Assembly (NCBI RefSeq): GCF_016405985.1
Contig: NZ_JAEFCF010000031.1
Coordinates: forward strand, 1 to 64,000
From: Paracoccus sp. IB05
GTDB taxonomy: Bacteria > Pseudomonadota > Alphaproteobacteria > Rhodobacterales > Rhodobacteraceae
Direction: 5' to 3'
Length of the DNA stretch: 64,000 bases
Below, piece after piece: positions 1 through 64,000 of this stretch. Both the position numbers and the translations under genes were made by a program. Every line of letters begins with the position of its first letter. Within the stretch, counting starts at the first letter, position 1. The notes beneath the pieces were generated by a model. It saw nothing but the letters and a program-made list of their open reading frames with translations. It was not told the DNA's origin and ran no database searches.

Positions 1-882
1 GGCACCGGCGCGCTGCGTCAGGCGTTCGAGCTGGTCAAGCTTGCGCGGCCCGGGGCGAAGGTCTGGCTTTCGGCACCGACCTGGCCGAACCATCCGTCTA
101 TGGTGAAATTCCTTGGCCTGCCGATGGCGGAATACCGCTATTTCGACGTGAAGACCTCGGGGCTGGATTTCGCCGGTCTGATCGAGGATCTGGGCCAGGT
201 GGCAGAGGGCGATGTCGTGCTGCTGCATGGCTGCTGCCATAACCCGACCGGGGCGAACCTGTCGCAGGCTGAGTGGGATGAGGTGATAGCGGTTCTGAAG
301 AACCGCAAGGCGCTGCCGCTGGTCGATCTGGCCTATCAGGGCTTTGGCGACGGGCTGGATGCGGATGCCGAGGCCACCCGCAAAGTCGCGGCGGCGTTTG
401 ATGAAGTTCTGATCGCGGCCTCGTGCTCGAAGAATTTCGGCATCTACCGCGAGCGGACCGGCGTGCTGATCGCGCTGACATCAGCGGATCGCAAAGCAGT
501 GGTGCAGGGCAATCTGAACTTCCTCAACCGCCAGAATTTCAGCTTCCCGCCGGATCATGGCGCGCGGATCGTGACCACGATCCTGGAAGACGCGGCCCTG
601 ACTGCCGACTGGAAGGCCGAGCTGGAGGAAGTGCGGCTGAACATGCTGGGCCTGCGCGAGCAGCTGGCATCCGAGCTGCGCAAGGCCACCAATTCCGACC
701 GGTTTGATTTTGTCGCGGATCATCGGGGCATGTTCTCGCGTCTCGGGCTGTCCGAGGCGCAGGTGGTGAAGCTGCGCGAAGAATTCGGCGTCTATATGGT
801 CGGCGATTCGCGGATCAATATCGCCGGGCTGAACAAGGGGACCGTGCCGGTGCTGGCGAAGGCGATTGCCTCGGTTCTCTGA
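1..882 (+). CDS. Aromatic/aspartate aminotransferase, C-terminal part
   Basis: This is the 3' part of a class I PLP aminotransferase of the AspC/TyrB type; about 293 residues remain and roughly the first 100 lie outside the window. The frame is open from base 1 and begins with the family motif GTGALR. Further on are the HGCCHNPTG loop (substrate and cofactor region), VDLAYQGF (the Asp that contacts the pyridine nitrogen) and SKNFG, whose Lys is expected to form the Schiff base with PLP. The family transfers amino groups between aspartate or aromatic amino acids and 2-oxoglutarate in the cytoplasm. An intrinsic terminator follows 20 bases after the stop. Whether it prefers aspartate or aromatic substrates cannot be told from this fragment. 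Confidence 0.93.
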   Translation, partial: GTGALRQAFELVKLARPGAKVWLSAPTWPNHPSMVKFLGLPMAEYRYFDVKTSGLDFAGLIEDLGQVAEGDVVLLHGCCHNPTGANLSQAEWDEVIAVLKNRKALPLVDLAYQGFGDGLDADAEATRKVAAAFDEVLIAASCSKNFGIYRERTGVLIALTSADRKAVVQGNLNFLNRQNFSFPPDHGARIVTTILEDAALTADWKAELEEVRLNMLGLREQLASELRKATNSDRFDFVADHRGMFSRLGLSEAQVVKLREEFGVYMVGDSRINIAGLNKGTVPVLAKAIASVL

Positions 883-903
883 GCGGTCTGACAGATCTGG
901 AAA

Positions 904-928
904 GGGCGGGACATTGTCCCGCCCTTTT
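904..928 (+). terminator. Rho-independent terminator of the aminotransferase gene
   Basis: A perfect 9-bp stem (GGGCGGGAC / GTCCCGCCC) with a 3-base loop is followed by TTTT. It lies 21 bases after the aminotransferase stop codon, on the coding strand. Confidence 0.85.
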
Positions 929-947
929 GCATTTGGCCGGGGCCGCG

Positions 948-1000
948 GTGGGGGTTTCACACCCCCACACCCCCGTGGAGTATTTCCGTCAGGAGGAAGA
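948..1000 (+). repeat. Dispersed intergenic repeat, copy 1 (G/C hairpin plus GGAGTATTT motif)
   Basis: A hairpin with arms GTGGGGG and CCCCCAC is followed by ACCCCCGTGGAGTATTT and then GTCAGGAGGAAGA. The same layout recurs near 13.25, 16.43 and 45.47 kb, with related copies near 5.49, 22.72 and 62.68 kb. This copy lies just downstream of the stop of the minus-strand penicillin-binding protein gene. Confidence 0.7.
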
Positions 1001-1007
1001 CCGGGGC

Positions 1008-3350
1008 TCAGTTCATTCCCATGGCGTCACGAACGGCGCGGTCGATATCGTCCTGGTTTTGCGAGGCGGGGGCGCCTTGCTGGTTCGAGCCGCCCTGGTA
1101 GACGGGCGCGTTGGAGCCGTCGAAATAGGGCACTTCCTCGGGCAGGACCGGGCGGTCGACCCCGCCGATATCGGGGGAGGGGTCGAAGGCGCCGCCCGCC
1201 GCGACGGTGTTTGGCGGGATCTCTTTCGGAAGCGGCATCGGGGGGACGCCTTCATTGATCCGGATCATCACCTCACGCCAGATATCTGCGGGCAGGCCGC
1301 CGCCGGTCACGCCGGTCAGCGGGCGGTTATCGTCATAGCCGAGCCAGACGCCAACCACGTAATCCGAGGTGAAGCCCACGAACCAGGCATCGCGCGCCGA
1401 ATTGGTGGTACCGGTTTTGCCGGCGGCCTCGCGGCCTGGGAGGCGGGCGCGGGCACCGGTGCCGGAATTGATCACCTCGGTCATCATATAGATCAGCGCA
1501 TGGGCGGCCGTTTCCGAGATCACCCTTTCGCCGATGCCACCGCCGCTGCCGAAGAGTTCGTCATTTTCACCCCGGAGCTTCAGCGCGCGCAGACCATAAG
1601 GCGTCACCGAAGAGCCGCCGTTCAGGATCCCGGCATAGGCGCCGGTCATTTCGATCAGCGTCGATTCCGAGGCACCGAGCGCCAGCGCCGGGCCATCGGC
1701 CATTTTGGAGGCGACGCCGAATTCGGTCGCGACATTCTTCACGAGGTCACGCCCGACCATTTCCGAGATTTTGACCGCCGGGATATTGCGGCTTTCCTTC
1801 AGAGCCTGGACCAGTGTGATCATTCCCTTGAATTTATTGTCGTAATTCTTGGGACTATAGGGGCCGGAGCCGGGGACATTGATCGTATAGGGACTGTCAT
1901 CGACGTAATCGAGCGGGCTGTAGCCCAGATCGAGCGCCACCGCATAGACGAAGGGTTTGAACGCCGACCCGGTCTGCCGCAGCGCCTGGGTCGCGCGGTT
2001 GAAATCGCCGGCGCGCGGGATCGAGCGCCCGCCAACCATCGCGCGCACCGCACCGTCCGAGCTCATCACCACAATCGCGGCCTGGGCGGTCGAGCCGTCT
2101 TTCACCTTAGTGTCAAAGACATATTTCAGCGCCTCTTCGGATTTCCGCTGCAGATCCTGATCCAGCGTCGTCTCGATCACCACATCTTCGGTCGTGTCAC
2201 GGGCGAGGTAATCCGGCGTGGTCTCCATCACCCAATCGGCGAAATAGCCGCCCGAGCGCTGCCGCGCGGCCTCGGTCGGGGTGGCGGGATGGGCACGGGC
2301 CTCATCGGCCTCGGCTTTGGTCAGGTAACCCTGTTCCTGCATCAGCCCGATCACCACATTGGCGCGGTTTTGCGAGCGTTCGAGGTTGGAAGTGGGCGCC
2401 AGTGCCGAAGGGGCCTGCAGCAGGCCCGCAAGCATCGCGGCCTCGGCCGGTGTCACGGTCGCTGCGGATTTGCCGAAATAGCGCTGTGCGGCGGCTTCGA
2501 ACCCGCGCGCGCCGGCCCCCAGATAGGCGCGGTTCATATAGATGCCGAGGATGTCCTTCTTGGAGTATTTCAGCTCCATCGCGATGGCATAGGGCACTTC
2601 CTTGACCTTGCGCTTGATGCCGCCACCCCGGCAATCCGCCTCATATTCGGCCTCGGATTTCCATTCCGCCGGGTTGAAGGGCACGCCCAGACACAGGAGT
2701 TTTGCCACCTGTTGCGTGATGGTCGAGCCGCCATTGCCCTGGAACGCACTGCGCCCTTCGGCAAGGTTGATCCGGATCGCACTGGCGATACCGCGGGGCG
2801 AGACGCCAAGGTGCCAGTAGAAGCGCTTGTCCTCGGTTGCGACGATGGCATTGAGGAGATGCGGCGAGACCGTATCAGCGGTGATCTGGCCGCCATAGGT
2901 CTCACCGCGCCAGGCAAATGTCTTGCCGTCACGGTCAAGCATGGTGACCGAGCCGCGTGCCCGCCCGTCCAGCAGCGCCTCAAGCGGCGGCAGCTGGCTG
3001 TAGAAATACGCGACCACCGCGCCGACAACCAATGCGCCGACGGCGGTGACACGCCACAACACGCCCCAGATCATCCGCCAGAAGAACAGGATGGTCCCGA
3101 GGATGAAACCATGTTTGCGCCGGGCGCGGGCCGCTTTGCGGGGCTGTTTTGGCGCCTGTTTGCGCGGTGCCGGTTTTTGTGGCGGTCTGCCTCCGCCGCC
3201 ACCACCCCCGCCGCTGCCGCCACGCCCCGGGCTTCCGCCCTGGCCTCTGCCGGAATTGCCACCGGACCCGCCGGAGCCACCCGCAGAAGAACGGGGAGGA
3301 TATCGTCTGTCTGCCACCAGAGGGCTTTTGCCCCCGCCACTCGTCGCCAT
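1008..3350 (-). CDS. Class A penicillin-binding protein (PBP1A family)
   Basis: Bifunctional peptidoglycan synthase of 780 residues, anchored in the inner membrane and active in the periplasm. Residues 20-80 are a Gly-, Pro- and Arg/Lys-rich cytoplasmic stretch, followed by one membrane helix at about 82-118. The glycosyltransferase domain has the catalytic-Glu motif ATEDKRFYWH (E173) and GGSTITQQ at 207-214. The transpeptidase domain has SAFK (S462 acylated, K465), SRN (520-522) and KTGT (645-648), so both activities should be intact. I chose the ATG at 3350 because the extra in-frame residues upstream look non-coding; no strong ribosome site supports either start. It is transcribed divergently from glnK. 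Confidence 0.93.
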   Translation of the reverse strand: MATSGGGKSPLVADRRYPPRSSAGGSGGSGGNSGRGQGGSPGRGGSGGGGGGGGRPPQKPAPRKQAPKQPRKAARARRKHGFILGTILFFWRMIWGVLWRVTAVGALVVGAVVAYFYSQLPPLEALLDGRARGSVTMLDRDGKTFAWRGETYGGQITADTVSPHLLNAIVATEDKRFYWHLGVSPRGIASAIRINLAEGRSAFQGNGGSTITQQVAKLLCLGVPFNPAEWKSEAEYEADCRGGGIKRKVKEVPYAIAMELKYSKKDILGIYMNRAYLGAGARGFEAAAQRYFGKSAATVTPAEAAMLAGLLQAPSALAPTSNLERSQNRANVVIGLMQEQGYLTKAEADEARAHPATPTEAARQRSGGYFADWVMETTPDYLARDTTEDVVIETTLDQDLQRKSEEALKYVFDTKVKDGSTAQAAIVVMSSDGAVRAMVGGRSIPRAGDFNRATQALRQTGSAFKPFVYAVALDLGYSPLDYVDDSPYTINVPGSGPYSPKNYDNKFKGMITLVQALKESRNIPAVKISEMVGRDLVKNVATEFGVASKMADGPALALGASESTLIEMTGAYAGILNGGSSVTPYGLRALKLRGENDELFGSGGGIGERVISETAAHALIYMMTEVINSGTGARARLPGREAAGKTGTTNSARDAWFVGFTSDYVVGVWLGYDDNRPLTGVTGGGLPADIWREVMIRINEGVPPMPLPKEIPPNTVAAGGAFDPSPDIGGVDRPVLPEEVPYFDGSNAPVYQGGSNQQGAPASQNQDDIDRAVRDAMGMN

Positions 3351-3486
3351 ATGCCTGCTGCCCGCCTCGAAGCGTGTTCTTTCAGAATCCGGCAGAGAAT
3401 AGCGGGTTCGCCCGGCTTTGCGAAGGGCAGGAGGAAACGATTCGAATCTATCCGCTGATGAAAAAATAATCACATGCCCTGATTAG

Positions 3487-3960
<474 letters not shown>

Positions 3961-3995
3961 ACAGCGACCCGAGGGAATAGGGGAAAACAGCCAAA

Positions 3996-5333
3996 ATGAA
4001 CAAACTTGTCAAATATTCCGGTCTCGCGGCGGCGATGTCGCTTCTCGCCGGACTGCCCGCCCTGGCGCAGGACGCCACGGAGGCAGCTGTCGACGTGGTC
4101 GCGGCCGCTCCGGTGCTGGATACCGGCGATACCGCCTGGATGATGATTTCGACCGTCATCGTGCTCTTCATGATCTTCCCGGGCATCGCGCTGTTCTATG
4201 GCGGGCTGGTGCGCAGCAAGAACATGCTTTCCGTGCTGATGCAGACCACCGCTATCGCCGCGCTGATGATGGTCGCTTATGTGGTTTACGGCTATTCCTT
4301 TGCTTTTGGCGGCGCGACCGGCCCGTATTTCGGTGGTTTCGGTAAGCTGTTCCTCTCGGGCGTGACGATCGACAGCCTGTCCGGCACCATTCCGGAATAT
4401 GTCTTCATCGCCTTCCAGATGACCTTCGCCTCGATCACGCCGGTGCTGATCATCGGCGCCTTCGCCGAGCGGATCAAATTCTCGGCGGCGCTTCTCTTCT
4501 CGCTGCTTTGGGTCACCACGGTCTATTACCCGGTCGCACATATGGCATGGGATGCGAATGGCCTCTTCTTCGGCTGGGAAGTGTTTGACTTTGCAGGCGG
4601 CACGGTTGTGCATATCAATGCCGGGATCGCGGCTCTGGTTGGCGCCATCTGCGTCGGCAAGCGCATCGGTTACGGCAAAGAGAACATGGCGCCGCATTCG
4701 CTGACCCTGACCATGGTCGGCGCCTCGATCCTCTTCGTTGGCTGGTTCGGCTTCAATGTCGGCTCGGCTCTGGGCGCAGGTTCGCTGGCGGGCCTCGTGA
4801 TGATCAATACCTTCACCGCAACCGCCGGCGGCATCCTGGGCTGGATCATCGTCGAAGGGCTCTTGCGTGGCAAAGCCTCAATGCTGGGCGGTGTCTCGGG
4901 CATGATCGCAGGTCTTGTCGCCATCACCCCGGCGGCGGGCGTGGTCGGCCCGGTCGGCGCCATCTTCCTTGGCGCAATTGCTTCGGTGGCCTGCTACTAC
5001 TTCGTTGCCGTCGTGAAGGTGAAGCTGGGCTATGATGACAGCCTCGACGTCTTTGGCATCCACGGGATCGGCGGCATCGTCGGCGCGGTTGGCGCGGGCA
5101 TTTTCTGCGCGCCCTCGCTGGGTGGCCAGGGCTTTGCCGGCGAACGCGGTATGGGCGAGCAACTGTTCTACCAGATCTCGGCTGTCGGCATCACCATTGT
5201 CTATTGCGGGGTGATCTCGTTCATCCTCTACAAGGTGGTCGGAGCCCTGACCGGCGGCCTGCGCGTCAGGGAAGAAGCCGAGCGCGAAGGCCTCGACCTC
5301 ACCTCGCATGGCGAGCGCGCCTATCACTCCTGA
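3996..5333 (+). CDS. amtB: Ammonium transporter AmtB
   Basis: Inner-membrane ammonium channel of 445 residues of the Amt/Rh family. The N-terminus is a cleavable signal peptide ending at about residue 25 (PALAQ-DA), and about eleven membrane helices follow. The pore twin histidines are H206 (GGTVVHINAG) and H356 (GIHGIGG). The cytoplasmic tail keeps the EGLDLTSHGERAY motif that docks GlnK. It is the second gene of glnK-amtB and ends in a strong terminator. Together they take up ammonium under nitrogen limitation and shut uptake off when nitrogen rises. Confidence 0.98.
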   Translation: MNKLVKYSGLAAAMSLLAGLPALAQDATEAAVDVVAAAPVLDTGDTAWMMISTVIVLFMIFPGIALFYGGLVRSKNMLSVLMQTTAIAALMMVAYVVYGYSFAFGGATGPYFGGFGKLFLSGVTIDSLSGTIPEYVFIAFQMTFASITPVLIIGAFAERIKFSAALLFSLLWVTTVYYPVAHMAWDANGLFFGWEVFDFAGGTVVHINAGIAALVGAICVGKRIGYGKENMAPHSLTLTMVGASILFVGWFGFNVGSALGAGSLAGLVMINTFTATAGGILGWIIVEGLLRGKASMLGGVSGMIAGLVAITPAAGVVGPVGAIFLGAIASVACYYFVAVVKVKLGYDDSLDVFGIHGIGGIVGAVGAGIFCAPSLGGQGFAGERGMGEQLFYQISAVGITIVYCGVISFILYKVVGALTGGLRVREEAEREGLDLTSHGERAYHS

Positions 5334-5380
5334 TCGGCCAGGGCGCGGGGCCGCGCGGCCCCGCCTCCGACAAAAATCAA

Positions 5381-5408
5381 AGCCCGCCGGTTGTTCCGGC
5401 GGGCTTTT
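5381..5408 (+). terminator. Rho-independent terminator of glnK-amtB
   Basis: A perfect 10-bp stem (AGCCCGCCGG / CCGGCGGGCT) with a 5-base loop is followed by T residues, 48 bases after the amtB stop codon. Confidence 0.88.
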
Positions 5409-5462
5409 CGCATGTTCAGCTCGCAAACGCAGCGTGGTGACCGCCGCAGCCCCTGAACGCTC

Positions 5463-5531
5463 CGCGGGGAGTATTTTGGTCAAGAGGAAGCCGGCATTTC
5501 CTCTTGATCAAAATACTCCCGCCGGAGGCTT
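5463..5531. repeat. Dispersed repeat, copy 2: inverted pair forming a long hairpin
   Basis: Two copies of the motif face each other: GGGAGTATTTTGGTCAAGAG at 5467-5486 and its near-exact reverse complement ending at 5520, with an 8-base gap between. The predicted stem is 23 bp with a single G-T position. The right side adds GCCGGAGGC. It sits exactly between the convergent genes amtB and mlaC, so it may end transcription from both sides. Confidence 0.75.
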
Positions 5532-5555
5532 CCCCGGCGGTCCGGAGGCGCAGGT

Positions 5556-6167
5556 TCAGGCCTTTTGCAGATCCTGGATCAGCGCATCAATATCGCCCCT
5601 GCGCTTGTCGAGCATCGCGCCGATTTCGGTGCGCTCCGAGGCGAGCATGTTCACGCCTTCGATGATAATGTTGAAGAAAAGATCCCGCCCGCTTTTGTTC
5701 GAGACCTGCCAGCGCACCTCGAAGGGGCTCTCGCCTTTCAGATATGCGGTTGAGATCACTTCGTAATAGCTTTTCACCGGACGCGCGCCGGTGACTTCGA
5801 TACGGCCCCCGATGAACTCGCGGAAGCGGCGGCCATATTTGCGGCTGACATAGCCCTGATAGGCTTTGGTGAATGCCTGCAACTGTGCCTTCGAGGCGGA
5901 TTTCGCCGCCGGGCCAAGTGCCGAACGCGCGATCTGCGGCACATCGGCATAGGTTGCGAAGAGCTTCTCGAATTGCGGATACATCTGGGCTTCGGAGCGG
6001 CCCGAGTTGATGATCGCATTGATATCCGCGACCGCCTTGTCGATCAGGGCCTTGGCCTCGGCATCCGAGAAGGCGAGGGCGGGCATGGCCCCAAGCGCGG
6101 CCGCTGCCGCAAGCCCGGTGCCGAGAAAGTGGCGGCGCGAAAGGCCGGAAACCAGATGAACAGACAT
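5556..6167 (-). CDS. mlaC: MlaC/Ttg2D-family periplasmic phospholipid-binding protein
   Basis: Periplasmic lipid-carrier protein of 203 residues. The family shuttles phospholipids between the outer-membrane lipoprotein MlaA and the inner-membrane MlaFEDB importer. The N-terminus carries a twin-arginine-like signal (SRRHFLGTGLAAAAALG) ending near PALAF. The body matches the family, for example AYQGYVSRKYGRRF and the C-terminal GVNMLASERTEIGAMLDKR segment. The start at 6167 is supported by GAGGAC about 5 bases upstream; an upstream in-frame extension overlaps mlaA and was not used. It follows mlaA by 16 bases, so the two are co-transcribed. The MlaFEDB complex genes are not in this window. Confidence 0.88.
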   Translation of the reverse strand: MSVHLVSGLSRRHFLGTGLAAAAALGAMPALAFSDAEAKALIDKAVADINAIINSGRSEAQMYPQFEKLFATYADVPQIARSALGPAAKSASKAQLQAFTKAYQGYVSRKYGRRFREFIGGRIEVTGARPVKSYYEVISTAYLKGESPFEVRWQVSNKSGRDLFFNIIIEGVNMLASERTEIGAMLDKRRGDIDALIQDLQKA

Positions 6168-6183
6168 GTCAGTCCTCGCAACG

Positions 6184-6972
6184 TCAATCCGCATAGGGAT
6201 CAATGAAATCGTCTTCATAGGGGTCGATGAAATCGCCATCATCCCCATCCGCTGCGCCCTTTGCCTTCGCAATCTCATGGCGCCGGTTCTGCAGATACAG
6301 AAGCCGGAGCTGGGCATAGCTGTCAGCGCTGTCATATAGGATCGAATCCACCGTATCGGAATAGCGGTAGCGATCATTTAGGCGTGAAAGCCCTTCAATG
6401 GCGAGCGTCGCATCGGCATCATTGCCGTCAAACACATTGTTCAGCGGGTTCATCGCGAAATCGACCACGATCCCGACCGTATCGCGTGCAGTGGACGGCC
6501 CTTCGATGGGCAATTCGACATAGGGCCCTTCGCCGACACCCCAGACGGCGAGCGTCTGGCCGAAATCGGCTTCGGTTTTCGGCATCCCCAGCACCGAGGC
6601 CACGTCGAACAGCCCGCCGATCCCGGCGGTCGCGTTCACCGCAAAGCGCAGCGCATTTGTCGTCGCCTCGCCGATCCGGGCCTGAAGCACCTGGTTCACC
6701 ACCACGCCCGGCAGATCCAGCGTATCGGCGACATTCGAGACCCCCTGGCGCAGCGGCCCCGGCACCACGGTGCCATAGGCTTTCGACACCGGCCGAACGA
6801 TCGCCGTGTCCAGCCCTTTATTCACTGCATGGACGCCGCGATTCATCGGCTCGATCGGGTCATAGATGCCATCCGCGCGCGGGGTCTGGGCACAGGCCGC
6901 AAGCGCGCTCAGCCCGAGGACCAGCAGGAAAGGGCGGAGAGAGAGGATTTCGGTCTGGCTGGTCACGGTCAT
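6184..6972 (-). CDS. mlaA: MlaA/VacJ-family outer-membrane lipoprotein
   Basis: Lipoprotein of 262 residues. The signal ends in the lipobox LSALAAC, which gives a lipid-modified Cys. The mature part starts with YDPIEPMNRGVHAVNKGLD, the hallmark of VacJ/MlaA, and continues with family motifs such as NALRFAVNATAG and ADFGQTLAVWGVGEGPY. MlaA removes misplaced phospholipids from the outer leaflet of the outer membrane and hands them to MlaC, whose gene follows. The C-terminus ends in a tandem acidic duplication (DFIDPYED then DFIDPYAD) outside the family core. No strong ribosome site is visible at this ATG. It is divergent from the type I exporter genes. Confidence 0.92.
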   Translation of the reverse strand: MTVTSQTEILSLRPFLLVLGLSALAACAQTPRADGIYDPIEPMNRGVHAVNKGLDTAIVRPVSKAYGTVVPGPLRQGVSNVADTLDLPGVVVNQVLQARIGEATTNALRFAVNATAGIGGLFDVASVLGMPKTEADFGQTLAVWGVGEGPYVELPIEGPSTARDTVGIVVDFAMNPLNNVFDGNDADATLAIEGLSRLNDRYRYSDTVDSILYDSADSYAQLRLLYLQNRRHEIAKAKGAADGDDGDFIDPYEDDFIDPYAD

Positions 6973-7157
6973 TAACGGAATCTCAGGGCGTCACGAGACA
7001 CTGAACAAAGAGAAGGATGCAGAGATATTGCGTGAGAGGCTTACGGTGTGGCAATGCTCAAGACAACGGACATTTCTGCAGCGGCCCCCGGGGCGGCAGG
7101 CTTCGGCCAAAATCAGGTCCTTTACTGAGCGATTTATGTGACATCCGGAGAAATGCA

Positions 7158-8915
7158 TTGGTCAAAGACATTTCGCAATCCGGGCTGAGCGAGCTTTCCT
7201 CGGTCCGGTCCCTCTCAAAGGGGGCGTTGCTGGCGGCATTTCTCTTCTCGGTCTTCGCCAATCTCCTGATGCTGACCTCACCGCTTTACATGCTGCAGAT
7301 CTATGACCGCGTGCTGCTGTCGAGATCCGAGCCGACGCTGATCGCGCTCACGGTGCTGATGGTGTTCCTGTTCGCGGTGATGGGGCTTCTGGATCATGCG
7401 CGGTCGCGCATTCTGGCCCGGATCGGGGCGCGGTTCCAGGAGGCGCTGGACAAGAGGGTGCTGGCGGCCTCGTTTCGCAGGCTCTCGGTTGCGCCGATGG
7501 ATACCGAGGCCCGCGCCGCCCAGTCGGATCTGGAGGCGATTGCGCGCTTCTGGGCCTCGCCGCTGCTCCAGGGGCTGCTGGATCTGCCCTGGACCCCGAT
7601 CTTCATCGCGGCCCTGTTCATCTTCCATCCGGTGCTGGGCTGGTTTGCGGTTGGTGCGGCGATCCTGTTGCTTTTGCTGGCCTGGGCCAATCAGCGCGCC
7701 ACCGATACGATCACCCAACAGGCCACGCTGGCCAGTTTCGCCGCCGACCGCCAGGCCGAGAACCTGAAATCCGAATCCGAACTGGTGCGGTCCCTGGGCA
7801 TGAGCGGCAATGCCTTTACCCGCTGGTATCATCTGCGCAGCCGCGCGCTGATCCGGGGGATGGAGCTGGCGGATCGCTCGGGCGGCTATTCGGTCCTGAC
7901 CAAGACGCTGCGGCTGTTCCTGCAATCGGCGATCCTTGGCCTTGGCGCCTGGCTCGTGCTGGAAAACGCGCTGTCGCCGGGGGCGATGATTGCGGGCTCG
8001 ATCCTTTTGGGGCGGGCTTTGCAGCCGATCGAGCAGACCATCGGGCAATGGCCGATGCTGGCCAGAACGCGGGCGGCGCGCGACCGTCTGGGCAAGCTTT
8101 TATCCGAAGTGCCGCGCGAGGGGAACCGCACCGCCTTGCCGCGCCCGACCGGGCGGATCGAGGTTTCGGGTCTTGCGGTTCTGCCCCCTGGTGATCCGCG
8201 TCCGGTTCTGCGGGGCGTGTCTTTCCGGGTCGATCCCGGTCAGGCCATCGGGGTGATCGGCCTATCGGGCTCGGGGAAATCCTCGCTGGCGCGGGCACTT
8301 TGCGGTGTCTGGCCGCCTGCGGCGGGGACGGTCAGGCTCGATGGGGCGACCCTGGATCAGTATGATCCCGATGTGCTGGGAAGCTATATCGGCTATCTGC
8401 CGCAGCGGGTGACGCTGTTTGACGGCACCATTGCCGAGAATATCTCGCGGCTCGATGAGAATGCCGATCCCGCGCAGATCGTGGATGCAGCGAAGAAGGC
8501 GGCGGTGCATGATCTGATCCTGCATCTGCCCAGAGGCTATGACACCCAGGTGACCAGCATGGGCGGCCAGCTCTCCGGCGGCCAGATCCAGCGCATCGGC
8601 CTCGCGCGGGCCTTTTACGGCAATCCGGTGATGCTGGTGCTGGATGAGCCGAATTCCAACCTCGACAATGACGGCTCACTGGCGCTGAATCAGGCGATCC
8701 GGCAGGCGAAATCTGATGGCTGCGCGGTGTTCATCATGGCGCACCGTCCGGCGGCAATCCAGGAATGTGACCTGCTGATGCTGATGAAAGACGGGATGGT
8801 GCAGAATTTCGGTCCGCGCGACCAGGTGCTGCGTGAGGCGGTGAAAAATGCCGGCGATATCGCCCGCCCTGCGCAGGGGGCCCAGACCCCCGCCAGTCAG
8901 GGAGGTGTGCAATGA
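7158..8915 (+). CDS. Type I secretion ABC transporter (permease/ATPase, PrtD family)
   Basis: Inner-membrane exporter half-transporter of 585 residues. Membrane helices occupy about residues 20-290. The nucleotide-binding domain has Walker A GLSGSGKS (368-375), the signature LSGGQ (472-476) and Walker B VMLVLDEP (491-498). The family dimerises and, with an HlyD-type adaptor and a TolC-like channel, secretes unfolded proteins such as RTX proteins or proteases straight out of the cell. The start is TTG at 7158, with GGAGA 8 bases upstream; an earlier ATG would add a Cys- and Arg-rich, non-family segment. The stop overlaps the next gene by 4 bases. The switch His is replaced by the family-typical MAHRPAAI segment. 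Confidence 0.93.
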   Translation: MVKDISQSGLSELSSVRSLSKGALLAAFLFSVFANLLMLTSPLYMLQIYDRVLLSRSEPTLIALTVLMVFLFAVMGLLDHARSRILARIGARFQEALDKRVLAASFRRLSVAPMDTEARAAQSDLEAIARFWASPLLQGLLDLPWTPIFIAALFIFHPVLGWFAVGAAILLLLLAWANQRATDTITQQATLASFAADRQAENLKSESELVRSLGMSGNAFTRWYHLRSRALIRGMELADRSGGYSVLTKTLRLFLQSAILGLGAWLVLENALSPGAMIAGSILLGRALQPIEQTIGQWPMLARTRAARDRLGKLLSEVPREGNRTALPRPTGRIEVSGLAVLPPGDPRPVLRGVSFRVDPGQAIGVIGLSGSGKSSLARALCGVWPPAAGTVRLDGATLDQYDPDVLGSYIGYLPQRVTLFDGTIAENISRLDENADPAQIVDAAKKAAVHDLILHLPRGYDTQVTSMGGQLSGGQIQRIGLARAFYGNPVMLVLDEPNSNLDNDGSLALNQAIRQAKSDGCAVFIMAHRPAAIQECDLLMLMKDGMVQNFGPRDQVLREAVKNAGDIARPAQGAQTPASQGGVQ

Positions 8916-10237
8916 GCCGCTCTGATCCCAACAGCGGCCCCGGCCTGGGGCAATGGCCCATGCACCGCCCGCTGATCATCGGTTTCGCAGCCCTCATAGC
9001 CCTGATCGGCGGTTTCGGCCTCTGGGGCGCTATGGCAAGCCTTTCGGGCGCCATCGTCGCCGGGGGCCAGATCGAGGTGGAGCAGAACCGTCAGGTGATC
9101 CAGCATCCTGATGGCGGGGTTGTGGCCTCGATCGAGGTCACTGAGGGCAAGCGGGTCGAGGCCGGCGATATACTGATCCGGCTGGACGGAACGCTTTTGC
9201 ACAGTGAACTGGCGATCGTTGAAGGCCAGCTTTCCGAGGTGATCTCACAGCGGGTGCGGCTGGAAGCCGAGCGCGACAATATCCCGGTGCTGGACTTCCC
9301 CGAGTCGCTGCGGGAAGAGGCGAAGAGCCACCCCGAGATACAGGGTCAGATCGACGGTCAGATCAGCCTCTTTGAGGCGCGCCTTGCGACTTCGGCGAAA
9401 GAGGCAGAGCAGCTGGGGCGCCAGATCGGCCAGATCCAGGCGCGGATCACCGGGATCGACGCGCAATCCGAGGCGATCCGGATCCAGCTTGACCTGATCC
9501 GCCAGGAGCTGACCAGCCAGAAGAGCCTGCTGGATCGCGGACTGACCCAGATGGCTTCGGTGCTGGCGCTGCAACGCGAAGAGGCGCGGCTGCTGGGCCA
9601 GACCGGGGATCTGATCTCGACCCGCGCCCAGGCCGAGGAACGTATCACCGAAATCAATGTGGTGATCGGCAGTATCGATATCCGCCGCCGGGAAGAGGCG
9701 ACCGACCGGCTGCGCGAGATCGCTCCGATGGAGCTGGAACTGGCCGAACGCAGGCGTGCGCTGCGCGAACAGGTGGCGCGGCTCGATATCCGCACGCCGG
9801 TTTCCGGGATCGTGCTGGGGCTTGGCGTGACCACGCCGCGGGCGGTGATCCGGGCGGCAGATCCCCTGCTCTATATCGTGCCGCAGGATCGCCCGCTGGT
9901 GATCGCGGCTCAGGTCTCGCCCATTGATATCGACCAGATCCATCTCGGCCAGCCGGTGGAGCTGGTCTTTTCGGCCTTCTCGTCGCGCACAACGCCGCAT
10001 CTGCTGGGCAAGGTGACGGTGGTATCGGCCGATGCTTTCAGCGACCAGACGACCCATGCCAGTTTCTACCGGGTCGAAATCGTGCTTGATATCGGGGAAA
10101 TCGACAAACTGGGAGATCTGCAGCTGATGCCCGGGATGCCGGTCGAAGCTTTTATCCAGACCGATCCCCGCACCCCGATCGGCTATCTGGTCAAACCCTT
10201 TATGGACTATTTCAATCGCGCATTCCGCGAGAGCTGA
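8912..10237 (+). CDS. HlyD-family type I secretion periplasmic adaptor
   Basis: Membrane-fusion protein of 441 residues. One membrane helix at about 20-42 is followed by a split lipoyl/barrel-sandwich region (GQIEVEQNRQVIQHPDGG and VARLDIRTPVSGIV) around a long coiled coil at about 110-300 rich in Gln, Glu and Arg. The C-terminal beta-barrel ends with MPVEAFIQT, typical of HlyD/PrtE. It bridges the ABC exporter and an outer-membrane channel. It overlaps the ATPase gene by 4 bases (ATGA). No TolC-like gene and no RTX or protease cargo gene lies next to this pair, so the secreted protein must be encoded elsewhere. Confidence 0.94.
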   Translation: MSRSDPNSGPGLGQWPMHRPLIIGFAALIALIGGFGLWGAMASLSGAIVAGGQIEVEQNRQVIQHPDGGVVASIEVTEGKRVEAGDILIRLDGTLLHSELAIVEGQLSEVISQRVRLEAERDNIPVLDFPESLREEAKSHPEIQGQIDGQISLFEARLATSAKEAEQLGRQIGQIQARITGIDAQSEAIRIQLDLIRQELTSQKSLLDRGLTQMASVLALQREEARLLGQTGDLISTRAQAEERITEINVVIGSIDIRRREEATDRLREIAPMELELAERRRALREQVARLDIRTPVSGIVLGLGVTTPRAVIRAADPLLYIVPQDRPLVIAAQVSPIDIDQIHLGQPVELVFSAFSSRTTPHLLGKVTVVSADAFSDQTTHASFYRVEIVLDIGEIDKLGDLQLMPGMPVEAFIQTDPRTPIGYLVKPFMDYFNRAFRES

Positions 10238-10238
10238 G

Positions 10239-10337
10239 CCGGAGTTTTAACAAAACTCCGGACCGGAGCCTGCACAGGCTCCGGCACGATTTCTTGTAAG
10301 AAATCGTTTCCGACGCGCCCGGCTTGTCGCCCGGGCG
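10239..10337. repeat. Cluster of four consecutive palindromes
   Basis: Four hairpins follow one another after the HlyD-family gene. The first has arms CCGGAGTTTT/AAAACTCCGG (10239-10261). The second has CCGGAGCCTG/CAGGCTCCGG (10263-10284). The third has CGATTTCTT/AAGAAATCG (10287-10306) followed by TTT. The fourth is a CGCCCGG/CCGGGCG pair (about 10316-10337). Three are perfect. They could act as terminators or mRNA 3'-end stabilisers; the third resembles the palindrome at 28336. Confidence 0.75.
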
Positions 10338-10382
10338 GCCTGCGGATAGGCTCGGTCGCGACATTGATCAGCGGAGAATCCC

Positions 10383-10841
10383 ATGTCCATTGAAGCCCGC
10401 CTGAAAGAGCTTGGCGTCACCCTTCCTGACGCGCCTGCCCCGGTCGCGAATTACGTGGGCTTCGTCCGGACCGGAAATCTCGTCCATATTTCGGGCCAGA
10501 TCAGCGCCGATGAAAACGGTCCGATCAAAGGCAAGCTGGGCAGTGACCTCTCGGTCGAACAGGGTGCGGCTGCTGCGCGGCGCTGCGCGATTTCGCTCCT
10601 GTCGCAGGTCAAAGCGGCCTGTGCTGGCGATCTGAGCCGTATCATCCGGCTGGTGAAACTGACCGGATTCGTCAATTCCACCGCCGATTTCACCGATCAG
10701 CCAAAGGTGATCAACGGCGCCTCGGATTTCATGGTTGATGTGCTGGGTGACAAAGGGCGCCATGCCCGGGCTGCGGTCTCTGCAAACTCGCTGCCGCTTG
10801 GCGTGGCGGTCGAGATCGACGCGATTTTCGAGATCGCCTGA
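10383..10841 (+). CDS. RidA family protein
   Basis: Protein of 152 residues in the RidA/YjgF/YER057c family, whose archetype hydrolyses reactive enamines and imines released by PLP enzymes in the cytoplasm. The family core is clear: NLVHISGQIS near the start, RLVKLTGFVNSTADF in the middle, and ARAAVSANSLPLGVAVEIDA at the end, including an Arg at the active-site position. It is longer than classical RidA (about 128 residues) and belongs to the subgroup of about 150 residues, for which deaminase activity is not assured. It lies 2 bases before the glycerophosphodiesterase gene and probably shares its transcript. Confidence 0.92.
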   Translation: MSIEARLKELGVTLPDAPAPVANYVGFVRTGNLVHISGQISADENGPIKGKLGSDLSVEQGAAAARRCAISLLSQVKAACAGDLSRIIRLVKLTGFVNSTADFTDQPKVINGASDFMVDVLGDKGRHARAAVSANSLPLGVAVEIDAIFEIA

Positions 10842-10843
10842 TC

Positions 10844-11617
10844 ATGACCCGGGTCCCTCTGCCGCCGTCAATGCTTTGCCTGCCGGTCGCGCATCGTGCC
10901 TTGCATGACCGCAGCGGGGGGATCATCGAGAATTCTCCCGCCGCCATAAGGGCGGCCATCCGCGCCGGCTATGCGATCGAGATCGACCTGCAACTGTCAC
11001 AGGACGGCGTGGCGATGGTGTTCCATGATGAGGACCTCGACCGTCTGACGCATGAGACCGGGCCGCTGAATGCACGCAACGCGGCTGATCTGTCCCGGAT
11101 CACGCTGAAAGACAGCGAGGACAGGATCCCGACCTTTGCTGAAGTGCTTGATCTTGTCGCGGGACAGGTGCCGCTCCTGATCGAGATCAAGGACCAGACC
11201 CTGACCATGTCTGACACCGACGGGCGGCTGGAGGCCGAGACGGCGCGGTTGCTGGCGGATTACCAGGGCGATGTGGCGGTGATGTCCTTCAACCCGCATT
11301 CCATCGCCCATATGGCGCGGCTGGCGCCGGGGATCGCGCGGGGGATCACCACTTCGGCCTATGATGCTGAGGACTGGGCGCCGCTGGACCCTGCCATTTG
11401 CGACCATCTGCGCGAGATCCCGGATTTCACCCGCACCGGTGCGTCCTTCATCAGCCATGAGGCCAACGATCTGTCGCGCCCGCGCGTGGCAGAGCTGACG
11501 GCCCAGGGCGCGGCGATCCTGTGCTGGACCATCCGGTCACCCGTGGCCGAGGCAAAGGCCCGTGAAATCGCGCAGAATATCACCTTCGAAGGGTATTCCG
11601 CGCCGCTTCCGGCTTGA
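10844..11617 (+). CDS. Glycerophosphodiester phosphodiesterase (GDPD) family protein
   Basis: Cytoplasmic-type GDPD TIM-barrel enzyme of 257 residues, with no signal peptide. It would hydrolyse glycerophosphodiesters to glycerol 3-phosphate and an alcohol. The catalytic signature is visible: AHRALHD at about residue 14 (acid/base His), EN followed by EIDLQLSQDGVAMVFHDEDLDR (metal-binding Glu and Asp and the second His), and LLIEIKD. The start is ATG at 10844, two bases after the RidA stop. The gene probably continues into the downstream FemAB-like gene. Confidence 0.93.
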   Translation: MTRVPLPPSMLCLPVAHRALHDRSGGIIENSPAAIRAAIRAGYAIEIDLQLSQDGVAMVFHDEDLDRLTHETGPLNARNAADLSRITLKDSEDRIPTFAEVLDLVAGQVPLLIEIKDQTLTMSDTDGRLEAETARLLADYQGDVAVMSFNPHSIAHMARLAPGIARGITTSAYDAEDWAPLDPAICDHLREIPDFTRTGASFISHEANDLSRPRVAELTAQGAAILCWTIRSPVAEAKAREIAQNITFEGYSAPLPA

Positions 11618-11680
11618 TCTGCCCCCTGGGTGACCCATTTAAACCAGACACCTGCTCCCCGCGCCGCAAACAGGATCGCG

Positions 11681-12838
11681 ATGGCCGATATTACCCTCGC
11701 CGAAAGCCTGACCGAGCTTCCCGCTGCCACCTGGGATGCGATTGCTGCGCCGGAACAGGCTGATGGCCGCCCCATTGACCCTTTCACCACGCATCGCTTT
11801 CTGATGGCGCTGGAGGCTTCGGGTTCGACCGGGGGTAAGACCGGCTGGCTGCCGAAACCTTTGATCCTGTCTGATGCCGGGCGCCCGGCTGCACTTATGC
11901 CGCTCTGGCTCAAGACCCACAGCCAGGGGGAATATATCTTCGATCATGGCTGGGCCGAGGCCTATGAGCGCGCGGGCGGCCGCTATTACCCCAAGCTCCA
12001 GGCGGCGGTGCCCTTCACCCCGGTCAGCGGCCGCCGGTTTCTCGGCCCCGACCCTTACCGCGAGGCGCTGGCCGAAGCCGCCATTTCGATCACCGCCGGC
12101 AATCAGATTTCTTCGCTGCATGTCACCTTCTGCACGCCTGAAGAGGCGCTGGCCCTGGCCGGATTCCAGGGCCTCATCCCCCGCAAGAGCCAGCAATTCC
12201 ATTGGTTTAACCGAGGCTACGCCACATTTGACGACTTCCTTGCCGATCTGTCCTCGCGCAAGCGCAAGATGATCCGCAAGGAACGCGAGGCGGCGCGCGC
12301 CCATGGCCTCAGCATTCTTGCGCTCAGCGGCGACCAGATCCTGCCCGAACACTGGAGCGCTTTCTGGGCCTTTTACCAGGACACCGGCGCGCGCAAATGG
12401 GGCCGCCCCTATCTGACCCGCGCCGCCTTTACTGCCTTTCACGACACGATGCGCGACGATATGTTGCTGGTCCTTGCCTTCGATGGCGCGACAGCAGTGG
12501 CCGGCGCGCTGAATTTCATCGGGCGCGACGCGCTGTTCGGGCGCTATTGGGGGGCGCTCGCAGAGTATCCGGCGCTGCATTTCGAGCTCTGTTACTATCA
12601 GGCCATCGATTATGCCATTGCGCAGGGGCTGCAACGGGTCGAGGCCGGTGCCCAGGGCGAACACAAGCTTGCGCGGGGCTATCTGCCCCAGGAAACCTGG
12701 TCACTGCACTGGATCACCGATCCGGGCTTTCGCCGGGCGGTCGCCGATTTCACCAGCCGCGAATCGCTTGCACTGGAGGAGGAAATCGAAATCCTTACCC
12801 AGTACGGCCCCTTCCGCCGCGGCGGAGAGGCCGACTGA
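11681..12838 (+). CDS. FemAB-like/GNAT-fold protein (DUF482 family)
   Basis: Protein of 385 residues of the DUF482 family, annotated elsewhere as peptidogalycan-biosynthesis-like acyltransferases with a GNAT/FemAB fold. Recognisable parts are GGYYPKLQ-like sequence (AGGRYYPKLQAAVPFTPVSG), SRKRKMIRKEREAA and VEAGAQGEHKLARGYLP, which are strongly conserved in this family. No signal or membrane helix is seen. The acyl donor and acceptor are not known for most members. I chose ATG 11681 because AGGA lies 5 bases upstream; an earlier GTG at 11630 lacks such support. It is part of the run ridA-gdpd-this gene-phhB. Confidence 0.85.
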   Translation: MADITLAESLTELPAATWDAIAAPEQADGRPIDPFTTHRFLMALEASGSTGGKTGWLPKPLILSDAGRPAALMPLWLKTHSQGEYIFDHGWAEAYERAGGRYYPKLQAAVPFTPVSGRRFLGPDPYREALAEAAISITAGNQISSLHVTFCTPEEALALAGFQGLIPRKSQQFHWFNRGYATFDDFLADLSSRKRKMIRKEREAARAHGLSILALSGDQILPEHWSAFWAFYQDTGARKWGRPYLTRAAFTAFHDTMRDDMLLVLAFDGATAVAGALNFIGRDALFGRYWGALAEYPALHFELCYYQAIDYAIAQGLQRVEAGAQGEHKLARGYLPQETWSLHWITDPGFRRAVADFTSRESLALEEEIEILTQYGPFRRGGEAD

Positions 12839-12854
12839 TCAAAAGGAGGGCACC

Positions 12855-13223
12855 ATGGCCACGTCACTGACCAAAGCCGAACGCAAAGAACAGCTCCCCG
12901 CGCTGGAAGCCACGGGCTGGCGCGCGGTCTCCGGGCAGGATGCCATCCGCAAGATCTGGAAATTCCGCAGCTTTTCCGAGGCCTGGGGCTTCATGTCTCG
13001 CGCGGCCCTCGCGGCAGAGCGCGCAAATCACCATCCGGAATGGTCAAACCGCTACAATATCGTCGATGTCACGCTGACCACGCATGACACGGATGGTCTG
13101 ACCGCTCTCGATACCGATCTGGCCTGCAAACTTGACCGTTTCGCGCCCGAGGCCACGGTGATCACCGATCATGGGGAGCCTGTTTTGTGCCTGTGCGAGG
13201 AAAGGGCGCAATCCCGCCCCTGA
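12855..13223 (+). CDS. phhB: Pterin-4a-carbinolamine dehydratase
   Basis: Small enzyme of 122 residues that dehydrates 4a-hydroxytetrahydrobiopterin and so helps recycle the pterin cofactor of aromatic amino acid hydroxylases; homologues occur without hydroxylases too. The active-site motif ERANHHPEW contains the two His, and the WKFRSFSEAWGFM segment also fits the family. The start at 12855 has an excellent ribosome site (AAGGAGGG, 5 bases upstream). The last residues (ERAQSRP) extend slightly beyond the family core. No phenylalanine hydroxylase gene is present in the window. Confidence 0.95.
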   Translation: MATSLTKAERKEQLPALEATGWRAVSGQDAIRKIWKFRSFSEAWGFMSRAALAAERANHHPEWSNRYNIVDVTLTTHDTDGLTALDTDLACKLDRFAPEATVITDHGEPVLCLCEERAQSRP

Positions 13224-13228
13224 CCCCA

Positions 13229-13280
13229 TTTTCTGTCTGAAAATATCCTCGGGGGGTGTGGGGGGCAGACAGCCCCCCGC
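13229..13280 (-). repeat. Dispersed intergenic repeat, copy 3 (G/C hairpin plus GGATATTT motif)
   Basis: Read on the minus strand, a GGGGGGC/GCCCCCC hairpin is followed by ACACCCCCCGAGGATATTTT and a tail ending in CAGACAGAAAA. A second inverted repeat, CTGTCTG/CAGACAG (13232-13238 and 13265-13271), encloses the core. It lies between the convergent genes phhB and the peroxiredoxin gene. Confidence 0.7.
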
Positions 13281-13298
13281 AAACGCCAGCCGAAAAGA

Positions 13299-13790
13299 TC
13301 AGACCTCGGCCAGCAGCGCTTCACCGCCCGAGATCTCGCACTGCCCCGGCGAGGCCTCAAGATGCAGCACCTTCACCACGCCATCTTCGGCCAGCAGCGC
13401 GTAGCGTTTGGAACGCCCCAGCAGACCGGCGGGCGGCGCGTCGAATTCCAGACCGATCGCTTTGGTGAATGACCCATCCGCATCACCAAGGAAGCTCAGC
13501 CCCGCCTTGTCTGCTCCGGTCGATTTCGCCCAGGCATCCATCACGAAAGGATCATTGACCGAGACGCAGATGATCTCTGCCACGCCTTTGGCGGCGAATT
13601 TTTCGGCGGTGCGGATAAAGCTTGGCACATGCGCGGTGGTGCAGGTGCCGGTATAGGCGCCGGGCAGACCGAAAATCACCACTTTGCGGCCCTTGAGCTT
13701 CTCGCCCAGATCCACCGCTTCCGGCCCGTTCGCACCCAGTTTCAAGAGCTTCGCTTCGGGCAGTTTCGCCCCGACAGTGATTTGCGACAT
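13299..13790 (-). CDS. Peroxiredoxin (Prx5-type, AhpC/TSA fold)
   Basis: Thiol peroxidase of 163 residues that reduces hydrogen peroxide and organic peroxides. The active site is LPGAYTGTCTTAHVPSF with peroxidatic C50; the usual Pro of the TPxC motif is replaced by Gly here. C75 (EIICVSV) and C151 (SPGQCEISGGE) are possible resolving Cys. The SVNDPFVMDAWAK segment is typical of the Prx5 group. No signal peptide is seen, so it is cytoplasmic. The start at 13790 has GAGGAGAC 6 bases upstream. It is divergent from the flavoprotein reductase gene. Confidence 0.94.
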   Translation of the reverse strand: MSQITVGAKLPEAKLLKLGANGPEAVDLGEKLKGRKVVIFGLPGAYTGTCTTAHVPSFIRTAEKFAAKGVAEIICVSVNDPFVMDAWAKSTGADKAGLSFLGDADGSFTKAIGLEFDAPPAGLLGRSKRYALLAEDGVVKVLHLEASPGQCEISGGEALLAEV

Positions 13791-13869
13791 TACGTGTCTC
13801 CTCGCGCGTTGCGCCTGTTGCCCGGGAAGTTATAGGCTGTGTCGCGTAACATTCCAGAGGGGGCGGAAG

Positions 13870-15063
13870 ATGCGGGTGGTGATAGTGGGCGCCGGTCAGG
13901 CCGGAGCGGCGCTGGCGGCAAAATTGCGCAGCCTTGGCGCCGATGGTCCGATCACCATGATCGGCGATGAAGCCGCGCCGCCCTATCAGCGCCCGCCGCT
14001 GTCGAAAGCCTATCTGATGGGCGAGATGGAGCAGGAACGCCTCTGGCTGCGCGGCCCGGAATTCTGGCAGGAAAACAACATCACCCTGCGTCTGGGTGCG
14101 CCCGTGACCGCCATCGACCGCGCCGCGAAAACCGTGACGGTCGGGGCCGAGACCATCCCCTATGACCAGCTGGCGCTGACCACTGGCTCCAGCCCGCGCC
14201 GCCTGCCCGCTGCCATCGGCGGGGATCTGGACGGCGTCTTCACCTTGCGCAATCTGCGCGATGTCGACCGGATGCGCGCGGAATTCACCGCAGGCCGCAG
14301 CCTCGTCGTGATCGGCGGCGGCTATATCGGGCTCGAAGCGGCGGCGGTGGCCAGAAAACTCGGCCTCACCGTCACCCTGATCGAGGCAGCCCCCCGCATC
14401 CTGGGCCGTGTCGCCGCCGCCGAGACCGCCGATTTTGTCCGCAAGACCCATAGCGAACAAGGCGTTGCGATCCTCGAAGAAGCCGGGCTGGACCGCATCC
14501 TTGGTGACACATCCGTCACCGGCGTCCGGCTGAAAGACGGGCGCGAGATCGCGGCCGATTTCGTCGTGGTGGGTGTGGGCGTCTCGCCCGGGGCCGAGCT
14601 GGCCGAAGCCAGCGGCATCGCGCTCGATAACGGCATCGCAACGGATGAACATGGCCGCACTTCTGACCCGGCGATCTGGGCGGCGGGTGATTGCGCCTCC
14701 TTTCCCTGGAGAGGCGGCAGGATCCGGCTGGAATCGGTCGGGAATGCCATTGATCAGGGCGAGATCGTCGCGGAAAACATGCTCGGCGCCGCAAAGGCCT
14801 ATCAGGCGAAACCCTGGTTCTGGTCGGATCAATATGATCTGAAACTGCAGATTGCCGGGCTGAATATCGGCTATGACCGGGTGATCACCCGCGAGATCGG
14901 CGGCATCTCGCATTGGTATTACCGCGGCGATGACCTGCTCGCGGTCGATGCCATGAGCGATGCGCGCGCCTATATGGTAGGCAAACGGCTGATCGAATCG
15001 GGCAAATCGCCGGCGCCGGAGGTGATCATCGCCGCACCCGATCTGAAGGCCTTGCTGAAATAA
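13870..15063 (+). CDS. FAD-dependent ferredoxin/rubredoxin reductase-like oxidoreductase
   Basis: Flavoprotein of 397 residues of the pyridine nucleotide-disulfide oxidoreductase superfamily, group of ferredoxin and rubredoxin NAD(P) reductases of oxygenase systems. The FAD-binding GAGQAGAALA is at the N-terminus, the NAD-binding GGGYIGLEAAAVA near residue 150, and the second FAD motif DPAIWAAGDCAS near 270. PPYQRPPLSKAYL is characteristic of this group. It has no redox-active Cys pair. It is translationally coupled to rsmD (stop and start overlap as TAATG). Its redox partner is not evident; no ferredoxin gene lies nearby. It could in principle serve the Rieske oxygenases near 49 kb, but that is only a possibility. 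Confidence 0.9.
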   Translation: MRVVIVGAGQAGAALAAKLRSLGADGPITMIGDEAAPPYQRPPLSKAYLMGEMEQERLWLRGPEFWQENNITLRLGAPVTAIDRAAKTVTVGAETIPYDQLALTTGSSPRRLPAAIGGDLDGVFTLRNLRDVDRMRAEFTAGRSLVVIGGGYIGLEAAAVARKLGLTVTLIEAAPRILGRVAAAETADFVRKTHSEQGVAILEEAGLDRILGDTSVTGVRLKDGREIAADFVVVGVGVSPGAELAEASGIALDNGIATDEHGRTSDPAIWAAGDCASFPWRGGRIRLESVGNAIDQGEIVAENMLGAAKAYQAKPWFWSDQYDLKLQIAGLNIGYDRVITREIGGISHWYYRGDDLLAVDAMSDARAYMVGKRLIESGKSPAPEVIIAAPDLKALLK

Positions 15064-15632
15064 TGCGCATCATCGGAGGCGCGCGGCGCGGGTTGCAACT
15101 CACGGATGTCGGGCAGGGGGATGTCGAGGCGCATCTGCGCCCCACCTCCGACCGCGTCCGCGAGGCGATCTTCAACCTGCTGCTGAATGGCGGCTACGGC
15201 AATCCGGTCCAGGGCGCGCGGGTTCTTGACCTTTTCGCGGGCACCGGCGCGCTCGGGCTTGAGGCATTGTCACGCGGCGCGGCGCAGGTCGCCTTTGTCG
15301 ATGACGGCGCGGCGTCGCGCGCGCTTTTGCGCAAGAATATCGAAAAGATGCAGGCGATGGGCGTCACCGATGTCTGGCGCCGCGATGCGACAAAGCTCGG
15401 CGCCAATCGCGGCCCCGGCTATGGTCTCGTCTTCCTCGATCCGCCCTATGGCAAAGCGCTTGGCGAGGCCGCGCTCGCTTCGGCGCTCGAGGGCGCGTGG
15501 CTGACCCCGGGCGCGATCATCGTCTGGGAGGAAGGCACCGCCCCCGCCCCGCCCGGGGCATTCGGGCTCCTAGACCAGCGCCGCTATGGCGAGACCTGGA
15601 TTACACTGCTGCGTGCCCCCGGCGCGGCCTGA
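15063..15632 (+). CDS. rsmD: 16S rRNA (guanine(966)-N2)-methyltransferase RsmD
   Basis: SAM-dependent methyltransferase of 189 residues that methylates G966 of 16S rRNA during 30S assembly. Family marks in order: RIIGGARRG at the N-terminus, RPTSDRVREAIFNLL, the SAM loop VLDLFAGTGALGLEALSRGA and the catalytic motif VFLDPPYG. Its length is normal. The ATG overlaps the stop of the upstream reductase gene by one base, so translation is coupled. Confidence 0.96.
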   Translation: MRIIGGARRGLQLTDVGQGDVEAHLRPTSDRVREAIFNLLLNGGYGNPVQGARVLDLFAGTGALGLEALSRGAAQVAFVDDGAASRALLRKNIEKMQAMGVTDVWRRDATKLGANRGPGYGLVFLDPPYGKALGEAALASALEGAWLTPGAIIVWEEGTAPAPPGAFGLLDQRRYGETWITLLRAPGAA

Positions 15633-15640
15633 GCGTTACC

Positions 15641-15704
15641 GCTATCACACAATCAGGATCTGATGCCGCCCGGGCGCTGTTCGCCCGGGGCCATGGGTGA
15701 TAGC
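15641..15704. repeat. Nested inverted repeat between rsmD and the HAD gene
   Basis: Outer arms GCTATCAC (15641-15648) and GTGATAGC (15697-15704) enclose an inner perfect stem CCCGGGCG/CGCCCGGG (15669-15676 and 15682-15689) with a 5-base loop. There is no T-run, so it is not a standard terminator. The inner stem resembles the fourth palindrome of the cluster near 10.32 kb. Confidence 0.6.
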
Positions 15705-15746
15705 GCCGGGCAGAGATTGCCGCCCCCGCCAGAACCGGAGCACGAC

Positions 15747-16403
15747 ATGACCCCTCCCGCTGCTGTACTCTTCGATTGTGACGGCGTGATCGTTGACAGC
15801 GAAGGCCCGACATTCCAGATCATGCTGGCCGAGTTTGCCAGCTGCGGCTTTCATCTGACACTGGAAGAGCTCGAGCGCGATTATATCGGCGGCACTGTCG
15901 AGGATGTCGCTGCCCGCGCCCGTGCCAATGGCGCCGTTCTGCCCGACAGCTGGGTCGATGATCTCTATGCCAATATGTATGCCATGCTCGAAGCCGGGGT
16001 GCCGCTGATCCCGGATATTATCCAGGTCTTCGACCGGCTGGATGCGGCGGGCATTCCCTATGCGGTCGGCTCCAATGGATCACCCGAAAAGATGCAGATC
16101 ACCCTGGGCGCGCGAGGTCTGATCCCACGGTTCCGCACCGTGCTGTCGGGCCAGGCCATCGGCAAACCAAAACCGCTGCCCGATCTCTACCTCGCCTGTG
16201 CAAAAGCCTGCGGCGCCGTGCCCAAAGACTGTGTGGTGATCGAAGACAGCCCCGCCGGCGCCCGCGCCGCCATTGCTGCGGGCATCCCCTGCCTCGGCTT
16301 TGCCGCCCATGGCGAAGACACGCCGCCCGCCAAAGGGCTCAAAGCCCTGAACGTGCCGCTCTTCCACTCCATGAAAGACCTGCCCGCTTTGCTCGGTCTG
16401 TGA
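15747..16403 (+). CDS. HAD-superfamily (subfamily IA) phosphatase
   Basis: Phosphohydrolase of 218 residues. The HAD motifs are complete: FDCDGVIVDSEG (nucleophile Asp and acid/base Asp), VGSNGS (motif II), the Lys in GKPKPLPDLY (motif III) and VIEDSPAGARAA (motif IV). A helical cap lies between motifs I and II. The sequence looks like sugar-phosphate or phosphoglycolate phosphatases of the YieH/Gph group; the substrate cannot be fixed. The start at 15747 has CCGGAG 6 bases upstream. Confidence 0.92.
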   Translation: MTPPAAVLFDCDGVIVDSEGPTFQIMLAEFASCGFHLTLEELERDYIGGTVEDVAARARANGAVLPDSWVDDLYANMYAMLEAGVPLIPDIIQVFDRLDAAGIPYAVGSNGSPEKMQITLGARGLIPRFRTVLSGQAIGKPKPLPDLYLACAKACGAVPKDCVVIEDSPAGARAAIAAGIPCLGFAAHGEDTPPAKGLKALNVPLFHSMKDLPALLGL

Positions 16404-16404
16404 G

Positions 16405-16462
16405 CATTTTCTGTCCTTAAATATCCCGGGGGAGTCTCTGAAAGAGACGGGGGCAGGGCCCC
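16405..16462 (-). repeat. Dispersed intergenic repeat, copy 4
   Basis: Read on the minus strand: a GGGGGCCCTGCCCCC-type hairpin, a second small hairpin (GTCTCT/AGAGAC), then CTCCCCCGGGATATTTAAGG and a tail ending in ACAGAAAATG. It lies between the convergent HAD phosphatase and lytic transglycosylase genes. Its core matches the copy at 62665 almost exactly. Confidence 0.68.
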
Positions 16463-16481
16463 CAACCCGTCACGCCAACCC

Positions 16482-17726
16482 TCACTCCGCGCGCAGATCG
16501 CGCAAGACATCCGGGCTGGCATAGCCATCCGCCACCAGCCCGCGCGCCTTTTGCCAGGCCTTGACCGCGGCCACCGTCTTCGGCCCGATCCGTCCGTCAA
16601 CACCGCCCGCGTCAAAGCCGGCGGCAGTCAGACGCTGCTGGACCTCCTTGCGCTCGTCAAGCGTCAGCGCCTTCCACTGCCGTGGCCAGCTGGCCGCAAT
16701 GGTCGCGCCGCCCGCGATCCGGTCCGCCAGATGGCCAATCGCGATCACATAGGCATCGGCAGGGTTATAGCTCTCGATCGCCTGGAAATTCGGCCAGATT
16801 GCGAAGGCCGCACCCCTGGCCCCGGCAGGCACCAGGATCGACACCCGCGCGCCCTCTGGCCAGTCCCCCGCCACCGGCTTCACGCCAAGCGCCGCCCAGT
16901 CCGAAACCGGTTTCACCACCTGTTCAGAGGTCAGATCATAGTCGAATCCCTCGGGCAGCTGCACCTCCATCCCCCAGGGGACGCCTGTCGCCCAGCCATG
17001 CTTCGCCAGGTAATGCGCCGCCGAGGCCAGCGCGTCGGCTGGATCGTCGGACCACAGGTTTCGCCGCCCGTCGCCATCGAAATCCACCGCATAATCGCGC
17101 CAGGAGGTCGGCATGAACTGGGTATGCCCCATCGCGCCGGCCCAGCTGCCCTGCATCTGTGCGCGCGAAATTTCGCCGGCTTCGATGATCTTCAGCGCCT
17201 CGATCAGCTGCGCGCCGAAAAACGCCTCGCGCCGCCCGTCATAGGTCAGCGTCGCCAGCGCCGAGATCGTGTCGGTCGTGCCGCGAAAGCTGCCGTAAGA
17301 GGTCTCAAGCCCCCAGACCGCCAGCACAATTTCCTTCCGCACTCCGAATTTCGCCTCGATCCGGGCCAGCAGATCCGCATGTTTCTCAGCCGCCGCGCGG
17401 CCCATCGCCACCCGCTCATCCGAGACGGCAATGTCGAGATAATCCCAGATCGTGCGGGTAAACTCATTCTGGTTGCGGTCGCCGCGCAGGACATCGGGCA
17501 GGAACTCCGCCGCGCGCATTTCGCGGTCCCAGACCGGCGCCGGAACACCTGCCTCCAGCGCTTTGCCGCGATAGGCGCCAATCCAGGCGCGGAACCCCGC
17601 TGCACTTTCGCTTTCGCGCCCCACGGTTAGACTGCCCTCCGTGTCTTCGATGGTCTGGGCGTGAACCGCCGGCCCCATGGCGGGAGACGCCAGCATCAGC
17701 GCCGCCGCAAGGGCGAGCGGTTTCAT
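16482..17726 (-). CDS. Lytic murein transglycosylase (MltB type) with peptidoglycan-binding domain
   Basis: Periplasmic enzyme of 414 residues that cleaves the glycan strand of peptidoglycan. The signal peptide ends near residue 23 (VHAQ). The catalytic domain has WGLETSYGSF (catalytic Glu), GSWAGAMGHTQFMPTSW and the DFDGDGRRNLW loop. The C-terminal 60 residues form a peptidoglycan-binding domain (VQQRLTAAGFDAGGVDGRIG). There is no lipobox, so it is probably soluble. Its ATG overlaps the rnr stop by 4 bases, so it is translated with rnr. Confidence 0.95.
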   Translation of the reverse strand: MKPLALAAALMLASPAMGPAVHAQTIEDTEGSLTVGRESESAAGFRAWIGAYRGKALEAGVPAPVWDREMRAAEFLPDVLRGDRNQNEFTRTIWDYLDIAVSDERVAMGRAAAEKHADLLARIEAKFGVRKEIVLAVWGLETSYGSFRGTTDTISALATLTYDGRREAFFGAQLIEALKIIEAGEISRAQMQGSWAGAMGHTQFMPTSWRDYAVDFDGDGRRNLWSDDPADALASAAHYLAKHGWATGVPWGMEVQLPEGFDYDLTSEQVVKPVSDWAALGVKPVAGDWPEGARVSILVPAGARGAAFAIWPNFQAIESYNPADAYVIAIGHLADRIAGGATIAASWPRQWKALTLDERKEVQQRLTAAGFDAGGVDGRIGPKTVAAVKAWQKARGLVADGYASPDVLRDLRAE

Positions 17727-19984
17727 TTCCGCCGCCTCACCACCCGGCGCTTCGCCGCCTCTGCCGCCCGCGCCTTGCCAAGCGCGCGTTTCGGCGCGCG
17801 GCCCCGGCCCTTCGCGGCACGCCCCGAAGGCAAAGCGCGGTCTTCCAGTTCGACAAGCTCAAGGATCAGCCCGCCGGTCACCGGCACGGCTTCGGCCAGG
17901 CGCACTTTGACCTTCTGGCCGATGCCGATGGTCAGGCCGGTATCGGCCCCCATCAGGGTCTGGCTTTCGGGGGCGAAATGGAAGAATTCGCGCCCGACCT
18001 CGCGGATCGGCACCAGCCCGTCGGCACCGGTCTCGTCAAGCTTCACGAAAAGCCCGAAGCGCTGCACCCCGGCGACGCGGCCGGTAAAGACTGCGCCGAC
18101 CCGGTCCGAGAGATAGGCAGCCAGATAGCGGTCGACCGTGTCCCGCTCGGCTGCCATCGAGCGGCGCTCGGCATCCGAGATCAGCTTGCCGGTCTCGCCG
18201 AGGTTCTCCATGTCGAAATCCGACAGGCCATCCGGCGTGTTCTTTGGTCCGAGGCCCAGCCCCCGGATCAGCGCGCGATGCACGATCAGGTCGGCATAGC
18301 GGCGGATGGGAGAGGTGAAATGCGCGTAATTCTTCAGCGCCAGCCCGAAATGGCCGAAATTCTCGGGCGCGTAATAGGCCTGGGTCATCGAGCGCAGGGT
18401 CGAGATATTGATCAGCTCGTCAAATTCCGAGCCTTCGGCCTGTTTCAGCAGCTGGTTCAGATGCGAGGTTTTCAGCACCTGCCCCTTGGCCAGCGTAAAG
18501 CCGGAGCTTTCCGCCACTTCGCGAAGGCTTTCCAGCTTGTCGGGCGAGGGTTCTTCATGAACGCGGTATAGCAAAGGCTGCTTCACCCGCTGCAATTCTT
18601 CGGCGGCGGCGACATTCGCCATCACCATGCATTCCTCGATCAGCTTATGCGCGTCGAGCCGGTCCTTGAAATCGACCGCCAGAACCTTGCCCTCGTCTGA
18701 CAGAACGATCTGGCGTTCGGGCAGATCCAGATCCAGCGGCTGACGCAAGGCCCGCCCGCGTTTCAGCGCGTCATAGCAGGCGTAAAGCACTTTGAGCTGC
18801 GGCAAAAGCGCCCCGGTCGCGGCATCGGGCTGGCCGTCAATCGCGCGCTGAACCTGGCCATATTCAAGGCTGCCCTTTGACCGCATCACGCCCCGCGTAA
18901 AGCGATGCGCGATCTTTTGCCCCGAGGAATTGACCCGCATTCTGACCGCCATACAGGGCCGGTCGACATGTTCGTGCAACGAACACAGATCGCCCGACAG
19001 CGTATCGGGCAGCATGGGCACCACTCGGTCGGGGAAATAGGTCGAATTGCCCCTGCGCCGCGCCTCACGGTCGAGGGCCGAGCCCGGGCGGACATAATTC
19101 GCCACATCGGCAATCGCGACCCAAAGGACAAAGCCGTCCGGATTGCCCGGCTCGTCATCAACCAGCGCCAGCACCGCATCATCACGGTCGCGCGCGTCCT
19201 GGGGGTCGATGGTGACAAGGTCGAGGCCCCGCAGATCTTCGCGATGTGCCATGGTAAAGGGCGGCGCGTTATCGGCCTCCTCCACCGCCTTGTCGGGGAA
19301 CTGATCGGGGATGCCGTGCTGATGGATCGCGATCAGCGAGACCGCGCGCGGCCCCGCCGGATCGCCCAGCCGCGCCAGGATCTTCGCCTGCGGCAGGCCC
19401 ATGCGGCGTGGGCCTGTGGCCTCGCCCTCGACCAGCTCGCCGTCTTTCGCGCCCATATCGCCATCGGGCAAGACCCGCCATTCCTTGTCCTGGCCCTTGT
19501 CGATCGGCACGATCCGCCCGCCATCGGATCCTTTGCGGAACACGCCCAGCACCTTCAGCGGGTTCGACCCGATCCGCCGGATCAGCCGCGCTTCCCAGAC
19601 GTAATCGTCAAGATAGACCCGCGCGAGCCGCGCCAGAATCCGGTCGCCGGCCCCCAGGGTCGGGTCACCCTTTTTCGCGATGATCAGGATACGGCCGGTA
19701 TCGGGATCAATGCCTTCCTCCATCGCTTCGGCGAAAAGATCGCCCGCCGCATCGGGCGGCAACACCTTCAGCAGCGCGACCGGCGGCAGCTCGCCTTTCG
19801 GCAGGAAGCGGCGCGCGCGTTTCGCGAGATCCCCCTCGGCCTCCATCTCGCGCAACAGGCGTTTCAGCGCGTTGCGCTCATCGGCCTTCACGCCGAAGGC
19901 TTTCGCGATGTCGCGTTTCGACGACAGGCCGGGATTATCGGTGATCCATTGACGGATCTGCTCTTTGGACGGGATCTGGCTCAT
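17723..19984 (-). CDS. rnr: Ribonuclease R
   Basis: 3'-5' exoribonuclease of 753 residues that degrades structured RNA. Domain order: an N-terminal winged-helix region (residues 1-70), cold-shock RNA-binding domains, the RNB catalytic domain with DPQDARDRDDAV (metal-binding Asp residues near 260), an S1 domain (VGAVFTGRVAGVQRFGLFV) and a basic C-terminal tail rich in Lys, Arg and Ala. It is the first gene of the pair with the lytic transglycosylase. The start ATG at 19984 has no strong ribosome site. It is divergent from the small gene at 20109. Confidence 0.96.
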   Translation of the reverse strand: MSQIPSKEQIRQWITDNPGLSSKRDIAKAFGVKADERNALKRLLREMEAEGDLAKRARRFLPKGELPPVALLKVLPPDAAGDLFAEAMEEGIDPDTGRILIIAKKGDPTLGAGDRILARLARVYLDDYVWEARLIRRIGSNPLKVLGVFRKGSDGGRIVPIDKGQDKEWRVLPDGDMGAKDGELVEGEATGPRRMGLPQAKILARLGDPAGPRAVSLIAIHQHGIPDQFPDKAVEEADNAPPFTMAHREDLRGLDLVTIDPQDARDRDDAVLALVDDEPGNPDGFVLWVAIADVANYVRPGSALDREARRRGNSTYFPDRVVPMLPDTLSGDLCSLHEHVDRPCMAVRMRVNSSGQKIAHRFTRGVMRSKGSLEYGQVQRAIDGQPDAATGALLPQLKVLYACYDALKRGRALRQPLDLDLPERQIVLSDEGKVLAVDFKDRLDAHKLIEECMVMANVAAAEELQRVKQPLLYRVHEEPSPDKLESLREVAESSGFTLAKGQVLKTSHLNQLLKQAEGSEFDELINISTLRSMTQAYYAPENFGHFGLALKNYAHFTSPIRRYADLIVHRALIRGLGLGPKNTPDGLSDFDMENLGETGKLISDAERRSMAAERDTVDRYLAAYLSDRVGAVFTGRVAGVQRFGLFVKLDETGADGLVPIREVGREFFHFAPESQTLMGADTGLTIGIGQKVKVRLAEAVPVTGGLILELVELEDRALPSGRAAKGRGRAPKRALGKARAAEAAKRRVVRRRK

Positions 19985-20108
19985 GTCTCAGACCTAGCAC
20001 GCGCCTTGCCAGCCGGGAAGCGGATGCTTGACAGGCTGCGCTTTCACGCGCTTATGCGGGCCAGTCCGCAGCCCCCCGCTGCTGCAGCCCCCGCCGCAGG
20101 AGGTCGAT

Positions 20109-20441
20109 ATGGCGCCGAAAAAGCCGCAGGAAAAGACACCGGAAGAGCTGTTTCTGCAGCCGCTGGCGCGTCTTGCGGGTGAGGATCCGGAGATAGAGGC
20201 GCTGGTCTTCTGGGGCGATGCCGATGGCTGGCCGGCGCTGCCCTCCGAGGCGCTGGAAAGCGAAGAGATCATCTTCTGGGCCGAAGGGCTGATCCCCGAG
20301 GGCTTCCACCTTGAATGGCGGGTGATTGCCGGGCCGGATGGCACCAGCCCGGATCACATCCGCCTTTACGCCTGGGAAACAGGCGCAGCCCCGCCCGAAG
20401 GCGACGCGGCGGTTCTTGCCCAGGCGCGCTGGCCTGACTGA
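20109..20441 (+). CDS. Conserved hypothetical acidic protein
   Basis: Protein of 110 residues that I do not recognise. It has no signal peptide or membrane helix and is strongly acidic and Trp-rich (ALVFWGDADGWPALP, EEIIFWAEGLIP, FHLEWRVIAG). The reading frame is supported by a perfect ribosome site (AGGAGG, 6 bases before ATG 20109) and by normal codon use. It stands alone between the divergent rnr and the convergent CAP-domain gene, whose 3' end is only 3 bases away. No function is proposed. Confidence 0.75.
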   Translation: MAPKKPQEKTPEELFLQPLARLAGEDPEIEALVFWGDADGWPALPSEALESEEIIFWAEGLIPEGFHLEWRVIAGPDGTSPDHIRLYAWETGAAPPEGDAAVLAQARWPD

Positions 20442-20444
20442 GGT

Positions 20445-20927
20445 TCAGCCGCCGCGCGGACGACCCCCGACAAAGACGTAATAGGCCTTGCCCTGCGCTA
20501 TGGTGATTTCAAACCCCATCTCGGTGATCTGGGGGTTGAGCAGATTGGCCAGATGCTGAGACGAACCCTGCCAGAGCCGTGCCGCCGTTCCCGAACTGGG
20601 CGCCGCAGTGCTGGTCGCCACGTTCTCCGTCGCGGTCTTGAGCCCGTAGCCCACCTTTTTCAGCCGCGACTTCAGCGTCGATCCGTTCGAGCCCTTATGG
20701 CCCATGAACGCATTTTTCGACATGTCACAGGCGTGACTCGTGGCGGCACTGTCAAGTTTTCCGTTCATTTGCAGAGGGCCAAGCCCGCGATCCGCGCGTA
20801 ACCCATTGACCCATTTCGTGAATTCCTGACGAATTTGCTGCCGATCCCCCGCGGCTGTACAGGCGAGGGCAGGAACAGACATCGCGAAAAAGGCGACCGT
20901 CAGGGACGGCAACAGTGAGAATCTCAT
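20445..20927 (-). CDS. Secreted CAP-domain (SCP/PR-1-like) protein
   Basis: Exported protein of 160 residues. The signal peptide (about 1-22, ending VPALA-C) is followed by a CAP domain with conserved features NGLRADRGLGPLQMN, ATSHACDMSKNAFMGHKGSNG and GYGLKTATENVA, and a final AYYVFVGGRP strand. Bacterial CAP proteins are extracytoplasmic and their biochemical role is mostly unknown. An ATG 15 bases earlier (20942) is possible; I prefer 20927 because it gives a cleaner signal peptide. Neither start has a strong ribosome site. It has its own transcript downstream of the trcR terminator. Confidence 0.87.
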   Translation of the reverse strand: MRFSLLPSLTVAFFAMSVPALACTAAGDRQQIRQEFTKWVNGLRADRGLGPLQMNGKLDSAATSHACDMSKNAFMGHKGSNGSTLKSRLKKVGYGLKTATENVATSTAAPSSGTAARLWQGSSQHLANLLNPQITEMGFEITIAQGKAYYVFVGGRPRGG

Positions 20928-21030
20928 GCCAATATCATCCACGCTGAAAAGAAAAATCGGACAGAATCAGCCCCGCTGATCCTTTTTGATTATAAATGAC
21001 CAAACCGGTTCAACTAAGACGTGTCAAAAT

Positions 21031-21052
21031 AAAACCGGGCAGAATGCCCGGT
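21031..21052 (-). terminator. Rho-independent terminator of the TrcR gene
   Basis: Read on the minus strand, the stem ACCGGGC/GCCCGGT with a 5-base loop is followed by TTTATTTT. It lies 60 bases after the stop of the DUF1013 gene. Confidence 0.82.
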
Positions 21053-21111
21053 TCTCGCCTATTTCACGACAAATGCCGCACAGAGGGTGTCTCTGTCTGG
21101 CTCAGTCCGGC

Positions 21112-21879
21112 TTAGTGACGGCCAGGCTCGTCGTCTTCGTCATCATCCTGACCGCCCGAAGGCATCGTGAAGAAGCTGTCGGCATCCGAGAAATCCTTCT
21201 CTTCCGCCTCTTCCTCTTCGACGGGCTGCTCCTCGCCAAAGACCTCAAGCCCGGTGAGAGCGGTCTCGACACGCGCGACGGGCTCCATGCCGAGGCTCTG
21301 CTCGGTCGAAACCAGTTTGCGACGCTCGTCATCCGACATCACACCGCCTTCGGCTGCCTTGCGGCGGACGGCCTGCTGCACCGCGGCGTCCAGCTCGGAC
21401 TGGCGGCACAGGCCAAGCGCGACCGGGTCAACCGGGGTGATATGCTGGATGTTCCAATGGGTGCGTTCGCGGATCGACTGGATCGTCGGCTTGGTGGTGC
21501 CAACGAGCTTGCCAATGGCGCCATCCGAGAGTTCTGGGTGGAACTTGACCAGCCAGAGGATCGCCGCCGGACGGTCCTGGCGTTTCGAGAGCGGGGTATA
21601 GCGCGGGCCACGGCGCTTTTCCTCGCCCAGAGCGGCGGCGTTGAATTTGAGCTTGAGCCTGTAGAGCGGGTCTTTCTCGCCACGGTCGATCTCGACCTGT
21701 TCAAGCTGGTTATTGGCGATCGGGTCGAACCCTTTGACGCCACCCCCGACATCACCATCGGCAATGCCCTGAACCTCAAGCTCATGCATGCCGCAGAAAT
21801 CGGCGATCTGTCTGAAGGTCAGGGTCGTGTTGTCCACCAGCCAGACGGCGGTCGCGCGGGCCATAATCGGCTTCGACAT
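21112..21879 (-). CDS. trcR: DUF1013 family protein, cell-cycle transcriptional regulator TrcR type
   Basis: Protein of 255 residues of the alphaproteobacterial DUF1013 family, described as the cell-cycle regulator TrcR. The conserved parts are visible: MARATAVWLVDNTTLTFRQIA, FCGMHELEVQGIADG and the helix-turn-helix-like LVGTTKPTIQSIRERTHWN. The last 45 residues are very acidic (runs of Glu and Asp) and likely disordered. The start at 21879 has AAAGGAAG 7 bases upstream. A terminator follows the gene. The name comes from family resemblance only. Confidence 0.88.
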   Translation of the reverse strand: MSKPIMARATAVWLVDNTTLTFRQIADFCGMHELEVQGIADGDVGGGVKGFDPIANNQLEQVEIDRGEKDPLYRLKLKFNAAALGEEKRRGPRYTPLSKRQDRPAAILWLVKFHPELSDGAIGKLVGTTKPTIQSIRERTHWNIQHITPVDPVALGLCRQSELDAAVQQAVRRKAAEGGVMSDDERRKLVSTEQSLGMEPVARVETALTGLEVFGEEQPVEEEEAEEKDFSDADSFFTMPSGGQDDDEDDEPGRH

Positions 21880-22033
21880 AGGACTTCCTTTCAGCTGCTG
21901 CCCTGATTGCAGGGCTGGCCTTTACAAATCTCTCCCGCGCCGGGAAAACGGCTGTGAACCTTTGGCTCACGTTCTCCGATGTCGGGGAATTACCCTGCCA
22001 TATAGTGCGATTCCTGCGAGAGGGAAAGTAAAA

Positions 22034-22675
22034 TTGCTGCGGATCCTGTCGCTCGTCACCCTGTGCCTGCTGATTGTCTCTCCGGCGAAAGCCGAGGGCG
22101 AGAGGGCGGGCGATTTCGACTATTACGTCATGGCGCTGTCCTGGTCCTCGGGCTGGTGCGAGGCCGAAGGCGATGCGCGCCGCGATCCGCAATGCGATAT
22201 CGGGCGCGGGCTGACCTTCGTGCTGCACGGGCTCTGGCCGCAAAAGGAACAGGGCTGGCCGTCTTATTGCCGCACGGTGGAGCGCGATCCGACCCGGGCA
22301 GAATCTGCGGCTATGGCGGATGTGATGGGCGGCGCCGGTTATGCCTTCTACCAGTGGAAAAAGCACGGGCGCTGTTCGGGTCTCGCGCCGCGTGACTATT
22401 ACGCAAAGGCCCGGGATGCCTATGAAAGCGTCAAAATCCCGCCGGTCTTTGCGCGCATGTCAAAGACGCTGAAAGTGCCGGCCGAGGTGATCGAGGGCGC
22501 CTTTCTCGACTCAAATCCGGCGCTGAAACCCGATCAGGTCACCGTCATCTGCCAGGACGGAGCCATCCGCGAAGTGCGAATCTGCCTGACCAAAGACCTC
22601 GCGCCGCGCCGCTGTGGCGAGGGCGCGATCCGGGATTGCCGGCTGAAAGACGCAGTGCTCGACGCGGTGCGCTGA
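22034..22675 (+). CDS. Ribonuclease T2 family protein, secreted
   Basis: Endoribonuclease of the T2/RNase I family, 213 residues with a signal peptide (1-20, ending AKA-E), so periplasmic or secreted. Active-site block 1 is FVLHGLWPQ (H65) and block 2 is FYQWKKHGRC (H111). Gln stands at the position where the E. coli enzyme has Glu in block 2, a substitution the family tolerates. Several Cys suggest disulfides. The start is TTG at 22034 after GAGAGGG; the ATGs upstream in the frame lie inside the trcR gene and lack support. It is divergent from trcR. Confidence 0.92.
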   Translation: MLRILSLVTLCLLIVSPAKAEGERAGDFDYYVMALSWSSGWCEAEGDARRDPQCDIGRGLTFVLHGLWPQKEQGWPSYCRTVERDPTRAESAAMADVMGGAGYAFYQWKKHGRCSGLAPRDYYAKARDAYESVKIPPVFARMSKTLKVPAEVIEGAFLDSNPALKPDQVTVICQDGAIREVRICLTKDLAPRRCGEGAIRDCRLKDAVLDAVR

Positions 22676-22690
22676 AAGGCACAATCCGGA

Positions 22691-22761
22691 AGCCTCCGGC
22701 GGGAGTATTTAAGTCAAGAGGAAATCGCATTCCCCTGACCCAAATACTCCCGCCGGAGGCG
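22691..22761. repeat. Dispersed repeat, copy 5: inverted pair forming a long hairpin
   Basis: CCTCCGGCGGGAGTATTTAA and GTCAAGAGGAA (22693-22723) face a near-complementary copy ending ATACTCCCGCCGGAGG (to 22759). The layout is the same as at 5463-5531. It lies exactly between the convergent RNase T2 and quinone oxidoreductase genes. Confidence 0.75.
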
Positions 22762-22783
22762 CAGGGTTCAGCCCGCGCTCAGA

Positions 22784-23791
22784 TCAGGAATTCTCGACCT
22801 TCATCACGATCTTCCCGATATGGCCGGGGGATTCGATCCGCTCATGCGCCTTCGCGGCGTCGCGAAGCGTGAATTCGCTGTCGAGCACCACTTTCAGCGC
22901 CCCCCGTGCGATCATCGGCCAGACCTCGCGTTCCAGATCGCGCGCGATCCGGGCCTTGGCGATGTCGCTTTGCGGGCGAAGGGTCGAGCCGGTGATGGTC
23001 AGGCGGCGCATCATCACCTCGGCGAAATTCACCTCGGCTTTGGCGCCTTGCAGGAAGGCGATCTGCACGATGCGGCCATCATCGGCAAGGGCTTTGATAT
23101 TCCTCGGGATATAGCTGCCGCCGACCATATCGAGGATCACATCGGCCCCGCCGATCCTGCGCATTTCCGTCACAAAATCGCGGGTGCGGTAGTTGAAGGC
23201 AGCCTCGGCGCCGAGATCGAGGCAGACCTGGGCTTTCTCATCGCTGCCCGCGGTTGCGAAGACCCGCGCTCCTAGCGCTCCGGCAATCTGGATCGCGGTG
23301 GTGCCAATCCCCGAAGTGCCGCCATGGACAAGGAATTTCTCGCCCGGCCTGAGCCCACCACGCATCACGATATTCGACCAGACGGTGAAGCAGGTCTCGG
23401 GCAGGCAGGCGGCCATTTTCAGCGACATGCCCTGCGGCACCGGCAGCGCATGGGTCTCGTGGCACAGCGCATATTCCGCGTAACCACCGCCCGGGAGCAG
23501 CGCGCAGACCGTCTCGCCTATCTTCCAGCGCGAGACGCCCGGGCCGGTTTCAACCACCGTGCCCGAACATTCCAGCCCGGGCAGCGGCGAGGCATTCGCG
23601 GGCGGCGCATAGGCGCCGGCGCGTTGCAGCGCATCGGGGCGGTTCACCCCGGCATAGGCCACCCGGATCACGATCTGGCCATGGCCCGGCACCGGCACCG
23701 GCAGAGTACAGGGTTGCAGCACATCCGGGCCGCCGGGGGCGACGATCTCGATGGCCTGCATGGAATCAGAGAGTTTGTCGGAAAGGGGCAT
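22784..23791 (-). CDS. NAD(P)H-quinone oxidoreductase (zeta-crystallin-like MDR family)
   Basis: Medium-chain dehydrogenase/reductase of 335 residues of the quinone oxidoreductase group, without zinc ligands. Visible marks are YAGVNRPDALQRAGAY near the N-terminus, GLECSGTVVETG, the nucleotide loop VHGGTSGIGTTAIQIAGALG and GGADVILDMVGG. Enzymes of this group reduce quinones or enoyl compounds with NADPH in the cytoplasm. An internal ATG 10 codons later (MQAIEIV) is an equally reasonable start. The gene follows the COQ9 gene on the same strand after 71 bases, which would fit a quinone link. Confidence 0.92.
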   Translation of the reverse strand: MPLSDKLSDSMQAIEIVAPGGPDVLQPCTLPVPVPGHGQIVIRVAYAGVNRPDALQRAGAYAPPANASPLPGLECSGTVVETGPGVSRWKIGETVCALLPGGGYAEYALCHETHALPVPQGMSLKMAACLPETCFTVWSNIVMRGGLRPGEKFLVHGGTSGIGTTAIQIAGALGARVFATAGSDEKAQVCLDLGAEAAFNYRTRDFVTEMRRIGGADVILDMVGGSYIPRNIKALADDGRIVQIAFLQGAKAEVNFAEVMMRRLTITGSTLRPQSDIAKARIARDLEREVWPMIARGALKVVLDSEFTLRDAAKAHERIESPGHIGKIVMKVENS

Positions 23792-23862
23792 GGGCTTGCT
23801 TTGTCTTTGCGGGCAGGGATGCGGGGGACGGGGCAGTGACGCGGACAGGGGCGGCGGGCGGA

Positions 23863-24564
23863 TCAGAACGGGCGGGGGCCTTTGCCGCCCTTTGCCTCCT
23901 GGCCCGGCAGATCATCGGGCAGGACGGGCGGGCGGATCCGGCCGAGAAATTTCAGCGGTCCCCCCATCAGTGCCTTGCTGATCGGGTTGCTGGCAAGGGC
24001 TGCTTTGGCTTTCTCGAACTGCATGACATTTTCGATGCGGCGGTCGAGGAAATCGCGCGTGGCCTGAAGGCCGGTGCTGTCATCGCCCAGCCAGAACAGA
24101 ACCGTCGCCGCATAGACCGCCGAGAGGCTGAGGCGTTTCGTGTACCAGTTCAGATCATCCGATGTATCGCCAAGCGCGGTCCAGATTGCATCCGCCGTGC
24201 CCCAGATCGCGCGGCTTCCCTCGGCACTGTATTGGGGCAGCGCGAAAAGCGTGGTGCCCCGCCGGACCGCCTCGCGATCCGCGATCTCCAGCCGCAGGAG
24301 CACCGCCCGCGCCACCCGGTCGCGAAACCTCAGCGCGGCCAGATCCTCTTCGGCAAGGATCCGCGCCATCTCACGGTCGCCCCGCATATGCCAGGCCAGT
24401 GCCAGATCGACCCCACCGCGCGGGAAGAGCGCAGCTGCAAGGCCCGGCGCCACCCCCGAATCAGCCGCCGCCGCCTTCAGCGTGGTCTCGGACCAGCCAT
24501 CGAACGCCACATGCGCCAGGGCCGCATCCAGCAGTTTTTCCCTTGCAATCGCCGCTTCCATCAT
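23863..24564 (-). CDS. COQ9 family protein
   Basis: Protein of 233 residues of the COQ9 family, whose members bind isoprenoid lipids and assist ubiquinone biosynthesis. The N-terminus has a TetR-like helix-turn-helix remnant (LLDAALAHVAFDGWSETTLKAAAADSG). The COQ9 core follows (TSDDLNWYTKRLSLSAVYAATVLFWLGDDS and ATRDFLDRRIENVMQFEKAK). I chose the ATG at 24564, since GGAGACG lies directly upstream. It is divergent from rpsU, the arrangement behind the old name 'rpsU-divergently transcribed protein' in alphaproteobacteria. Confidence 0.93.
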   Translation of the reverse strand: MMEAAIAREKLLDAALAHVAFDGWSETTLKAAAADSGVAPGLAAALFPRGGVDLALAWHMRGDREMARILAEEDLAALRFRDRVARAVLLRLEIADREAVRRGTTLFALPQYSAEGSRAIWGTADAIWTALGDTSDDLNWYTKRLSLSAVYAATVLFWLGDDSTGLQATRDFLDRRIENVMQFEKAKAALASNPISKALMGGPLKFLGRIRPPVLPDDLPGQEAKGGKGPRPF

Positions 24565-24622
24565 CGTCTCCGCAGGTCGAAAGGTGGACAGGAGCCCCTG
24601 CATCTGTTATGCGCGCCGGGCC

Positions 24623-24638
24623 TGCACAAATATGTGCA
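24623..24638. promoter_or_regulatory. Operator-like palindrome between COQ9 and rpsU
   Basis: TGCACAAATATGTGCA has perfect 6-base arms around a 4-base AT centre. It lies 31 bases before the rpsU start and about 60 bases before the COQ9 start, so one bound regulator could affect both promoters. No regulator is assigned. Confidence 0.4.
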
Positions 24639-24668
24639 ACTCTAGCTTAGGAAGGTGGTGACAACCAC

Positions 24669-24875
24669 ATGCAGGTCAGCGTCCGCGACAATAACGTCGA
24701 ACAGGCACTCCGTGCTCTGAAAAAGAAGCTGCAGCGCGAAGGCGTTTTCCGTGAAATGAAGCTTAAGCAACATTTCGAGAAACCGTCGGTTAAGAAAGCT
24801 CGCGAGCAAGCCGAAGCGATCCGCCGTGCGCGTAAACTCGCGCGCAAGAAAGCGCAACGCGAAGGCGCACTCTGA
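24669..24875 (+). CDS. rpsU: 30S ribosomal protein S21
   Basis: Basic ribosomal protein of 68 residues, standard for S21, part of the 30S subunit. The N-terminus [20 protein letters not shown] and the basic C-terminal helix are diagnostic. The ribosome site AGGAAGG lies about 12 bases upstream. It appears monocistronic with a terminator about 110 bases downstream. It is divergent from the COQ9 gene. Confidence 0.97.
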
Positions 24876-24982
24876 GTTTTACCGCGAGGTAGCTTTGAGG
24901 CGTTTCCCGATCTGGTCCTTCCGGTTTTCCAGAGGATCAGACAGGGACGTGAACACTGGGGCCGTTCGGTCCTTACAAGGTC

Positions 24983-25012
24983 AACCCCCGCCCTCATGGT
25001 TGGGGGTTTTCC
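24983..25012 (+). terminator. Terminator downstream of rpsU
   Basis: Arms AACCCCC and GGGGGTT enclose a 12-base loop and are followed by TTCCTTTTT. It lies about 110 bases after the rpsU stop, leaving a long 3' untranslated region. Confidence 0.72.
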
Positions 25013-25220
25013 TTTTTCGGGTCTCTGAAAGGCCAGGTCCCAGAGCTGTTGTCCTCCAGGGGATCACGAAACCCGCCGCCGAAACACAGAGGAAACCCTT
25101 GTTTCCGGAGACGTTCAGCAAATCCATGATCGTGTCGCCGCCCTCGTCGGGCAGGACAGAAACCTTTTCGCCTGGCTGACGTGCAAAAGCCGCGGGTCAC
25201 AACCGCCCCGCGCCATCGAA

Positions 25221-25249
25221 AACGGCCCGCGAGAGGCGGGCCGTTCTGT
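25221..25249 (-). terminator. Terminator of mscL
   Basis: On the minus strand, a perfect 10-bp stem AACGGCCCGC/GCGGGCCGTT runs into TTTTCG. It starts 9 bases after the mscL stop codon. Confidence 0.85.
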
Positions 25250-25253
25250 CAGA

Positions 25254-25640
25254 TCAGGCTTTCGATTTCAGCTCGACCAGGATCGCCTGCAGCAGCTCTG
25301 CCTCGGTGGGCGCGGCTGGCGCATCCGGGGCCGCTTCTTCTTTCTTCTTGCCCATTTGCGAGACGCGGTTGATCCCTTTGACCAGCAGGAAGACCACCCA
25401 GGCGATGATCAGGAACTTGATGACGGCATTGATGAAGCTGCCGATCTTGAATTGCGCTTCGCCGAGCCCGAAGCTCAAATTCGAGAAATCGATGCCGCCG
25501 ACGATCAGACCGATCAGCGGATTGACGAGGTCATCGACCAGCGAGGTGACGATGGCGGTGAAGGCTGCGCCGATGATGATACCGACGGCCATGTCGATGA
25601 CATTGCCGCGCGAGATAAAGGCCTTGAACTCATTGAGCAT
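25254..25640 (-). CDS. mscL: Large-conductance mechanosensitive channel MscL
   Basis: Inner-membrane channel of 128 residues that opens under membrane tension and protects against osmotic downshock. The N-terminal [20 protein letters not shown] and TM1 with [20 protein letters not shown] are diagnostic; TM2 (about 70-95) is [21 protein letters not shown]. The cytoplasmic C-terminal helix is Glu/Ala-rich. The start at 25640 has AAGGGA 8 bases upstream. It is a single-gene transcript with its own terminator. Confidence 0.97.
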
Positions 25641-25789
25641 CTGAATGTCCCTTGTTTCCTCCGGCTCCTGCGCCGGTCCGCTTCTCTGCGCTTCACGCAC
25701 AGTTACGACAGGAATATCGCACATAAATTGGGGCTTACCCACTGGGAAAAAATGCCTATCTCTTAGCAAAACAGCCGCAGGAGGCCACA

Positions 25790-26485
25790 TTGTCCACACT
25801 ATCAGCTTTTCCGGTGACGGCGCGCTGGCCCGCCCACAACCCCGAGGTGATCCAGCTTTATTCGCTGCCCACACCCAACGGGATCAAGGTGTCCCTGATG
25901 CTTGAGGAGACCGGCCTGCCCTATGAGGCGCATCTGGTTGATTTCGGGAAAAATGACCAGCTCAGCCCAGAATTCCTGTCGCTGAACCCGAACAACAAGA
26001 TCCCGGCGATGATCGACCCGCATGGGCCGGGGGATAAACCGCTGCCCTTGTTCGAGAGCGGTGCGATCCTGCTCTATCTGGCAGAGAAAAGCGGGAAATT
26101 CCTGCCCGAGGCCAAACGCTGGCAGGTGATCCAGTGGCTGATGTTCCAGATGGGCGGACTTGGGCCGATGTTCGGCCAGCTGGGCTATTTCCACCATTTC
26201 GCGGGCAAGGAGATTGAGGATCCGCGCCCGAAGGAACGCTACCGTGCCGAGGCGGAGCGGCTTTTAAAGGTGCTCGACCAGGCGCTTGAGGGGCAGGACT
26301 GGCTGGTTGGCGACTATAGCATCGCCGATATGGCAATCGGGCCCTGGCTCAATACGCTGAAGGGGTTTTACAAAGCCGCAGAGATCGCAGGCTGGGCGGA
26401 TCTGAAAAACGTGCCGGCCTATCTGGACCGGATCCTTGCGCGCCCGGCCATGCAGCGCGCCATGAATATCCCGGCCCGCGGGTAA
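25790..26485 (+). CDS. Glutathione S-transferase family protein (YghU/YfcG-like)
   Basis: Protein of 231 residues with an N-terminal thioredoxin-like domain and a helical C-terminal domain. The motif [18 protein letters not shown] and [19 protein letters not shown] place it in the nu-class (YghU/YfcG), which reduce disulfide-type and peroxide substrates with glutathione. [12 protein letters not shown] binds the glutathione gamma-glutamyl part. The start is TTG at 25790 with CAGGAGG 5 bases upstream, a strong site. It is cytoplasmic and stands alone. Confidence 0.93.
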
Positions 26486-26521
26486 GGGACTGCGGGCGGG
26501 GGGTTCCCCCCGCCCCTGCGT

Positions 26522-27343
26522 TCAGCAGGGCTTTTTCCAGCCGTCGATCACCGAAATCGCCTCTTCTGCGGTCTCGACCATGCGGAAGAGGTCGAGATCT
26601 TCCGGAGAGATCACCCCCGCCTCCGCCAGCTGGGTCCAGTTGACCACGCTTTCCCACCAGCTCTTGCCAAAGAGCAGGAAGGGCACGGGCTTCATGCGAT
26701 GGGTCTGGATCAGGGTCAGCGCCTCGAACATCTCATCAAGCGTGCCAAAGCCGCCGGGGAAGACCACGATCGCCTCGGCCCGCATCAGGAAATGCATCTT
26801 GCGGATCGCGAAATAGTGGAAGTTGAAGCACAGATCCGGTGAGACATAAGCGTTCGGCGCCTGTTCATGCGGCAAGACGATATTGAGGCCGATGGAATGG
26901 CCCCCGGCATCCGCGGCGCCGCGATTTCCCGCCTCCATCACACCCGGACCGCCGCCGGTCACGATGACCCCCTTGCGCCCGTAAGTGCCAAGGCTGCGCT
27001 CGGTCATGATCTTGGCGAAACGGCGCGCCTCATCGTAATAGGGCGAGAGATCAGCCAGCGCCTTGGTCTTTGCCTGATCGCGATGTTCCGGCGCGGGAAT
27101 GCGGGCCCCGCCGAACAGGACGATGGTGGTCTCGATCCCGCGTTCATCCATGATCAGCTGCGGCTTCAGCAATTCCAGCTGCAGCCGGATCGGGCGCAGA
27201 TCCTCACGCGTGAGGAAATCCTGGTCGGCAAAGGCCAGCCGGTAAGCCGGGGCACGGGTCTGCAGCGTATCGGGGCATTGATCTGCGGCAGCCAGATCCT
27301 GGCCACTGTCCCGGAACGGATGATTGCGCGACTCGTCGTTCAT
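26522..27343 (-). CDS. LOG family protein (nucleoside 5'-monophosphate phosphoribohydrolase)
   Basis: Rossmann-fold protein of 273 residues of the LOG/'lysine decarboxylase-like' family. The diagnostic motif is PGGFGTLDEMFE, with GGGPGVMEAGNRGA upstream and the paired Arg/Lys-rich RKMHFLMRAEA. Members cleave AMP-type nucleotides to ribose 5-phosphate and a base; in plants this activates cytokinins. It is a longer form with an N-terminal extension of about 60 residues. ATG 27343 is preferred because GGGAGG lies 5 bases upstream. It is divergent from dapD. Confidence 0.92.
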   Translation of the reverse strand: MNDESRNHPFRDSGQDLAAADQCPDTLQTRAPAYRLAFADQDFLTREDLRPIRLQLELLKPQLIMDERGIETTIVLFGGARIPAPEHRDQAKTKALADLSPYYDEARRFAKIMTERSLGTYGRKGVIVTGGGPGVMEAGNRGAADAGGHSIGLNIVLPHEQAPNAYVSPDLCFNFHYFAIRKMHFLMRAEAIVVFPGGFGTLDEMFEALTLIQTHRMKPVPFLLFGKSWWESVVNWTQLAEAGVISPEDLDLFRMVETAEEAISVIDGWKKPC

Positions 27344-27370
27344 GATACCTCCCACCAGTCACCGGGCCGA

Positions 27371-27399
27371 TTGCGTGACCCGGATACAAGCCTTATAGC
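27371..27399 (+). promoter_or_regulatory. Possible sigma-70 promoter of dapD
   Basis: TTGCGT (27371-27376) and TATAGC (27394-27399) are separated by 17 bases, about 85 bases before the dapD start. Downstream in the leader, GAACAAA occurs three times (27411, 27443, 27457). Confidence 0.4.
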
Positions 27400-27482
27400 C
27401 CCATGGACCTGAACAAAACCCTGTCACGAACGAAGCCTGCCAGAACAAAACTGTCCGAACAAATCTGCCCGAGGAGATCCAC

Positions 27483-28310
27483 ATGTCGAACGCCGCGCTG
27501 GAAACCGCAATCGAGGCCGCCTGGGAGGCGCGCGATACCATCACCCCGGCCACGAAAGGCGAGGCGCGTGATGCGATCGAGGCGACGCTGGAATCGCTCG
27601 ACAAAGGCCAGCTGCGGGTGGCCGAGCGCCAGGCGGATGGGGTCTGGCATGTGAATCAATGGGCGAAAAAGGCGGTCCTGCTGGGGTTCCGGCTGAAAGA
27701 TATGGAGATCCATGAGGGCGGCTCGCAGGGCGGCACCTGGTGGGACAAGGTCGACAGCAAGTTCAACGGCTGGGGTGAGGCGGAATGGAAAACCGCCGGC
27801 TTCCGCGCAGTGCCGAACTGCATCGTCCGCCGTTCGGCCTATATCGCGAAAGGCGTGGTGCTGATGCCGTCTTTCGTCAATCTCGGCGCGCATGTCGATG
27901 AGGGCACCATGGTCGATACCTGGGCGACCGTTGGCTCCTGCGCCCAGATCGGCAAGAATGTGCATCTTTCCGGCGGCGTTGGCATCGGCGGCGTGCTGGA
28001 GCCGATGCAGGCCGGCCCGACCATCATCGAGGATAACTGCTTTATCGGTGCGCGGTCCGAGGTTGTTGAGGGCTGCATCGTGCGCGAGGGTGCGGTCCTC
28101 GGCATGGGCGTCTTCATCGGGAAATCGACCAAGATCGTCGACCGTGAGACCGGCGAAGTGATGTATGGCGAAGTGCCGGCAGGATCGGTCGTGGTCGCGG
28201 GCTCGCTTCCGTCGAAGAACGGGGTGAACCTTTACTGCGCGGTGATTGTGAAACGGGTCGATGCGCAGACGCGGTCCAAGACCTCGATCAATGAGCTGCT
28301 GCGCGACTGA
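27483..28310 (+). CDS. dapD: 2,3,4,5-tetrahydropyridine-2,6-dicarboxylate N-succinyltransferase
   Basis: Enzyme of 275 residues in the succinylase branch of lysine and meso-diaminopimelate synthesis; it succinylates tetrahydrodipicolinate using succinyl-CoA. The left-handed beta-helix is visible as hexapeptide repeats around 100-210, with [37 protein letters not shown] and [30 protein letters not shown]. Its length is normal. GAGGAG lies 7 bases before ATG 27483. It appears to lead into the small gene at 28389, with two palindromes in the 78-base gap. Confidence 0.97.
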
Positions 28311-28335
28311 GCCGCAGGTGAACAGGGGCGCGGGT

Positions 28336-28380
28336 CGGTTTCTGATCAGAAACCGGCCCAAATCCTTTGAAGGATTTGGG
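28336..28380. repeat. Two consecutive perfect palindromes
   Basis: CGGTTTCTGATCAGAAACCG (28336-28355) is a perfect 20-base palindrome. The second has arms CCCAAATCCTT and AAGGATTTGGG (28357-28380). The second ends in the G-run just before the next start codon (28389), so the hairpin may cover that gene's ribosome site. The first resembles the third palindrome of the cluster near 10.29 kb. Confidence 0.75.
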
Positions 28381-28388
28381 GGCGCGAC

Positions 28389-28730
28389 ATGGATGATGTT
28401 GAGAAGCCGGTAAAAGAAAAGCGTCCGCAGCAGGTCTATTCTCTGGTGGTCGAGGTTGGTCGCAAGGCCGGCGATGGTCTCCCGGAGAAAGCGACCGGTG
28501 CGGCATTGCTGTGCTATGCCTCGGGCGTGGATGAGGCAGAGGCGGTGCGCGAGACGGTGGCGATCCTGAAGGATGCCGATCTCTCGCCGCTGGAAGTCCA
28601 GGGGCTTGGCACGCTCGAAGAGCGCCGGGCCGCCGGGGATGAGATCGGCGAAGACGAGGTCGTGCTGATGGAGCGCGCTCTGGCCGAGAATTCGGTGATC
28701 GTGGCGCAGATGACGCCGTTCTTCGACTGA
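28389..28730 (+). CDS. Conserved hypothetical protein
   Basis: Protein of 113 residues without a signal or membrane helix that I cannot place in a characterised family. It is acidic, and a central part (LLCYASGVDEAEAVRETVAILKDADLSPLEVQGLGT) reads like an alpha/beta domain. ATG 28389 follows a G-rich site inside the preceding palindrome. It probably shares the dapD transcript. Codon use matches its neighbours, and the similar protein shape in related bacteria suggests a real gene, but no function is claimed. Confidence 0.78.
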   Translation: MDDVEKPVKEKRPQQVYSLVVEVGRKAGDGLPEKATGAALLCYASGVDEAEAVRETVAILKDADLSPLEVQGLGTLEERRAAGDEIGEDEVVLMERALAENSVIVAQMTPFFD

Positions 28731-28948
28731 CCTTATGCGCCCTGTGAAGACCCCGCGGGCCGCGCAGAGCACTTGATTCGGGCGATGTGGGGCCGACGGT
28801 GCCGCGCGAGACGGCGCGTGGCCCCTGCAAATCTCAGGATCTGCTCAAGCCACGGGCCTCTCTCCGCCGCTCCGAGATCTGCAACTTGCGAAGATCCTGC
28901 AGATCGCGAAACCTGACGGTCCGTCCTGTGTCGCCAGGGTATAAGGGC

Positions 28949-30256
28949 TCAGCGCAAGGCGCGGCCTTTGATAATGGCGTCTTTGCCGAAACGGGCGCGG
29001 ATCGCATCGGCCGCATGTTCCGCCTTTGCGCGCCGGGCGGCAGTCGGGTCGAGAAGATCGGGGCTGCGGTCGGCCTCTGTGCCGGGGCAGAGATCGGTGA
29101 GGCCGGTGCCGATCAGGCGGAAGGGGCCCCTGACGCCCGCGCGGTCGAGCAGATCGCGCGCGGTGCGATAGATGCGGTCGGCAAGCTGGGTCGGATCTGA
29201 CAGCGCCTGGCGGCGGGTGACAATCTGGAAGTCACCCTTTCTCAGCTTGAGCGTGACGGTGCGGCCGGCGAGGTCTTTGGCTTTCGCGCGGTCGGAGACC
29301 TGTTCGGCAAGCCGCCAGAGATGGCCGTCAAGCAGATCGGCATCGGTGGTGTCCTCGAAGAAGGTGGTTTCCTTTGAGATGGATTTCAGACCGGTGTCGC
29401 GGCTGACGCGGCGGTGGTCTTCGCCGCGCGCCAGGTGCCAGAGGCGTTCGCCCATCTGGCCGAAGCGCAATGTCAGATCGCGACGGTCCCAGCGGAGGAG
29501 ATCGGCGATGGTTCTGACCCCTGCGGCCTCAAGCGCGCTCCGGCTCGCTGCGCCGACACCCCAGATGATGCCAACCGGCTTTGGCATCAGGAAAGCCTGG
29601 GTCTCGACCCGCCCGATCACCGAAAAGCCGCGCGGCTTGTCGAGATCCGAGGCAATCTTGGCCAGAAATTTGTTATGCGACAGGCCGATCGAGCCAGAAA
29701 CGCCGATCTCGTCCTCCATCCGCTTTGTCAGCCGCGCGAGCAGCACGGCGGGCGGCGCGCCATGCAGCCGCGCGGTGCCGGAGAGATCGAGAAAGGCCTC
29801 ATCCAGCGACAGGGGTTCAATGTCGGGGGTCAGCTCTTCCATCATGGCGCGGATCTGCCGCGACGCTTCGGCGTAATGCGCGATGCGGGGGGGCACCACC
29901 ACGGCCTCGGGGCAGAGCTTCAGCGCCTGGAACATCGGCATGGCCGAGCGCACCCCTTTGATCCGGGCAAGATAGCAACAGGTCGAAACCACGCCGCGCC
30001 TTCCGCCGCCGACGATCAGCGGCTGGTCTCGCAGCGCCGGATTGTCGCGTTTTTCAACGCTGGCGTAAAAGGCGTCGCAATCCATATGGGCAATGGAAAG
30101 GTGATCAAGCTCGGCATGGGCGATCACCCGGGGCGACCGGCAGGAGGGGCAGCGGCGGCCACGCCCCACCAGGCCCGGTTGGTCGATACCTGGCTGTCCT
30201 GGTTCGAATCGGGTCAGGCAATCGCGGCAGAGGGCTGGCATAATGGCGGGGATCAT
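28949..30256 (-). CDS. dinB: DNA polymerase IV (DinB), with N-terminal zinc ribbon
   Basis: Y-family translesion DNA polymerase of 435 residues. It begins with a Cys4 zinc-ribbon-like element (C10, C13, C36, C39) not found in E. coli DinB. The palm follows with MDCDAFYASVEKRDNPAL (metal-binding Asp and the steric-gate region), then PMFQALKLCP, SLDEAFLDLSG (second metal-binding pair), the thumb helix-hairpin-helix and the little-finger domain. I see no QLxLF-type clamp motif at the C-terminus. Two nearby ATGs (30256, 30241) are possible; both have weak ribosome sites. It is divergent from the helicase gene. Confidence 0.93.
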   Translation of the reverse strand: MIPAIMPALCRDCLTRFEPGQPGIDQPGLVGRGRRCPSCRSPRVIAHAELDHLSIAHMDCDAFYASVEKRDNPALRDQPLIVGGGRRGVVSTCCYLARIKGVRSAMPMFQALKLCPEAVVVPPRIAHYAEASRQIRAMMEELTPDIEPLSLDEAFLDLSGTARLHGAPPAVLLARLTKRMEDEIGVSGSIGLSHNKFLAKIASDLDKPRGFSVIGRVETQAFLMPKPVGIIWGVGAASRSALEAAGVRTIADLLRWDRRDLTLRFGQMGERLWHLARGEDHRRVSRDTGLKSISKETTFFEDTTDADLLDGHLWRLAEQVSDRAKAKDLAGRTVTLKLRKGDFQIVTRRQALSDPTQLADRIYRTARDLLDRAGVRGPFRLIGTGLTDLCPGTEADRSPDLLDPTAARRAKAEHAADAIRARFGKDAIIKGRALR

Positions 30257-30490
30257 ACCCGGAACATCGGCCTTGGAACAGGGGCGGCGGGCCCGGTTCG
30301 GCCTTGGCGGGCAGGGGGATTTGCTGTCTGGAGCCTGATGGGCGGTGATTTATGGACAGTGGCGGGAAAACCCTGTATGGCGCCCCCAGGCCTGTCTGCT
30401 CCGGGCCGCGACCGGGAGGGTTGCGGCGGTGCTCTGGGCCTTCTTTCTGGCTCATATGCGGGGGCGACTGGCCCCCTGACAGGACAAATA

Positions 30491-32806
30491 ATGACGATTG
30501 ATTCTATCGCAGGCCCGCTTAAGGCGGCGCTGGCAGCCAAGGGCTATTCCGCGCTGACCCCGGTGCAGGAGGCCGTGCTGGCCCCCGAACTGATCGGGCG
30601 CGATCTGCTGGTTTCGGCGCAGACCGGGTCGGGCAAGACGGTGGCCTTCGGCCTGGCCATCGCGCCCGAGGTTCTGGGCGGCATCGACCGGCTTTTGCCG
30701 CCGGAAAAGCCGCTGGCCCTGGTCATCGCGCCGACCCGCGAACTGGCGCTTCAGGTGCAGCGCGAACTGGTCTGGCTGTATGAGGGGGCTGTCGTGGCCT
30801 CTTGCGTGGGCGGGATGGATTATCGCACCGAACGCCGCGCACTTTCCCAGGGCGCCCATATCGTGGTCGGCACTCCGGGCCGGTTGCGCGACCATGTCGA
30901 GCGCAAATCGCTTGATCTGTCGGAACTGGCGGCGGTCGTCCTCGATGAGGCCGATGAGATGCTGGATATGGGCTTTGCCGAGGATCTGGAATTCCTGCTG
31001 GGCGGTGCCCCGGAAGAAAAGCGTGTGCTGATGTTCTCGGCCACGGTGCCGAAAGAGATCGCCTCGCTTGCCGCGACCTATCAGCGCGAGGCGCGCCGGG
31101 TCGAGGTGAAATCTTCGGCCAGCCAGCATGCCGATATCGAATATCGCGCGATCTCGGTGTCGAACCGTGACAAGGAACCGGCGATTTTCAATCTTCTGCG
31201 CTGGTATGATGCGCAGGTGGCGATTGTCTTCGCCAAGACCCGGGCCAATGTGAACCACCTGCATGCGCGGATGGTGAACCGGGGCTTCCCGGTGGTGGCG
31301 CTTTCGGGCGAGCTGTCGCAAAGCGAGCGGCTGCATGCGCTCCAGGCGCTGCGTGACGGGCGCGCCCGCGTCTGTATCGCGACCGATGTGGCGGCACGCG
31401 GCATCGACTTGCCGGGGCTGGATCTGGTGATCCATGCCGATCTGCCGACCAATCCGGAAACATTGTTGCACCGTTCGGGCCGGACGGGCCGCGCCGGGCG
31501 CAAGGGGACCTCGGTCCTTGTGGTGCCGCAGGCCGAATTCCGCAAAGCAAACCGTATCCTGCAAGGCGCCAAGCTGGTCGCCGAATGGGGTAAGGCGCCG
31601 GGCGCTGATGAGGTGCAGTCGCGCGAGGATGAGCGTCTGATCTCGGACCCGGCTCTGACCGAGGCGCCGGGCGAAGAGGCCGGGATCGCGGCTGATCTGC
31701 TTGAGGCACATGGCGGCGAGGCGATCGCTGCGGCTTTTGTGCGGCTGTGGCGCGCCAAGCGTTCGGCCCCGGAAGAGCTGGTCGAAGACCTGCCGCCCCC
31801 CGCCGCTTTGCCGCCGCGTGAGCGGGGCGAGTTCGGGCCGTCGGTCTGGTACAAGCTTTCGGTCGGGCATGAGGGCCGGGCCGAAGCGCGCTGGCTCCTG
31901 CCGAAAATCTGCGATGCCGGCGGCATTTCTAAAGACGGGATCGGCGCGATCCGGGTGCAGCAGGATGTAACCTATGTGCAGATCGCCGAGCAGCTGGCCG
32001 GGCGGTTCAAAGAGACGACCGAAATCGAGCCGGGTCTTACGATGGAGCGTGTCGCTGAGGCACCGGAATTCGGGCCGAAGGGCCGGGTGACCGGCGGCCG
32101 GCCCGAACGCGCCCCACGTGAGGGCAAACCGGCCTGGTCGCCGCGCCCGTCGCGTGGCGAGGGCGAAGAAGAGGCACCGCGTCGTCCGCGCGCCCCGCGT
32201 GAGGCAGCTGAAAGCGGCGAAGCACGCAAGCCCTATGCGCGCCGTGAGGATGGCGATGCGCCCCGTAAGCCCTATGCGCGCCGTGAGGACAGCGATGCGC
32301 CGCGCAAACCCTATACGCGCCGTGAAGATGGGGATGCGCCGGCCAAACCGCGCTGGACGCCGACCGAGGGCGAGCGCCCGATGCGCGATGACCGGCCGTC
32401 AAAGCCCGCACCGCGCTCGACCGGGTTCAAATCGCATGGTGGCAGCCCGGATCGCCCGGCGCGCTCTACCGGATTCAAGAGCCATGCCGGCGCGCCGAAG
32501 GGCCGCGACTCTTATGCGGGCCGCGATGAGGCGCCGCGCAAACCGCGCGCCGAAGGGGGCGCCGAGGGCCGGCCTTTTGAGAAACGGGAGGGCAGCAAGC
32601 CCTATGCCGGGAAGTCCGCAGCGGCAAAATCAGGTGATGCGAAACCGGCCTATAGCAAAGGCGCACCGCGCGCGGCCGGCAGCAAAACATTTGGTGCGAA
32701 ACCCGAGGCAGGCAAAGGCTTTGCACCGCGCAAACCTGCCGCGCGGCCGGCAGATGCCACCGATACCTCAAAGCGTTTCACCCCGCCGAAACGTCCGCGC
32801 AGCTGA
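30491..32806 (+). CDS. DEAD-box RNA helicase with DbpA domain and long basic tail
   Basis: ATP-dependent RNA helicase of 771 residues. N-terminal core: Q motif (YSALTPVQ), AQTGSGKT (43-50), PTREL (81-85), GG, TPGR (128-131), DEAD (152-155), SAT (183-185), then HRSGRTGRAGR. A DbpA-type RNA-binding domain follows at about 445-520 (SVWYKLSVGHEGRAEARWLLPKI). The last 250 residues are basic and disordered, including three exact-length 13-residue repeats (KPYARREDGDAPR type). It resembles CsdA/DeaD, used in ribosome assembly and cold adaptation. The open frame extends far upstream, but AGGA before ATG 30491 and the family start there fix the start. Confidence 0.94.
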   Translation: MTIDSIAGPLKAALAAKGYSALTPVQEAVLAPELIGRDLLVSAQTGSGKTVAFGLAIAPEVLGGIDRLLPPEKPLALVIAPTRELALQVQRELVWLYEGAVVASCVGGMDYRTERRALSQGAHIVVGTPGRLRDHVERKSLDLSELAAVVLDEADEMLDMGFAEDLEFLLGGAPEEKRVLMFSATVPKEIASLAATYQREARRVEVKSSASQHADIEYRAISVSNRDKEPAIFNLLRWYDAQVAIVFAKTRANVNHLHARMVNRGFPVVALSGELSQSERLHALQALRDGRARVCIATDVAARGIDLPGLDLVIHADLPTNPETLLHRSGRTGRAGRKGTSVLVVPQAEFRKANRILQGAKLVAEWGKAPGADEVQSREDERLISDPALTEAPGEEAGIAADLLEAHGGEAIAAAFVRLWRAKRSAPEELVEDLPPPAALPPRERGEFGPSVWYKLSVGHEGRAEARWLLPKICDAGGISKDGIGAIRVQQDVTYVQIAEQLAGRFKETTEIEPGLTMERVAEAPEFGPKGRVTGGRPERAPREGKPAWSPRPSRGEGEEEAPRRPRAPREAAESGEARKPYARREDGDAPRKPYARREDSDAPRKPYTRREDGDAPAKPRWTPTEGERPMRDDRPSKPAPRSTGFKSHGGSPDRPARSTGFKSHAGAPKGRDSYAGRDEAPRKPRAEGGAEGRPFEKREGSKPYAGKSAAAKSGDAKPAYSKGAPRAAGSKTFGAKPEAGKGFAPRKPAARPADATDTSKRFTPPKRPRS
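32228..32344 (+). repeat. Three in-frame tandem repeats in the helicase tail
   Basis: Three consecutive 39-base units (32228-32266, 32267-32305, 32306-32344) each encode a 13-residue unit of the form KPYxRREDxDAPx. The units differ by only a few bases, so the array is probably variable in copy number. Confidence 0.85.
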
Positions 32807-32847
32807 GCGCAGCGCTGACCACTGCCCCGGCACGGCAACATGATATG

Positions 32848-32885
32848 ACGGCCCCTCGCTTTCTCAGCCAGGGGCCGTTTGTTTT
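32848..32885 (+). terminator. Terminator of the helicase gene
   Basis: Arms ACGGCCCCT (32848-32856) and AGGGGCCGT (32870-32878) are followed by TTGTTTTT, 42 bases after the helicase stop. Confidence 0.85.
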
Positions 32886-32963
32886 TCACCCCCCCCCGCA
32901 AACCGGCTGCTGGTGACGCTGGGCTGATTGCCGTTCGCCCGGATCTGCGACACAGAATTTACG

Positions 32964-35459
32964 TCACCCGCTCATCCGGGTGCCGCGGTATGCGTCTTCG
33001 GCAGGAAACCACTCTTCTGCCAGGCCGAGCAGCTGGGAGTAGCTCAGAGGTTTTTCCAGCGCGAGGGTGACACCTGCGGCCTCGAGGTCCCGACATTCGG
33101 ACCCCAGCGTCGAGGCGGTGATCCCGATGATCGGAACATTTTTGTCAGTCTTGCGGATTTCGCGTACGATTTCGCAACCGGTACTGCCCGGCAACAGCTG
33201 GTCGACGAGGATCAGATCGTAATTCCCGCGCTCCCACATATCCAGACCGGCTGGTCCGGTCTCGGCCCTGTCGACCAGGCGAAACAGCCGTCGCAGCCTC
33301 GTACGGGTGATCTCGCCGACAAGGCGGTTGTCCTCGATCAGCAACACCTGCCGGGCAAACCAGCGCGGTGCGACGGCAGGATCGGCCGGGTCTTCTTCGC
33401 GAAGTGGCTCTGGCACCGGGGGCGGGGTCGTGATGCTGCGGACCGGGTGGCTCAGCACGAAATGCGCCCCCCTGGGGGTTTCAAGCAGGTTCAGCTCACC
33501 TCCGAGCAGAGTGATGGCCTTGCGTGCGGTATAAAGGCCAAGCCCGGCGCCGCCGCGCCCCGGGCGCTGTTCGGGTGGCGCGCTGAAGGGTTCGTACATC
33601 CGCGCGCGTTCTGCAGCTGGGATGCCGATGCCATTATCGGCGACCTGCCAGGTGAGCATGACCTCGGCACCAGCCCCGCGACTTGCAATCACGCTGAGCC
33701 GGATTGCTGAGCCTTGCGAATGCAGGATCGCGTTGTGAAGCAGTTTTGAGAGCGCGATGAAAACCCGCGCGAAATCGCCGCGCAACGGCAGATCAGCGCT
33801 GTCCGTCCGGCTGGCCTCAATGGTAATGCCATGGGTGGTGGCGACCGGCGAGAAAATCTCAAGCAGTTGGGATATCAGGTCGATGGGCGTAAAGCTCTGC
33901 CCGACGGGAAGGGCAGAGGCGCCAGAATCCGCCATGAGATCTTCGATGATCGAGCTGATCCGGTCCATCGTTTGTTCAAACCCTTCGCGAACATCTTCCC
34001 AGAGCGCGCCGTTGCGCAGCTCTTCGGCGAGCATCGAGAGGATGGCGATGGGGGTGCGCAATTCATGTGCGGCAAAGGAGAGCAGCCTTTCCTCACGCAG
34101 GACGGCATCTGCCAGCAGCCTTTCTGCGCGTTCTGCACGTTCGGCCAGCTCTTTTTCATGCGAGAGGCTGAAGAGCGCGAGCCAGGCGGTGGGATGGGTC
34201 TTCTTCAGCACCCGCGCTTCGAAAAGCTGCGGCCCGCTGACCTCGCGGCGCGTTTCACCAGCGGGTTTCATCTGCAGGCGGATTCTGACCGGCGCGGTCT
34301 GCTCTCCCTCTGGTTTTTGCAGCTCGCGCAGCAAATCGAGCAGCCCGCTCGAGGCGCTTTCCTGGAAGATGCGACTGAAGCTGACCGGCGGCCCGCGCTC
34401 TGCCGAAAAGGCGGAGCCGAAGGGGAAATGCACCGTCTGCTTTTCCAGGTCGAGCAGAACGAGCCAGCTGGTCGAATTGCGGCTGAAGGCTGAGATCACC
34501 GCAGGCGGAGGGTCGCCGGCGCGGCGCACGAGAGTGCCGCCGCTGCGTCGGCTGGTGCGCATGATGCTGAAAGGAAGCGCCAGCAAAAGCGCAAGGAGGC
34601 CCGGGTCACCTGTCGGATCGCTGAGCAACCAGCCGCAAAGGAGCGGCGCCGCCAGGCAGAGCAGCATTCCCATGAGGGTCAGCACCCAGAAGCGCCGCAT
34701 CAGGAACACCGTCAGCAGCGCGGGCACCAGCAACAGGGTGAGGAAGCCGGAGGGGGATTGGGCAGTGATGCGGTTGCCGGCAATCATCCCATAGCCCAGC
34801 ATGGCGGCGATGGCGAGCAGAGCCGGCGTCAGATCAGATGGCGCCATTTCCTTACGGTCACTGGCGATGGTTACGGCAAGCCCGAAGAGGAGCGTGACCC
34901 CGGGTGTGAAGGCGGCGAGCGCTGCGGCCAGCAGGGCGCGCTCGACCGAGAACGGGGAGCTGAGGCCCGGCAGCACCAGGGTTGCGATAAGCCAGAACCC
35001 GGTCGCATAGACCGAACAGGCGAAAATCAGATGAATAGGGTGGATCAGTACTTTTGAAGTCGCGACGGCCTGCCAGCTGAGCACCTGCCGCGAGGCGCGG
35101 GCCAGCAAGGCGAGCAGGGCGCCGCCCCCCCAGCAGAGTGACGTCATGACACCGGGTTCGCCGAGACCGGTGCCAGCGGGCAGAAAGAGACTGCTGACTC
35201 CGAATGCAGGTTGCAAGAGCAGCGCAGCAAGGAGGACGAGCACCAGGGTGATCCGTCTGCCAAACCTGTCCATCGGCAGGAGGGTCGTGAGGATCCCTGT
35301 CAGGACAGCGGCATAAACTGCGGTTGCGAGTGGCTGCACGGTCGGTTGCGTGGCGAGCGGGGTCAGGATCTGACCCGCCGCCGGCATGAGGGTCAGGCAA
35401 AAGACCGTGGCCGGGCGCCAGCCCCCTTCTCCCTCATTGTGTTTCCGGTTCTGTTCCAT
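32964..35459 (-). CDS. Membrane-bound hybrid histidine kinase/response regulator
   Basis: Sensor of 831 residues. About eight membrane helices fill residues 20-300, with no recognisable periplasmic sensor domain. A cytoplasmic linker (315-435) and a short coiled coil follow. The kinase core has H465 in SFAAHELRTP (phospho-acceptor), an N box (KLLHNAILHS, N576), DNGIGIP and GGAGLGLYTA. A receiver domain fills 700-830 with LLIED, phospho-acceptor D753 (LILVDQLLP) and K803 (LEKP). No output domain follows, so the signal should pass to another protein. It starts 16 bases after tadC ends, so it belongs to the Tad operon. Its ligand and partner are unknown. Confidence 0.9.
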   Translation of the reverse strand: MEQNRKHNEGEGGWRPATVFCLTLMPAAGQILTPLATQPTVQPLATAVYAAVLTGILTTLLPMDRFGRRITLVLVLLAALLLQPAFGVSSLFLPAGTGLGEPGVMTSLCWGGGALLALLARASRQVLSWQAVATSKVLIHPIHLIFACSVYATGFWLIATLVLPGLSSPFSVERALLAAALAAFTPGVTLLFGLAVTIASDRKEMAPSDLTPALLAIAAMLGYGMIAGNRITAQSPSGFLTLLLVPALLTVFLMRRFWVLTLMGMLLCLAAPLLCGWLLSDPTGDPGLLALLLALPFSIMRTSRRSGGTLVRRAGDPPPAVISAFSRNSTSWLVLLDLEKQTVHFPFGSAFSAERGPPVSFSRIFQESASSGLLDLLRELQKPEGEQTAPVRIRLQMKPAGETRREVSGPQLFEARVLKKTHPTAWLALFSLSHEKELAERAERAERLLADAVLREERLLSFAAHELRTPIAILSMLAEELRNGALWEDVREGFEQTMDRISSIIEDLMADSGASALPVGQSFTPIDLISQLLEIFSPVATTHGITIEASRTDSADLPLRGDFARVFIALSKLLHNAILHSQGSAIRLSVIASRGAGAEVMLTWQVADNGIGIPAAERARMYEPFSAPPEQRPGRGGAGLGLYTARKAITLLGGELNLLETPRGAHFVLSHPVRSITTPPPVPEPLREEDPADPAVAPRWFARQVLLIEDNRLVGEITRTRLRRLFRLVDRAETGPAGLDMWERGNYDLILVDQLLPGSTGCEIVREIRKTDKNVPIIGITASTLGSECRDLEAAGVTLALEKPLSYSQLLGLAEEWFPAEDAYRGTRMSG

Positions 35460-35475
35460 TGCGGGGGCCTCGCCG

Positions 35476-36360
35476 TCAGCTGGTGGTGATCAGACGGTAG
35501 ATCGCGGGCGCGAGCAGCAGGATCAGCAGCGGCGGCACAGTGAAGATCATTGTCCCGAGCGTCATCTTGGTCGGCAGCACATTTGCGCGCTCTTCGATCT
35601 GACGCACCCGGCGGTCGCGCAGATCGGCGCTGAACACCCGCAATGTATGGGCGACCGGCGTGCCCATCGTGCCGGATTGCACGATGATGGTGGCCAGCTG
35701 CCGCAGATCATCATTGCCGGTCTCCAGGGCGAGCCGGCTCCAGGCATCCTGTCTCTCAGCCCCGGCGGTCAGCGCCTCGGTCAGCGCCTGGAGACGGGCG
35801 GCAAGATCGGGATGTACCGGTTCCAGTTCTTCGGCCACGCGCAGCAATGCGAGATCGGTGGTCTGCCCGGCCTCGACGCAGACAAGCATGAAATCCAGCG
35901 CATCCGGCAGCGCGATGGCGATCCGTTTTTTCCAGGCCTTGCGCCTTTTGTCAACGATCAGGGTGGGCAGAAAATAGCCCGTCAGAAAGGCACCCACCAA
36001 GGCGATCGCCTTTTTCACCGGGGTGAGTTCGCTGAGGGGGGCGATAAGGACCAGAGCCGCCGCAACCAGGGCGACCAGCAAGACCGTCAGCCCGATTTTG
36101 ACCATGGTGAAATAGCGCGCGGCCTCGGGATGGGTGAAGCCGGCCTGGAAGAGCTGACGGCGCAGCTCGGCCGCATTGCCGGAGAGCGGCGCGGGGGCGG
36201 CCGGATCGCCCGCGGTCCCGGCGAGGAAGGCGCTTTCGGGCAGGCGACTGACCACCAGCATGGCCATTGAGAAAAGCGCTGCGCCGAGCGTGAAGGCGCC
36301 GAGGAAAAACAGGGATGAGGTCATTGCCGGTATCCGCCTGCCAGATTTCTGAACCGCCAT
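35476..36360 (-). CDS. tadC: Tad pilus assembly inner-membrane protein TadC
   Basis: Type II secretion F-domain protein of 294 residues. It forms, with TadB, the inner-membrane platform for the assembly ATPase. Hydrophobic segments lie near the N-terminus, around 95-135 (TVLLVALVAAALVLIAPL and AIALVGAFLTGYFLP) and at the C-terminus. The GspF-like core includes ALPDALDFMLVCVEAGQTTDLAL and IVQSGTMGTPVAHTLRVFS. ATG 36360 follows the tadB stop directly; an internal ATG at 36324 would give a shorter N-terminus. It is co-transcribed with tadB and the hybrid kinase gene. Confidence 0.92.
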   Translation of the reverse strand: MAVQKSGRRIPAMTSSLFFLGAFTLGAALFSMAMLVVSRLPESAFLAGTAGDPAAPAPLSGNAAELRRQLFQAGFTHPEAARYFTMVKIGLTVLLVALVAAALVLIAPLSELTPVKKAIALVGAFLTGYFLPTLIVDKRRKAWKKRIAIALPDALDFMLVCVEAGQTTDLALLRVAEELEPVHPDLAARLQALTEALTAGAERQDAWSRLALETGNDDLRQLATIIVQSGTMGTPVAHTLRVFSADLRDRRVRQIEERANVLPTKMTLGTMIFTVPPLLILLLAPAIYRLITTS

Positions 36361-36361
36361 G

Positions 36362-37318
36362 TCATTCCACTTTGACCAGCCAGCGCATGAAGAGAATGTT
36401 GAGAAAGAGCAAAGCCCCTACCAGGCCCAGCATTGGCAAAAAGAAAGGCTTGTCAGATATTTCCGAAAAATAATCTGGGTTTACCATTAGAAGCATCCCT
36501 GTTGCGCCCAAGGGGAAGAAAGACAGAAACCGCCCGGACCATTTCGCTTCCGAGGTGATGGAGCGCACCTTCCGGTGCAATTGCTGTCGCCCGCGCGCGA
36601 TGGCGGCGAGCCGGTCCAGTACTTCGGCGAGATTGCCGCCGGTGTTGGACTGGATCGCCACTGCCGCCGCGAAAAAGCGCAGGCCCTGGCTGTCCGTTCG
36701 GTTTGCCATGTCGCGCAATGCGCTGACCGGCTCCTGGCCATAGCTGATCCGCGCCGAGGTTTCAGAGAACTCTTCCGCAATCGGGCCGCTGAGCTCTTTC
36801 CCGGCGGTCTGAACGGCCGGACCCACCGGCAGGCCCACCTTGAGCGAACGCACGATCAGATCCATAGCTTCGGGAAGGGCTTCCTCGATGGCCAGGGCGC
36901 GACGGCGGATCAGACGCCGGACCTGCAGGATCCAGATGGTCAGGGCAAGGATCAGGCCACAGGCAATCCCGATCGCGAGCCAGAGGCCAAGAATGACATG
37001 CGCCAGCACTGTCACAACCGTGGTAACCGTGAGGACGAGGATCAGGGCGAGATGGCGGGGCAGCACATCTGCCCGCCCGCCGCCCGCCGCACCAGACAGG
37101 CTCAGCCAGCTTTTGTGCACCCCGTCCCGGCGGAGTGCGATGGCATCGGCCGTTTCCAGCAGCGGGTCCTCGCTGCGCACCTGCCCCGAGAAACGCCGGA
37201 TCGCCATAAGCCGCCTGCGCCGCGGCCCAAGCTCCGAAATCTGCCACAGGGCCAGCAGAAGGAGGCCGCAGCCGAGGGTCAGGATCAGGCCGAAGGTCAG
37301 GGAAAGGGACATGGTCAT
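36362..37318 (-). CDS. tadB: Tad pilus assembly inner-membrane protein TadB
   Basis: Type II secretion F-domain protein of 318 residues, partner of TadC. It has an N-terminal helix (about 4-25), two helices at 95-135, the core EALPEAMDLIVRSLKVGLPVGPAV with QSNTGGNLAEVLDRLAAIARGR, and two C-terminal helices. The family organises the ATPase CpaF and pulls pilin from the membrane. The start overlaps the cpaF stop by 4 bases. Confidence 0.94.
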   Translation of the reverse strand: MTMSLSLTFGLILTLGCGLLLLALWQISELGPRRRRLMAIRRFSGQVRSEDPLLETADAIALRRDGVHKSWLSLSGAAGGGRADVLPRHLALILVLTVTTVVTVLAHVILGLWLAIGIACGLILALTIWILQVRRLIRRRALAIEEALPEAMDLIVRSLKVGLPVGPAVQTAGKELSGPIAEEFSETSARISYGQEPVSALRDMANRTDSQGLRFFAAAVAIQSNTGGNLAEVLDRLAAIARGRQQLHRKVRSITSEAKWSGRFLSFFPLGATGMLLMVNPDYFSEISDKPFFLPMLGLVGALLFLNILFMRWLVKVE

Positions 37319-38703
37319 ACCCCGTAGAGATCGGGGGGAAGGGAAATCCCCCAGCGTCGGAAGCGGTCCGACCAGGCCGAGCGCACACCTGAGGTGCCAT
37401 AACCGCCCTCGACCCTGCCATCCGGGGTGATGCCGGTATGTTCAAAGAAGAACAGCTCCTGCATGGTCAGCACCTCGCCTTCGCAGCCGGTGACTTCGGT
37501 GATTGAGGTCACTTTGCGGCTGCCGTCTTGCAGCCGGTTGACCTGCACGATCAGGTTGACCGCGCTGGCGACCTGGCGCCGCAACGCGCCGAGCGGGATC
37601 TCAACGCCCGACATCGCGACCATGTTTTCCAGCCGGCTGGTGGCGTCGCGGGCAGAGTTGGCGTGGATCGTGGTCATCGAGCCGTCATGCCCGGTATTCA
37701 TCGCCTGCAGCATGTCGATCACCTCATCGCCGCGGGTCTCGCCCACGATGATCCGGTCGGGGCGCATCCGCAGGGCATTTCTCAGGCAGTCGCGCTGAGT
37801 GATGGCGCCTTTGCCTTCGATATTCGCGGGCCGGCTTTCCATCCGGCCGACATGCGCCTGCTGCAATTGCAACTCGGCGGTGTCTTCGACGGTGATGATC
37901 CGCTCCCGCTTGCCGATAAAGGCCGAAAGCGCATTCATCAGCGTGGTTTTCCCCGAGCCCGTGCCGCCCGAGATCACGATATTCAGCCGGCAGGCGACGG
38001 CGGCGCGCAGATAGATCGCCATCTTCTCGCTCATGGCGCCGAGAAAGGTCAGCTGTTCGAGGCTGAGCTTGTCTTTGCGGAATTTGCGGATCGAAACCAG
38101 CGTCCCATCAAGCGCAATCGGCGCGATGACCGCATTGAGCCGCGACCCGTCAGGCAGGCGGGAATCGACATAGGGCGTCGATTCGTCGAGCCGCCGGCCC
38201 GCCATGCCGACAATCTTTTGCAGGATGCGCCGCAGATGCGCCTCATCCTGGAATTGCACATCGGTGATCTCGAGCAGACCACCTTGTTCTACGAAAACCT
38301 GTTCCGGCCCATTGATCAAAATGTCGGAAACCGTCTCATCATTGATCAGGATCTCAAGCGGGCCAAGGCCCATCACCTCATAATAGAGGTCTTCGACCAG
38401 CCCATCCCGTTCCGAGCGGCTGACGGCCACACTTTGCGATGGGATCAGCGCTTTGAGGACCGCAGCGATCTCGGCCTTAATATCGGCCTCAGAGGCCTGC
38501 ACCAGCGCGGAAAGGTTCAGGATTTCCAACAGTTGCTGATGTGCCTGCTGCCGGATTTCGGCAAGCTTCCGGCGCCGTTGCCTGGCTGTGGTAACGTCAG
38601 GTGCGGGGATGGGCTCGGCTTCGGCCGTCCCTGGCAGGGGAAGATTCTGTGCGGCGACCGGCGTGGCCTCGCCGAATTTGCTCTGGCGGAATTTGTCGAA
38701 CAT
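37315..38703 (-). CDS. cpaF: Tad pilus assembly ATPase CpaF/TadA
   Basis: Secretion ATPase of 462 residues that powers Flp pilus assembly on the cytoplasmic face. Residues 1-90 are a variable leader rich in Arg and Gln. The core has [21 protein letters not shown], Walker [10 protein letters not shown] (246-254), the Asp box [11 protein letters not shown], Walker B region [14 protein letters not shown] and the His box ([14 protein letters not shown]). All elements needed for activity are present. It is coupled to cpaE (TGATG) and tadB (4-base overlap). Confidence 0.96.
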
Positions 38704-40055
38704 CAGGCGGTTCCCGTTTCATTCAGATGACGCCGCCCGATCTTCGGCGCCAGGAGTTCACCGAGGCCGAGGATCCCCTTGCGCAGCGGATTGTCAGGAG
38801 CCGCCCGCCACAGGGGAGTGCCGGAATTGCAGGCCGCCTCGACCTCATGGCCGCCATCCGGCAGAAGGCGGAAGAAGCCTGCGCCTAGACCGGTTTCAAA
38901 CCCGTTTCGCGAGGCGGTCCAGCCCGCATCGGGCCGGGCCGGCACCATGTTCAGCAGATGAAAGAGCCGGCCATCGGCGAGTCTTTCGGACCGCAGCAGG
39001 GCGAGCAGCCGCGCCATATTCTGGGCCGAGCGCACATCGGCCCGGCTGGTGGTGAAAATGGCATCGGCCTCGGCCCAGGCGGTTCCGCTCCAGTCGGTGA
39101 TCAGATGTGGCAGATCGAGAAGGACCAGATCGGCACTGTCGCGGGCAAGCGCGAGAATGCGGCGCAGATCCCGTTCGGAAATCCCGTCGACCGGAAGAAT
39201 TTCGGCAGGGGCCGTGAAGACCCGCAGATGGTCAGAGAGCCGGAGCAGACAGGACTGAAAGGAGTCGTAGTCCAGCGCCGAAAGCTGCCGATAGGCGTCG
39301 GTCACCCGCGAATTTGCCGGCAGATCAAGATAGGTGCCGACGTTTCCGAATTGCGGATTGAGGTCAATCAGGCAAATTTCCGAAGGCGGTGACAGGCGAG
39401 AGAGCTCGACCGCAAGGTTGACGACTATCGTAGTGGCACCGACGCCGCCGGCAACCGGCTGAAAGGCCAGAATCCGGCAGGGCTGCTGCGGCAGCTCGGG
39501 CGCCGTGAATGCCTTGCTCTGCGGTGCGGCATTCACCGACTGCCGGCGCAACAGACGGGTCAGCAGGGTTTTGCCGGTCTGGGGTGCAACCTGACCCGGG
39601 CGCCGCGCGGCATCTGGCGAAGCTAAGGTCGCATCGCGCGCGATACCCGGAAGGTCAGCTTCGCGGCCAGCGCCAGGATCCGGCGGGGCGAAGGGCGGAC
39701 CGTAATGGATCTGCATCCCGGGGATTTGCGGCAGGGTCAGTCTCGCGCCGGGTGGCAGCAGCAGCAGGAGTTCGCAGTTGAGGCTGGCCGCAGCCTGCAA
39801 AACGCCGGTCACCAGTTTTGGCGCGGCCGATTTGCCGGTATCCGGGGCGAGGATGATCTGGTCGAAATCCTGCGCTGCTGGCTGATGCAGCATATCCAGC
39901 GCCTCGGTCAGGCTCAGATCGGAACGGATGGCATTCGCCGGCAGATGCACAAGCCAGGCCGACATCCGTAAAAGCGCATCGAACCCGTCGCAGATCGCGC
40001 AGATCCTGAGCGGCGCGTCGTTTTCAGCTGGTGGGGCTGGATCCTCAGTCAGCAT
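38703..40055 (-). CDS. cpaE: Tad pilus localisation protein CpaE/TadZ
   Basis: ParA/MinD-like protein of 450 residues that places Tad machinery at its cell site. It has an N-terminal receiver-like domain (about 15-120, atypical) and a C-terminal ATPase-like domain whose P-loop VAGGVGATT (201-209) lacks the usual Lys, as is common in CpaE. LIDLNPQFGNVGTYL and LVLLDLPHLI follow the family. The start is ATG 40055, which overlaps the cpaB stop by 7 bases; the longer start within cpaB is less likely. It is coupled to cpaF downstream. Confidence 0.92.
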   Translation of the reverse strand: MLTEDPAPPAENDAPLRICAICDGFDALLRMSAWLVHLPANAIRSDLSLTEALDMLHQPAAQDFDQIILAPDTGKSAAPKLVTGVLQAAASLNCELLLLLPPGARLTLPQIPGMQIHYGPPFAPPDPGAGREADLPGIARDATLASPDAARRPGQVAPQTGKTLLTRLLRRQSVNAAPQSKAFTAPELPQQPCRILAFQPVAGGVGATTIVVNLAVELSRLSPPSEICLIDLNPQFGNVGTYLDLPANSRVTDAYRQLSALDYDSFQSCLLRLSDHLRVFTAPAEILPVDGISERDLRRILALARDSADLVLLDLPHLITDWSGTAWAEADAIFTTSRADVRSAQNMARLLALLRSERLADGRLFHLLNMVPARPDAGWTASRNGFETGLGAGFFRLLPDGGHEVEAACNSGTPLWRAAPDNPLRKGILGLGELLAPKIGRRHLNETGTA

Positions 40056-40879
40056 GGCACATCCATCACCGACCGCGCTCCGCCGCGCACGATGGCGGTC
40101 TGGCACCTTGCGCGGGCCGAGACCTGTGCGATCCCGTCGGTCTGTTCCCCGCGCACCACCAGCGGCAAAGTTGCCAGATCGGCCGGGCCGACCACGAATT
40201 CCTCATGTTCAAGGCTCAGCTTGCGCGCTGCGGGCAGGATGCTGAACACGCCTGAAGACGATGCCTCCACCACCCGCATCGCATCCTGCGAGGCGCCTTC
40301 GAGCATCATTTTATCGGCCAGCGGCCCCTCGCTGCTGTTGCCCGGAAGCGCGAGGATCCGCAGGGCCGAGCCGATCATCCGCGTCTCGGTCGTGCCGCCA
40401 CCGATATTGCGGGTCCATAACAGGTCGACGGGATCACCCGGTTTCAGCCGATCAATAAAATCCAGCAGATTTTGTGCCTTGATGGCGATGGCCCTGGCAT
40501 CGCCGGAGAGAATAAACCCGTAATCAGGGCCCCCGGCAGATGTGGCAATATCGCCATTCAGGACGAGCGCCCCCTGACGCATTGCCGCCAGCGCGATAAA
40601 GCCGCCCTCACTCGGGGGAGGGAGCTTTTGCAACACATTGGCCGGAAGGAAGCTGCCCGGCATCCTGACCGGCAGGAAATCTTCCTGGCTGAGGATACTG
40701 CCCGGGGCGAGGTCGCGGGCCGGTACCGGCACCAGCACGGTTTCCCCAAAGGCGCGCAGGCTGACCCTGGCGGTGGCGAGTTCCGTTTCCAGCGCGCGCG
40801 AATACTGAAACGTCCCGAAACCCGCGGCCACAGAGAGCAGGATGCCAAACAGGACAAGCATCAGAATCCTGACTTTCAC
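40049..40879 (-). CDS. cpaB: Flp pilus assembly protein CpaB/RcpC
   Basis: Periplasmic assembly protein of 276 residues with one N-terminal membrane helix (MKVRILMLVLFGILLSVAAG). A SAF-like domain follows (VPVPARDLAPGSILSQEDF, VRMPGSFLPANVL), then the RcpC core with LKPGDPVDLLWTRN. CpaB proteins work with the outer-membrane secretin CpaC, which is not encoded next to it. It overlaps the upstream small gene by 4 bases and cpaE by 7. Confidence 0.9.
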   Translation of the reverse strand: MKVRILMLVLFGILLSVAAGFGTFQYSRALETELATARVSLRAFGETVLVPVPARDLAPGSILSQEDFLPVRMPGSFLPANVLQKLPPPSEGGFIALAAMRQGALVLNGDIATSAGGPDYGFILSGDARAIAIKAQNLLDFIDRLKPGDPVDLLWTRNIGGGTTETRMIGSALRILALPGNSSEGPLADKMMLEGASQDAMRVVEASSSGVFSILPAARKLSLEHEEFVVGPADLATLPLVVRGEQTDGIAQVSARARCQTAIVRGGARSVMDVPC

Positions 40880-41112
40880 GGTATTTCCTCCCCTCCTGGC
40901 GGCAGGTCGGGCACTGGCCCTTCCTCGCGGCCGATTTCATTCACCGCATCCGAGATGACGCCGCGCAGTCCGTGCGTGACCTGATCCGCGCCGCCCGAAC
41001 TCAGCCAGATGCCTATAAAGGTTGTCAGCGCCGCCGCCGCCACGCTGAGGAGCAGCCAATCGTCACGCCCGGTGCCGGTTTCGAGCCGGAGGAAGAGATG
41101 GAGCGGATACAT
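40876..41112 (-). CDS. Small Flp-pilin-like membrane protein
   Basis: Protein of 78 residues at the head of the Tad operon. The N-terminus FLRLETGTGRDDWLLLSVAA has the layout of Flp pilins (short basic head, a Glu/Gly block, an acidic-aromatic pair, then one hydrophobic helix). It lacks the canonical Gly at the prepilin cleavage site followed by the usual Glu-Tyr. Related Rhodobacterales proteins read ...DWVVL. The C-terminus is acidic and proline-rich. ATG 41112 is used; an ATG 13 codons earlier (41151) is possible. It overlaps cpaB by 4 bases. It may be a pilin, pseudopilin or assembly factor. Confidence 0.55.
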   Translation of the reverse strand: MYPLHLFLRLETGTGRDDWLLLSVAAAALTTFIGIWLSSGGADQVTHGLRGVISDAVNEIGREEGPVPDLPPGGEEIP

Positions 41113-41191
41113 GCCTGCCGGCCCTTGCTGAAAATCAGGGGCATTGTGCAAGCCAGAGCGTTTAGAATGGGTTTATGCGGAATCTGTTCTT

Positions 41192-42814
41192 TCAGCGCAG
41201 AGAAGGATCGCGCCAGACCTCCTGTCCCCGAAACAGGGTCAGAAGGACGCGGGTGGCAGAAATCTGCGCGGGGGCGCAGCTGAAAATATCCTGATCCGTC
41301 ACGATCAGATCGGCAGAAAAACCGGGAGAGAGCCGGCCGCTATAGCCGTCACGCCAGGAGGCGCGGGCGGCGTTAATCGTATAGCCCGCCACAGATTCGG
41401 TCAGGCTCAGCGCCTGATCGGGCAGGAAGGGCGGGCCGGAATGATCCTGGGCGCGCGCCTGGCGGGTAATGGCGGTTTCGATGATCTCGAACGGGTTCAG
41501 GGTCGAGACCGGCCAGTCCGACGACATCGCGAAACCGGTTCCCAGCTTCACCATATCGCGAAACGCATAGGTCTGCGGCAGGCGCGCGGGCCCGATCATG
41601 TCGAACGCGATATCGGGGATCTTTGCGTCGAATCGCGCCCAGAGCGGCTGAATATTCGCCATTGCGAGCCGCGCGAGGCGGGGGAAATCGGCGGGGGCGA
41701 CCAGTTGCAGATGGGTGATCTGGTGGCAGGCGGGCCAGGGGCCGTTGGCGGCCAGCGCCGCTTCCAGCCCGTCCAGCGCGCGGGCGCAGGCGGCATCGCC
41801 GATCACATGGACATGGATCTGAAAGCGCGCGGCATCCAGCGCGGTCATCAGCGCCAGGGTCTGATCATGGCGGAACATGCAGGGCGCAGTGCCGCCCGCT
41901 CCGTCGGCATAGGGGGCGAGGCAGGCGGCGGTTCGGTTCTCGAACACGCCATCCATGAAAAACTTCGCGGCATTGATATGGAAATCCGGGCCCGGATGGG
42001 CGGTGCGCAGCGCGCTCAGCCGGGCCAGTGCGGTTTCCGGAGTATCGGCCTCGGAGACATGCGCCGCCCCGGCGACGCGCAGGGTGAGGAGGTTTTCGCG
42101 CGCGGCACGGGCATAGATCCGTGCCTCGATCGCGGTGATTTTGGCGTCGATCACGCCGGTGATGCCATGGCGATTGGCATGGGCCTGGCCTGCCATCAGC
42201 CCGGCCAACAGCTGGTCATCGGTGAAACCGGGCAGGCGTGCGAGCGCCCAGGGGATCGCTTCTTCATGCAGCATGCCGGTGGCCTGGCCGGTCGCATCCC
42301 GCAGGATATGGCCATTGGGCGGATCGTTTGTGTCATCGGTGATCCCGGCCATCACCAGCGCGGCAGAGTTGAGACAGGCGGAATGGAAGCTCGAATCGTA
42401 GATCAGCGCCGGGCGGGAACCGGTCAGCGGATCAAGCCAGGTAGTGGTCAGGTTGTGATCGCCGAAAAGCCCGGGCTGCCAGCCGGCACCGACCAACAAG
42501 GGCAGGTCGGGATGAGCTGCGGCATGGCTGCGGATCAGTTGCGCCAGCGTGTCGGGGTCTTCGGCCTCGTAAAGCTGCGCGGCGGTGGCGAGATCGGTGC
42601 CGCCGGAGAGAAGATGGGTATGGGCATCCTGAAACCCGGGCAGGACGAGGCGCCCGCCAAGATCGGTGATCCGTGCTCCGGACTGGGCGAGGGCGGCGAT
42701 GTCATCGCCGCCGACGGCTGCGATAATGCCATCGCGGATCAGGATCGCGCGGGCCTGCGGCAAGGCAGGGTCCATCGTATGGATGCGGCCATTGATCAGC
42801 AGGTGGTCACTCAT
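41192..42814 (-). CDS. Amidohydrolase, YtcJ-like (amidohydrolase 3 family)
   Basis: Metal-dependent hydrolase of 540 residues. The N-terminal small domain starts LLINGRIHTMD. The barrel shows GFQDAHTHLLSGG (metal-binding HxH), ITGVIDAKI, IHVHVIGDAACARALDGL and AMSSDWPVSTLNPFE with the final Asp. The family contains YtcJ-like enzymes that cleave amide or C-N bonds in cytoplasmic substrates; the natural substrate is unknown. It is the last gene of the amine/osmolyte locus, overlapping the cupin gene by 8 bases. ATG 42814 is preferred over an earlier in-frame ATG inside the cupin gene. Confidence 0.9.
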   Translation of the reverse strand: MSDHLLINGRIHTMDPALPQARAILIRDGIIAAVGGDDIAALAQSGARITDLGGRLVLPGFQDAHTHLLSGGTDLATAAQLYEAEDPDTLAQLIRSHAAAHPDLPLLVGAGWQPGLFGDHNLTTTWLDPLTGSRPALIYDSSFHSACLNSAALVMAGITDDTNDPPNGHILRDATGQATGMLHEEAIPWALARLPGFTDDQLLAGLMAGQAHANRHGITGVIDAKITAIEARIYARAARENLLTLRVAGAAHVSEADTPETALARLSALRTAHPGPDFHINAAKFFMDGVFENRTAACLAPYADGAGGTAPCMFRHDQTLALMTALDAARFQIHVHVIGDAACARALDGLEAALAANGPWPACHQITHLQLVAPADFPRLARLAMANIQPLWARFDAKIPDIAFDMIGPARLPQTYAFRDMVKLGTGFAMSSDWPVSTLNPFEIIETAITRQARAQDHSGPPFLPDQALSLTESVAGYTINAARASWRDGYSGRLSPGFSADLIVTDQDIFSCAPAQISATRVLLTLFRGQEVWRDPSLR

Positions 42815-43667
42815 AAAGGCTCCAGTCGCTGGCCGGCAGCACATGGGCGGGCTGGTCGACATCGCGGGTCCAGGCGAAGAGGCTGAGGAAGGGCAGGGCT
42901 CCGGTCAGGGTCGCATGCGGTTTGAGCGCCGGGTTCCAGACCGGCTGCAGCGCGGGGAGCGTGCGAAAGGGCCCATCCGGGGCAAAGCGCCAGCGATGCG
43001 GGCCGGTGAGCGGCAGGTAAAGCTCGGGCGCGGGATGGGCATGATCGCGGTAGAGAATGCCGGGCGCGACGAGGAAGAGGCCAAGGTCGAAATCGCTGGC
43101 CCTCCAGGGCGCGGTCGCGCCGATCAGCGAGCAAAAGGCATGCGAGCGCGTAAAATGAGGCCCGATCTGCGCGGGCGGATAGGCGTCATAGGTGATCCAG
43201 GTCAGATCCCCGGTCGCGGCGGCGATGGCGGCGGCCAGTGTCGGGTCGATGGTTTTCGCGGCCTCCAATGCGGTTTCCATATGGGTTTCGACCACCAGGT
43301 TTGCGCGCCCGGGGCGTGGGTCTGGCTTTTGCAGCAGGGCGGCGGCGAGGAGCGTGCGGGTCTCGGCAATCCCCGGGCCGGAGAGGGCGGCAAGGCAGCG
43401 GTCGGTCTCGGCCAGGAGATGCGCGAGGCGGGCGGCGGCATCGGGCGCGGGCGGGACGGGTGGCGTGAGCCCGCGATCCGCCATGACGCGGAACGGCTCG
43501 ACGGCATCGGCGGTGGCCGCCTCGCGGTAAGCCTCAAGCTGGGCGGTGCTCAGCGCGCCTGATGCGTGGAGCGCCATTGCCGCGCCGTAGCGGCGGCGCC
43601 CGGAGCCGGGCGGGCCGGCGGGTTCGCTCAGCGCAAGCCAGAGCACGCTGGTTGCCATGTCCGTCAT
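42807..43667 (-). CDS. DMSP-lyase-like cupin protein
   Basis: Protein of 286 residues. The C-terminal half is a cupin of the dimethylsulfoniopropionate-lyase family: LYRDHAHPAPELYLPLTG gives metal ligands H209, H211 and E215, and H251 (KPHATLT) completes the set, with Y206 and W245 nearby. The N-terminal half (1-150) is helical. Characterised relatives (DddL/DddQ group) cleave DMSP to acrylate and dimethyl sulfide. Here it sits between a putrescine-type importer and an amidohydrolase, overlapping potI-like and amidohydrolase genes, so its substrate may instead be an amine analogue. The metal set is complete, so it is probably an active enzyme. Confidence 0.75.
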   Translation of the reverse strand: MTDMATSVLWLALSEPAGPPGSGRRRYGAAMALHASGALSTAQLEAYREAATADAVEPFRVMADRGLTPPVPPAPDAAARLAHLLAETDRCLAALSGPGIAETRTLLAAALLQKPDPRPGRANLVVETHMETALEAAKTIDPTLAAAIAAATGDLTWITYDAYPPAQIGPHFTRSHAFCSLIGATAPWRASDFDLGLFLVAPGILYRDHAHPAPELYLPLTGPHRWRFAPDGPFRTLPALQPVWNPALKPHATLTGALPFLSLFAWTRDVDQPAHVLPASDWSLYE

Positions 43668-44503
43668 CCGTTGGCCCTGTATGCGAGCCGCTCTTCGGCG
43701 AGCCGGCGCCTTTCGGCCCGGCTCATCAGCCAGCCGGCAATGGCGACACAGATCCCCACAATCACGACGATCAGCGTGGCGAGCGCGTTGATATCGGGCG
43801 TGACGCCCAGCTTGACCTTGGACCAGATCAGCAAAGGCAGCGTGGTCGATCCCGGCCCCATCACGAAGGTGGTGATCACCACATCATCAAGCGAGATTGT
43901 GAAGGCCAGCAGCCAGCCCGACAGCAGCGCGGGCGAGATCACCGGCAGGGTCACGTCCTTCAACACCTGCCAGGGGCGCGAGCCGAGATCCATCGCGGCC
44001 TCTTCGATCGAGCGGTCCATCTGGATCATCCGCGAATGGACCACGGTGGTGACGAACACCATAGAGAAGGTGATATGCGCCAGCGTGATCGTGGTGAAAC
44101 CGCGCTGCCCGGGCCAGCCGATCCAGTTCGCGAGCAGCGTGAAGAAGATCAGCAGCGAGATGCCGGTGATCACTTCGGGCATGATCAGGGGGGCTGTGAC
44201 CATGCCGGAAAACGCGGTGCGGCCCCGGAATTTGCGAAACCGCGCCAGCGTGATCCCGGCCATGGCGCCAAGCACCGTCGCAACCGAAGCCGAGATCAGC
44301 GCGATCTGCAACGAGAGCCAGAGCGCGGCGCCGACCTGGCGGTTGGAGAAAAGCGAGACATACCATTTGGTCGAGAACCCGCCCCAGACGGTGACAAGCC
44401 GGCTTTCGTTGAAGGAATAGATGATCATCGAGAGGATCGGGATGTAGAAAAAGGCGAACCCAAAGCACATCACGGTAATCAGAAAGACGGGGCGGCGGGT
44501 CAT
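43664..44503 (-). CDS. ABC transporter permease, PotI/PotC type
   Basis: Inner-membrane permease of 279 residues with about six helices. The EAA motif region reads EEAAMDLGSRPWQVLKDVTLPVI, which docks the ATPase. It is the second permease of the importer encoded downstream of the binding protein and ATPase genes, and overlaps the first permease gene and the cupin gene by 4 bases each. The layout binding protein-ATPase-permease-permease matches putrescine potFGHI. Confidence 0.94.
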   Translation of the reverse strand: MTRRPVFLITVMCFGFAFFYIPILSMIIYSFNESRLVTVWGGFSTKWYVSLFSNRQVGAALWLSLQIALISASVATVLGAMAGITLARFRKFRGRTAFSGMVTAPLIMPEVITGISLLIFFTLLANWIGWPGQRGFTTITLAHITFSMVFVTTVVHSRMIQMDRSIEEAAMDLGSRPWQVLKDVTLPVISPALLSGWLLAFTISLDDVVITTFVMGPGSTTLPLLIWSKVKLGVTPDINALATLIVVIVGICVAIAGWLMSRAERRRLAEERLAYRANG

Positions 44504-45420
44504 GGGCGCTCCTCCGCCCGGCCCTCGGCTTTCTGCTGATAGCGCGAATAGAGCATGGTCGGCCCGACCATCAGGATCAACAGCGCCACGGCGACGGTCG
44601 AGGCCATGGGCCAGTCCCTGACCTGCGCGAATTCATCCGAGATGATGCGGCCGATCATCGGCGAAGAGGGATTGCCGACGAGGGCGGGGATCACCAGCTC
44701 GCCTGCCGCCGGGATGAAGACGAGCATGGCGCCCGCGATGATGCCCGGTATCGATTGCGGCAGGGTCACATCGCGGAAGACCTGGAAGGGACGCGATCCG
44801 AGATCCATCGCGGCCTCGTCCAGCACCGGATCGAGCCGTTCGAGATTGGCGTAAAGCGGCAGAATCATGAAGGGCAGGTAGCAATAGACCATGACGAGAA
44901 CCACCGCGAAATTGCTGTTCATCATCGGGATCGAGGTCAGCGCGTAAGATTGCGGGGTGAGGAGATTCCAGATGTCTGTGAGCAGCCCGTTGAACCAGGA
45001 ATTCCGCCCCATCATCCCCATCCAAGCGTAGACGCGCAGCAGGAACGAGGTCCAGAAGGGCAGGATCACCAGCATCAGAAGAATATTGCGCCAGGATTTC
45101 GAAACCCGGGTGAGGCCGAGCGCCATCGGATAGCCGATGATCAGGCAGATCACCGTGGCGACGGCGGCATTCATCAGCGAGGTGATAAAGGCGCGGATAT
45201 AGAGGGTCTCGGTGAAAAGCCGCGCATAGCCTTCGAAATTGAGGATCGGGTTCGCGCCACCATAGCCAAAGGGCGGCGCGGTGGGGGTGCGGGTGGCGAG
45301 GCTCATCGCCACGACGATCAGGAAGGGGATCAGGAAGAAGACGATCAGCCAGAGATAGGGGATGCCGATGATCAGATCGCGCCAGCCGCGGCGATGGAAC
45401 CAGGAGGCGAGGGATTTCAT
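44500..45420 (-). CDS. ABC transporter permease, PotH/PotB type
   Basis: Inner-membrane permease of 306 residues with an N-terminal helix (LIIGIPYLWLIVFFLIPFLIV) and about five more. The EAA loop reads DEAAMDLGSRPFQVFRDVTLPQSI. The helix pairs with the second permease. A 102-base gap holding a dispersed repeat separates it from the ATPase gene. The ribosome site GAGG lies 5 bases upstream of ATG 45420. Confidence 0.94.
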   Translation of the reverse strand: MKSLASWFHRRGWRDLIIGIPYLWLIVFFLIPFLIVVAMSLATRTPTAPPFGYGGANPILNFEGYARLFTETLYIRAFITSLMNAAVATVICLIIGYPMALGLTRVSKSWRNILLMLVILPFWTSFLLRVYAWMGMMGRNSWFNGLLTDIWNLLTPQSYALTSIPMMNSNFAVVLVMVYCYLPFMILPLYANLERLDPVLDEAAMDLGSRPFQVFRDVTLPQSIPGIIAGAMLVFIPAAGELVIPALVGNPSSPMIGRIISDEFAQVRDWPMASTVAVALLILMVGPTMLYSRYQQKAEGRAEERP

Positions 45421-45437
45421 GGCTGGCCTCGTGCTTT

Positions 45438-45502
45438 GCGGCGCGCGGCGGGGGGCTGCCTGCCCCCCGCACCCCCCGGGAGTATTTGTGTCAGGAGGAA
45501 GG
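45438..45502 (+). repeat. Dispersed intergenic repeat, copy 6, inside the transporter operon
   Basis: A GGGGGGC/GCCCCCC hairpin is followed by GCACCCCCCGGGAGTATTTG and then TGTCAGGAGGAAGG. This is the same layout as copies 1 and 3. Unlike the others, it interrupts an operon, between the ATPase and first permease genes. Confidence 0.7.
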
Positions 45503-45522
45503 GGGCGGCTTTTCGCATGGCA

Positions 45523-46638
45523 TCAATCCGTCAGGAGGATGGCTGAGGCGGGCTCGAAGGAGAGCCAGACGCGGTCGTCCCAGTCGGCGGGGCGGCCGGA
45601 TTCAGAGGCGCGCCGCGCATTGACCGTATGGACCGAGATCAGATCGCCCCCCGGCAGGATCACACGGTAGAGGCTGTCCTTGCCGAAATAGGCGAGGTCT
45701 TTCACCTGACCTTCAACCACATTGACGGCATCGGGGCAGGTTTTCGAGATGGAGACTTTCTCGGGGCGCAGGGCTACGGTGACGGTCTGGCCCTCGGTCA
45801 GGCCAGGGAGGGATCGGGCCGCAAAGGTGCCGCCCATGGCGGGGATGTCGATCTCGGTCAGATCGCCGGTCAGGCGGATGACGCGGGCCGGATAGGTCGA
45901 GATCGCGCCGATAAAGCCGGCAACAAAGCGGGAATTGGGATATTCATAGATCTGGTTCGCCGGGCCGACCTGTTTGACCTCGCCCTTGTCCATCACCGCG
46001 ATACGGTCGGCGAGGGTCATCGCCTCTTCCTGGTCATGGGTGACCACGACAAAAGTGACGCCGGTATTCTGCTGGATCGACATCAGTTCGAACTGGGTAT
46101 GTTCGCGCAGTTTCTTGTCGAGCGCCGCGAGCGGCTCGTCGAGCAAAAGCACCTTGGGCTGCCGCGCCAGCGCGCGGGCCAGGGCCACGCGCTGGCGTTG
46201 CCCGCCGGAAATCTGATGCGGTTTCCTTTTGGCAAAAGGCGTCAGCTGTACCAGCGCCAGCATCTCTTCGACCCGGGCGGCGCGCCGGGCGGCGGTCATC
46301 TTTTCGTGCTTCAGCCCATAGGCGATGTTCTTTTCGACGCTCATATGCGGAAAGATCGCGTAGCTCTGGAACATCATATGGACCGGGCGATCCCAGGGCG
46401 GCGTATCGGCCATATCCTGGCCGTCGATAAAAATCCGTCCCGATGTCGGGGTCTCGAAGCCCGCCAGCATCCGCAAAAGCGTGGTCTTGCCGCAGCCGGA
46501 GCCGCCGAGCAGGGCGAAGATCTCGCCCTTGCCAATGGTCAGACTGACGTCACGCACCGCCTCGAACTGGCCAAAGCGTTTGGAGACGCCCTCGATACGG
46601 ATGAAAGGGGCATTTTCCGGCAGGACAGGCTCTGACAT
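45523..46638 (-). CDS. ABC transporter ATPase, PotG/PotA type
   Basis: ATPase subunit of 371 residues. Walker A LLGGSGCGKTT (about 40-50), signature ISGGQRQR, Walker B VLLLDEP and the switch TVVTH-type motif (FVVVTHDQEEAM) are intact. A C-terminal TOBE domain (about 240-371) follows. It resembles PotG, energising putrescine-type uptake. It starts 13 bases after the binding-protein gene, with GAGGC upstream. Confidence 0.95.
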   Translation of the reverse strand: MSEPVLPENAPFIRIEGVSKRFGQFEAVRDVSLTIGKGEIFALLGGSGCGKTTLLRMLAGFETPTSGRIFIDGQDMADTPPWDRPVHMMFQSYAIFPHMSVEKNIAYGLKHEKMTAARRAARVEEMLALVQLTPFAKRKPHQISGGQRQRVALARALARQPKVLLLDEPLAALDKKLREHTQFELMSIQQNTGVTFVVVTHDQEEAMTLADRIAVMDKGEVKQVGPANQIYEYPNSRFVAGFIGAISTYPARVIRLTGDLTEIDIPAMGGTFAARSLPGLTEGQTVTVALRPEKVSISKTCPDAVNVVEGQVKDLAYFGKDSLYRVILPGGDLISVHTVNARRASESGRPADWDDRVWLSFEPASAILLTD

Positions 46639-46651
46639 GACGGGCCTCGCC

Positions 46652-47770
46652 TCAGCTGCCGCTCTTGATCATCTGCCAGGCGCGGTTCAGGTCGCGCTCC
46701 TGGTCTTCGGTCATCGGGCGTGTGGTGAAGAGGCGCGAGAGGGTCTCGTCATCGGGATAGATCGCCGGGTCGCTGGCGATTGCCGGATCGACCAGCGGCG
46801 TCGCCGCCTTATTGGCATTGGCATAGCCGGTGAAATTGGTGCAGGCCGCCGCCACTTCGGGCCGCAACAGATAATCGAGCAATATATAGGCATTTTCCAC
46901 ATTCGGCGCATCGGCCGGAATGCCCCAGAGATCGAACCAGGCCGGGGCGCCGGTTTTGGGGACGAAATAGGCCAGCTCCATCTCGATCCCGGCCTCGGCG
47001 GCGCGGGTCTTGGCGACGCCGTAATCGCCGGACCAGGAATTGATCACGCAAAGCTCGCCATTGGGGATCGCGTTGAGGTAATTCGCATTGTCAAAGGTGG
47101 TGATATATTGCCGGATCGGCGCAAACGCCTCGGCCATTTTCGCATATTCGGCGGCGCCGGCGGTATTGGGGTCAATGCCCAGATATTTCAGCATCATATA
47201 GCCGGCATCGGTCGGGCTATCGAGAACCGAGATGCCGCAATCGGCCAGTTTCGACGCATTCTCGGGCTTGAACAGAACATCAAGGCTGTTCAGATCAGCA
47301 TCAGGAAGCCGTGCGCGTACCATCTGCATATTGTAGGCCATACCGACCGATCCCCACATATAGGGGACACCATGGGCCTGCCCCGGGTCGTAATCTTCGA
47401 TGATCCTCAGGATATCGGGGTCGAGATTGCTCCAGCCCGGCAATTTGGAACGGTCGAGTTTCTGATAGACACCAGCGGCTACCATACGCGGATAGGACAT
47501 GCCCGATTGCAAAACGAGGTCATATCCGGTGCCGCTGACCAGCATTTTGGCATCGACCTCTTCGGCGCTGGCATAAAGATCATAGGTGACCGAGATTCCG
47601 GTTTCGGCCTCGAAATCGGCAATTGTGGTCTCACCGATATAATCCGACCAGTTATAGACATTGACCGAGCCGGCGCTCGCGCGGGCCGGGCGGATGAAGG
47701 GCGCAGACAGCGGTCCGGCAAGAACGGCACCGGAAAGGGCGGTAAGTGCGTGGCGACGGGTCAGCTTCAT
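46652..47770 (-). CDS. Periplasmic substrate-binding protein, PotF/PotD type
   Basis: Binding protein of 372 residues with a twin-arginine-like signal (LTRRHALTALSGAVLAGPLSA). The mature part begins VNVYNWSDYIGETTIADFE and resembles E. coli PotF (putrescine), including LPGWSNLDPDIL and VPYMWGSVGMAYN. It captures a cationic amine-like ligand in the periplasm for the ABC importer. Specificity cannot be read from sequence alone. It follows the second Rieske gene by 42 bases, and GGGAG precedes ATG 47770. Confidence 0.92.
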   Translation of the reverse strand: MKLTRRHALTALSGAVLAGPLSAPFIRPARASAGSVNVYNWSDYIGETTIADFEAETGISVTYDLYASAEEVDAKMLVSGTGYDLVLQSGMSYPRMVAAGVYQKLDRSKLPGWSNLDPDILRIIEDYDPGQAHGVPYMWGSVGMAYNMQMVRARLPDADLNSLDVLFKPENASKLADCGISVLDSPTDAGYMMLKYLGIDPNTAGAAEYAKMAEAFAPIRQYITTFDNANYLNAIPNGELCVINSWSGDYGVAKTRAAEAGIEMELAYFVPKTGAPAWFDLWGIPADAPNVENAYILLDYLLRPEVAAACTNFTGYANANKAATPLVDPAIASDPAIYPDDETLSRLFTTRPMTEDQERDLNRAWQMIKSGS

Positions 47771-47812
47771 CTTAGTCTCCCTGGCGTTTTATTGTCTGAT
47801 TTTTAAGAAAGC

Positions 47813-49042
47813 CTAAGCCCGCCCTGCCTTTGCACAAAGCAAATCCTTGTTGAGGGCGCGCATTTCACCCTCTGCGGGTGCGGCGCTGCGGGACATCACC
47901 GGAAGCAGGCGGCGCAGCTGATCATGATGGCGGCGCAACCCGTATTCGAGGTCCGAGAGGTGGAAGCCTTCGAAATTTTCAGACCGCATTGATTCGTTTG
48001 ACCAGATCGACAGCTGCTGATCTTCGGCAGAGGTGTCGCGGTCGATCCGCTGCGCGAGATAGCGGGCGGCGCGGGTCTGGCGGTCTTCATCGGCCAGGCG
48101 ATACTGGCGGCCGGTCAGGAGTGTTCTGCCCGGTGACTGCGGCAGGTCATGGTAGAATTGTGCGCTTTCAGGCGTGAAGGCGATCACCGTATTGGGAAAG
48201 AGGCCGTAATAGGCCCAGTTCCGTTGCAGATGCGGCGGCAGATCTGCACGTTGCGGCGAATGCCTGACATAGTTCTTCACCGACCAGCTCCGGCCCGGGC
48301 GGTCGCCGTAAAAGCCGTAACTGACATGCAGGCCGCCGGGCAGGTAAAGGTCGCGGTAATCGCGGCCGTAAAGATCCTGCAAAGACGGATGGGCGAGGGC
48401 GACGTGATAGCCCTCATTGTCCACATCGCGCACCGATTTCCAGTTCACCGCAAGCTCCGCCGACCAGCCCGAGACATCGAGCGGCATCAGCCTCTCGGCC
48501 CCCCAGGCGGTGAAATCGGGCGCATAGGGGGCAAGGAGGTCACGCACCGAAGGCTGAGGTCCGGGGCGAAAGCGCAGGAAGAGGAAGCCTGCGAAAATCT
48601 CCAGCTCCAGCGGTTTCAGCCCGAAGGCGGATTTGTCCAGGCCATCGCCGAAGGTTTCGGGGCGCGAGACGCCGCGAAGCGTGCCGTCAAGGTTATAGAC
48701 CCAGCCATGGAAGGGGCAGACCAGCGCGCCCCGGCATTTGCCCTGCGCACCATCCACCACCCGCGCGCCGCGATGGCGGCAGAGGTTCATGAAGGCACGG
48801 ACCTCGCCATCCTGCCCGCGGATGATCACCGCGCGCTCGCCCAGAAGGTCAAAGGACAGCCAGTCGCCCGGTGCCGGGATGTCGGAGATATGGCCCGCAA
48901 CCTGCCAGTGGGTCAGAAAAATCGCTTCACGTTCCAGATCGAACAGGGTCTGGGAATGATAGGTCCAGGCCGGCAGCCCGCGCCGGTCCCAGCCTGTCGG
49001 GATCGGGTCAGAACGCAGCGGAGTATCGGGAAATATGGTCAT
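47813..49042 (-). CDS. Rieske non-heme iron oxygenase, second alpha subunit
   Basis: Ring-hydroxylating-type oxygenase alpha subunit of 409 residues. The Rieske cluster ligands are C88, H90, C109 and H112 (CRHRG, CPFHGW). The catalytic iron is bound by H213 and H218 (EGYHVALAHPSL) and probably an Asp near 360 (DTSAEDQQL). The residue 3 before H213 is Glu (E210) where most ring-hydroxylating enzymes have Asp; the carnitine/betaine demethylase group also has Glu. The start at 49042 has GGGAGGAA 6 bases upstream and overlaps the upstream Rieske gene by 4 bases. Confidence 0.9.
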   Translation of the reverse strand: MTIFPDTPLRSDPIPTGWDRRGLPAWTYHSQTLFDLEREAIFLTHWQVAGHISDIPAPGDWLSFDLLGERAVIIRGQDGEVRAFMNLCRHRGARVVDGAQGKCRGALVCPFHGWVYNLDGTLRGVSRPETFGDGLDKSAFGLKPLELEIFAGFLFLRFRPGPQPSVRDLLAPYAPDFTAWGAERLMPLDVSGWSAELAVNWKSVRDVDNEGYHVALAHPSLQDLYGRDYRDLYLPGGLHVSYGFYGDRPGRSWSVKNYVRHSPQRADLPPHLQRNWAYYGLFPNTVIAFTPESAQFYHDLPQSPGRTLLTGRQYRLADEDRQTRAARYLAQRIDRDTSAEDQQLSIWSNESMRSENFEGFHLSDLEYGLRRHHDQLRRLLPVMSRSAAPAEGEMRALNKDLLCAKAGRA

Positions 49043-50208
49043 GCTGTTCCTCCCTCTGATCCGGCCGCCATCCCGGCCAGTATCCATTGGTGGAAACGGT
49101 GGATCTCATATTCTTCGGGCATCAGCGTGCCGCGCGTGAACGATGGCGAGGCAATGCCGCGCTGGTTCATCTCGGACGCGGCGCCGTCCTGCTCCATCAC
49201 CAGTTTCGCGAAAGCCGCGATGGCAACGGCGTCAAAACCGGGCTGTGCCAGTGTTTCGGGCGGGAAATACCACTCCGCCACCAGCCTTGTGCGGTTGGGC
49301 GAGACCGGCTCCAGCCGCACGGCGCGGACATAATCGACATGCGCGACGATATAGGTCGAGGGCCAGAGTGTGACGAAGGTATAGCCGCGCGCGCGTTCCT
49401 CAGGTGTCAGCCCGGGAAAGACCGGCCCACAGGGCGCGCCCGAAGGTGTCCAGCTTTCGGCCCCTGCTTTGAGGTTCGGGCTGACGGGTCGATCCGGCGT
49501 CCAGTCCCGCGCCTCGTTGGCGCCCATGATGCCCTGGCGGTAGACCGGCACCATGTCGCACAGCTCGGGATGGATGCCGGGGCAGTGGAGGCATTCGGAA
49601 TAATTCTCCCAGAACGCTTTCCAGTTGCAGTCGAGGTCCGAGACCCAGCGATGCCCGGTGACAAGCCCCGCCATTGGCCAGTTGTCATAGGTTTCCAGCG
49701 GCATATCGGCAGTCAGCGGGCCGGGATCACACGCAAGGTTCAGAAAGATGAACCCGTTCCAGATGCGCGAGGCGACCGGCTTCAGCGCGTGGTCGTCCTT
49801 GCGGAAATCAGCGGTTGGCACGGCATGGGCGGTCGAGACCAGCCGCCCGTCTTTGGCGGCAAAAGCCCAGGCGTGATAGGGGCAGGTGATCAGCTTGCCG
49901 AAGGACCGCTCTTCTCCCTCGGGACACAGTTCAGACCCGCGATGGCGGCAGCTGTTGTGAAAGGCCGAGACGCTGCCGTCAGTCGCCCGCACCAGCAGAA
50001 CCGGGGCCTCTCCCACCCTGGTTCCGCGCAGGGTGCCGGCGGGCAGATCGGCCAGCCGCCCGACCATCACCCATTCGCGCGCGAAAATCGTCTCCATTTC
50101 CCGGGCGAACCAGTCGGGGGCGATCCAGGCCGCACGGGGAAGCGTTTCGGGGCAATGGCTGAGGCGGGGGCTGTCGGGATGGGGGCTTTGGGCGATGTCA
50201 TGCGGCAT
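49039..50208 (-). CDS. Rieske non-heme iron oxygenase, CntA/GbcA-like alpha subunit
   Basis: Oxygenase alpha subunit of 389 residues. Rieske ligands are C87, H89, C109 and H112 (CRHRG, CPYHAW). The catalytic iron ligands are H208, H213 and D341, with E205 in the bridging position (ENYSECLHCPGIH). This matches the carnitine and glycine-betaine oxygenase group, which oxidises trimethylammonium compounds. The start shares one base with the GcvT-like stop (TGATG), with GGGGAGG upstream. No reductase partner gene lies nearby. Confidence 0.91.
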   Translation of the reverse strand: MPHDIAQSPHPDSPRLSHCPETLPRAAWIAPDWFAREMETIFAREWVMVGRLADLPAGTLRGTRVGEAPVLLVRATDGSVSAFHNSCRHRGSELCPEGEERSFGKLITCPYHAWAFAAKDGRLVSTAHAVPTADFRKDDHALKPVASRIWNGFIFLNLACDPGPLTADMPLETYDNWPMAGLVTGHRWVSDLDCNWKAFWENYSECLHCPGIHPELCDMVPVYRQGIMGANEARDWTPDRPVSPNLKAGAESWTPSGAPCGPVFPGLTPEERARGYTFVTLWPSTYIVAHVDYVRAVRLEPVSPNRTRLVAEWYFPPETLAQPGFDAVAIAAFAKLVMEQDGAASEMNQRGIASPSFTRGTLMPEEYEIHRFHQWILAGMAAGSEGGTA

Positions 50209-51422
50209 CAGAACCTCCCCGGTGGGGTGGCACGGCGGCGTTCGGGGGCGAAAAACGGCCGGGCGGTTTTGGTGACAGGCAGCATAAGCTTTTGATATTG
50301 CAGCTCGCGCAGCGCGTAGATCTCGACCCAGAGATGGTCGCAACTGTCGTAGCGGGCCTCGACCTGGGCAATGGCGATGTTGCGTTTCAGTGTCGGAGAC
50401 CAGCAGGCGGCGGTGATGAACCCCGCCTCGCGGCGCTTGTCGAAGTAGAGGATCGCGCCCTCGGCACTGACATTGCCGGGGATGTCGAGCCCGACCAGAG
50501 CCCATTGCGATGATTTTCCGTCGCGCTCGGCCATCAGGGCGCGGCGCCCGGTGAAATGCCCTTTATCCCAGGCGATCATCCAGTCGAGGCCGATTTCAAA
50601 CGGTGACCGCGCCCGGTCTTCGCGCACCGCGTGCTGGACAGGGACGAAATCCATGCCGGTGGTGATGAACCCGGCCTCGAGCCGCGCCAGCATCACCGCC
50701 TCGGACCCGACCGGCATCAGCCCGTAAAGCGCGCCCGCCTGCATCAGGTGATCCCAGAGCGGCAGGGCAAGATCGGGGCTGATCCAGAGCTCATAACCCA
50801 GATCGCCGGTAAATCCGGTGCGCGAAATCATCACCTCGCCGGTGTCGAACGGGCAGGTCGTCATACGGAAGGGTTTCAGGGCCTGGATGTCGAACCCGGC
50901 CTGAGCCAGCACGGTCGCCGAAACCGGCCCCTGCAGCGCCAGCGCCGCGAGGTCTTCGGTCTCGTCCCGGAGCCGTATATCCAGCCCCCAGGCGCTGTCG
51001 AGCAGCCAGGGCAGGTGGCGTTCCTGACAGCACAGCCGGAAATCATCAGGCCCAAGGCGAAAGACGGTGCCATCATCCATCACCTTGCCCTGATCGTCAC
51101 ACCAGGCGGTGTAATGCACCTGACCCACCGCCAGCCGCCCCACATCGCGCAGCGTCAGGCGGTTGAGATAGGCCACCGCATCCGGCCCGGTGATGCGGTA
51201 TTTCACCATGGGCGAGATGTCATACAGCGTCGCCGCATTGCGGATCGCCGTATGTTCCATCGTGCTGTCGCCGAAACAGGTGGCGGTCATGTAACCGGCC
51301 CAGGGGGCCCAGCCCTGCAGGCGATTCGCGGCTTCGGTGCGCGGATGGAACGGGGTCTGCGCCAGCGGGGTGGTGAAATGGGTCAGCGCCGGCGGCGCAT
51401 TAAGATGGGGGGCTGCGCTCAT
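50208..51422 (-). CDS. GcvT/DmdA-type aminomethyltransferase
   Basis: Folate-dependent methyl-transfer protein of 404 residues of the GcvT superfamily (glycine cleavage T protein, DMSP demethylase, dimethylglycine enzymes). Family marks are MVKYRITGPDAVAYLNRLTLRD, VHYTAWCDDQGKVMDDGTVFRL and TGFTGDLGYELWISPD. Such enzymes pass a methyl or one-carbon unit to tetrahydrofolate. It overlaps the flavoprotein gene upstream by 4 bases and the first Rieske gene by 1. That context suggests capture of methyl groups from the substrate. ATG 51422 has GGAGG upstream. Confidence 0.9.
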   Translation of the reverse strand: MSAAPHLNAPPALTHFTTPLAQTPFHPRTEAANRLQGWAPWAGYMTATCFGDSTMEHTAIRNAATLYDISPMVKYRITGPDAVAYLNRLTLRDVGRLAVGQVHYTAWCDDQGKVMDDGTVFRLGPDDFRLCCQERHLPWLLDSAWGLDIRLRDETEDLAALALQGPVSATVLAQAGFDIQALKPFRMTTCPFDTGEVMISRTGFTGDLGYELWISPDLALPLWDHLMQAGALYGLMPVGSEAVMLARLEAGFITTGMDFVPVQHAVREDRARSPFEIGLDWMIAWDKGHFTGRRALMAERDGKSSQWALVGLDIPGNVSAEGAILYFDKRREAGFITAACWSPTLKRNIAIAQVEARYDSCDHLWVEIYALRELQYQKLMLPVTKTARPFFAPERRRATPPGRF

Positions 51423-52948
51423 GCTTTCGCCTCCAGCACAGCATCGGCGGCGTTCCGGCCGGCGGCGCCCGACATGCCGCCCGGATGGGTTCCGGCGCCG
51501 GTGAGCCAAAGCCCTTTCAGCGGCGTTGCATAGCGCGACAGCGGCGCGATCGGGCGGTTGAAGAGCATCTGTTCGACCGCCAGCTCGCCATGATGCCAGT
51601 TGCCACCCGCCATGCCGAACTGTCGTTCGATATCATAGGGCATCAGGATCCCGGCGCGGGTGATCAGCGCGCTGATCCCTGGCGCCGCCTCTTCCAGCCG
51701 CGCGAGGCAGGCTTTGAGCATCGCTTCTCGCGCCGCGTCTTCGCCCGCCTTCGGCGCATGGGGGGCGAATTGCACATTGGCCGACAGAAGATGCGGGCCA
51801 GTGCCGCCGGAAAACGCCGTGGGGATCACAATCTCCATCACCGGACGGTCAGGCACCTCGCCATATTTGACCGGGTTGAAGGCGGTTTCGACCTCATGTT
51901 CATCTGCGGCCAGCAGCAGGCGGGAGCGCAGATCGGCACCCCGAAAATCCGGGCGGGCGGAAAGCGCGAGATGCAGTTTTGCGGTGCCGCCCCGCGATTT
52001 CTGATGGCGCAAAGCGGTGACAAGGCCGGTGTCGAAATGCTCTGTGCCAGCGAGGGACAGGATCGTTGCCTTTGGCCCGATTGCCGAGATCACCACCGGC
52101 GCGACAAGGGTTTCGCCGCTGTGAAGGATCACGCCGGTGATGCGGTCATCGGCGATGCTGATCCGGCTGACGCGGGAATTGCTGCGCAGCGAAACACCTG
52201 CTGCAGTCGCAGCATTTGTCATGGCCTGCGCCAGCGCGGGCATCCCGCCTTTGGGCAGCCCGAGTGCTCCCTTACGTCCCGCGATTTCTCCGGCCAGCCG
52301 ATCCAGGAGTAAAATCAGTGTATTGGGAGAGCGCGGTCCCGCCCAGGCGCCAAGCACGGCATCGAAACACAGGGCGGCGCGCAGCCGGGGATCTGTCAGT
52401 TCATCCTGAGCCACATCATGGGCGTTGATCAGGATCACCCGCAGCAATTCGCGAAAATCCTTCGTGCCAAGCGCGCGGATACCGATCAGGTTCTTCGCAA
52501 GCCTGGCCCAGGAATTGCCGCCCGCCTGCAGGCGTGGCGGCGCCATGCGGCGGAAGGGCTCCAGCGCGGCAGCGAAGGAGAGGAGGCGCTGGTAAAGCGC
52601 CTTCCAGGCCGCCGCGTCTGGGCCCTCGGTCAGTGGCCCCCGGATCACCAGATTGCCGTCGCGCCCGATCACCGTGGTCGGAATATCTGTGGCCTCCCAT
52701 GTAAGGCCGTGGCGCGACAGATCCATCGCGGCCTCGACCCGCGGGTCGATCTGCCAGACAAGATGCGCCAGCGAAGGCGTCAGTCCGGGCGCCAGATCCG
52801 GGAGCGCACGGATGCCGCCACCGGGCGTGGCTTCGGCCTCGATCAGCGTCACTTTGCGGCCTTTGGACGCCAGGCGATGGGCGCAGGCCAGACCATTCGG
52901 CCCGGCTCCGATCACGATCACATCACGGTCAAAGGACGGGCCAGGCAT
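51419..52948 (-). CDS. Phytoene-dehydrogenase-like FAD oxidoreductase, second copy
   Basis: Flavoprotein of 509 residues with the FAD loop VIGAGPNGLACAHRLASKGRKV (1-35) and the C-terminal FAD motif LWLTGAGTHPGGMSG. It is a paralogue of the neighbouring 543-residue protein, with the same ending pattern (FNRPIAPLSRYATPLKGLWL). The superfamily includes carotenoid desaturases and PYROXD2-like proteins, but not all have a known substrate. It overlaps the upstream copy by 20 bases and the methyltransferase gene by 4. Confidence 0.88.
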   Translation of the reverse strand: MPGPSFDRDVIVIGAGPNGLACAHRLASKGRKVTLIEAEATPGGGIRALPDLAPGLTPSLAHLVWQIDPRVEAAMDLSRHGLTWEATDIPTTVIGRDGNLVIRGPLTEGPDAAAWKALYQRLLSFAAALEPFRRMAPPRLQAGGNSWARLAKNLIGIRALGTKDFRELLRVILINAHDVAQDELTDPRLRAALCFDAVLGAWAGPRSPNTLILLLDRLAGEIAGRKGALGLPKGGMPALAQAMTNAATAAGVSLRSNSRVSRISIADDRITGVILHSGETLVAPVVISAIGPKATILSLAGTEHFDTGLVTALRHQKSRGGTAKLHLALSARPDFRGADLRSRLLLAADEHEVETAFNPVKYGEVPDRPVMEIVIPTAFSGGTGPHLLSANVQFAPHAPKAGEDAAREAMLKACLARLEEAAPGISALITRAGILMPYDIERQFGMAGGNWHHGELAVEQMLFNRPIAPLSRYATPLKGLWLTGAGTHPGGMSGAAGRNAADAVLEAKA

Positions 52949-54560
52949 CGCTCATATCCTTTGGCGAGAGTTTCGCATCACGCAGGATTTCCGACGCCGC
53001 ATTGCGGCCCGGCGCGCCCATCACGCCACCGCCGGGATGGGTCGAGGAGCCGCAGATCCAGAGATCACGAACGGGGGTTCGGTAATTGGCATATCTCGGC
53101 ACCGGTCGGTTGAAGAGCAGCTGGTCAAAGGTCAGCTCGCCCTGGAAGATATTGCCCTCGGTCAGCCCGACTTCGGCCTCGAGCTCGCGCGGGGTGCGGA
53201 TCTCGACATGGCGGATGAGGTTTCTGAAACCGGGTGCGTAACGCTCGATCTGGTTCAGACAGGCCTCGCCGAAAGCATCGCGATCGGCATCGGTCCAGTC
53301 GCGGCCCCCCTCTGCCAGGTCTCCGATCTTTGGCGGCGCATATTGCACGAAGCACGACATGAAATGCTTGCCCGGCGGCGTCATGGTCGGGTCGATCATC
53401 GTGGGGATCATCACATCCTGGAACGGGTCGCGCGAGAAATGCCCGGCCTTCCAGTCGTCATAGGCGCGTTCCATCTTTTCGATGGAATCGGTGAAATGCA
53501 GATCCCCTTTGATCGCGGGTGACCCCTCGGGAAGCGCGGCGAATTTCGGGGCGGCGTCCAGTGCGATGTTCAGCTTGCCCGAGGAGCCGCGCGTTTTGAA
53601 CTTCTTTACCGAAGCCACGTAATCGCCGGGAAGCTCGCGCTCCTCGACATGTTTCAGCATGGTGCGTTTGACATCCATGTTCGAGATCACGCGCTTTGCC
53701 CGGATCTCATCGCCGTTTTCCAGCACGACGCCGATAGACCGCCCGTTCTTCACCAGCACCCGGGCGACCGGTGCACCGGTGCGGATCTCACCGCCCGAGG
53801 CCTGCAAGGACGAAGACAGCGCTTTGGTGATCGACCCCATGCCGCCGCGCGCGAACCCCCAGGCACCGATATTGCCATCCACATCGCCCATATAGTGATG
53901 CAAGAGCACATAGGCGGACCCAGGCGACATCGGACCGAGCGCGGTGCCGATGATCGCGGAAACCGCGAGATAGGCCTTGATCACAGGGCTTTCAAAATAG
54001 TGGTCGAGGTAGTCCGAGATCGACATGGTCCAGAAGCGGACCATGTCTGCGATCTGGCGTTCCGACAGGCCCGAGACCTGTTTGCCGATGAACAGCAGCT
54101 CTCCGATGTCGCGCGGGCGGAACCGCGCCGGATCGGGCGGGGTGCGCAAGAGCATCGGGCGGATGAAACGGCAATAGCGCAGCACGTCGCGGGAATAGAC
54201 GTCATAGGCCTCGGCATCGCGGGCCGAGTGGCGGGCGAATTCGCGGCGGTTCGCATCATGGTCGCGATACATGCCGAGGTAGCCGCCGCCCTCCTGGAAC
54301 ACCGCGCCACCCTCATAGGGCAGGATCTGCAACCCGTGGCGCGGGAGTTCAAGGTCGCGCATGATCTCGGGTCGGAAGAGGGATGCGACATAGGAGCAGT
54401 TGGAATAGGTGAAGCCGGGGGTCAGTTCCCGCGAGACGGCGGCCCCGCCAACCCAGTCGTTTTTCTCGATGACCAGCACCTTCATCCCGGCGCGGGCGAG
54501 GTAGCAGGCGGTGACCAGCCCGTTATGCCCGGCACCTAGGATCAGGGCGTCATATGTCAT
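52929..54560 (-). CDS. Phytoene-dehydrogenase-like FAD oxidoreductase, first copy
   Basis: Flavoprotein of 543 residues with an FAD loop LILGAGHNGLVTACYLARAGMKV at the N-terminus and the motif LWICGSSTHPGGGVMGAPGR near the C-terminus. It shares the family architecture with the next gene, although the middle parts differ. The pair may form a heteromer that oxidises a C-N or C-C bond, an inference from tandem arrangement. It overlaps the aminotransferase gene by 4 bases. No clear membrane anchor is seen. Confidence 0.88.
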   Translation of the reverse strand: MTYDALILGAGHNGLVTACYLARAGMKVLVIEKNDWVGGAAVSRELTPGFTYSNCSYVASLFRPEIMRDLELPRHGLQILPYEGGAVFQEGGGYLGMYRDHDANRREFARHSARDAEAYDVYSRDVLRYCRFIRPMLLRTPPDPARFRPRDIGELLFIGKQVSGLSERQIADMVRFWTMSISDYLDHYFESPVIKAYLAVSAIIGTALGPMSPGSAYVLLHHYMGDVDGNIGAWGFARGGMGSITKALSSSLQASGGEIRTGAPVARVLVKNGRSIGVVLENGDEIRAKRVISNMDVKRTMLKHVEERELPGDYVASVKKFKTRGSSGKLNIALDAAPKFAALPEGSPAIKGDLHFTDSIEKMERAYDDWKAGHFSRDPFQDVMIPTMIDPTMTPPGKHFMSCFVQYAPPKIGDLAEGGRDWTDADRDAFGEACLNQIERYAPGFRNLIRHVEIRTPRELEAEVGLTEGNIFQGELTFDQLLFNRPVPRYANYRTPVRDLWICGSSTHPGGGVMGAPGRNAASEILRDAKLSPKDMSDAWPVL

Positions 54561-55915
54561 TCGGCGGCGTCCAGCTTGCCTTCCGCCTGGTCACGCAGCG
54601 TCAGGTCAACGGCTGTCTCTACCGCCCGGATGGTGTCGGTGTAGCAGGTCTCGTCCAGGCCATGCGCCTCACACATGAACCAGGGCTCGCGCGAGTCGGG
54701 TTCCACGATGATGTTCAGATCATGCAGGTACCAGGCCATGCGGTCGTAGAAGGAGTAATCCGAGGTCTTCCAGGCGCGGTAATTGTCCGGTGGCTCGGGC
54801 GCGAAGAAGATGCCGAACATCGCGGGATGACCCGAGAAGCTATGCGTGATGCCGCGCGCCGAGAGGATTTCGGAAATGCCGGCCTTCAGCCGGGTGCCGT
54901 AGTTCGCCAGCGTCTCAAGCGCAGGGGTCTCATCGAGGATGCGCAGCGTTTCCTCGGCGGCGGCGAGGCTGACGGAATGGGCGGTATAGGTGCCGCCATG
55001 CGACGCGCCGCCATAGCGGAAGGTGCGCATGATATCCTCGCGCCCCGCGACCAGCGAGATCGGATAGCCATTGGCGACCGCTTTCGCGAAGGTGGTGATA
55101 TCGGGGGTAACGCCCAGGATGCCCTGGACACCACCCTTGCCGACGCGGAAGCCGGTTTTCACCTCGTCGATGATCAGCAACACGCCATATTGGTCGCAGA
55201 GTTTGCGGGCCAGCTGGACGTAGTCTTTCCGGGCCGAGATCCCGCAGCAATTCCCTTGAATCGGTTCGATCAGCATCGCGGCCATATCGTCGCCATGGCG
55301 GCGGAAGGTGTCTTCCAGCCGCTGCATATCGTTCATCGGCACCAGATGGGCGAGTTGTTTGACGGTGTTCGGGATGCCCTGACCATAGGGCACGATCTCG
55401 GGGTCGCTGTTCGATTTCGCGTCCCATTCATCCATATTCGCCATCCACATGGCGGCATCGAACAACCCGTGATAGCCGCCCTCGACCAGCAGATAGCTTT
55501 CGCGGCCCGTCCAGGCGCGGGCGAGACGCAGCGCGGACATCACGGCTTCGGTGCCGGAGTTCGAAAACCGCACCAGTTCTGCCGCCGGAACCATTTTCGA
55601 GATGCGTTCGGCAACGGCCAGCTCGCGCTCGGTCGAGAGGGCGAAGACGCCGCCGACCTCCATCCCCCGCTTTGCGGCGGCATCGACCCGGTCGTCTGCA
55701 TAGCCGAGGATCGCCGGACCGTAGCCCAGCCGGTAATCAACGTAATTATTGCCGTCGATATCCCAGGTCCGGCCGCCCTTGCCGTGGTCGACATAGATCG
55801 TTCGCTCGTCACCCCAGTATCGGAAGGTCGAGGCCACCCCCAGCGGCAGCTTCTTCAGCGCCTTTTGGAAATGGGCATTGGACTTTTCCAGCTTGCGGTG
55901 CGGCGCGGTGGTCAT
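54557..55915 (-). CDS. Class III PLP aminotransferase, first gene of the amine locus
   Basis: PLP enzyme of 452 residues similar to glutamate-1-semialdehyde-type and omega-aminotransferases. Marks are VRFSNSGTEAVMSALRLAR (phosphate binding), IIDEVKTGFR (Asp pairing with the PLP ring), and TFAKAVANGYP with the expected Schiff-base Lys. It would move an amino group from a terminal amine or amino acid. It heads the catabolic operon; its start lies 130 bases from the divergent TetR-family gene. AGGAACAGG precedes ATG 55915. Confidence 0.9.
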   Translation of the reverse strand: MTTAPHRKLEKSNAHFQKALKKLPLGVASTFRYWGDERTIYVDHGKGGRTWDIDGNNYVDYRLGYGPAILGYADDRVDAAAKRGMEVGGVFALSTERELAVAERISKMVPAAELVRFSNSGTEAVMSALRLARAWTGRESYLLVEGGYHGLFDAAMWMANMDEWDAKSNSDPEIVPYGQGIPNTVKQLAHLVPMNDMQRLEDTFRRHGDDMAAMLIEPIQGNCCGISARKDYVQLARKLCDQYGVLLIIDEVKTGFRVGKGGVQGILGVTPDITTFAKAVANGYPISLVAGREDIMRTFRYGGASHGGTYTAHSVSLAAAEETLRILDETPALETLANYGTRLKAGISEILSARGITHSFSGHPAMFGIFFAPEPPDNYRAWKTSDYSFYDRMAWYLHDLNIIVEPDSREPWFMCEAHGLDETCYTDTIRAVETAVDLTLRDQAEGKLDAAE

Positions 55916-55947
55916 GGCGTCAACCTGTTCCTGTTGCGGCTCTCCAA

Positions 55948-55977
55948 ACTGTCGAATTATTTTGACTGAACTGTCAA
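55948..55977. promoter_or_regulatory. Candidate TetR-family operator
   Basis: TTGACTGAACTGTCAA (55962-55977) is an inverted repeat with TTGAC/GTCAA arms. A further half-site ACTGTCGA lies at 55948-55955. The site sits between the divergent aminotransferase and TetR-family genes, 33 bases from the operon's first codon, a natural place for repression of both. Confidence 0.55.
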
Positions 55978-55987
55978 TCAGAATCTG

Positions 55988-56012
55988 AAACCGCTTTTAA
56001 CGCAGCGGTTTT
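55988..56012 (+). promoter_or_regulatory. Terminator-like hairpin in the TetR leader
   Basis: Arms AAACCGCT and AGCGGTTT enclose a 7-base loop and are followed by further T residues, about 33 bases before the TetR-family start codon. It may be an attenuator, a terminator, or another operator. Confidence 0.4.
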
Positions 56013-56044
56013 TCAGGCAAGACTGGCTGCGAACGGAGACGCAG

Positions 56045-56743
56045 ATGGCAGCAATCGAGCAGACCGATACCCCAGAATCCGGGACCCCTGATTCCCAGCC
56101 CCGCAAGATGCCGCGCGATGCCCGGCGCGTGCAGCTGATCGAGGCGACGATCGAGACCATCGCACGTTTTGGCTATTCCAGGACGACGATGTCCGAGGTG
56201 GCACGGATGGCCGGCCTTTCGCATGGGCTGGTGAATTTCCACTTCCAGACCAAGGAAAACCTGCTCTCGGAAACGCTGCTCTATCTGTCCGGGGAATACC
56301 GGCAGAACTGGACCGGCGCGGTCGAGGCAGCGGGGGCAGGGGCGGCGGAACAGCTTTATGCCATGCTGGCGGCTGATTTCCGGCCCGAGATCTGCACGCC
56401 GGGGCGGCTGGCGGCCTGGTGTTCGTTCTGGGGCGAGACCTCGGGGAGGCCGCTTTACCAGGAGAAATGCGGCTCAAACGACGAGCAGTATAACCAGTAT
56501 CTGGAAACGCTCTGCCGCCGGATGAATGAGGATCACGGCTATACGGTGGACCCGACCCGCACGGCGCGGGTGCTCCGGGTCACGACCGAGGGCGTCTGGC
56601 TCGATATGATGACGATGCAGTCACCTTATGATGCAAGCGAAGCGCTGGCGACGCTGATGGTCTGCGTCACCGCGTTTTTCCCGCGCCATTTCAGCGTGGA
56701 GGGTCTGGTCGCGGAAGGTCTGGTCAGGGCAGTTCCGCAATGA
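56045..56743 (+). CDS. TetR-family regulator, BetI-like
   Basis: Repressor-type regulator of 232 residues. The helix-turn-helix is RVQLIEATIETIARFGYSRTTMSEVARMAGLSHGLVNFHFQTKENLL (about 28-75), very similar in layout to BetI, which controls choline and glycine-betaine genes. The ligand-binding domain contains FWGETSGRPLYQEKCGSND. It is divergent from the amine locus and probably controls it through the palindrome between them. Its end overlaps the convergent pyrF gene by 20 bases. Confidence 0.9.
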   Translation: MAAIEQTDTPESGTPDSQPRKMPRDARRVQLIEATIETIARFGYSRTTMSEVARMAGLSHGLVNFHFQTKENLLSETLLYLSGEYRQNWTGAVEAAGAGAAEQLYAMLAADFRPEICTPGRLAAWCSFWGETSGRPLYQEKCGSNDEQYNQYLETLCRRMNEDHGYTVDPTRTARVLRVTTEGVWLDMMTMQSPYDASEALATLMVCVTAFFPRHFSVEGLVAEGLVRAVPQ

Positions 56744-57410
56744 TCGCACGGGCCGCAGCTGCCGGATCGGCACTGGCCCAGATCGGGCGGCCCACCACGA
56801 TATGATCGGCGCCGTCGCGGATCGCGGCCCCGGGCGTGGCGATGCGCTTCTGATCGCCGGTTGCAGCCCCTGCCGGGCGCACGCCGGGGGTGACGATCAG
56901 CTTGCCAACGGCTTCAGGGAGGGCACGGATCCGCGCCGCCTCCTGCGGGCTGGCGATGACGCCATCGGCGCCGGCGGCGAGCGCCCGCGCCGCACGTTCG
57001 ACGGTGATGTCATGGATATCGCCGGGAAGGATCATATTCGCATCCAGATCGGCCCGGTCGAGCGAGGTCAGCACCGTCACCGCGAGGATCTTCAGATCGG
57101 TCCCTGACTTGCCTTCCGCGGCTGCCCGCACCACCTGCGGGTCGCCATGCACGGTGAGGAAATCGAGGCCAAGCCCGGCAATCCCCTTCACCGCATTCTC
57201 GATGGTCTGGCCGATGTCGAAGAGCTTCAGATCCAGAAACACCCGCTTGTCGCGTTCATTCTTCAGTTCCAGTGCAAGTGCCAGGCCGCCGCCGGTCAGC
57301 ATTCCAAGCCCGATCTTGTAGAAATCGACCGCCTCGCCCAGCCGGTCGGCCAGGGCGAGGCCCGCCACCACATTCGGCACATCCATCGCGACGATCAGGC
57401 GGTCATCCAT
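56724..57410 (-). CDS. pyrF: Orotidine 5'-phosphate decarboxylase
   Basis: Enzyme of 228 residues that makes UMP from OMP in pyrimidine synthesis. Marks are LIVAMDVP at the N-terminus, FLDLKLFDIGQTIENA (catalytic Lys and Asp), VTVLTSLD, VTPGVRPAG and the phosphate loop DHIVVGRPI. The start at 57410 has GGAGAAG 4 bases upstream; a longer in-frame start is not supported. Its last codons overlap the convergent TetR-family gene by 20 bases. Confidence 0.96.
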   Translation of the reverse strand: MDDRLIVAMDVPNVVAGLALADRLGEAVDFYKIGLGMLTGGGLALALELKNERDKRVFLDLKLFDIGQTIENAVKGIAGLGLDFLTVHGDPQVVRAAAEGKSGTDLKILAVTVLTSLDRADLDANMILPGDIHDITVERAARALAAGADGVIASPQEAARIRALPEAVGKLIVTPGVRPAGAATGDQKRIATPGAAIRDGADHIVVGRPIWASADPAAAARAIIAELP

Positions 57411-57603
57411 CGGGCTTCTCCGGAGCTGTAAAGCGGGGGGCTGCAAAGGGGTTTCGGCCCCTCTCTCACGCGCGCGCGCATTTGACAAGGGAAGCCCCGC
57501 GCGAAAGGGCAGCACCCTTAAGCCGCTGTTCACCGAAGGCCGGGCTTGATTGACAGACAGGGTTAATGACGCGACTTTGGCGGAAATATCCGAAGGCAGG
57601 CAT

Positions 57604-58377
57604 ATGGACATCACGATTACCGTCGAGCGCCCCGAGGACGGGCCGGGCTCGGGCCCGATCCAGGTGGGCTGGTTCCTGACCAAAGACAAGAATGCGGTGC
57701 TTTACGATCCGCCAGAGCGGGTGATGTTTCGCCAGCAAAACCGCAGCCATGCCAAAAGTGCCGCGCGCTGCCCCGGGGTGATCCAGCTGGAAAGCCGGTA
57801 TTTCATGGTGAAATGCCCCTTTGACCTGCAGATCGGCTTTGGTCGCGACAAGGATGGCCGCGCGGTGCTGATCAACCGGCTGGGAACGGCCAGCCCGGTG
57901 CGCGGCAACAAGCTTAATGAAGTGTTGACGCTCGTGAACGAGGCAGAATGGCGCTATCCTGACCGCCCGACCATCCAGCTTTCGCTGCCTTACTGTTTCA
58001 TCGCGGATGAGCTGGTCTATCTGACGCAGCTGTCGCCTTTCATGCATTACCGCCCCGATCCGCTGCCGGGCACCATTTTTGGCGGGCGGTTCCCGATCTC
58101 GGTCTGGCCGCGCCCTCTGATGTGGGCATTCGAATGGCATGAGTCACAAAAGGATATCGTGCTGCGCCGGGGCGAGCCCTTGTTCTATGTGCAGTTCGAG
58201 GGGATGGACCCGTCTCGCGCGGTGCAGGTTATCGCGGCCGAACGCACGGCCGAGCTGGACACCTATATCGACCAGATCGGCGGCGCGGTGAATTACGTCA
58301 ACCAGACGTTCGGCCTTTTCAGGGCCGCCGAGGCGCTGAGGCCGAAGAAGCTCCTGACGCCAAAGGCGCGCGAGTGA
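57604..58377 (+). CDS. Conserved hypothetical protein
   Basis: Protein of 257 residues that I do not recognise. It has no signal peptide and no clear membrane helix. Notable features are ESRYFMVKCPFDLQIGFGRDKDG and a Trp/Pro-rich middle (PISVWPRPLMWAFEWH). It shares its last 4 bases with the start of the beta-propeller gene, so the two are translated together. The start at 57604 is supported by AAGGCAGG. No function is proposed. Confidence 0.8.
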   Translation: MDITITVERPEDGPGSGPIQVGWFLTKDKNAVLYDPPERVMFRQQNRSHAKSAARCPGVIQLESRYFMVKCPFDLQIGFGRDKDGRAVLINRLGTASPVRGNKLNEVLTLVNEAEWRYPDRPTIQLSLPYCFIADELVYLTQLSPFMHYRPDPLPGTIFGGRFPISVWPRPLMWAFEWHESQKDIVLRRGEPLFYVQFEGMDPSRAVQVIAAERTAELDTYIDQIGGAVNYVNQTFGLFRAAEALRPKKLLTPKARE

Positions 58378-59234
58378 TCTCGGTCCTCGAAACCATCACC
58401 CCCGACGGGCAGGTGACGGAAGTGCTGCGCCATCAGGGGCGTGAGGGGCAGGAGCGGCTGGAGGCGCCGAACTGGTCGCCCGATGGCTCCTCTGGCGGCA
58501 CCTGGTTTCTGGTCAATGCCGGGGGGCGTCTCTGGCGTGTGCCGCTGCAGGCGCCCCGGCTGGAACCGATCGGCACCGGGATCGCGGGGCGCTGCAACAA
58601 TGATCACGGGTTTACCCGCGATGGCCGGATTCTGTTTGGCAGCCATTACGAGGCCGAGGGCGCGCAGATCTATGCGGTGCCCGTGGCCGGGATCGGGGCC
58701 GGTCAGGCGCCGGAGAAAGTGTCCTCTGCGACCCCGAGCTGGTGGCACGGGCTTTCTCCCGATGGTCTGACCATGACCTATCCGGCGGCGCGGGGCGAGA
58801 AGCGGCAAATCGATATATACCGCCGCGCGCTGGCGGGCGGGCCTGAGACCCGGCTGACCGAAGCCGCAGGCCATAATGACGGGCCGGATTTCAGTCATGA
58901 CGGGGCGCAGATATACTGGAACAGCGACCGCTCAGGCCATGCGCAGATCTGGGTGATGGCGGCGGATGGCGGCAATCAGCGCCAGCTTTTCCACGATGAC
59001 CGGGTGAACTGGTTCCCGCACCCCTCGCCCTGTGGGCGCTGGCTGTGCTGGCTGTCCTATCCTCCCGGGACCGAAGGGCATCCGGCCGATCTGCCGGTGC
59101 GGCTGATGATTTCTGACGCAGATGGCGGGAATCGCCGGGTGCTGCGTGAAATCACCGGTGGCCAGGGTACGCTCAATGTGCCGTCCTGGGCGCCGGATGG
59201 CAGCGCTTTTGCCTATATCCGCTACGAGCCCTGA
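58374..59234 (+). CDS. TolB-like/PD40 beta-propeller protein
   Basis: Protein of 286 residues with at least three WD40-like PD40 blades: APNWSPDGSSGGTWF, PDFSHDGAQIYWNSDRSGH (with the typical Asp-Gly and NSDRSG) and VPSWAPDGSAFAY. The family resembles the C-terminal propeller of TolB, but here there is no signal peptide, so it is probably cytoplasmic. Such propellers mediate protein contact or sugar or peptide handling. It starts with GTG overlapping the upstream unknown gene by 4 bases. Confidence 0.85.
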   Translation: MISVLETITPDGQVTEVLRHQGREGQERLEAPNWSPDGSSGGTWFLVNAGGRLWRVPLQAPRLEPIGTGIAGRCNNDHGFTRDGRILFGSHYEAEGAQIYAVPVAGIGAGQAPEKVSSATPSWWHGLSPDGLTMTYPAARGEKRQIDIYRRALAGGPETRLTEAAGHNDGPDFSHDGAQIYWNSDRSGHAQIWVMAADGGNQRQLFHDDRVNWFPHPSPCGRWLCWLSYPPGTEGHPADLPVRLMISDADGGNRRVLREITGGQGTLNVPSWAPDGSAFAYIRYEP

Positions 59235-59288
59235 CTTTGTAGGCCCTGACCTCTGGACTCTGAGCCGCCGTTACGGTCGCGTCGGGCT

Positions 59289-59723
59289 TCAGGCCGGGCT
59301 CAACGCGTCCTCATCCCGGTCGGCGTCGCGCAGCGGCTCGGGGAGGATCAGCGCATCATCGCTCAGGCAGGGCGCCAGCCTGTAGGGATCGGCCCAGACC
59401 GAGACATGGATCTCGGGCGGCCCGGATGTGGCGAGATGTTCGGGCGTCAGCACCACGATCCTCAGCCGCAACATCAGCCCCTCGATCAGTGCCGGGGCCA
59501 GAATACGCTCTGCCACCGGCCCGAGATGACCGAGATAGCTCATCCGCCTGACCGGGATGATCCCCATGAGCCGGCGCCTGACCATCGCGTAAATCCCGAC
59601 CCGTCCATCGGGCAAAAGCCGCGCTTCGGCCATATCTCCCATGCAGATCCCGGCGCGGCCGATATGAACGGCGATGCCTTCGACGGGCACCTGCGGCAGA
59701 ATGGCTTCGAGTCTCTCGGTCAT
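59289..59723 (-). CDS. Hypothetical protein
   Basis: Protein of 144 residues without a recognisable domain. It has no signal or membrane helix; a middle part (ARLLPDGRVGIYAMVRRRLMG) is basic. ATG 59723 has AGAGGAT 6 bases upstream, which supports translation. It is divergent from clpB, with the heat-shock promoter in the gap. No function is claimed. Confidence 0.65.
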   Translation of the reverse strand: MTERLEAILPQVPVEGIAVHIGRAGICMGDMAEARLLPDGRVGIYAMVRRRLMGIIPVRRMSYLGHLGPVAERILAPALIEGLMLRLRIVVLTPEHLATSGPPEIHVSVWADPYRLAPCLSDDALILPEPLRDADRDEDALSPA

Positions 59724-59893
59724 GCTCTTATCCTCTTTTGCTGTAACAGTGCCTGTGCCGGGCGTATGGGGGCAAGCTCTGGCGTCGCCCTCGCAGAGGC
59801 GCGCGACGAAAGCCGCCGAAATCTCCGCCGCGCTTCGGCGGAAAATGGCCCCGCCTGTGCCTGGGATTTTTTCACTGGGGTGCCTCCGGACGG

Positions 59894-59923
59894 CTTGAAC
59901 CCAGCCCTGCGCCGCCCCAGATT
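59894..59923 (+). promoter_or_regulatory. Heat-shock (RpoH) promoter of clpB
   Basis: CTTGAAC (59894-59900), a 14-base spacer and CCCCAGATT (59915-59923) closely match the sigma-32 pattern CTTGAAA-N13/14-CCCCATNT. It lies about 75 bases before the clpB start. Confidence 0.75.
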
Positions 59924-59999
59924 GAGAGGCGAAGGCCGGGGGTGGATGTGCCTTTTCAGGGCATCCGCAAAGATCGGCGCTTATGAAAAGGAGAGACCG

Positions 60000-62615
60000 A
60001 TGAACATTGAAAAGTTCACGGAACGGTCGCGCGGTTTTATCCAGGCGGCCCAGACGATTGCGATGCGGGAAAGCCACCAGCGTGTGCTGCCCGATCACCT
60101 GCTGAAAGCCCTGATGGATGATGACCAGGGACTGGCCTCCAACCTGATCCGCCGTGCCGGTGGCGCGCCTGAGCGCGTCAATGAGGCGGTCAATGCCGCC
60201 ATCCAGAAACTGCCGAAAGTGACCGGCGGTGACGGGCAGACCTATATCGACCCGCAACTTGTCCGCGTGCTGGACGAGGCGGAAGAGGTTGCCAAAAAGG
60301 CGGGCGACAGTTTCGTGCCGGTCGAGCGGATGCTGACCGCGCTCGCGCTGGTGAACACCCGTGCGAAGGATGCGCTGACGGCCGGTGCCGTGACGGCCCA
60401 GGGTCTGAATGCCGCGATCAATGACATTCGCAAGGGCCGGACGGCTGATTCTGCCTCGTCGGAAGACACGATGGAGGCGCTGAAGAAATACGCCCGCGAT
60501 CTGACCGAAGCCGCAGCCCAGGGCAAGATCGACCCGATCATCGGGCGCGATGACGAGATCCGTCGCGCCATGCAGGTTTTGTCACGCCGCACCAAGAACA
60601 ACCCGGTGCTGATCGGGGAGCCCGGTGTCGGTAAGACGGCCATCGCCGAGGGCCTCGCTTTGCGCATCATCGACGGTGATGTGCCGGAATCCTTGCGCAA
60701 CAAAAAGCTGATGGCGCTGGACATGGGGGCGCTGATCGCCGGCGCGAAATATCGCGGTGAATTTGAGGAGCGGCTGAAGGCCATCCTGAAAGAGATCGAG
60801 GCCGCCGCGGGCGAGATCATCCTCTTTATCGACGAGCTGCATGTGCTTGTTGGCGCCGGCAAATCCGACGGCGCAATGGATGCCGCCAACCTGATCAAGC
60901 CTGCGCTTGCCCGGGGTGAGCTGCATTGCGTCGGGGCGACCACGCTCGATGAATACCGCAAATATATCGAGAAAGACGCGGCTCTGGCCCGGCGCTTCCA
61001 GCCGGTGCTGGTGAAGGAGCCGACCGTCGAGGACACGATCTCGATCCTGCGCGGCATCAAAGAGAAATACGAGCTCCATCATGGGGTGAAGATCACCGAC
61101 TCGGCTCTGGTTGCGGCGGCCCAGCTGTCGCATCGCTATATCACCGACCGCTTCCTGCCGGATAAGGCGATCGACCTTGTCGATGAGGCATCGGCACGGC
61201 TGCGGATGGAGGTGGACAGCAAGCCCGAGGAGCTTGATGCGCTGGATCGTCAGATCCTGCAGCTGACCATCGAGGCCGAGGCGCTGAAGAAAGAAGAGGA
61301 TGTGGCGTCGAAAGACCGGCTGGACAAGCTGGAGCTGGAGCTTGCCAATCTGAAAGACCATTCCGCCGAGATGACCGCGAAATGGCAGGCCGAGCGCGAC
61401 AACCTCAACAAGGCCCGCGATATCAAGGAACAGCTTGACCGCGCCCGGGCCGAGCTGGATCAGGCCAAGCGCGAAAGCAATTTCGCCAAAGCCGGCGAGC
61501 TGCAATATGGCACCATCCCCGAGCTGGAAAAGCAGCTTGGCGAGGCGGAGGGCCGGGAAGGCGAGGCTCTGGTCTCAGAGTCGGTGCGCCCCGAGCAGAT
61601 CGCCGAAGTGGTCGAGCGCTGGACCGGTATCCCCACCACCAAGATGCTGGAGGGTGAGAAAGAGAAACTCCTGAAGATGGAGGATGAGCTCGGGAAGCGG
61701 GTGATCGGCCAGCGCCAGGCGGTGGAGGCGGTGTCGAAAGCCGTGCGCCGTGCGCGGGCCGGGCTCTCGGATGAGAATAAGCCGCTTGGCTCGTTCCTGT
61801 TCCTCGGGCCGACCGGCGTGGGGAAAACCGAGCTGACCAAGGCTCTGGCCGAATATCTCTTTGACGATGACAATGCGATGGTGCGCATCGATATGTCGGA
61901 ATTTATGGAGAAACACTCGGTCGCACGGCTGATCGGCGCCCCCCCGGGCTATGTCGGTTATGACGAGGGCGGTGTGCTGACCGAAGCCGTGCGGCGCCGG
62001 CCCTATCAGGTCGTCTTGTTCGACGAGGTCGAGAAGGCACATCCGGATGTGTTCAACGTGCTGTTGCAGGTGCTGGATGACGGGCGGCTGACCGATGGTC
62101 AGGGTCGTGTGGTGGACTTCAAGCAGACGCTGATCATCCTGACCTCGAACCTTGGCGCGCGGGCTTTGTCTGAACTGCCGGACGGGGCGGATACGGGTCG
62201 GGCGAAGGCTGAGGTGATGGAAGCGGTGCGGCTGCATTTCCGCCCCGAATTCCTTAACCGGCTGGATGAGATGATCATCTTTGACCGCCTGGGCCGTGCC
62301 GATATGTCCGGTATCGTTTCGATCCAGCTGAAACGGCTGGAGAAACGTCTGGCGGATCGCAAGATCACGCTGGAGCTGGACGAAAAGGCCAGGGATTGGC
62401 TGGCCGAGGAGGGCTATGATCCGGTCTTTGGCGCCCGCCCGCTGAAACGGGTGATCCAGCGGCAGTTGCAGGATCCGCTGGCCGAGATGCTCTTGGGGGG
62501 TGAGATCCTCGACGGCTCGGTCGTGCATGTCACGGCCTCGGATGAGGGGCTGCAGGTGGGCGACCGCGTTGTCGCATCAAATCGGACGCGGCCGGGCGGG
62601 ACGCAGGTTCACTGA
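60000..62615 (+). CDS. clpB: ATP-dependent chaperone ClpB
   Basis: Hsp100 disaggregase of 871 residues that, with DnaK, rescues aggregated proteins. Order: N-terminal Clp repeats (1-150), first AAA+ module with GEPGVGKT and the [12 protein letters not shown] Walker B, the long middle coiled coil (about 410-530, rich in Glu and Lys), second AAA+ module with GPTGVGKT and [11 protein letters not shown], and a C-terminal sensor domain. Length and motifs are normal. AAGGAGAG precedes ATG 60000, and an RpoH promoter lies upstream. Confidence 0.97.
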
Positions 62616-62664
62616 ACCAGAATGGGGCGGCAGGGCAACCTTGCCGCCCCTTCCTGTCCTCGGA

Positions 62665-62699
62665 TGCCTCCGGCGGGGATATTTAAGGACAGAAAATGA
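62665..62699 (+). repeat. Dispersed intergenic repeat, copy 7
   Basis: GCCTCCGGCGGGGATATTTA and AGGACAGAAAATG lie 50 bases after the clpB stop. An outer inverted pair CTGTCCT (62654-62660) and AGGACAG can fold back on the core. It matches the reverse complement of copy 4 near 16.42 kb. Confidence 0.7.
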
Positions 62700-62806
62700 G
62701 CGCGGGTATCCGGCGCGGGTATCGGGGGGCTCTCTGATCTGTGTCTGGCAATCTGCCCGTGTTGTGCCAGAGTGCTGTGAGGCCAGCCAAGGTGAAGGAA
62801 CGTGTT

Positions 62807-63718
62807 ATGCCTGCAGGAACCGGGGGATCGCTGCGCTGGTCGGATGTCACGCCGAAGGCCACATGGATCAACAGGCGGGCTTTGCTTGCAGGCGCGGCGG
62901 CGGGGCTGGCGCTGCCGGCGGTCGCGCACGCGGATGTGGGGCGTTACTCAACCGATGCGGCGCCCAATACTCTGGAAGAGATCACCAATTACAACAATTT
63001 CTATGAGTTCGGCTGGAACAAGGATGATCCGGCCGCCTATGCCGGGGCGCTGACGGTTGATCCATGGTCGGTCAGTATTGGCGGGCTGGTGGATCGGCCC
63101 GGCAGCTATGATCTGGCCGATCTGGTCAAGGGTCAGGCCATTGAGGAGCGGATCTACCGGTTTCGCTGTGTCGAGGCCTGGTCGATGGTCATCCCCTGGC
63201 AGGGCTTTCAGCTGTCCGGTCTGCTGGACCGGGTCGGTGTGCAGCCTGGCGCAAAATATGTGGCCTTCGAGACACTCTACCGCCCCGACGAAATGCCGGG
63301 GCAGCGGGGCGGTGGCATCAGCTGGCCCTATGTCGAGGGGTTGCGGCTGGATGAGGCGATGAACCCGCTGACGATCCTTGCGACCGGCCTTTATGGCGCG
63401 GATCTGCCGAAACAGAATGGCGCGCCGATCCGGCTGGTCGTGCCGTGGAAATACGGCTTCAAGTCGATCAAGAGCATCGTGAAGATCACGCTGACCGCAG
63501 AGCAGCCGCGCACGACCTGGCAGGAGCTGCAGCCCTCGGAATACGGCTTCTATGCCAATGTGAACCCGGGCGTCGATCACCCGCGCTGGAGTCAGGCGAC
63601 AGAGCGCCGGATCGGCGCCGGTCTGTTTGCCGGCCGCGAGGAGACCTTTTTGTTCAATGGTTATGGTGAAGAGGTAGCCTCCCTCTATAGCGGCATGGAT
63701 CTTGCGGTGAACTATTGA
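62807..63718 (+). CDS. msrP: Protein-methionine-sulfoxide reductase catalytic subunit MsrP
   Basis: Periplasmic molybdenum enzyme of 303 residues that repairs oxidised methionine in exported proteins. A twin-arginine-type signal ([20 protein letters not shown]) precedes the sulfite-oxidase fold; C121 in [15 protein letters not shown] is the expected molybdenum ligand, and [13 protein letters not shown] is conserved. ATG 62807 has AAGGAA 8 bases upstream; earlier codons look unrelated. The stop overlaps the msrQ start (TGATG). Confidence 0.95.
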
Positions 63719-64000
63719 TGCCGCTTGCTGACAGGCTGAACACTCTGTCGCGGCGCCTGCCGGAATGGGGTGTCTGGATCCTCGGGCTGGTGCCACTGGT
63801 CTGGCTGGCGGGGCAGGTGGTCTCGGGAAGCGTGCTGGTCGATCCGGTCAAAACGATCGAACATGACCTCGGCAAGACCGGGCTCTGGCTTCTGTTCATC
63901 TGCCTGGCGATACCGCCGCTGCGCGCCCTGACCGGAGTGAACCTGATCCGGCATCGCCGGGCGGCCGGGCTTCTGGCCTTCTTCTATATAGCGCTGCATC
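63718..64000 (+). CDS. msrQ: MsrQ heme-binding membrane subunit, N-terminal part
   Basis: First 94 residues of the ferric-reductase-like membrane protein that passes electrons from quinones to MsrP. Two membrane helices (about 19-35 and 56-73) are present, along with the ending FFYIALH, whose His is in the place of a heme ligand. The frame stays open to the window edge, so the gene continues beyond it. Its start is coupled to the msrP stop. Confidence 0.92.
   Translation, partial: MPLADRLNTLSRRLPEWGVWILGLVPLVWLAGQVVSGSVLVDPVKTIEHDLGKTGLWLLFICLAIPPLRALTGVNLIRHRRAAGLLAFFYIALH

Follow-up and report, generated by a model that had tools for sequence, protein, structure and literature searches.

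What is broken down by a minus-strand block of 12 genes at positions 41192-55915 of a 64,000-nucleotide stretch of DNA from Paracoccus sp. IB05 (hereafter the window), and do these genes belong together? An earlier note on this DNA had proposed a single catabolic pathway. We recover the gene content and coordinates that it gave, with a BetI-like TetR gene facing the block from the plus strand (Table 1). Congruent with its description of mostly overlapping genes, eight of the 11 junctions are overlaps of 1-20 bases, the other three being gaps of 42, 13 and 102 bases. The start codons of GcvT, RO1, RO2 and AHY were placed downstream of the longest-ORF starts; for AHY a start at 42814 is possible instead of 42862. 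The names PotG, PotH and PotI were taken from sequence and annotated orthologues rather than from a domain-library scan.

Table 1. Genes of the block from the promoter-proximal to the promoter-distal end, followed by the regulator and the predicted operator (window positions).
Feature	Description	Position	Strand	Basis
AT	class-III aminotransferase, GSA-aminomutase/GntE type, 452 aa	54557..55915	-	Aminotran_3 207 bits; GntE model 436 bits
FP1	CrtI/CrtO-like FAD oxidoreductase, 543 aa, predicted amine oxidase/dehydrogenase	52929..54560	-	domain and family models, motif glycines
FP2	FAD oxidoreductase paralogous to FP1, 509 aa	51419..52948	-	domain and family models, motif glycines
GcvT	GcvT-like folate-binding protein, 404 aa, predicted formaldehyde/methylene acceptor	50208..51422	-	GCV_T 195 bits
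RO1	Rieske oxygenase, group-V E-C-x-H-C signature, 389 aa	49039..50208	-	domain, nearest structures, conserved residues
RO2	second Rieske oxygenase, 409 aa, bridging Glu, without cysteine pair	47813..49042	-	domain, nearest structure, residues
PotF	PotF-like periplasmic binding protein, 372 aa	46652..47770	-	nearest solved chains, pocket residues
PotG	PotG-like ABC ATPase, 371 aa	45523..46638	-	sequence; orthologue annotated ABC transporter ATP-binding protein
PotH	PotH-like permease, 306 aa	44500..45420	-	sequence and annotated orthologue
PotI	PotI-like permease, 279 aa	43664..44503	-	sequence and annotated orthologue
CUP	small N-terminal helical domain and DddQ-like metal cupin, 286 aa	42807..43667	-	PF16867 63.7 bits
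AHY	Amidohydro_3 metal hydrolase, 540 aa	41192..42814	-	Amidohydro_3 269 bits
TetR	BetI-like TetR regulator, 232 aa	56045..56743	+	TetR_N, TetR_C_6
Operator	predicted operator, palindrome TTGACTGAACTGTCAA	55962..55977	.	recurrence in homologous promoter regions

The gene order recurs across other genomes, and the block is common to many alphaproteobacteria, among its carriers Pseudogemmobacter bohemicus and Fuscovulum blasticum. Among 29 loci with enough flank, where presence was called by a tblastn threshold that we set for each gene and absence may thus reflect divergence, RO2 and the cupin are each kept in 28, the importer in 27 and the full set of 12 genes in 12, while AT is missing from 12, FP1, FP2 and GcvT from 11 and AHY from 12. 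In 248 genomes of the family (own genome included; one per genus by our tallies), 19 of the 20 genomes with RO1 also have RO2 against 2.5 expected, at an RO2 threshold that admits homologues down to 44% identity, and 17 of the 20 have FP1 against 2.0 expected, by Fisher tests that ignore phylogeny. This co-occurrence of RO1 with RO2 and FP1 holds in some genomes where the genes are unlinked; one genome (G077) has RO1 and RO2 with no FP1 match above threshold. For CUP, 12 genomes gave matches and the co-occurrence set comprises the 10 with E < 1e-60; the two others, both devoid of RO1, match the cupin part alone. Since the order recurs elsewhere and the partners co-occur far above expectation, the linkage is not due to chance, and the 12 genes are a genuine co-conserved unit; the lack of co-conservation that the earlier note named as a refutation is not seen. 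The flanking genes were treated as unrelated to the operon because they are rarely found beside homologous loci: PyrF, which adjoins the regulator downstream in the window, lies within the fetched stretch in only three of 42 loci (L029, L030 and L064) and in L132 outside those 42, and the CpaF-like gene has one match, 34% identical, in L114, annotated as a VirB11 transfer ATPase, many of the stretches being too short for either gene.

Conserved residues were then counted for AT, FP1, FP2, GcvT, RO1, RO2, CUP and AHY in alignment rows drawn from 54 chosen loci, with minima of 38% identity and 60% length; one of these loci (L034/L131) entered twice for RO1, RO2, PotF and GcvT. RO1 displays the Rieske CxH...CxxH motif and the 2-His-1-Asp iron site, as well as a bridging glutamate (E205) and the cysteines C206 and C209, in all 52 rows. 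Among solved chains, 3vca and 4qup (the latter labelled monoxygenase/demethylase) come closest to RO1; we take both to be the stachydrine demethylase Stc2. Stc2 and GbcA act on quaternary ammonium nitrogens. RO1 has their Rieske and iron ligands, bridging glutamate and CxxC pair, scoring 151 bits against the GbcA model where 670 are needed; unlike those systems, the window has two Rieske genes, together with two CrtO-like flavoproteins, a cupin and an importer of the polyamine type. According to a passage of PMC10952381, the bridging glutamate and the Cys-X-X-Cys pair, the latter in some members only, mark group V (quaternary ammonium) Rieske oxygenases. RO1 carries this signature, and demethylase activity is thus predicted. 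RO2 has the carnitine monooxygenase CntA as its nearest solved chain and shares its bridging glutamate (E210, 50 of 50 rows). It differs from CntA in that G211 and V214 replace both cysteines in all 50 rows and in that no Rieske reductase gene lies within the operon; the aspartate iron ligand of RO2 was not located in the alignment.

The dinucleotide-motif glycines are found in 28 of 29 rows for FP1, of which we presume human PYROXD2 to be a relative, and in 30 of 31 for FP2, the odd row being a gap in each case. The GcvT-like protein has a folate-binding domain and an acidic VxDD motif, with the VMDD aspartates D116 and D117 in 32 of 32 rows; the aspartate of this motif is presumably the catalytic residue. 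The earlier description of this protein as GcvT/DmdA-like needs correcting, as the TMAO demethylase model (263 bits, cut-off 1100, C-terminal half only) and the GcvT model (210 bits, under its cut-off) both outscore DmdA (123 bits, cut-off 410). Congruently, its nearest solved chain is the C-terminal folate half of TMAO demethylase, 9q59, suggesting that it may trap formaldehyde on tetrahydrofolate. In TMAO demethylase and dimethylglycine oxidase the catalytic domain is fused to the folate-binding GcvT domain, whereas here GcvT is a separate protein beside CrtO-like flavoproteins. AT retains its presumed PLP lysine Lys278 and Asp250 in 26 of 26 rows. Assignment of AT as the GntE guanitoxin (cyclic guanidine) transaminase was rejected, with 436 bits against a cut-off of 525.

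CUP reaches 63.7 bits against PF16867 (cut-off 27), its predicted model (pLDDT 96) has DddQ as the nearest folds, and the HxHx3ExY...H residues are each present in 37 or 38 of 38 rows. It hence has the score, fold and metal/Tyr residues of DMSP-lyase cupins. The fold and site are shared with DddQ and DddK; CUP differs from these in an added N-terminal domain, homologous to a stand-alone 81-aa protein, and in an operon with no acrylate or other DMSP genes. In other loci, homologues of this domain are encoded as separate proteins next to homologues of RO2 or GcvT. In AHY, H81, H83, K300, D304, H350, H352, H384 and D449 are present in 28 of 28 rows.

The binding protein bears most directly on the substrate. 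Its nearest solved chains are the polyamine transport protein 3ttm/3ttk and PotF, and it keeps the proximal D39/D247, the distal E185/D278 and the aromatic box W37/W244/F276, with E185D and F276W. These pocket residues are retained in 49-50 of 50 rows, which take in the window's own sequence and two repeats (47 distinct besides the window). The polar positions S38, S85, S87 and A182 are not retained or are variable, with Ser at A182 in the window, and the NCBIfam PotF equivalog is matched at 335 bits with a cut-off of 636. The acidic and aromatic residues are thus in common with the PotFGHI and SpuDEFGH importers, from which the window departs in the substitutions at E185, F276 and A182 and in placing the importer inside a demethylation operon. 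F276W favours spermidine, a weak pointer since about a third of PotF sequences carry it. Taken together, the pocket residues indicate a ligand that bears a primary amine and, besides it, a second cationic nitrogen. They therefore favour the methylated polyamine among the substrates previously suggested (methylated polyamine, betaine or DMSP analogue), DMSP and zwitterionic osmolytes fitting less well.

Facing the block across a gap of 129 bases, the regulator is a TetR protein as first described, but one that scores below the BetI equivalog cut-off (89 bits against 201). Of 43 homologous promoter regions, 37 contain the palindrome TTGAC-N6-GTCA (34 of 40 when only distinct regions are counted), against an expectation of 0.04 from shuffled sequences, and the site at 55962-55977, one of eight genome matches to TTGACNNNNNNGTCAA (control, two), is the predicted operator of the TetR protein.

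An alternative architecture has FP1, FP2 and GcvT, in many cases RO2 and in some also RO1, along with another aminotransferase and another binding protein, which in an alignment at about 25% identity (21 rows, one a repeat) keeps the aromatic box without D39, D247 and D278. Either a primary amine may not be required there, or the substrate may be different. Of 27 such loci, four (L153, L169, L172 and L181) gave matches to the operon palindrome, all of them falling within coding genes; by eye, a different palindrome, TTTGAGCGCTCAAA or close variants, was seen in nine of the 12 regulator gaps inspected. Some of these loci also hold MttB-family methyltransferases, and methyltransferase genes also neighbour some loci. 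A histamine/trimethylamine-dehydrogenase-like flavoprotein is likewise present, of which the window's genome has only weaker homologues (best 44-46% identical, split over two frames), as are further flavoproteins, one resembling L-pipecolate oxidase yet under its cut-off. In L163, a more distant FP1 homologue (44-46%) lies near a class III alcohol (formaldehyde) dehydrogenase predicted from sequence.

The protein families, the intact catalytic residues, the operon, the palindrome and the co-conservation are established at the sequence level, and from these we infer the substrate, the order of steps and every enzyme activity. Our preferred reading, to which we give about even odds, is an inducible operon whose products break down a cationic amine with N-methyl groups, the likeliest candidate being a methylated di- or polyamine in which a primary amine is left free. 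After import by PotFGHI, the quaternary nitrogen would lose a methyl group oxidatively through RO1, working with a reductase encoded elsewhere, and RO2 would mono-oxygenate the amine a second time. The remaining N-methyl groups would be oxidised by FP1 and FP2, with the GcvT-like protein trapping the released one-carbon unit on tetrahydrofolate, and AT would then transaminate a freed primary amine. CUP and AHY might act on the carbon chain by elimination and hydrolysis, roles that are guesses and the least certain part of the scheme, and the TetR protein would repress the operon via the palindrome.

This reading is favoured by the conserved operon and the co-occurrence of RO1, RO2 and FP1 even when unlinked, by the RO1 cysteine pair, bridging glutamate and nearest chains, by the proximity of GcvT to TMAO demethylase, by the PotF acids and aromatic box, by the MttB-family methyltransferases and extra flavoproteins of the alternative loci, and by the formaldehyde-dehydrogenase-like gene of L163. 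Against it count the alternative binding protein devoid of the three acids, the loci lacking AT or FP1, FP2 and GcvT, the genome without FP1, the variable PotF polar residues, RO2 without its cysteine pair, and the operon itself, which contains neither a reductase nor an aldehyde dehydrogenase gene. Of the single pathway originally proposed, what holds is a unit of co-conserved catabolic genes that would act on a cationic methylated amine through predicted Rieske and folate-dependent demethylation; the 12 genes are not indivisible, and the other architectures differ.

Somewhat unlikely, a zwitterionic amino-acid betaine (trimethyllysine, gamma-butyrobetaine, 5-aminovalerate betaine or beta-alanine betaine) could instead be demethylated to an omega-amino acid for AT. 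RO1 and RO2 are nearest to demethylase, carnitine and glycine-betaine enzymes, the alternative binding protein has the box without the acids, as for a quaternary ammonium ligand, and acyl-CoA ligase genes occur near FP1 homologues, annotated in Shinella sumterensis (40%) and read from sequence in L155 and L162-L164. In an excerpt of PMC9730628, moreover, PYROXD2 is associated with methyllysines. However, the window's own PotF-like protein retains all the polyamine acids, and its operon has no gene for a CoA ligase, carnitine dehydrogenase or betaine transporter. It is improbable that unmethylated polyamines are degraded, with the Rieske enzymes hydroxylating or cleaving C-N bonds and GcvT recovering one-carbon waste. 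The pocket is typical of polyamine binders, an R. pomeroyi potFGHI mutant grows less well on cadaverine, putrescine and spermidine (PMC10130141), and RO2-homologue loci combine PotFGHI with a flavoprotein and sometimes an aminotransferase, but the RO1 quaternary-ammonium signature, GcvT and the neighbouring MttB/methyltransferase genes would then have no place. Still less probable is some larger compound, be it a quaternary amine, an alkaloid or a surfactant (for instance an amidopropyl betaine), whose amide would be opened by AHY before demethylation of the amine part. AHY does belong to an amidohydrolase family, and the record titles of L038 and L049 suggest a sludge or reactor source; AHY is however absent from 12 of the 29 loci, and the divergence and wide spread of the unit suggest an age beyond industrial surfactants. 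That the operon serves DMSP or some other sulfonium osmolyte, with CUP as a DMSP lyase, is hardly credible despite the DddQ fold and site, given the DmdA score, the polyamine-type importer, the acrylate genes missing from the operon and a record title (L044) that places at least one host in a pond.

Returning to the methylated amine, a bolder version, which we consider unlikely, is a full pathway for N-methylated polyamines, for instance of diatom silica, with CUP turned into a carbon-nitrogen lyase that eliminates an amine rather than dimethyl sulfide. Bacteria are already known to demethylate glycine betaine, carnitine and stachydrine. Among the literature matches listed on methylated-amine, betaine and polyamine catabolism (titles and abstract openings), we found no pathway with this gene set, nor any account of a conserved unit that joins an importer to demethylation for other cationic methylated amines; the cobalamin route of glycine betaine demethylation, as outlined in part of PMC12478193, has a different gene set. 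If confirmed, the proposed pathway would at once provide a substrate for two Rieske groups, CrtO-like amine oxidoreductases, a DMSP-lyase-like cupin and a small unnamed domain, and would offer genomic markers for the turnover of an organic nitrogen pool.

Within the operon, neighbouring genes overlap by 1-20 bases at eight of the eleven junctions and are separated by gaps of 42, 13 and 102 bases at the other three. Pfam and NCBIfam scans covered ten of the thirteen operon and regulator proteins; all ten exceed the Pfam model cut-offs, and nine were matched by NCBIfam, with none of the matches listed above its own cut-off and no match for the cupin (CUP). The remaining three, PotG, PotH and PotI, were named from sequence and annotated Fuscovulum ytuae orthologues. 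The closest named locus, in Pseudogemmobacter bohemicus, encodes operon proteins 77-96% identical to those of the window. Directly downstream of the operon, at 37315-40879, CpaF-like ATPase, CpaE-like and CpaB-like genes, as identified from sequence, probably constitute a tight-adherence pilus locus.

Features of the operon and of homologous loci (L-numbers) in other genomes
Feature	Position or locus	Strand	Remark
Operon, in this order: class-III aminotransferase (AT), paralogous CrtI/CrtO-like flavoproteins (FP1, FP2), GcvT-like folate-binding protein (GcvT), Rieske oxygenases (RO1, RO2), periplasmic binding protein (PotF), ATPase (PotG), permeases (PotH, PotI), DMSP-lyase-family cupin (CUP), Amidohydro_3 hydrolase (AHY)	55915 down to 41192	minus	window sequence
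BetI-like TetR gene, opposite the twelve-gene operon	56045-56743	plus	window sequence
Palindrome TTGACTGAACTGTCAA	55962-55977		inside the 129-base TetR-AT gap
N-terminal part of cupin, counterpart of small 81-aa protein	43482-43661		
MttB-family methyltransferases	L060:3188-4726, L059:3-731, L168:10052-11503		
3'-end methyltransferase	L033, L044, L051, L053, L066, L067, L109, L120, L121, L122, L125		

A genome scan with RO1, from which the best 80 of 225 encoding stretches were retained, yielded 42 loci of at least 50% identity, and gene order and strand are identical in 41 of these; in the exception, L056, RO1 is accompanied only by a weak CUP match, on the other side. Gene presence, by thresholds that we set, was counted in the 29 loci with at least 6.6 kb of left and 8 kb of right flank. 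RO2 and CUP are each present in 28, the four importer genes each in 27 and TetR in 24, followed by FP1, FP2 and GcvT (18 each) and AT and AHY (17 each). The complete twelve-gene set occurs in 12 loci, in 11 together with TetR. FP1, FP2, GcvT and AT do not have to be encoded at the locus, being absent there from 11 or 12 of the 29, and FP1 can be encoded elsewhere in the genome when missing. By record title, hosts with a named order or family are mostly Rhodobacterales, with a few others such as Aestuariivirga, Hyphomicrobiaceae and Bradyrhizobiaceae; one copy of the operon is located on a plasmid.

The association extends to whole genomes. Among 248 of the family, Paracoccus sp. IB05 counted, RO1 (E <= 1e-60) was found in 20, FP1 (E <= 1e-130) in 25, RO2 (E <= 1e-90) in 31 and CUP in 12, ten of the latter at E below 1e-60, all ten with RO1. 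RO1 and RO2 occur together in 19 genomes (2.5 expected), RO1 and FP1 in 17 (2.0) and FP1 and RO2 in 20 (3.1), with Fisher p = 9e-13 to 2e-19, a statistic that ignores phylogeny. The partners may be distant: 1.4 Mb separates RO1 from FP1 and RO2 in G141, and separate contigs carry RO1 and FP1 in G024 and G148, and RO1 and RO2 in G004. Counting against the association, RO1 lacks FP1 in G004, G033 and G077 and RO2 in G148, and FP1 occurs without RO1 in 8 genomes and RO2 without RO1 in 12.

A motif in the regulator gap is conserved as well. Of 43 equivalent gaps, 37 contain TTGAC-N6-GTCA (34 of the 40 distinct ones, window counted; 0.04 expected from shuffles), whether AT, FP1 or RO1 comes first, and the remaining six hold variants differing by 1-2 bases. 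In the 5.29-Mb host genome TTGACNNNNNNGTCAA has 8 matches versus 2 for a reversed control, and only the site in the TetR-AT gap takes the form TTGACANNNCAGTCA, seen in 33 of the 40 distinct gaps. By eye, a different palindrome, near TTTGAGCGCTCAAA, lies ahead of FP1 in an alternative architecture (L113, L123, L167, L170, L172, L174, L175, L176, L185), and is likely the operator of that architecture's own TetR.

Several architectures were encountered. A reduced form comprises TetR, RO1, RO2, PotFGHI and usually CUP, with AHY optional. In a second, found on Shinella, Rhizobium and Parasedimentitalea plasmids and in many of 20 further stretches, FP1-FP2-GcvT is joined by another ABC importer and a different aminotransferase (PRK07036 model above cut-off in both tested), and often, not always, by an RO2 homologue, a SAM methyltransferase and a histamine/trimethylamine-dehydrogenase-like flavoprotein, as assigned on the Parasedimentitalea copy. 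In a third (L172, L178, L180, L181), an RO2 homologue precedes a counterpart of a small 81-aa protein plus a flavoprotein, and PotFGHI is present too; in a fourth (L059, L060, L119/L168), without PotFGHI there, an MttB-family methyltransferase adjoins the RO1/RO2 unit. A SAM-dependent methyltransferase is the thirteenth gene, at the operon's 3' end, in 11 mapped loci (split across two frames in L066), and is missing from the window; the scanned examples (the L109 copy plus related proteins of L119 and L127) resemble arsenite/sarcosine-dimethylglycine methyltransferases, below every cut-off among the matches listed. In other alphaproteobacterial families (L155-L160), AT/FP1/FP2/GcvT or FP1/FP2/GcvT homologues form a smaller module, with no Rieske or importer genes recognised within the stretches fetched.

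The enzymes retain their key residues. RO1 has the two pairs of Rieske ligands, both iron histidines, Asp341, Glu205 and Cys206/Cys209 in 52 of 52 aligned homologues; RO2 has the Rieske ligands, Glu210 and both histidines in 50 of 50, with Gly and Val where RO1 has its Cys pair. Such a Cys-X-X-Cys pair is unique to some members of group V, which oxidises quaternary ammonium compounds, according to excerpts of PMC10952381. The top solved-structure matches are 3vca and 4qup (labelled monoxygenase/demethylase) for RO1, carnitine monooxygenase for RO2 and TMAO demethylase for GcvT. DddQ structures are the top fold matches of the predicted CUP model (mean pLDDT 96, built from 29 sequences), and each residue of the HxHx3ExY...H site is found in 37 or 38 of 38 homologues. 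The small protein (81 aa in L111:16383-16628; also in L112, L125, L172, L178, L180, L181), without Pfam match, adjoins RO2 or GcvT homologues or occupies the place of CUP. CUP looks like a fusion protein, because the small protein matches its N-terminus (38% over 60 aa) and replaces it in L125.

For PotF, passages of PMC8666671 describe proximal S38, D39 and D247 for a primary amine, an aromatic box of W37, W244 and F276, and a distal pocket of S85, S87, A182, E185, D278 and L348; the substitution F276W, seen in one third of 250 sequences, strengthens spermidine binding roughly threefold. All 50 aligned PotF-type sequences share W37, D39, W244 and D278, and 49 also have D247; throughout, position 185 is Asp instead of Glu and position 276 Trp instead of Phe, A182 is Ser, and S38, S85 and S87 vary. 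This pattern agrees with a ligand that carries a primary amine together with another cationic nitrogen. The other binding protein (21 homologues) keeps W37, Y40, W244, W276, Y314 and D185, with D39 replaced by Gly (one Ala), D247 by Thr/Ser and D278 by Cys, and would suit a ligand without a primary amine; chiefly for the loss of these three residues, the architectures appear not all to share one substrate.

We propose that PotFGHI would import the substrate, RO1 demethylate a quaternary nitrogen, RO2 perform a second oxygenation, FP1/FP2 oxidise N-methyl groups with GcvT capturing the product, AT transaminate, and CUP and AHY cleave the chain, with a Rieske reductase supplied from elsewhere. 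Among these steps the putative roles of PotF, RO1 and GcvT have the best residue evidence; those of RO2, FP1/FP2, CUP and AHY we infer. We give a methylated di- or polyamine a probability of about one half. Long-chain polyamines of diatom frustules are N-methylated. They are the main polyamines there, and potFGHI of R. pomeroyi serves cadaverine, putrescine and spermidine, as stated in portions of PMC6356823 and PMC10130141, respectively; the word methylated did not turn up in the text of the former. An amino-acid betaine is a less likely substrate, and other compounds share the remaining probability. FP1 is presumably a relative of human PYROXD2. The human protein has been linked to methyllysines, according to passages of PMC9730628.

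Pathway-directed searches of the open-access literature revealed no description of this gene set among the matches listed. The chemistry of each enzyme class is already known; the gene combination, its link to the importer and the cupin appear to be new.
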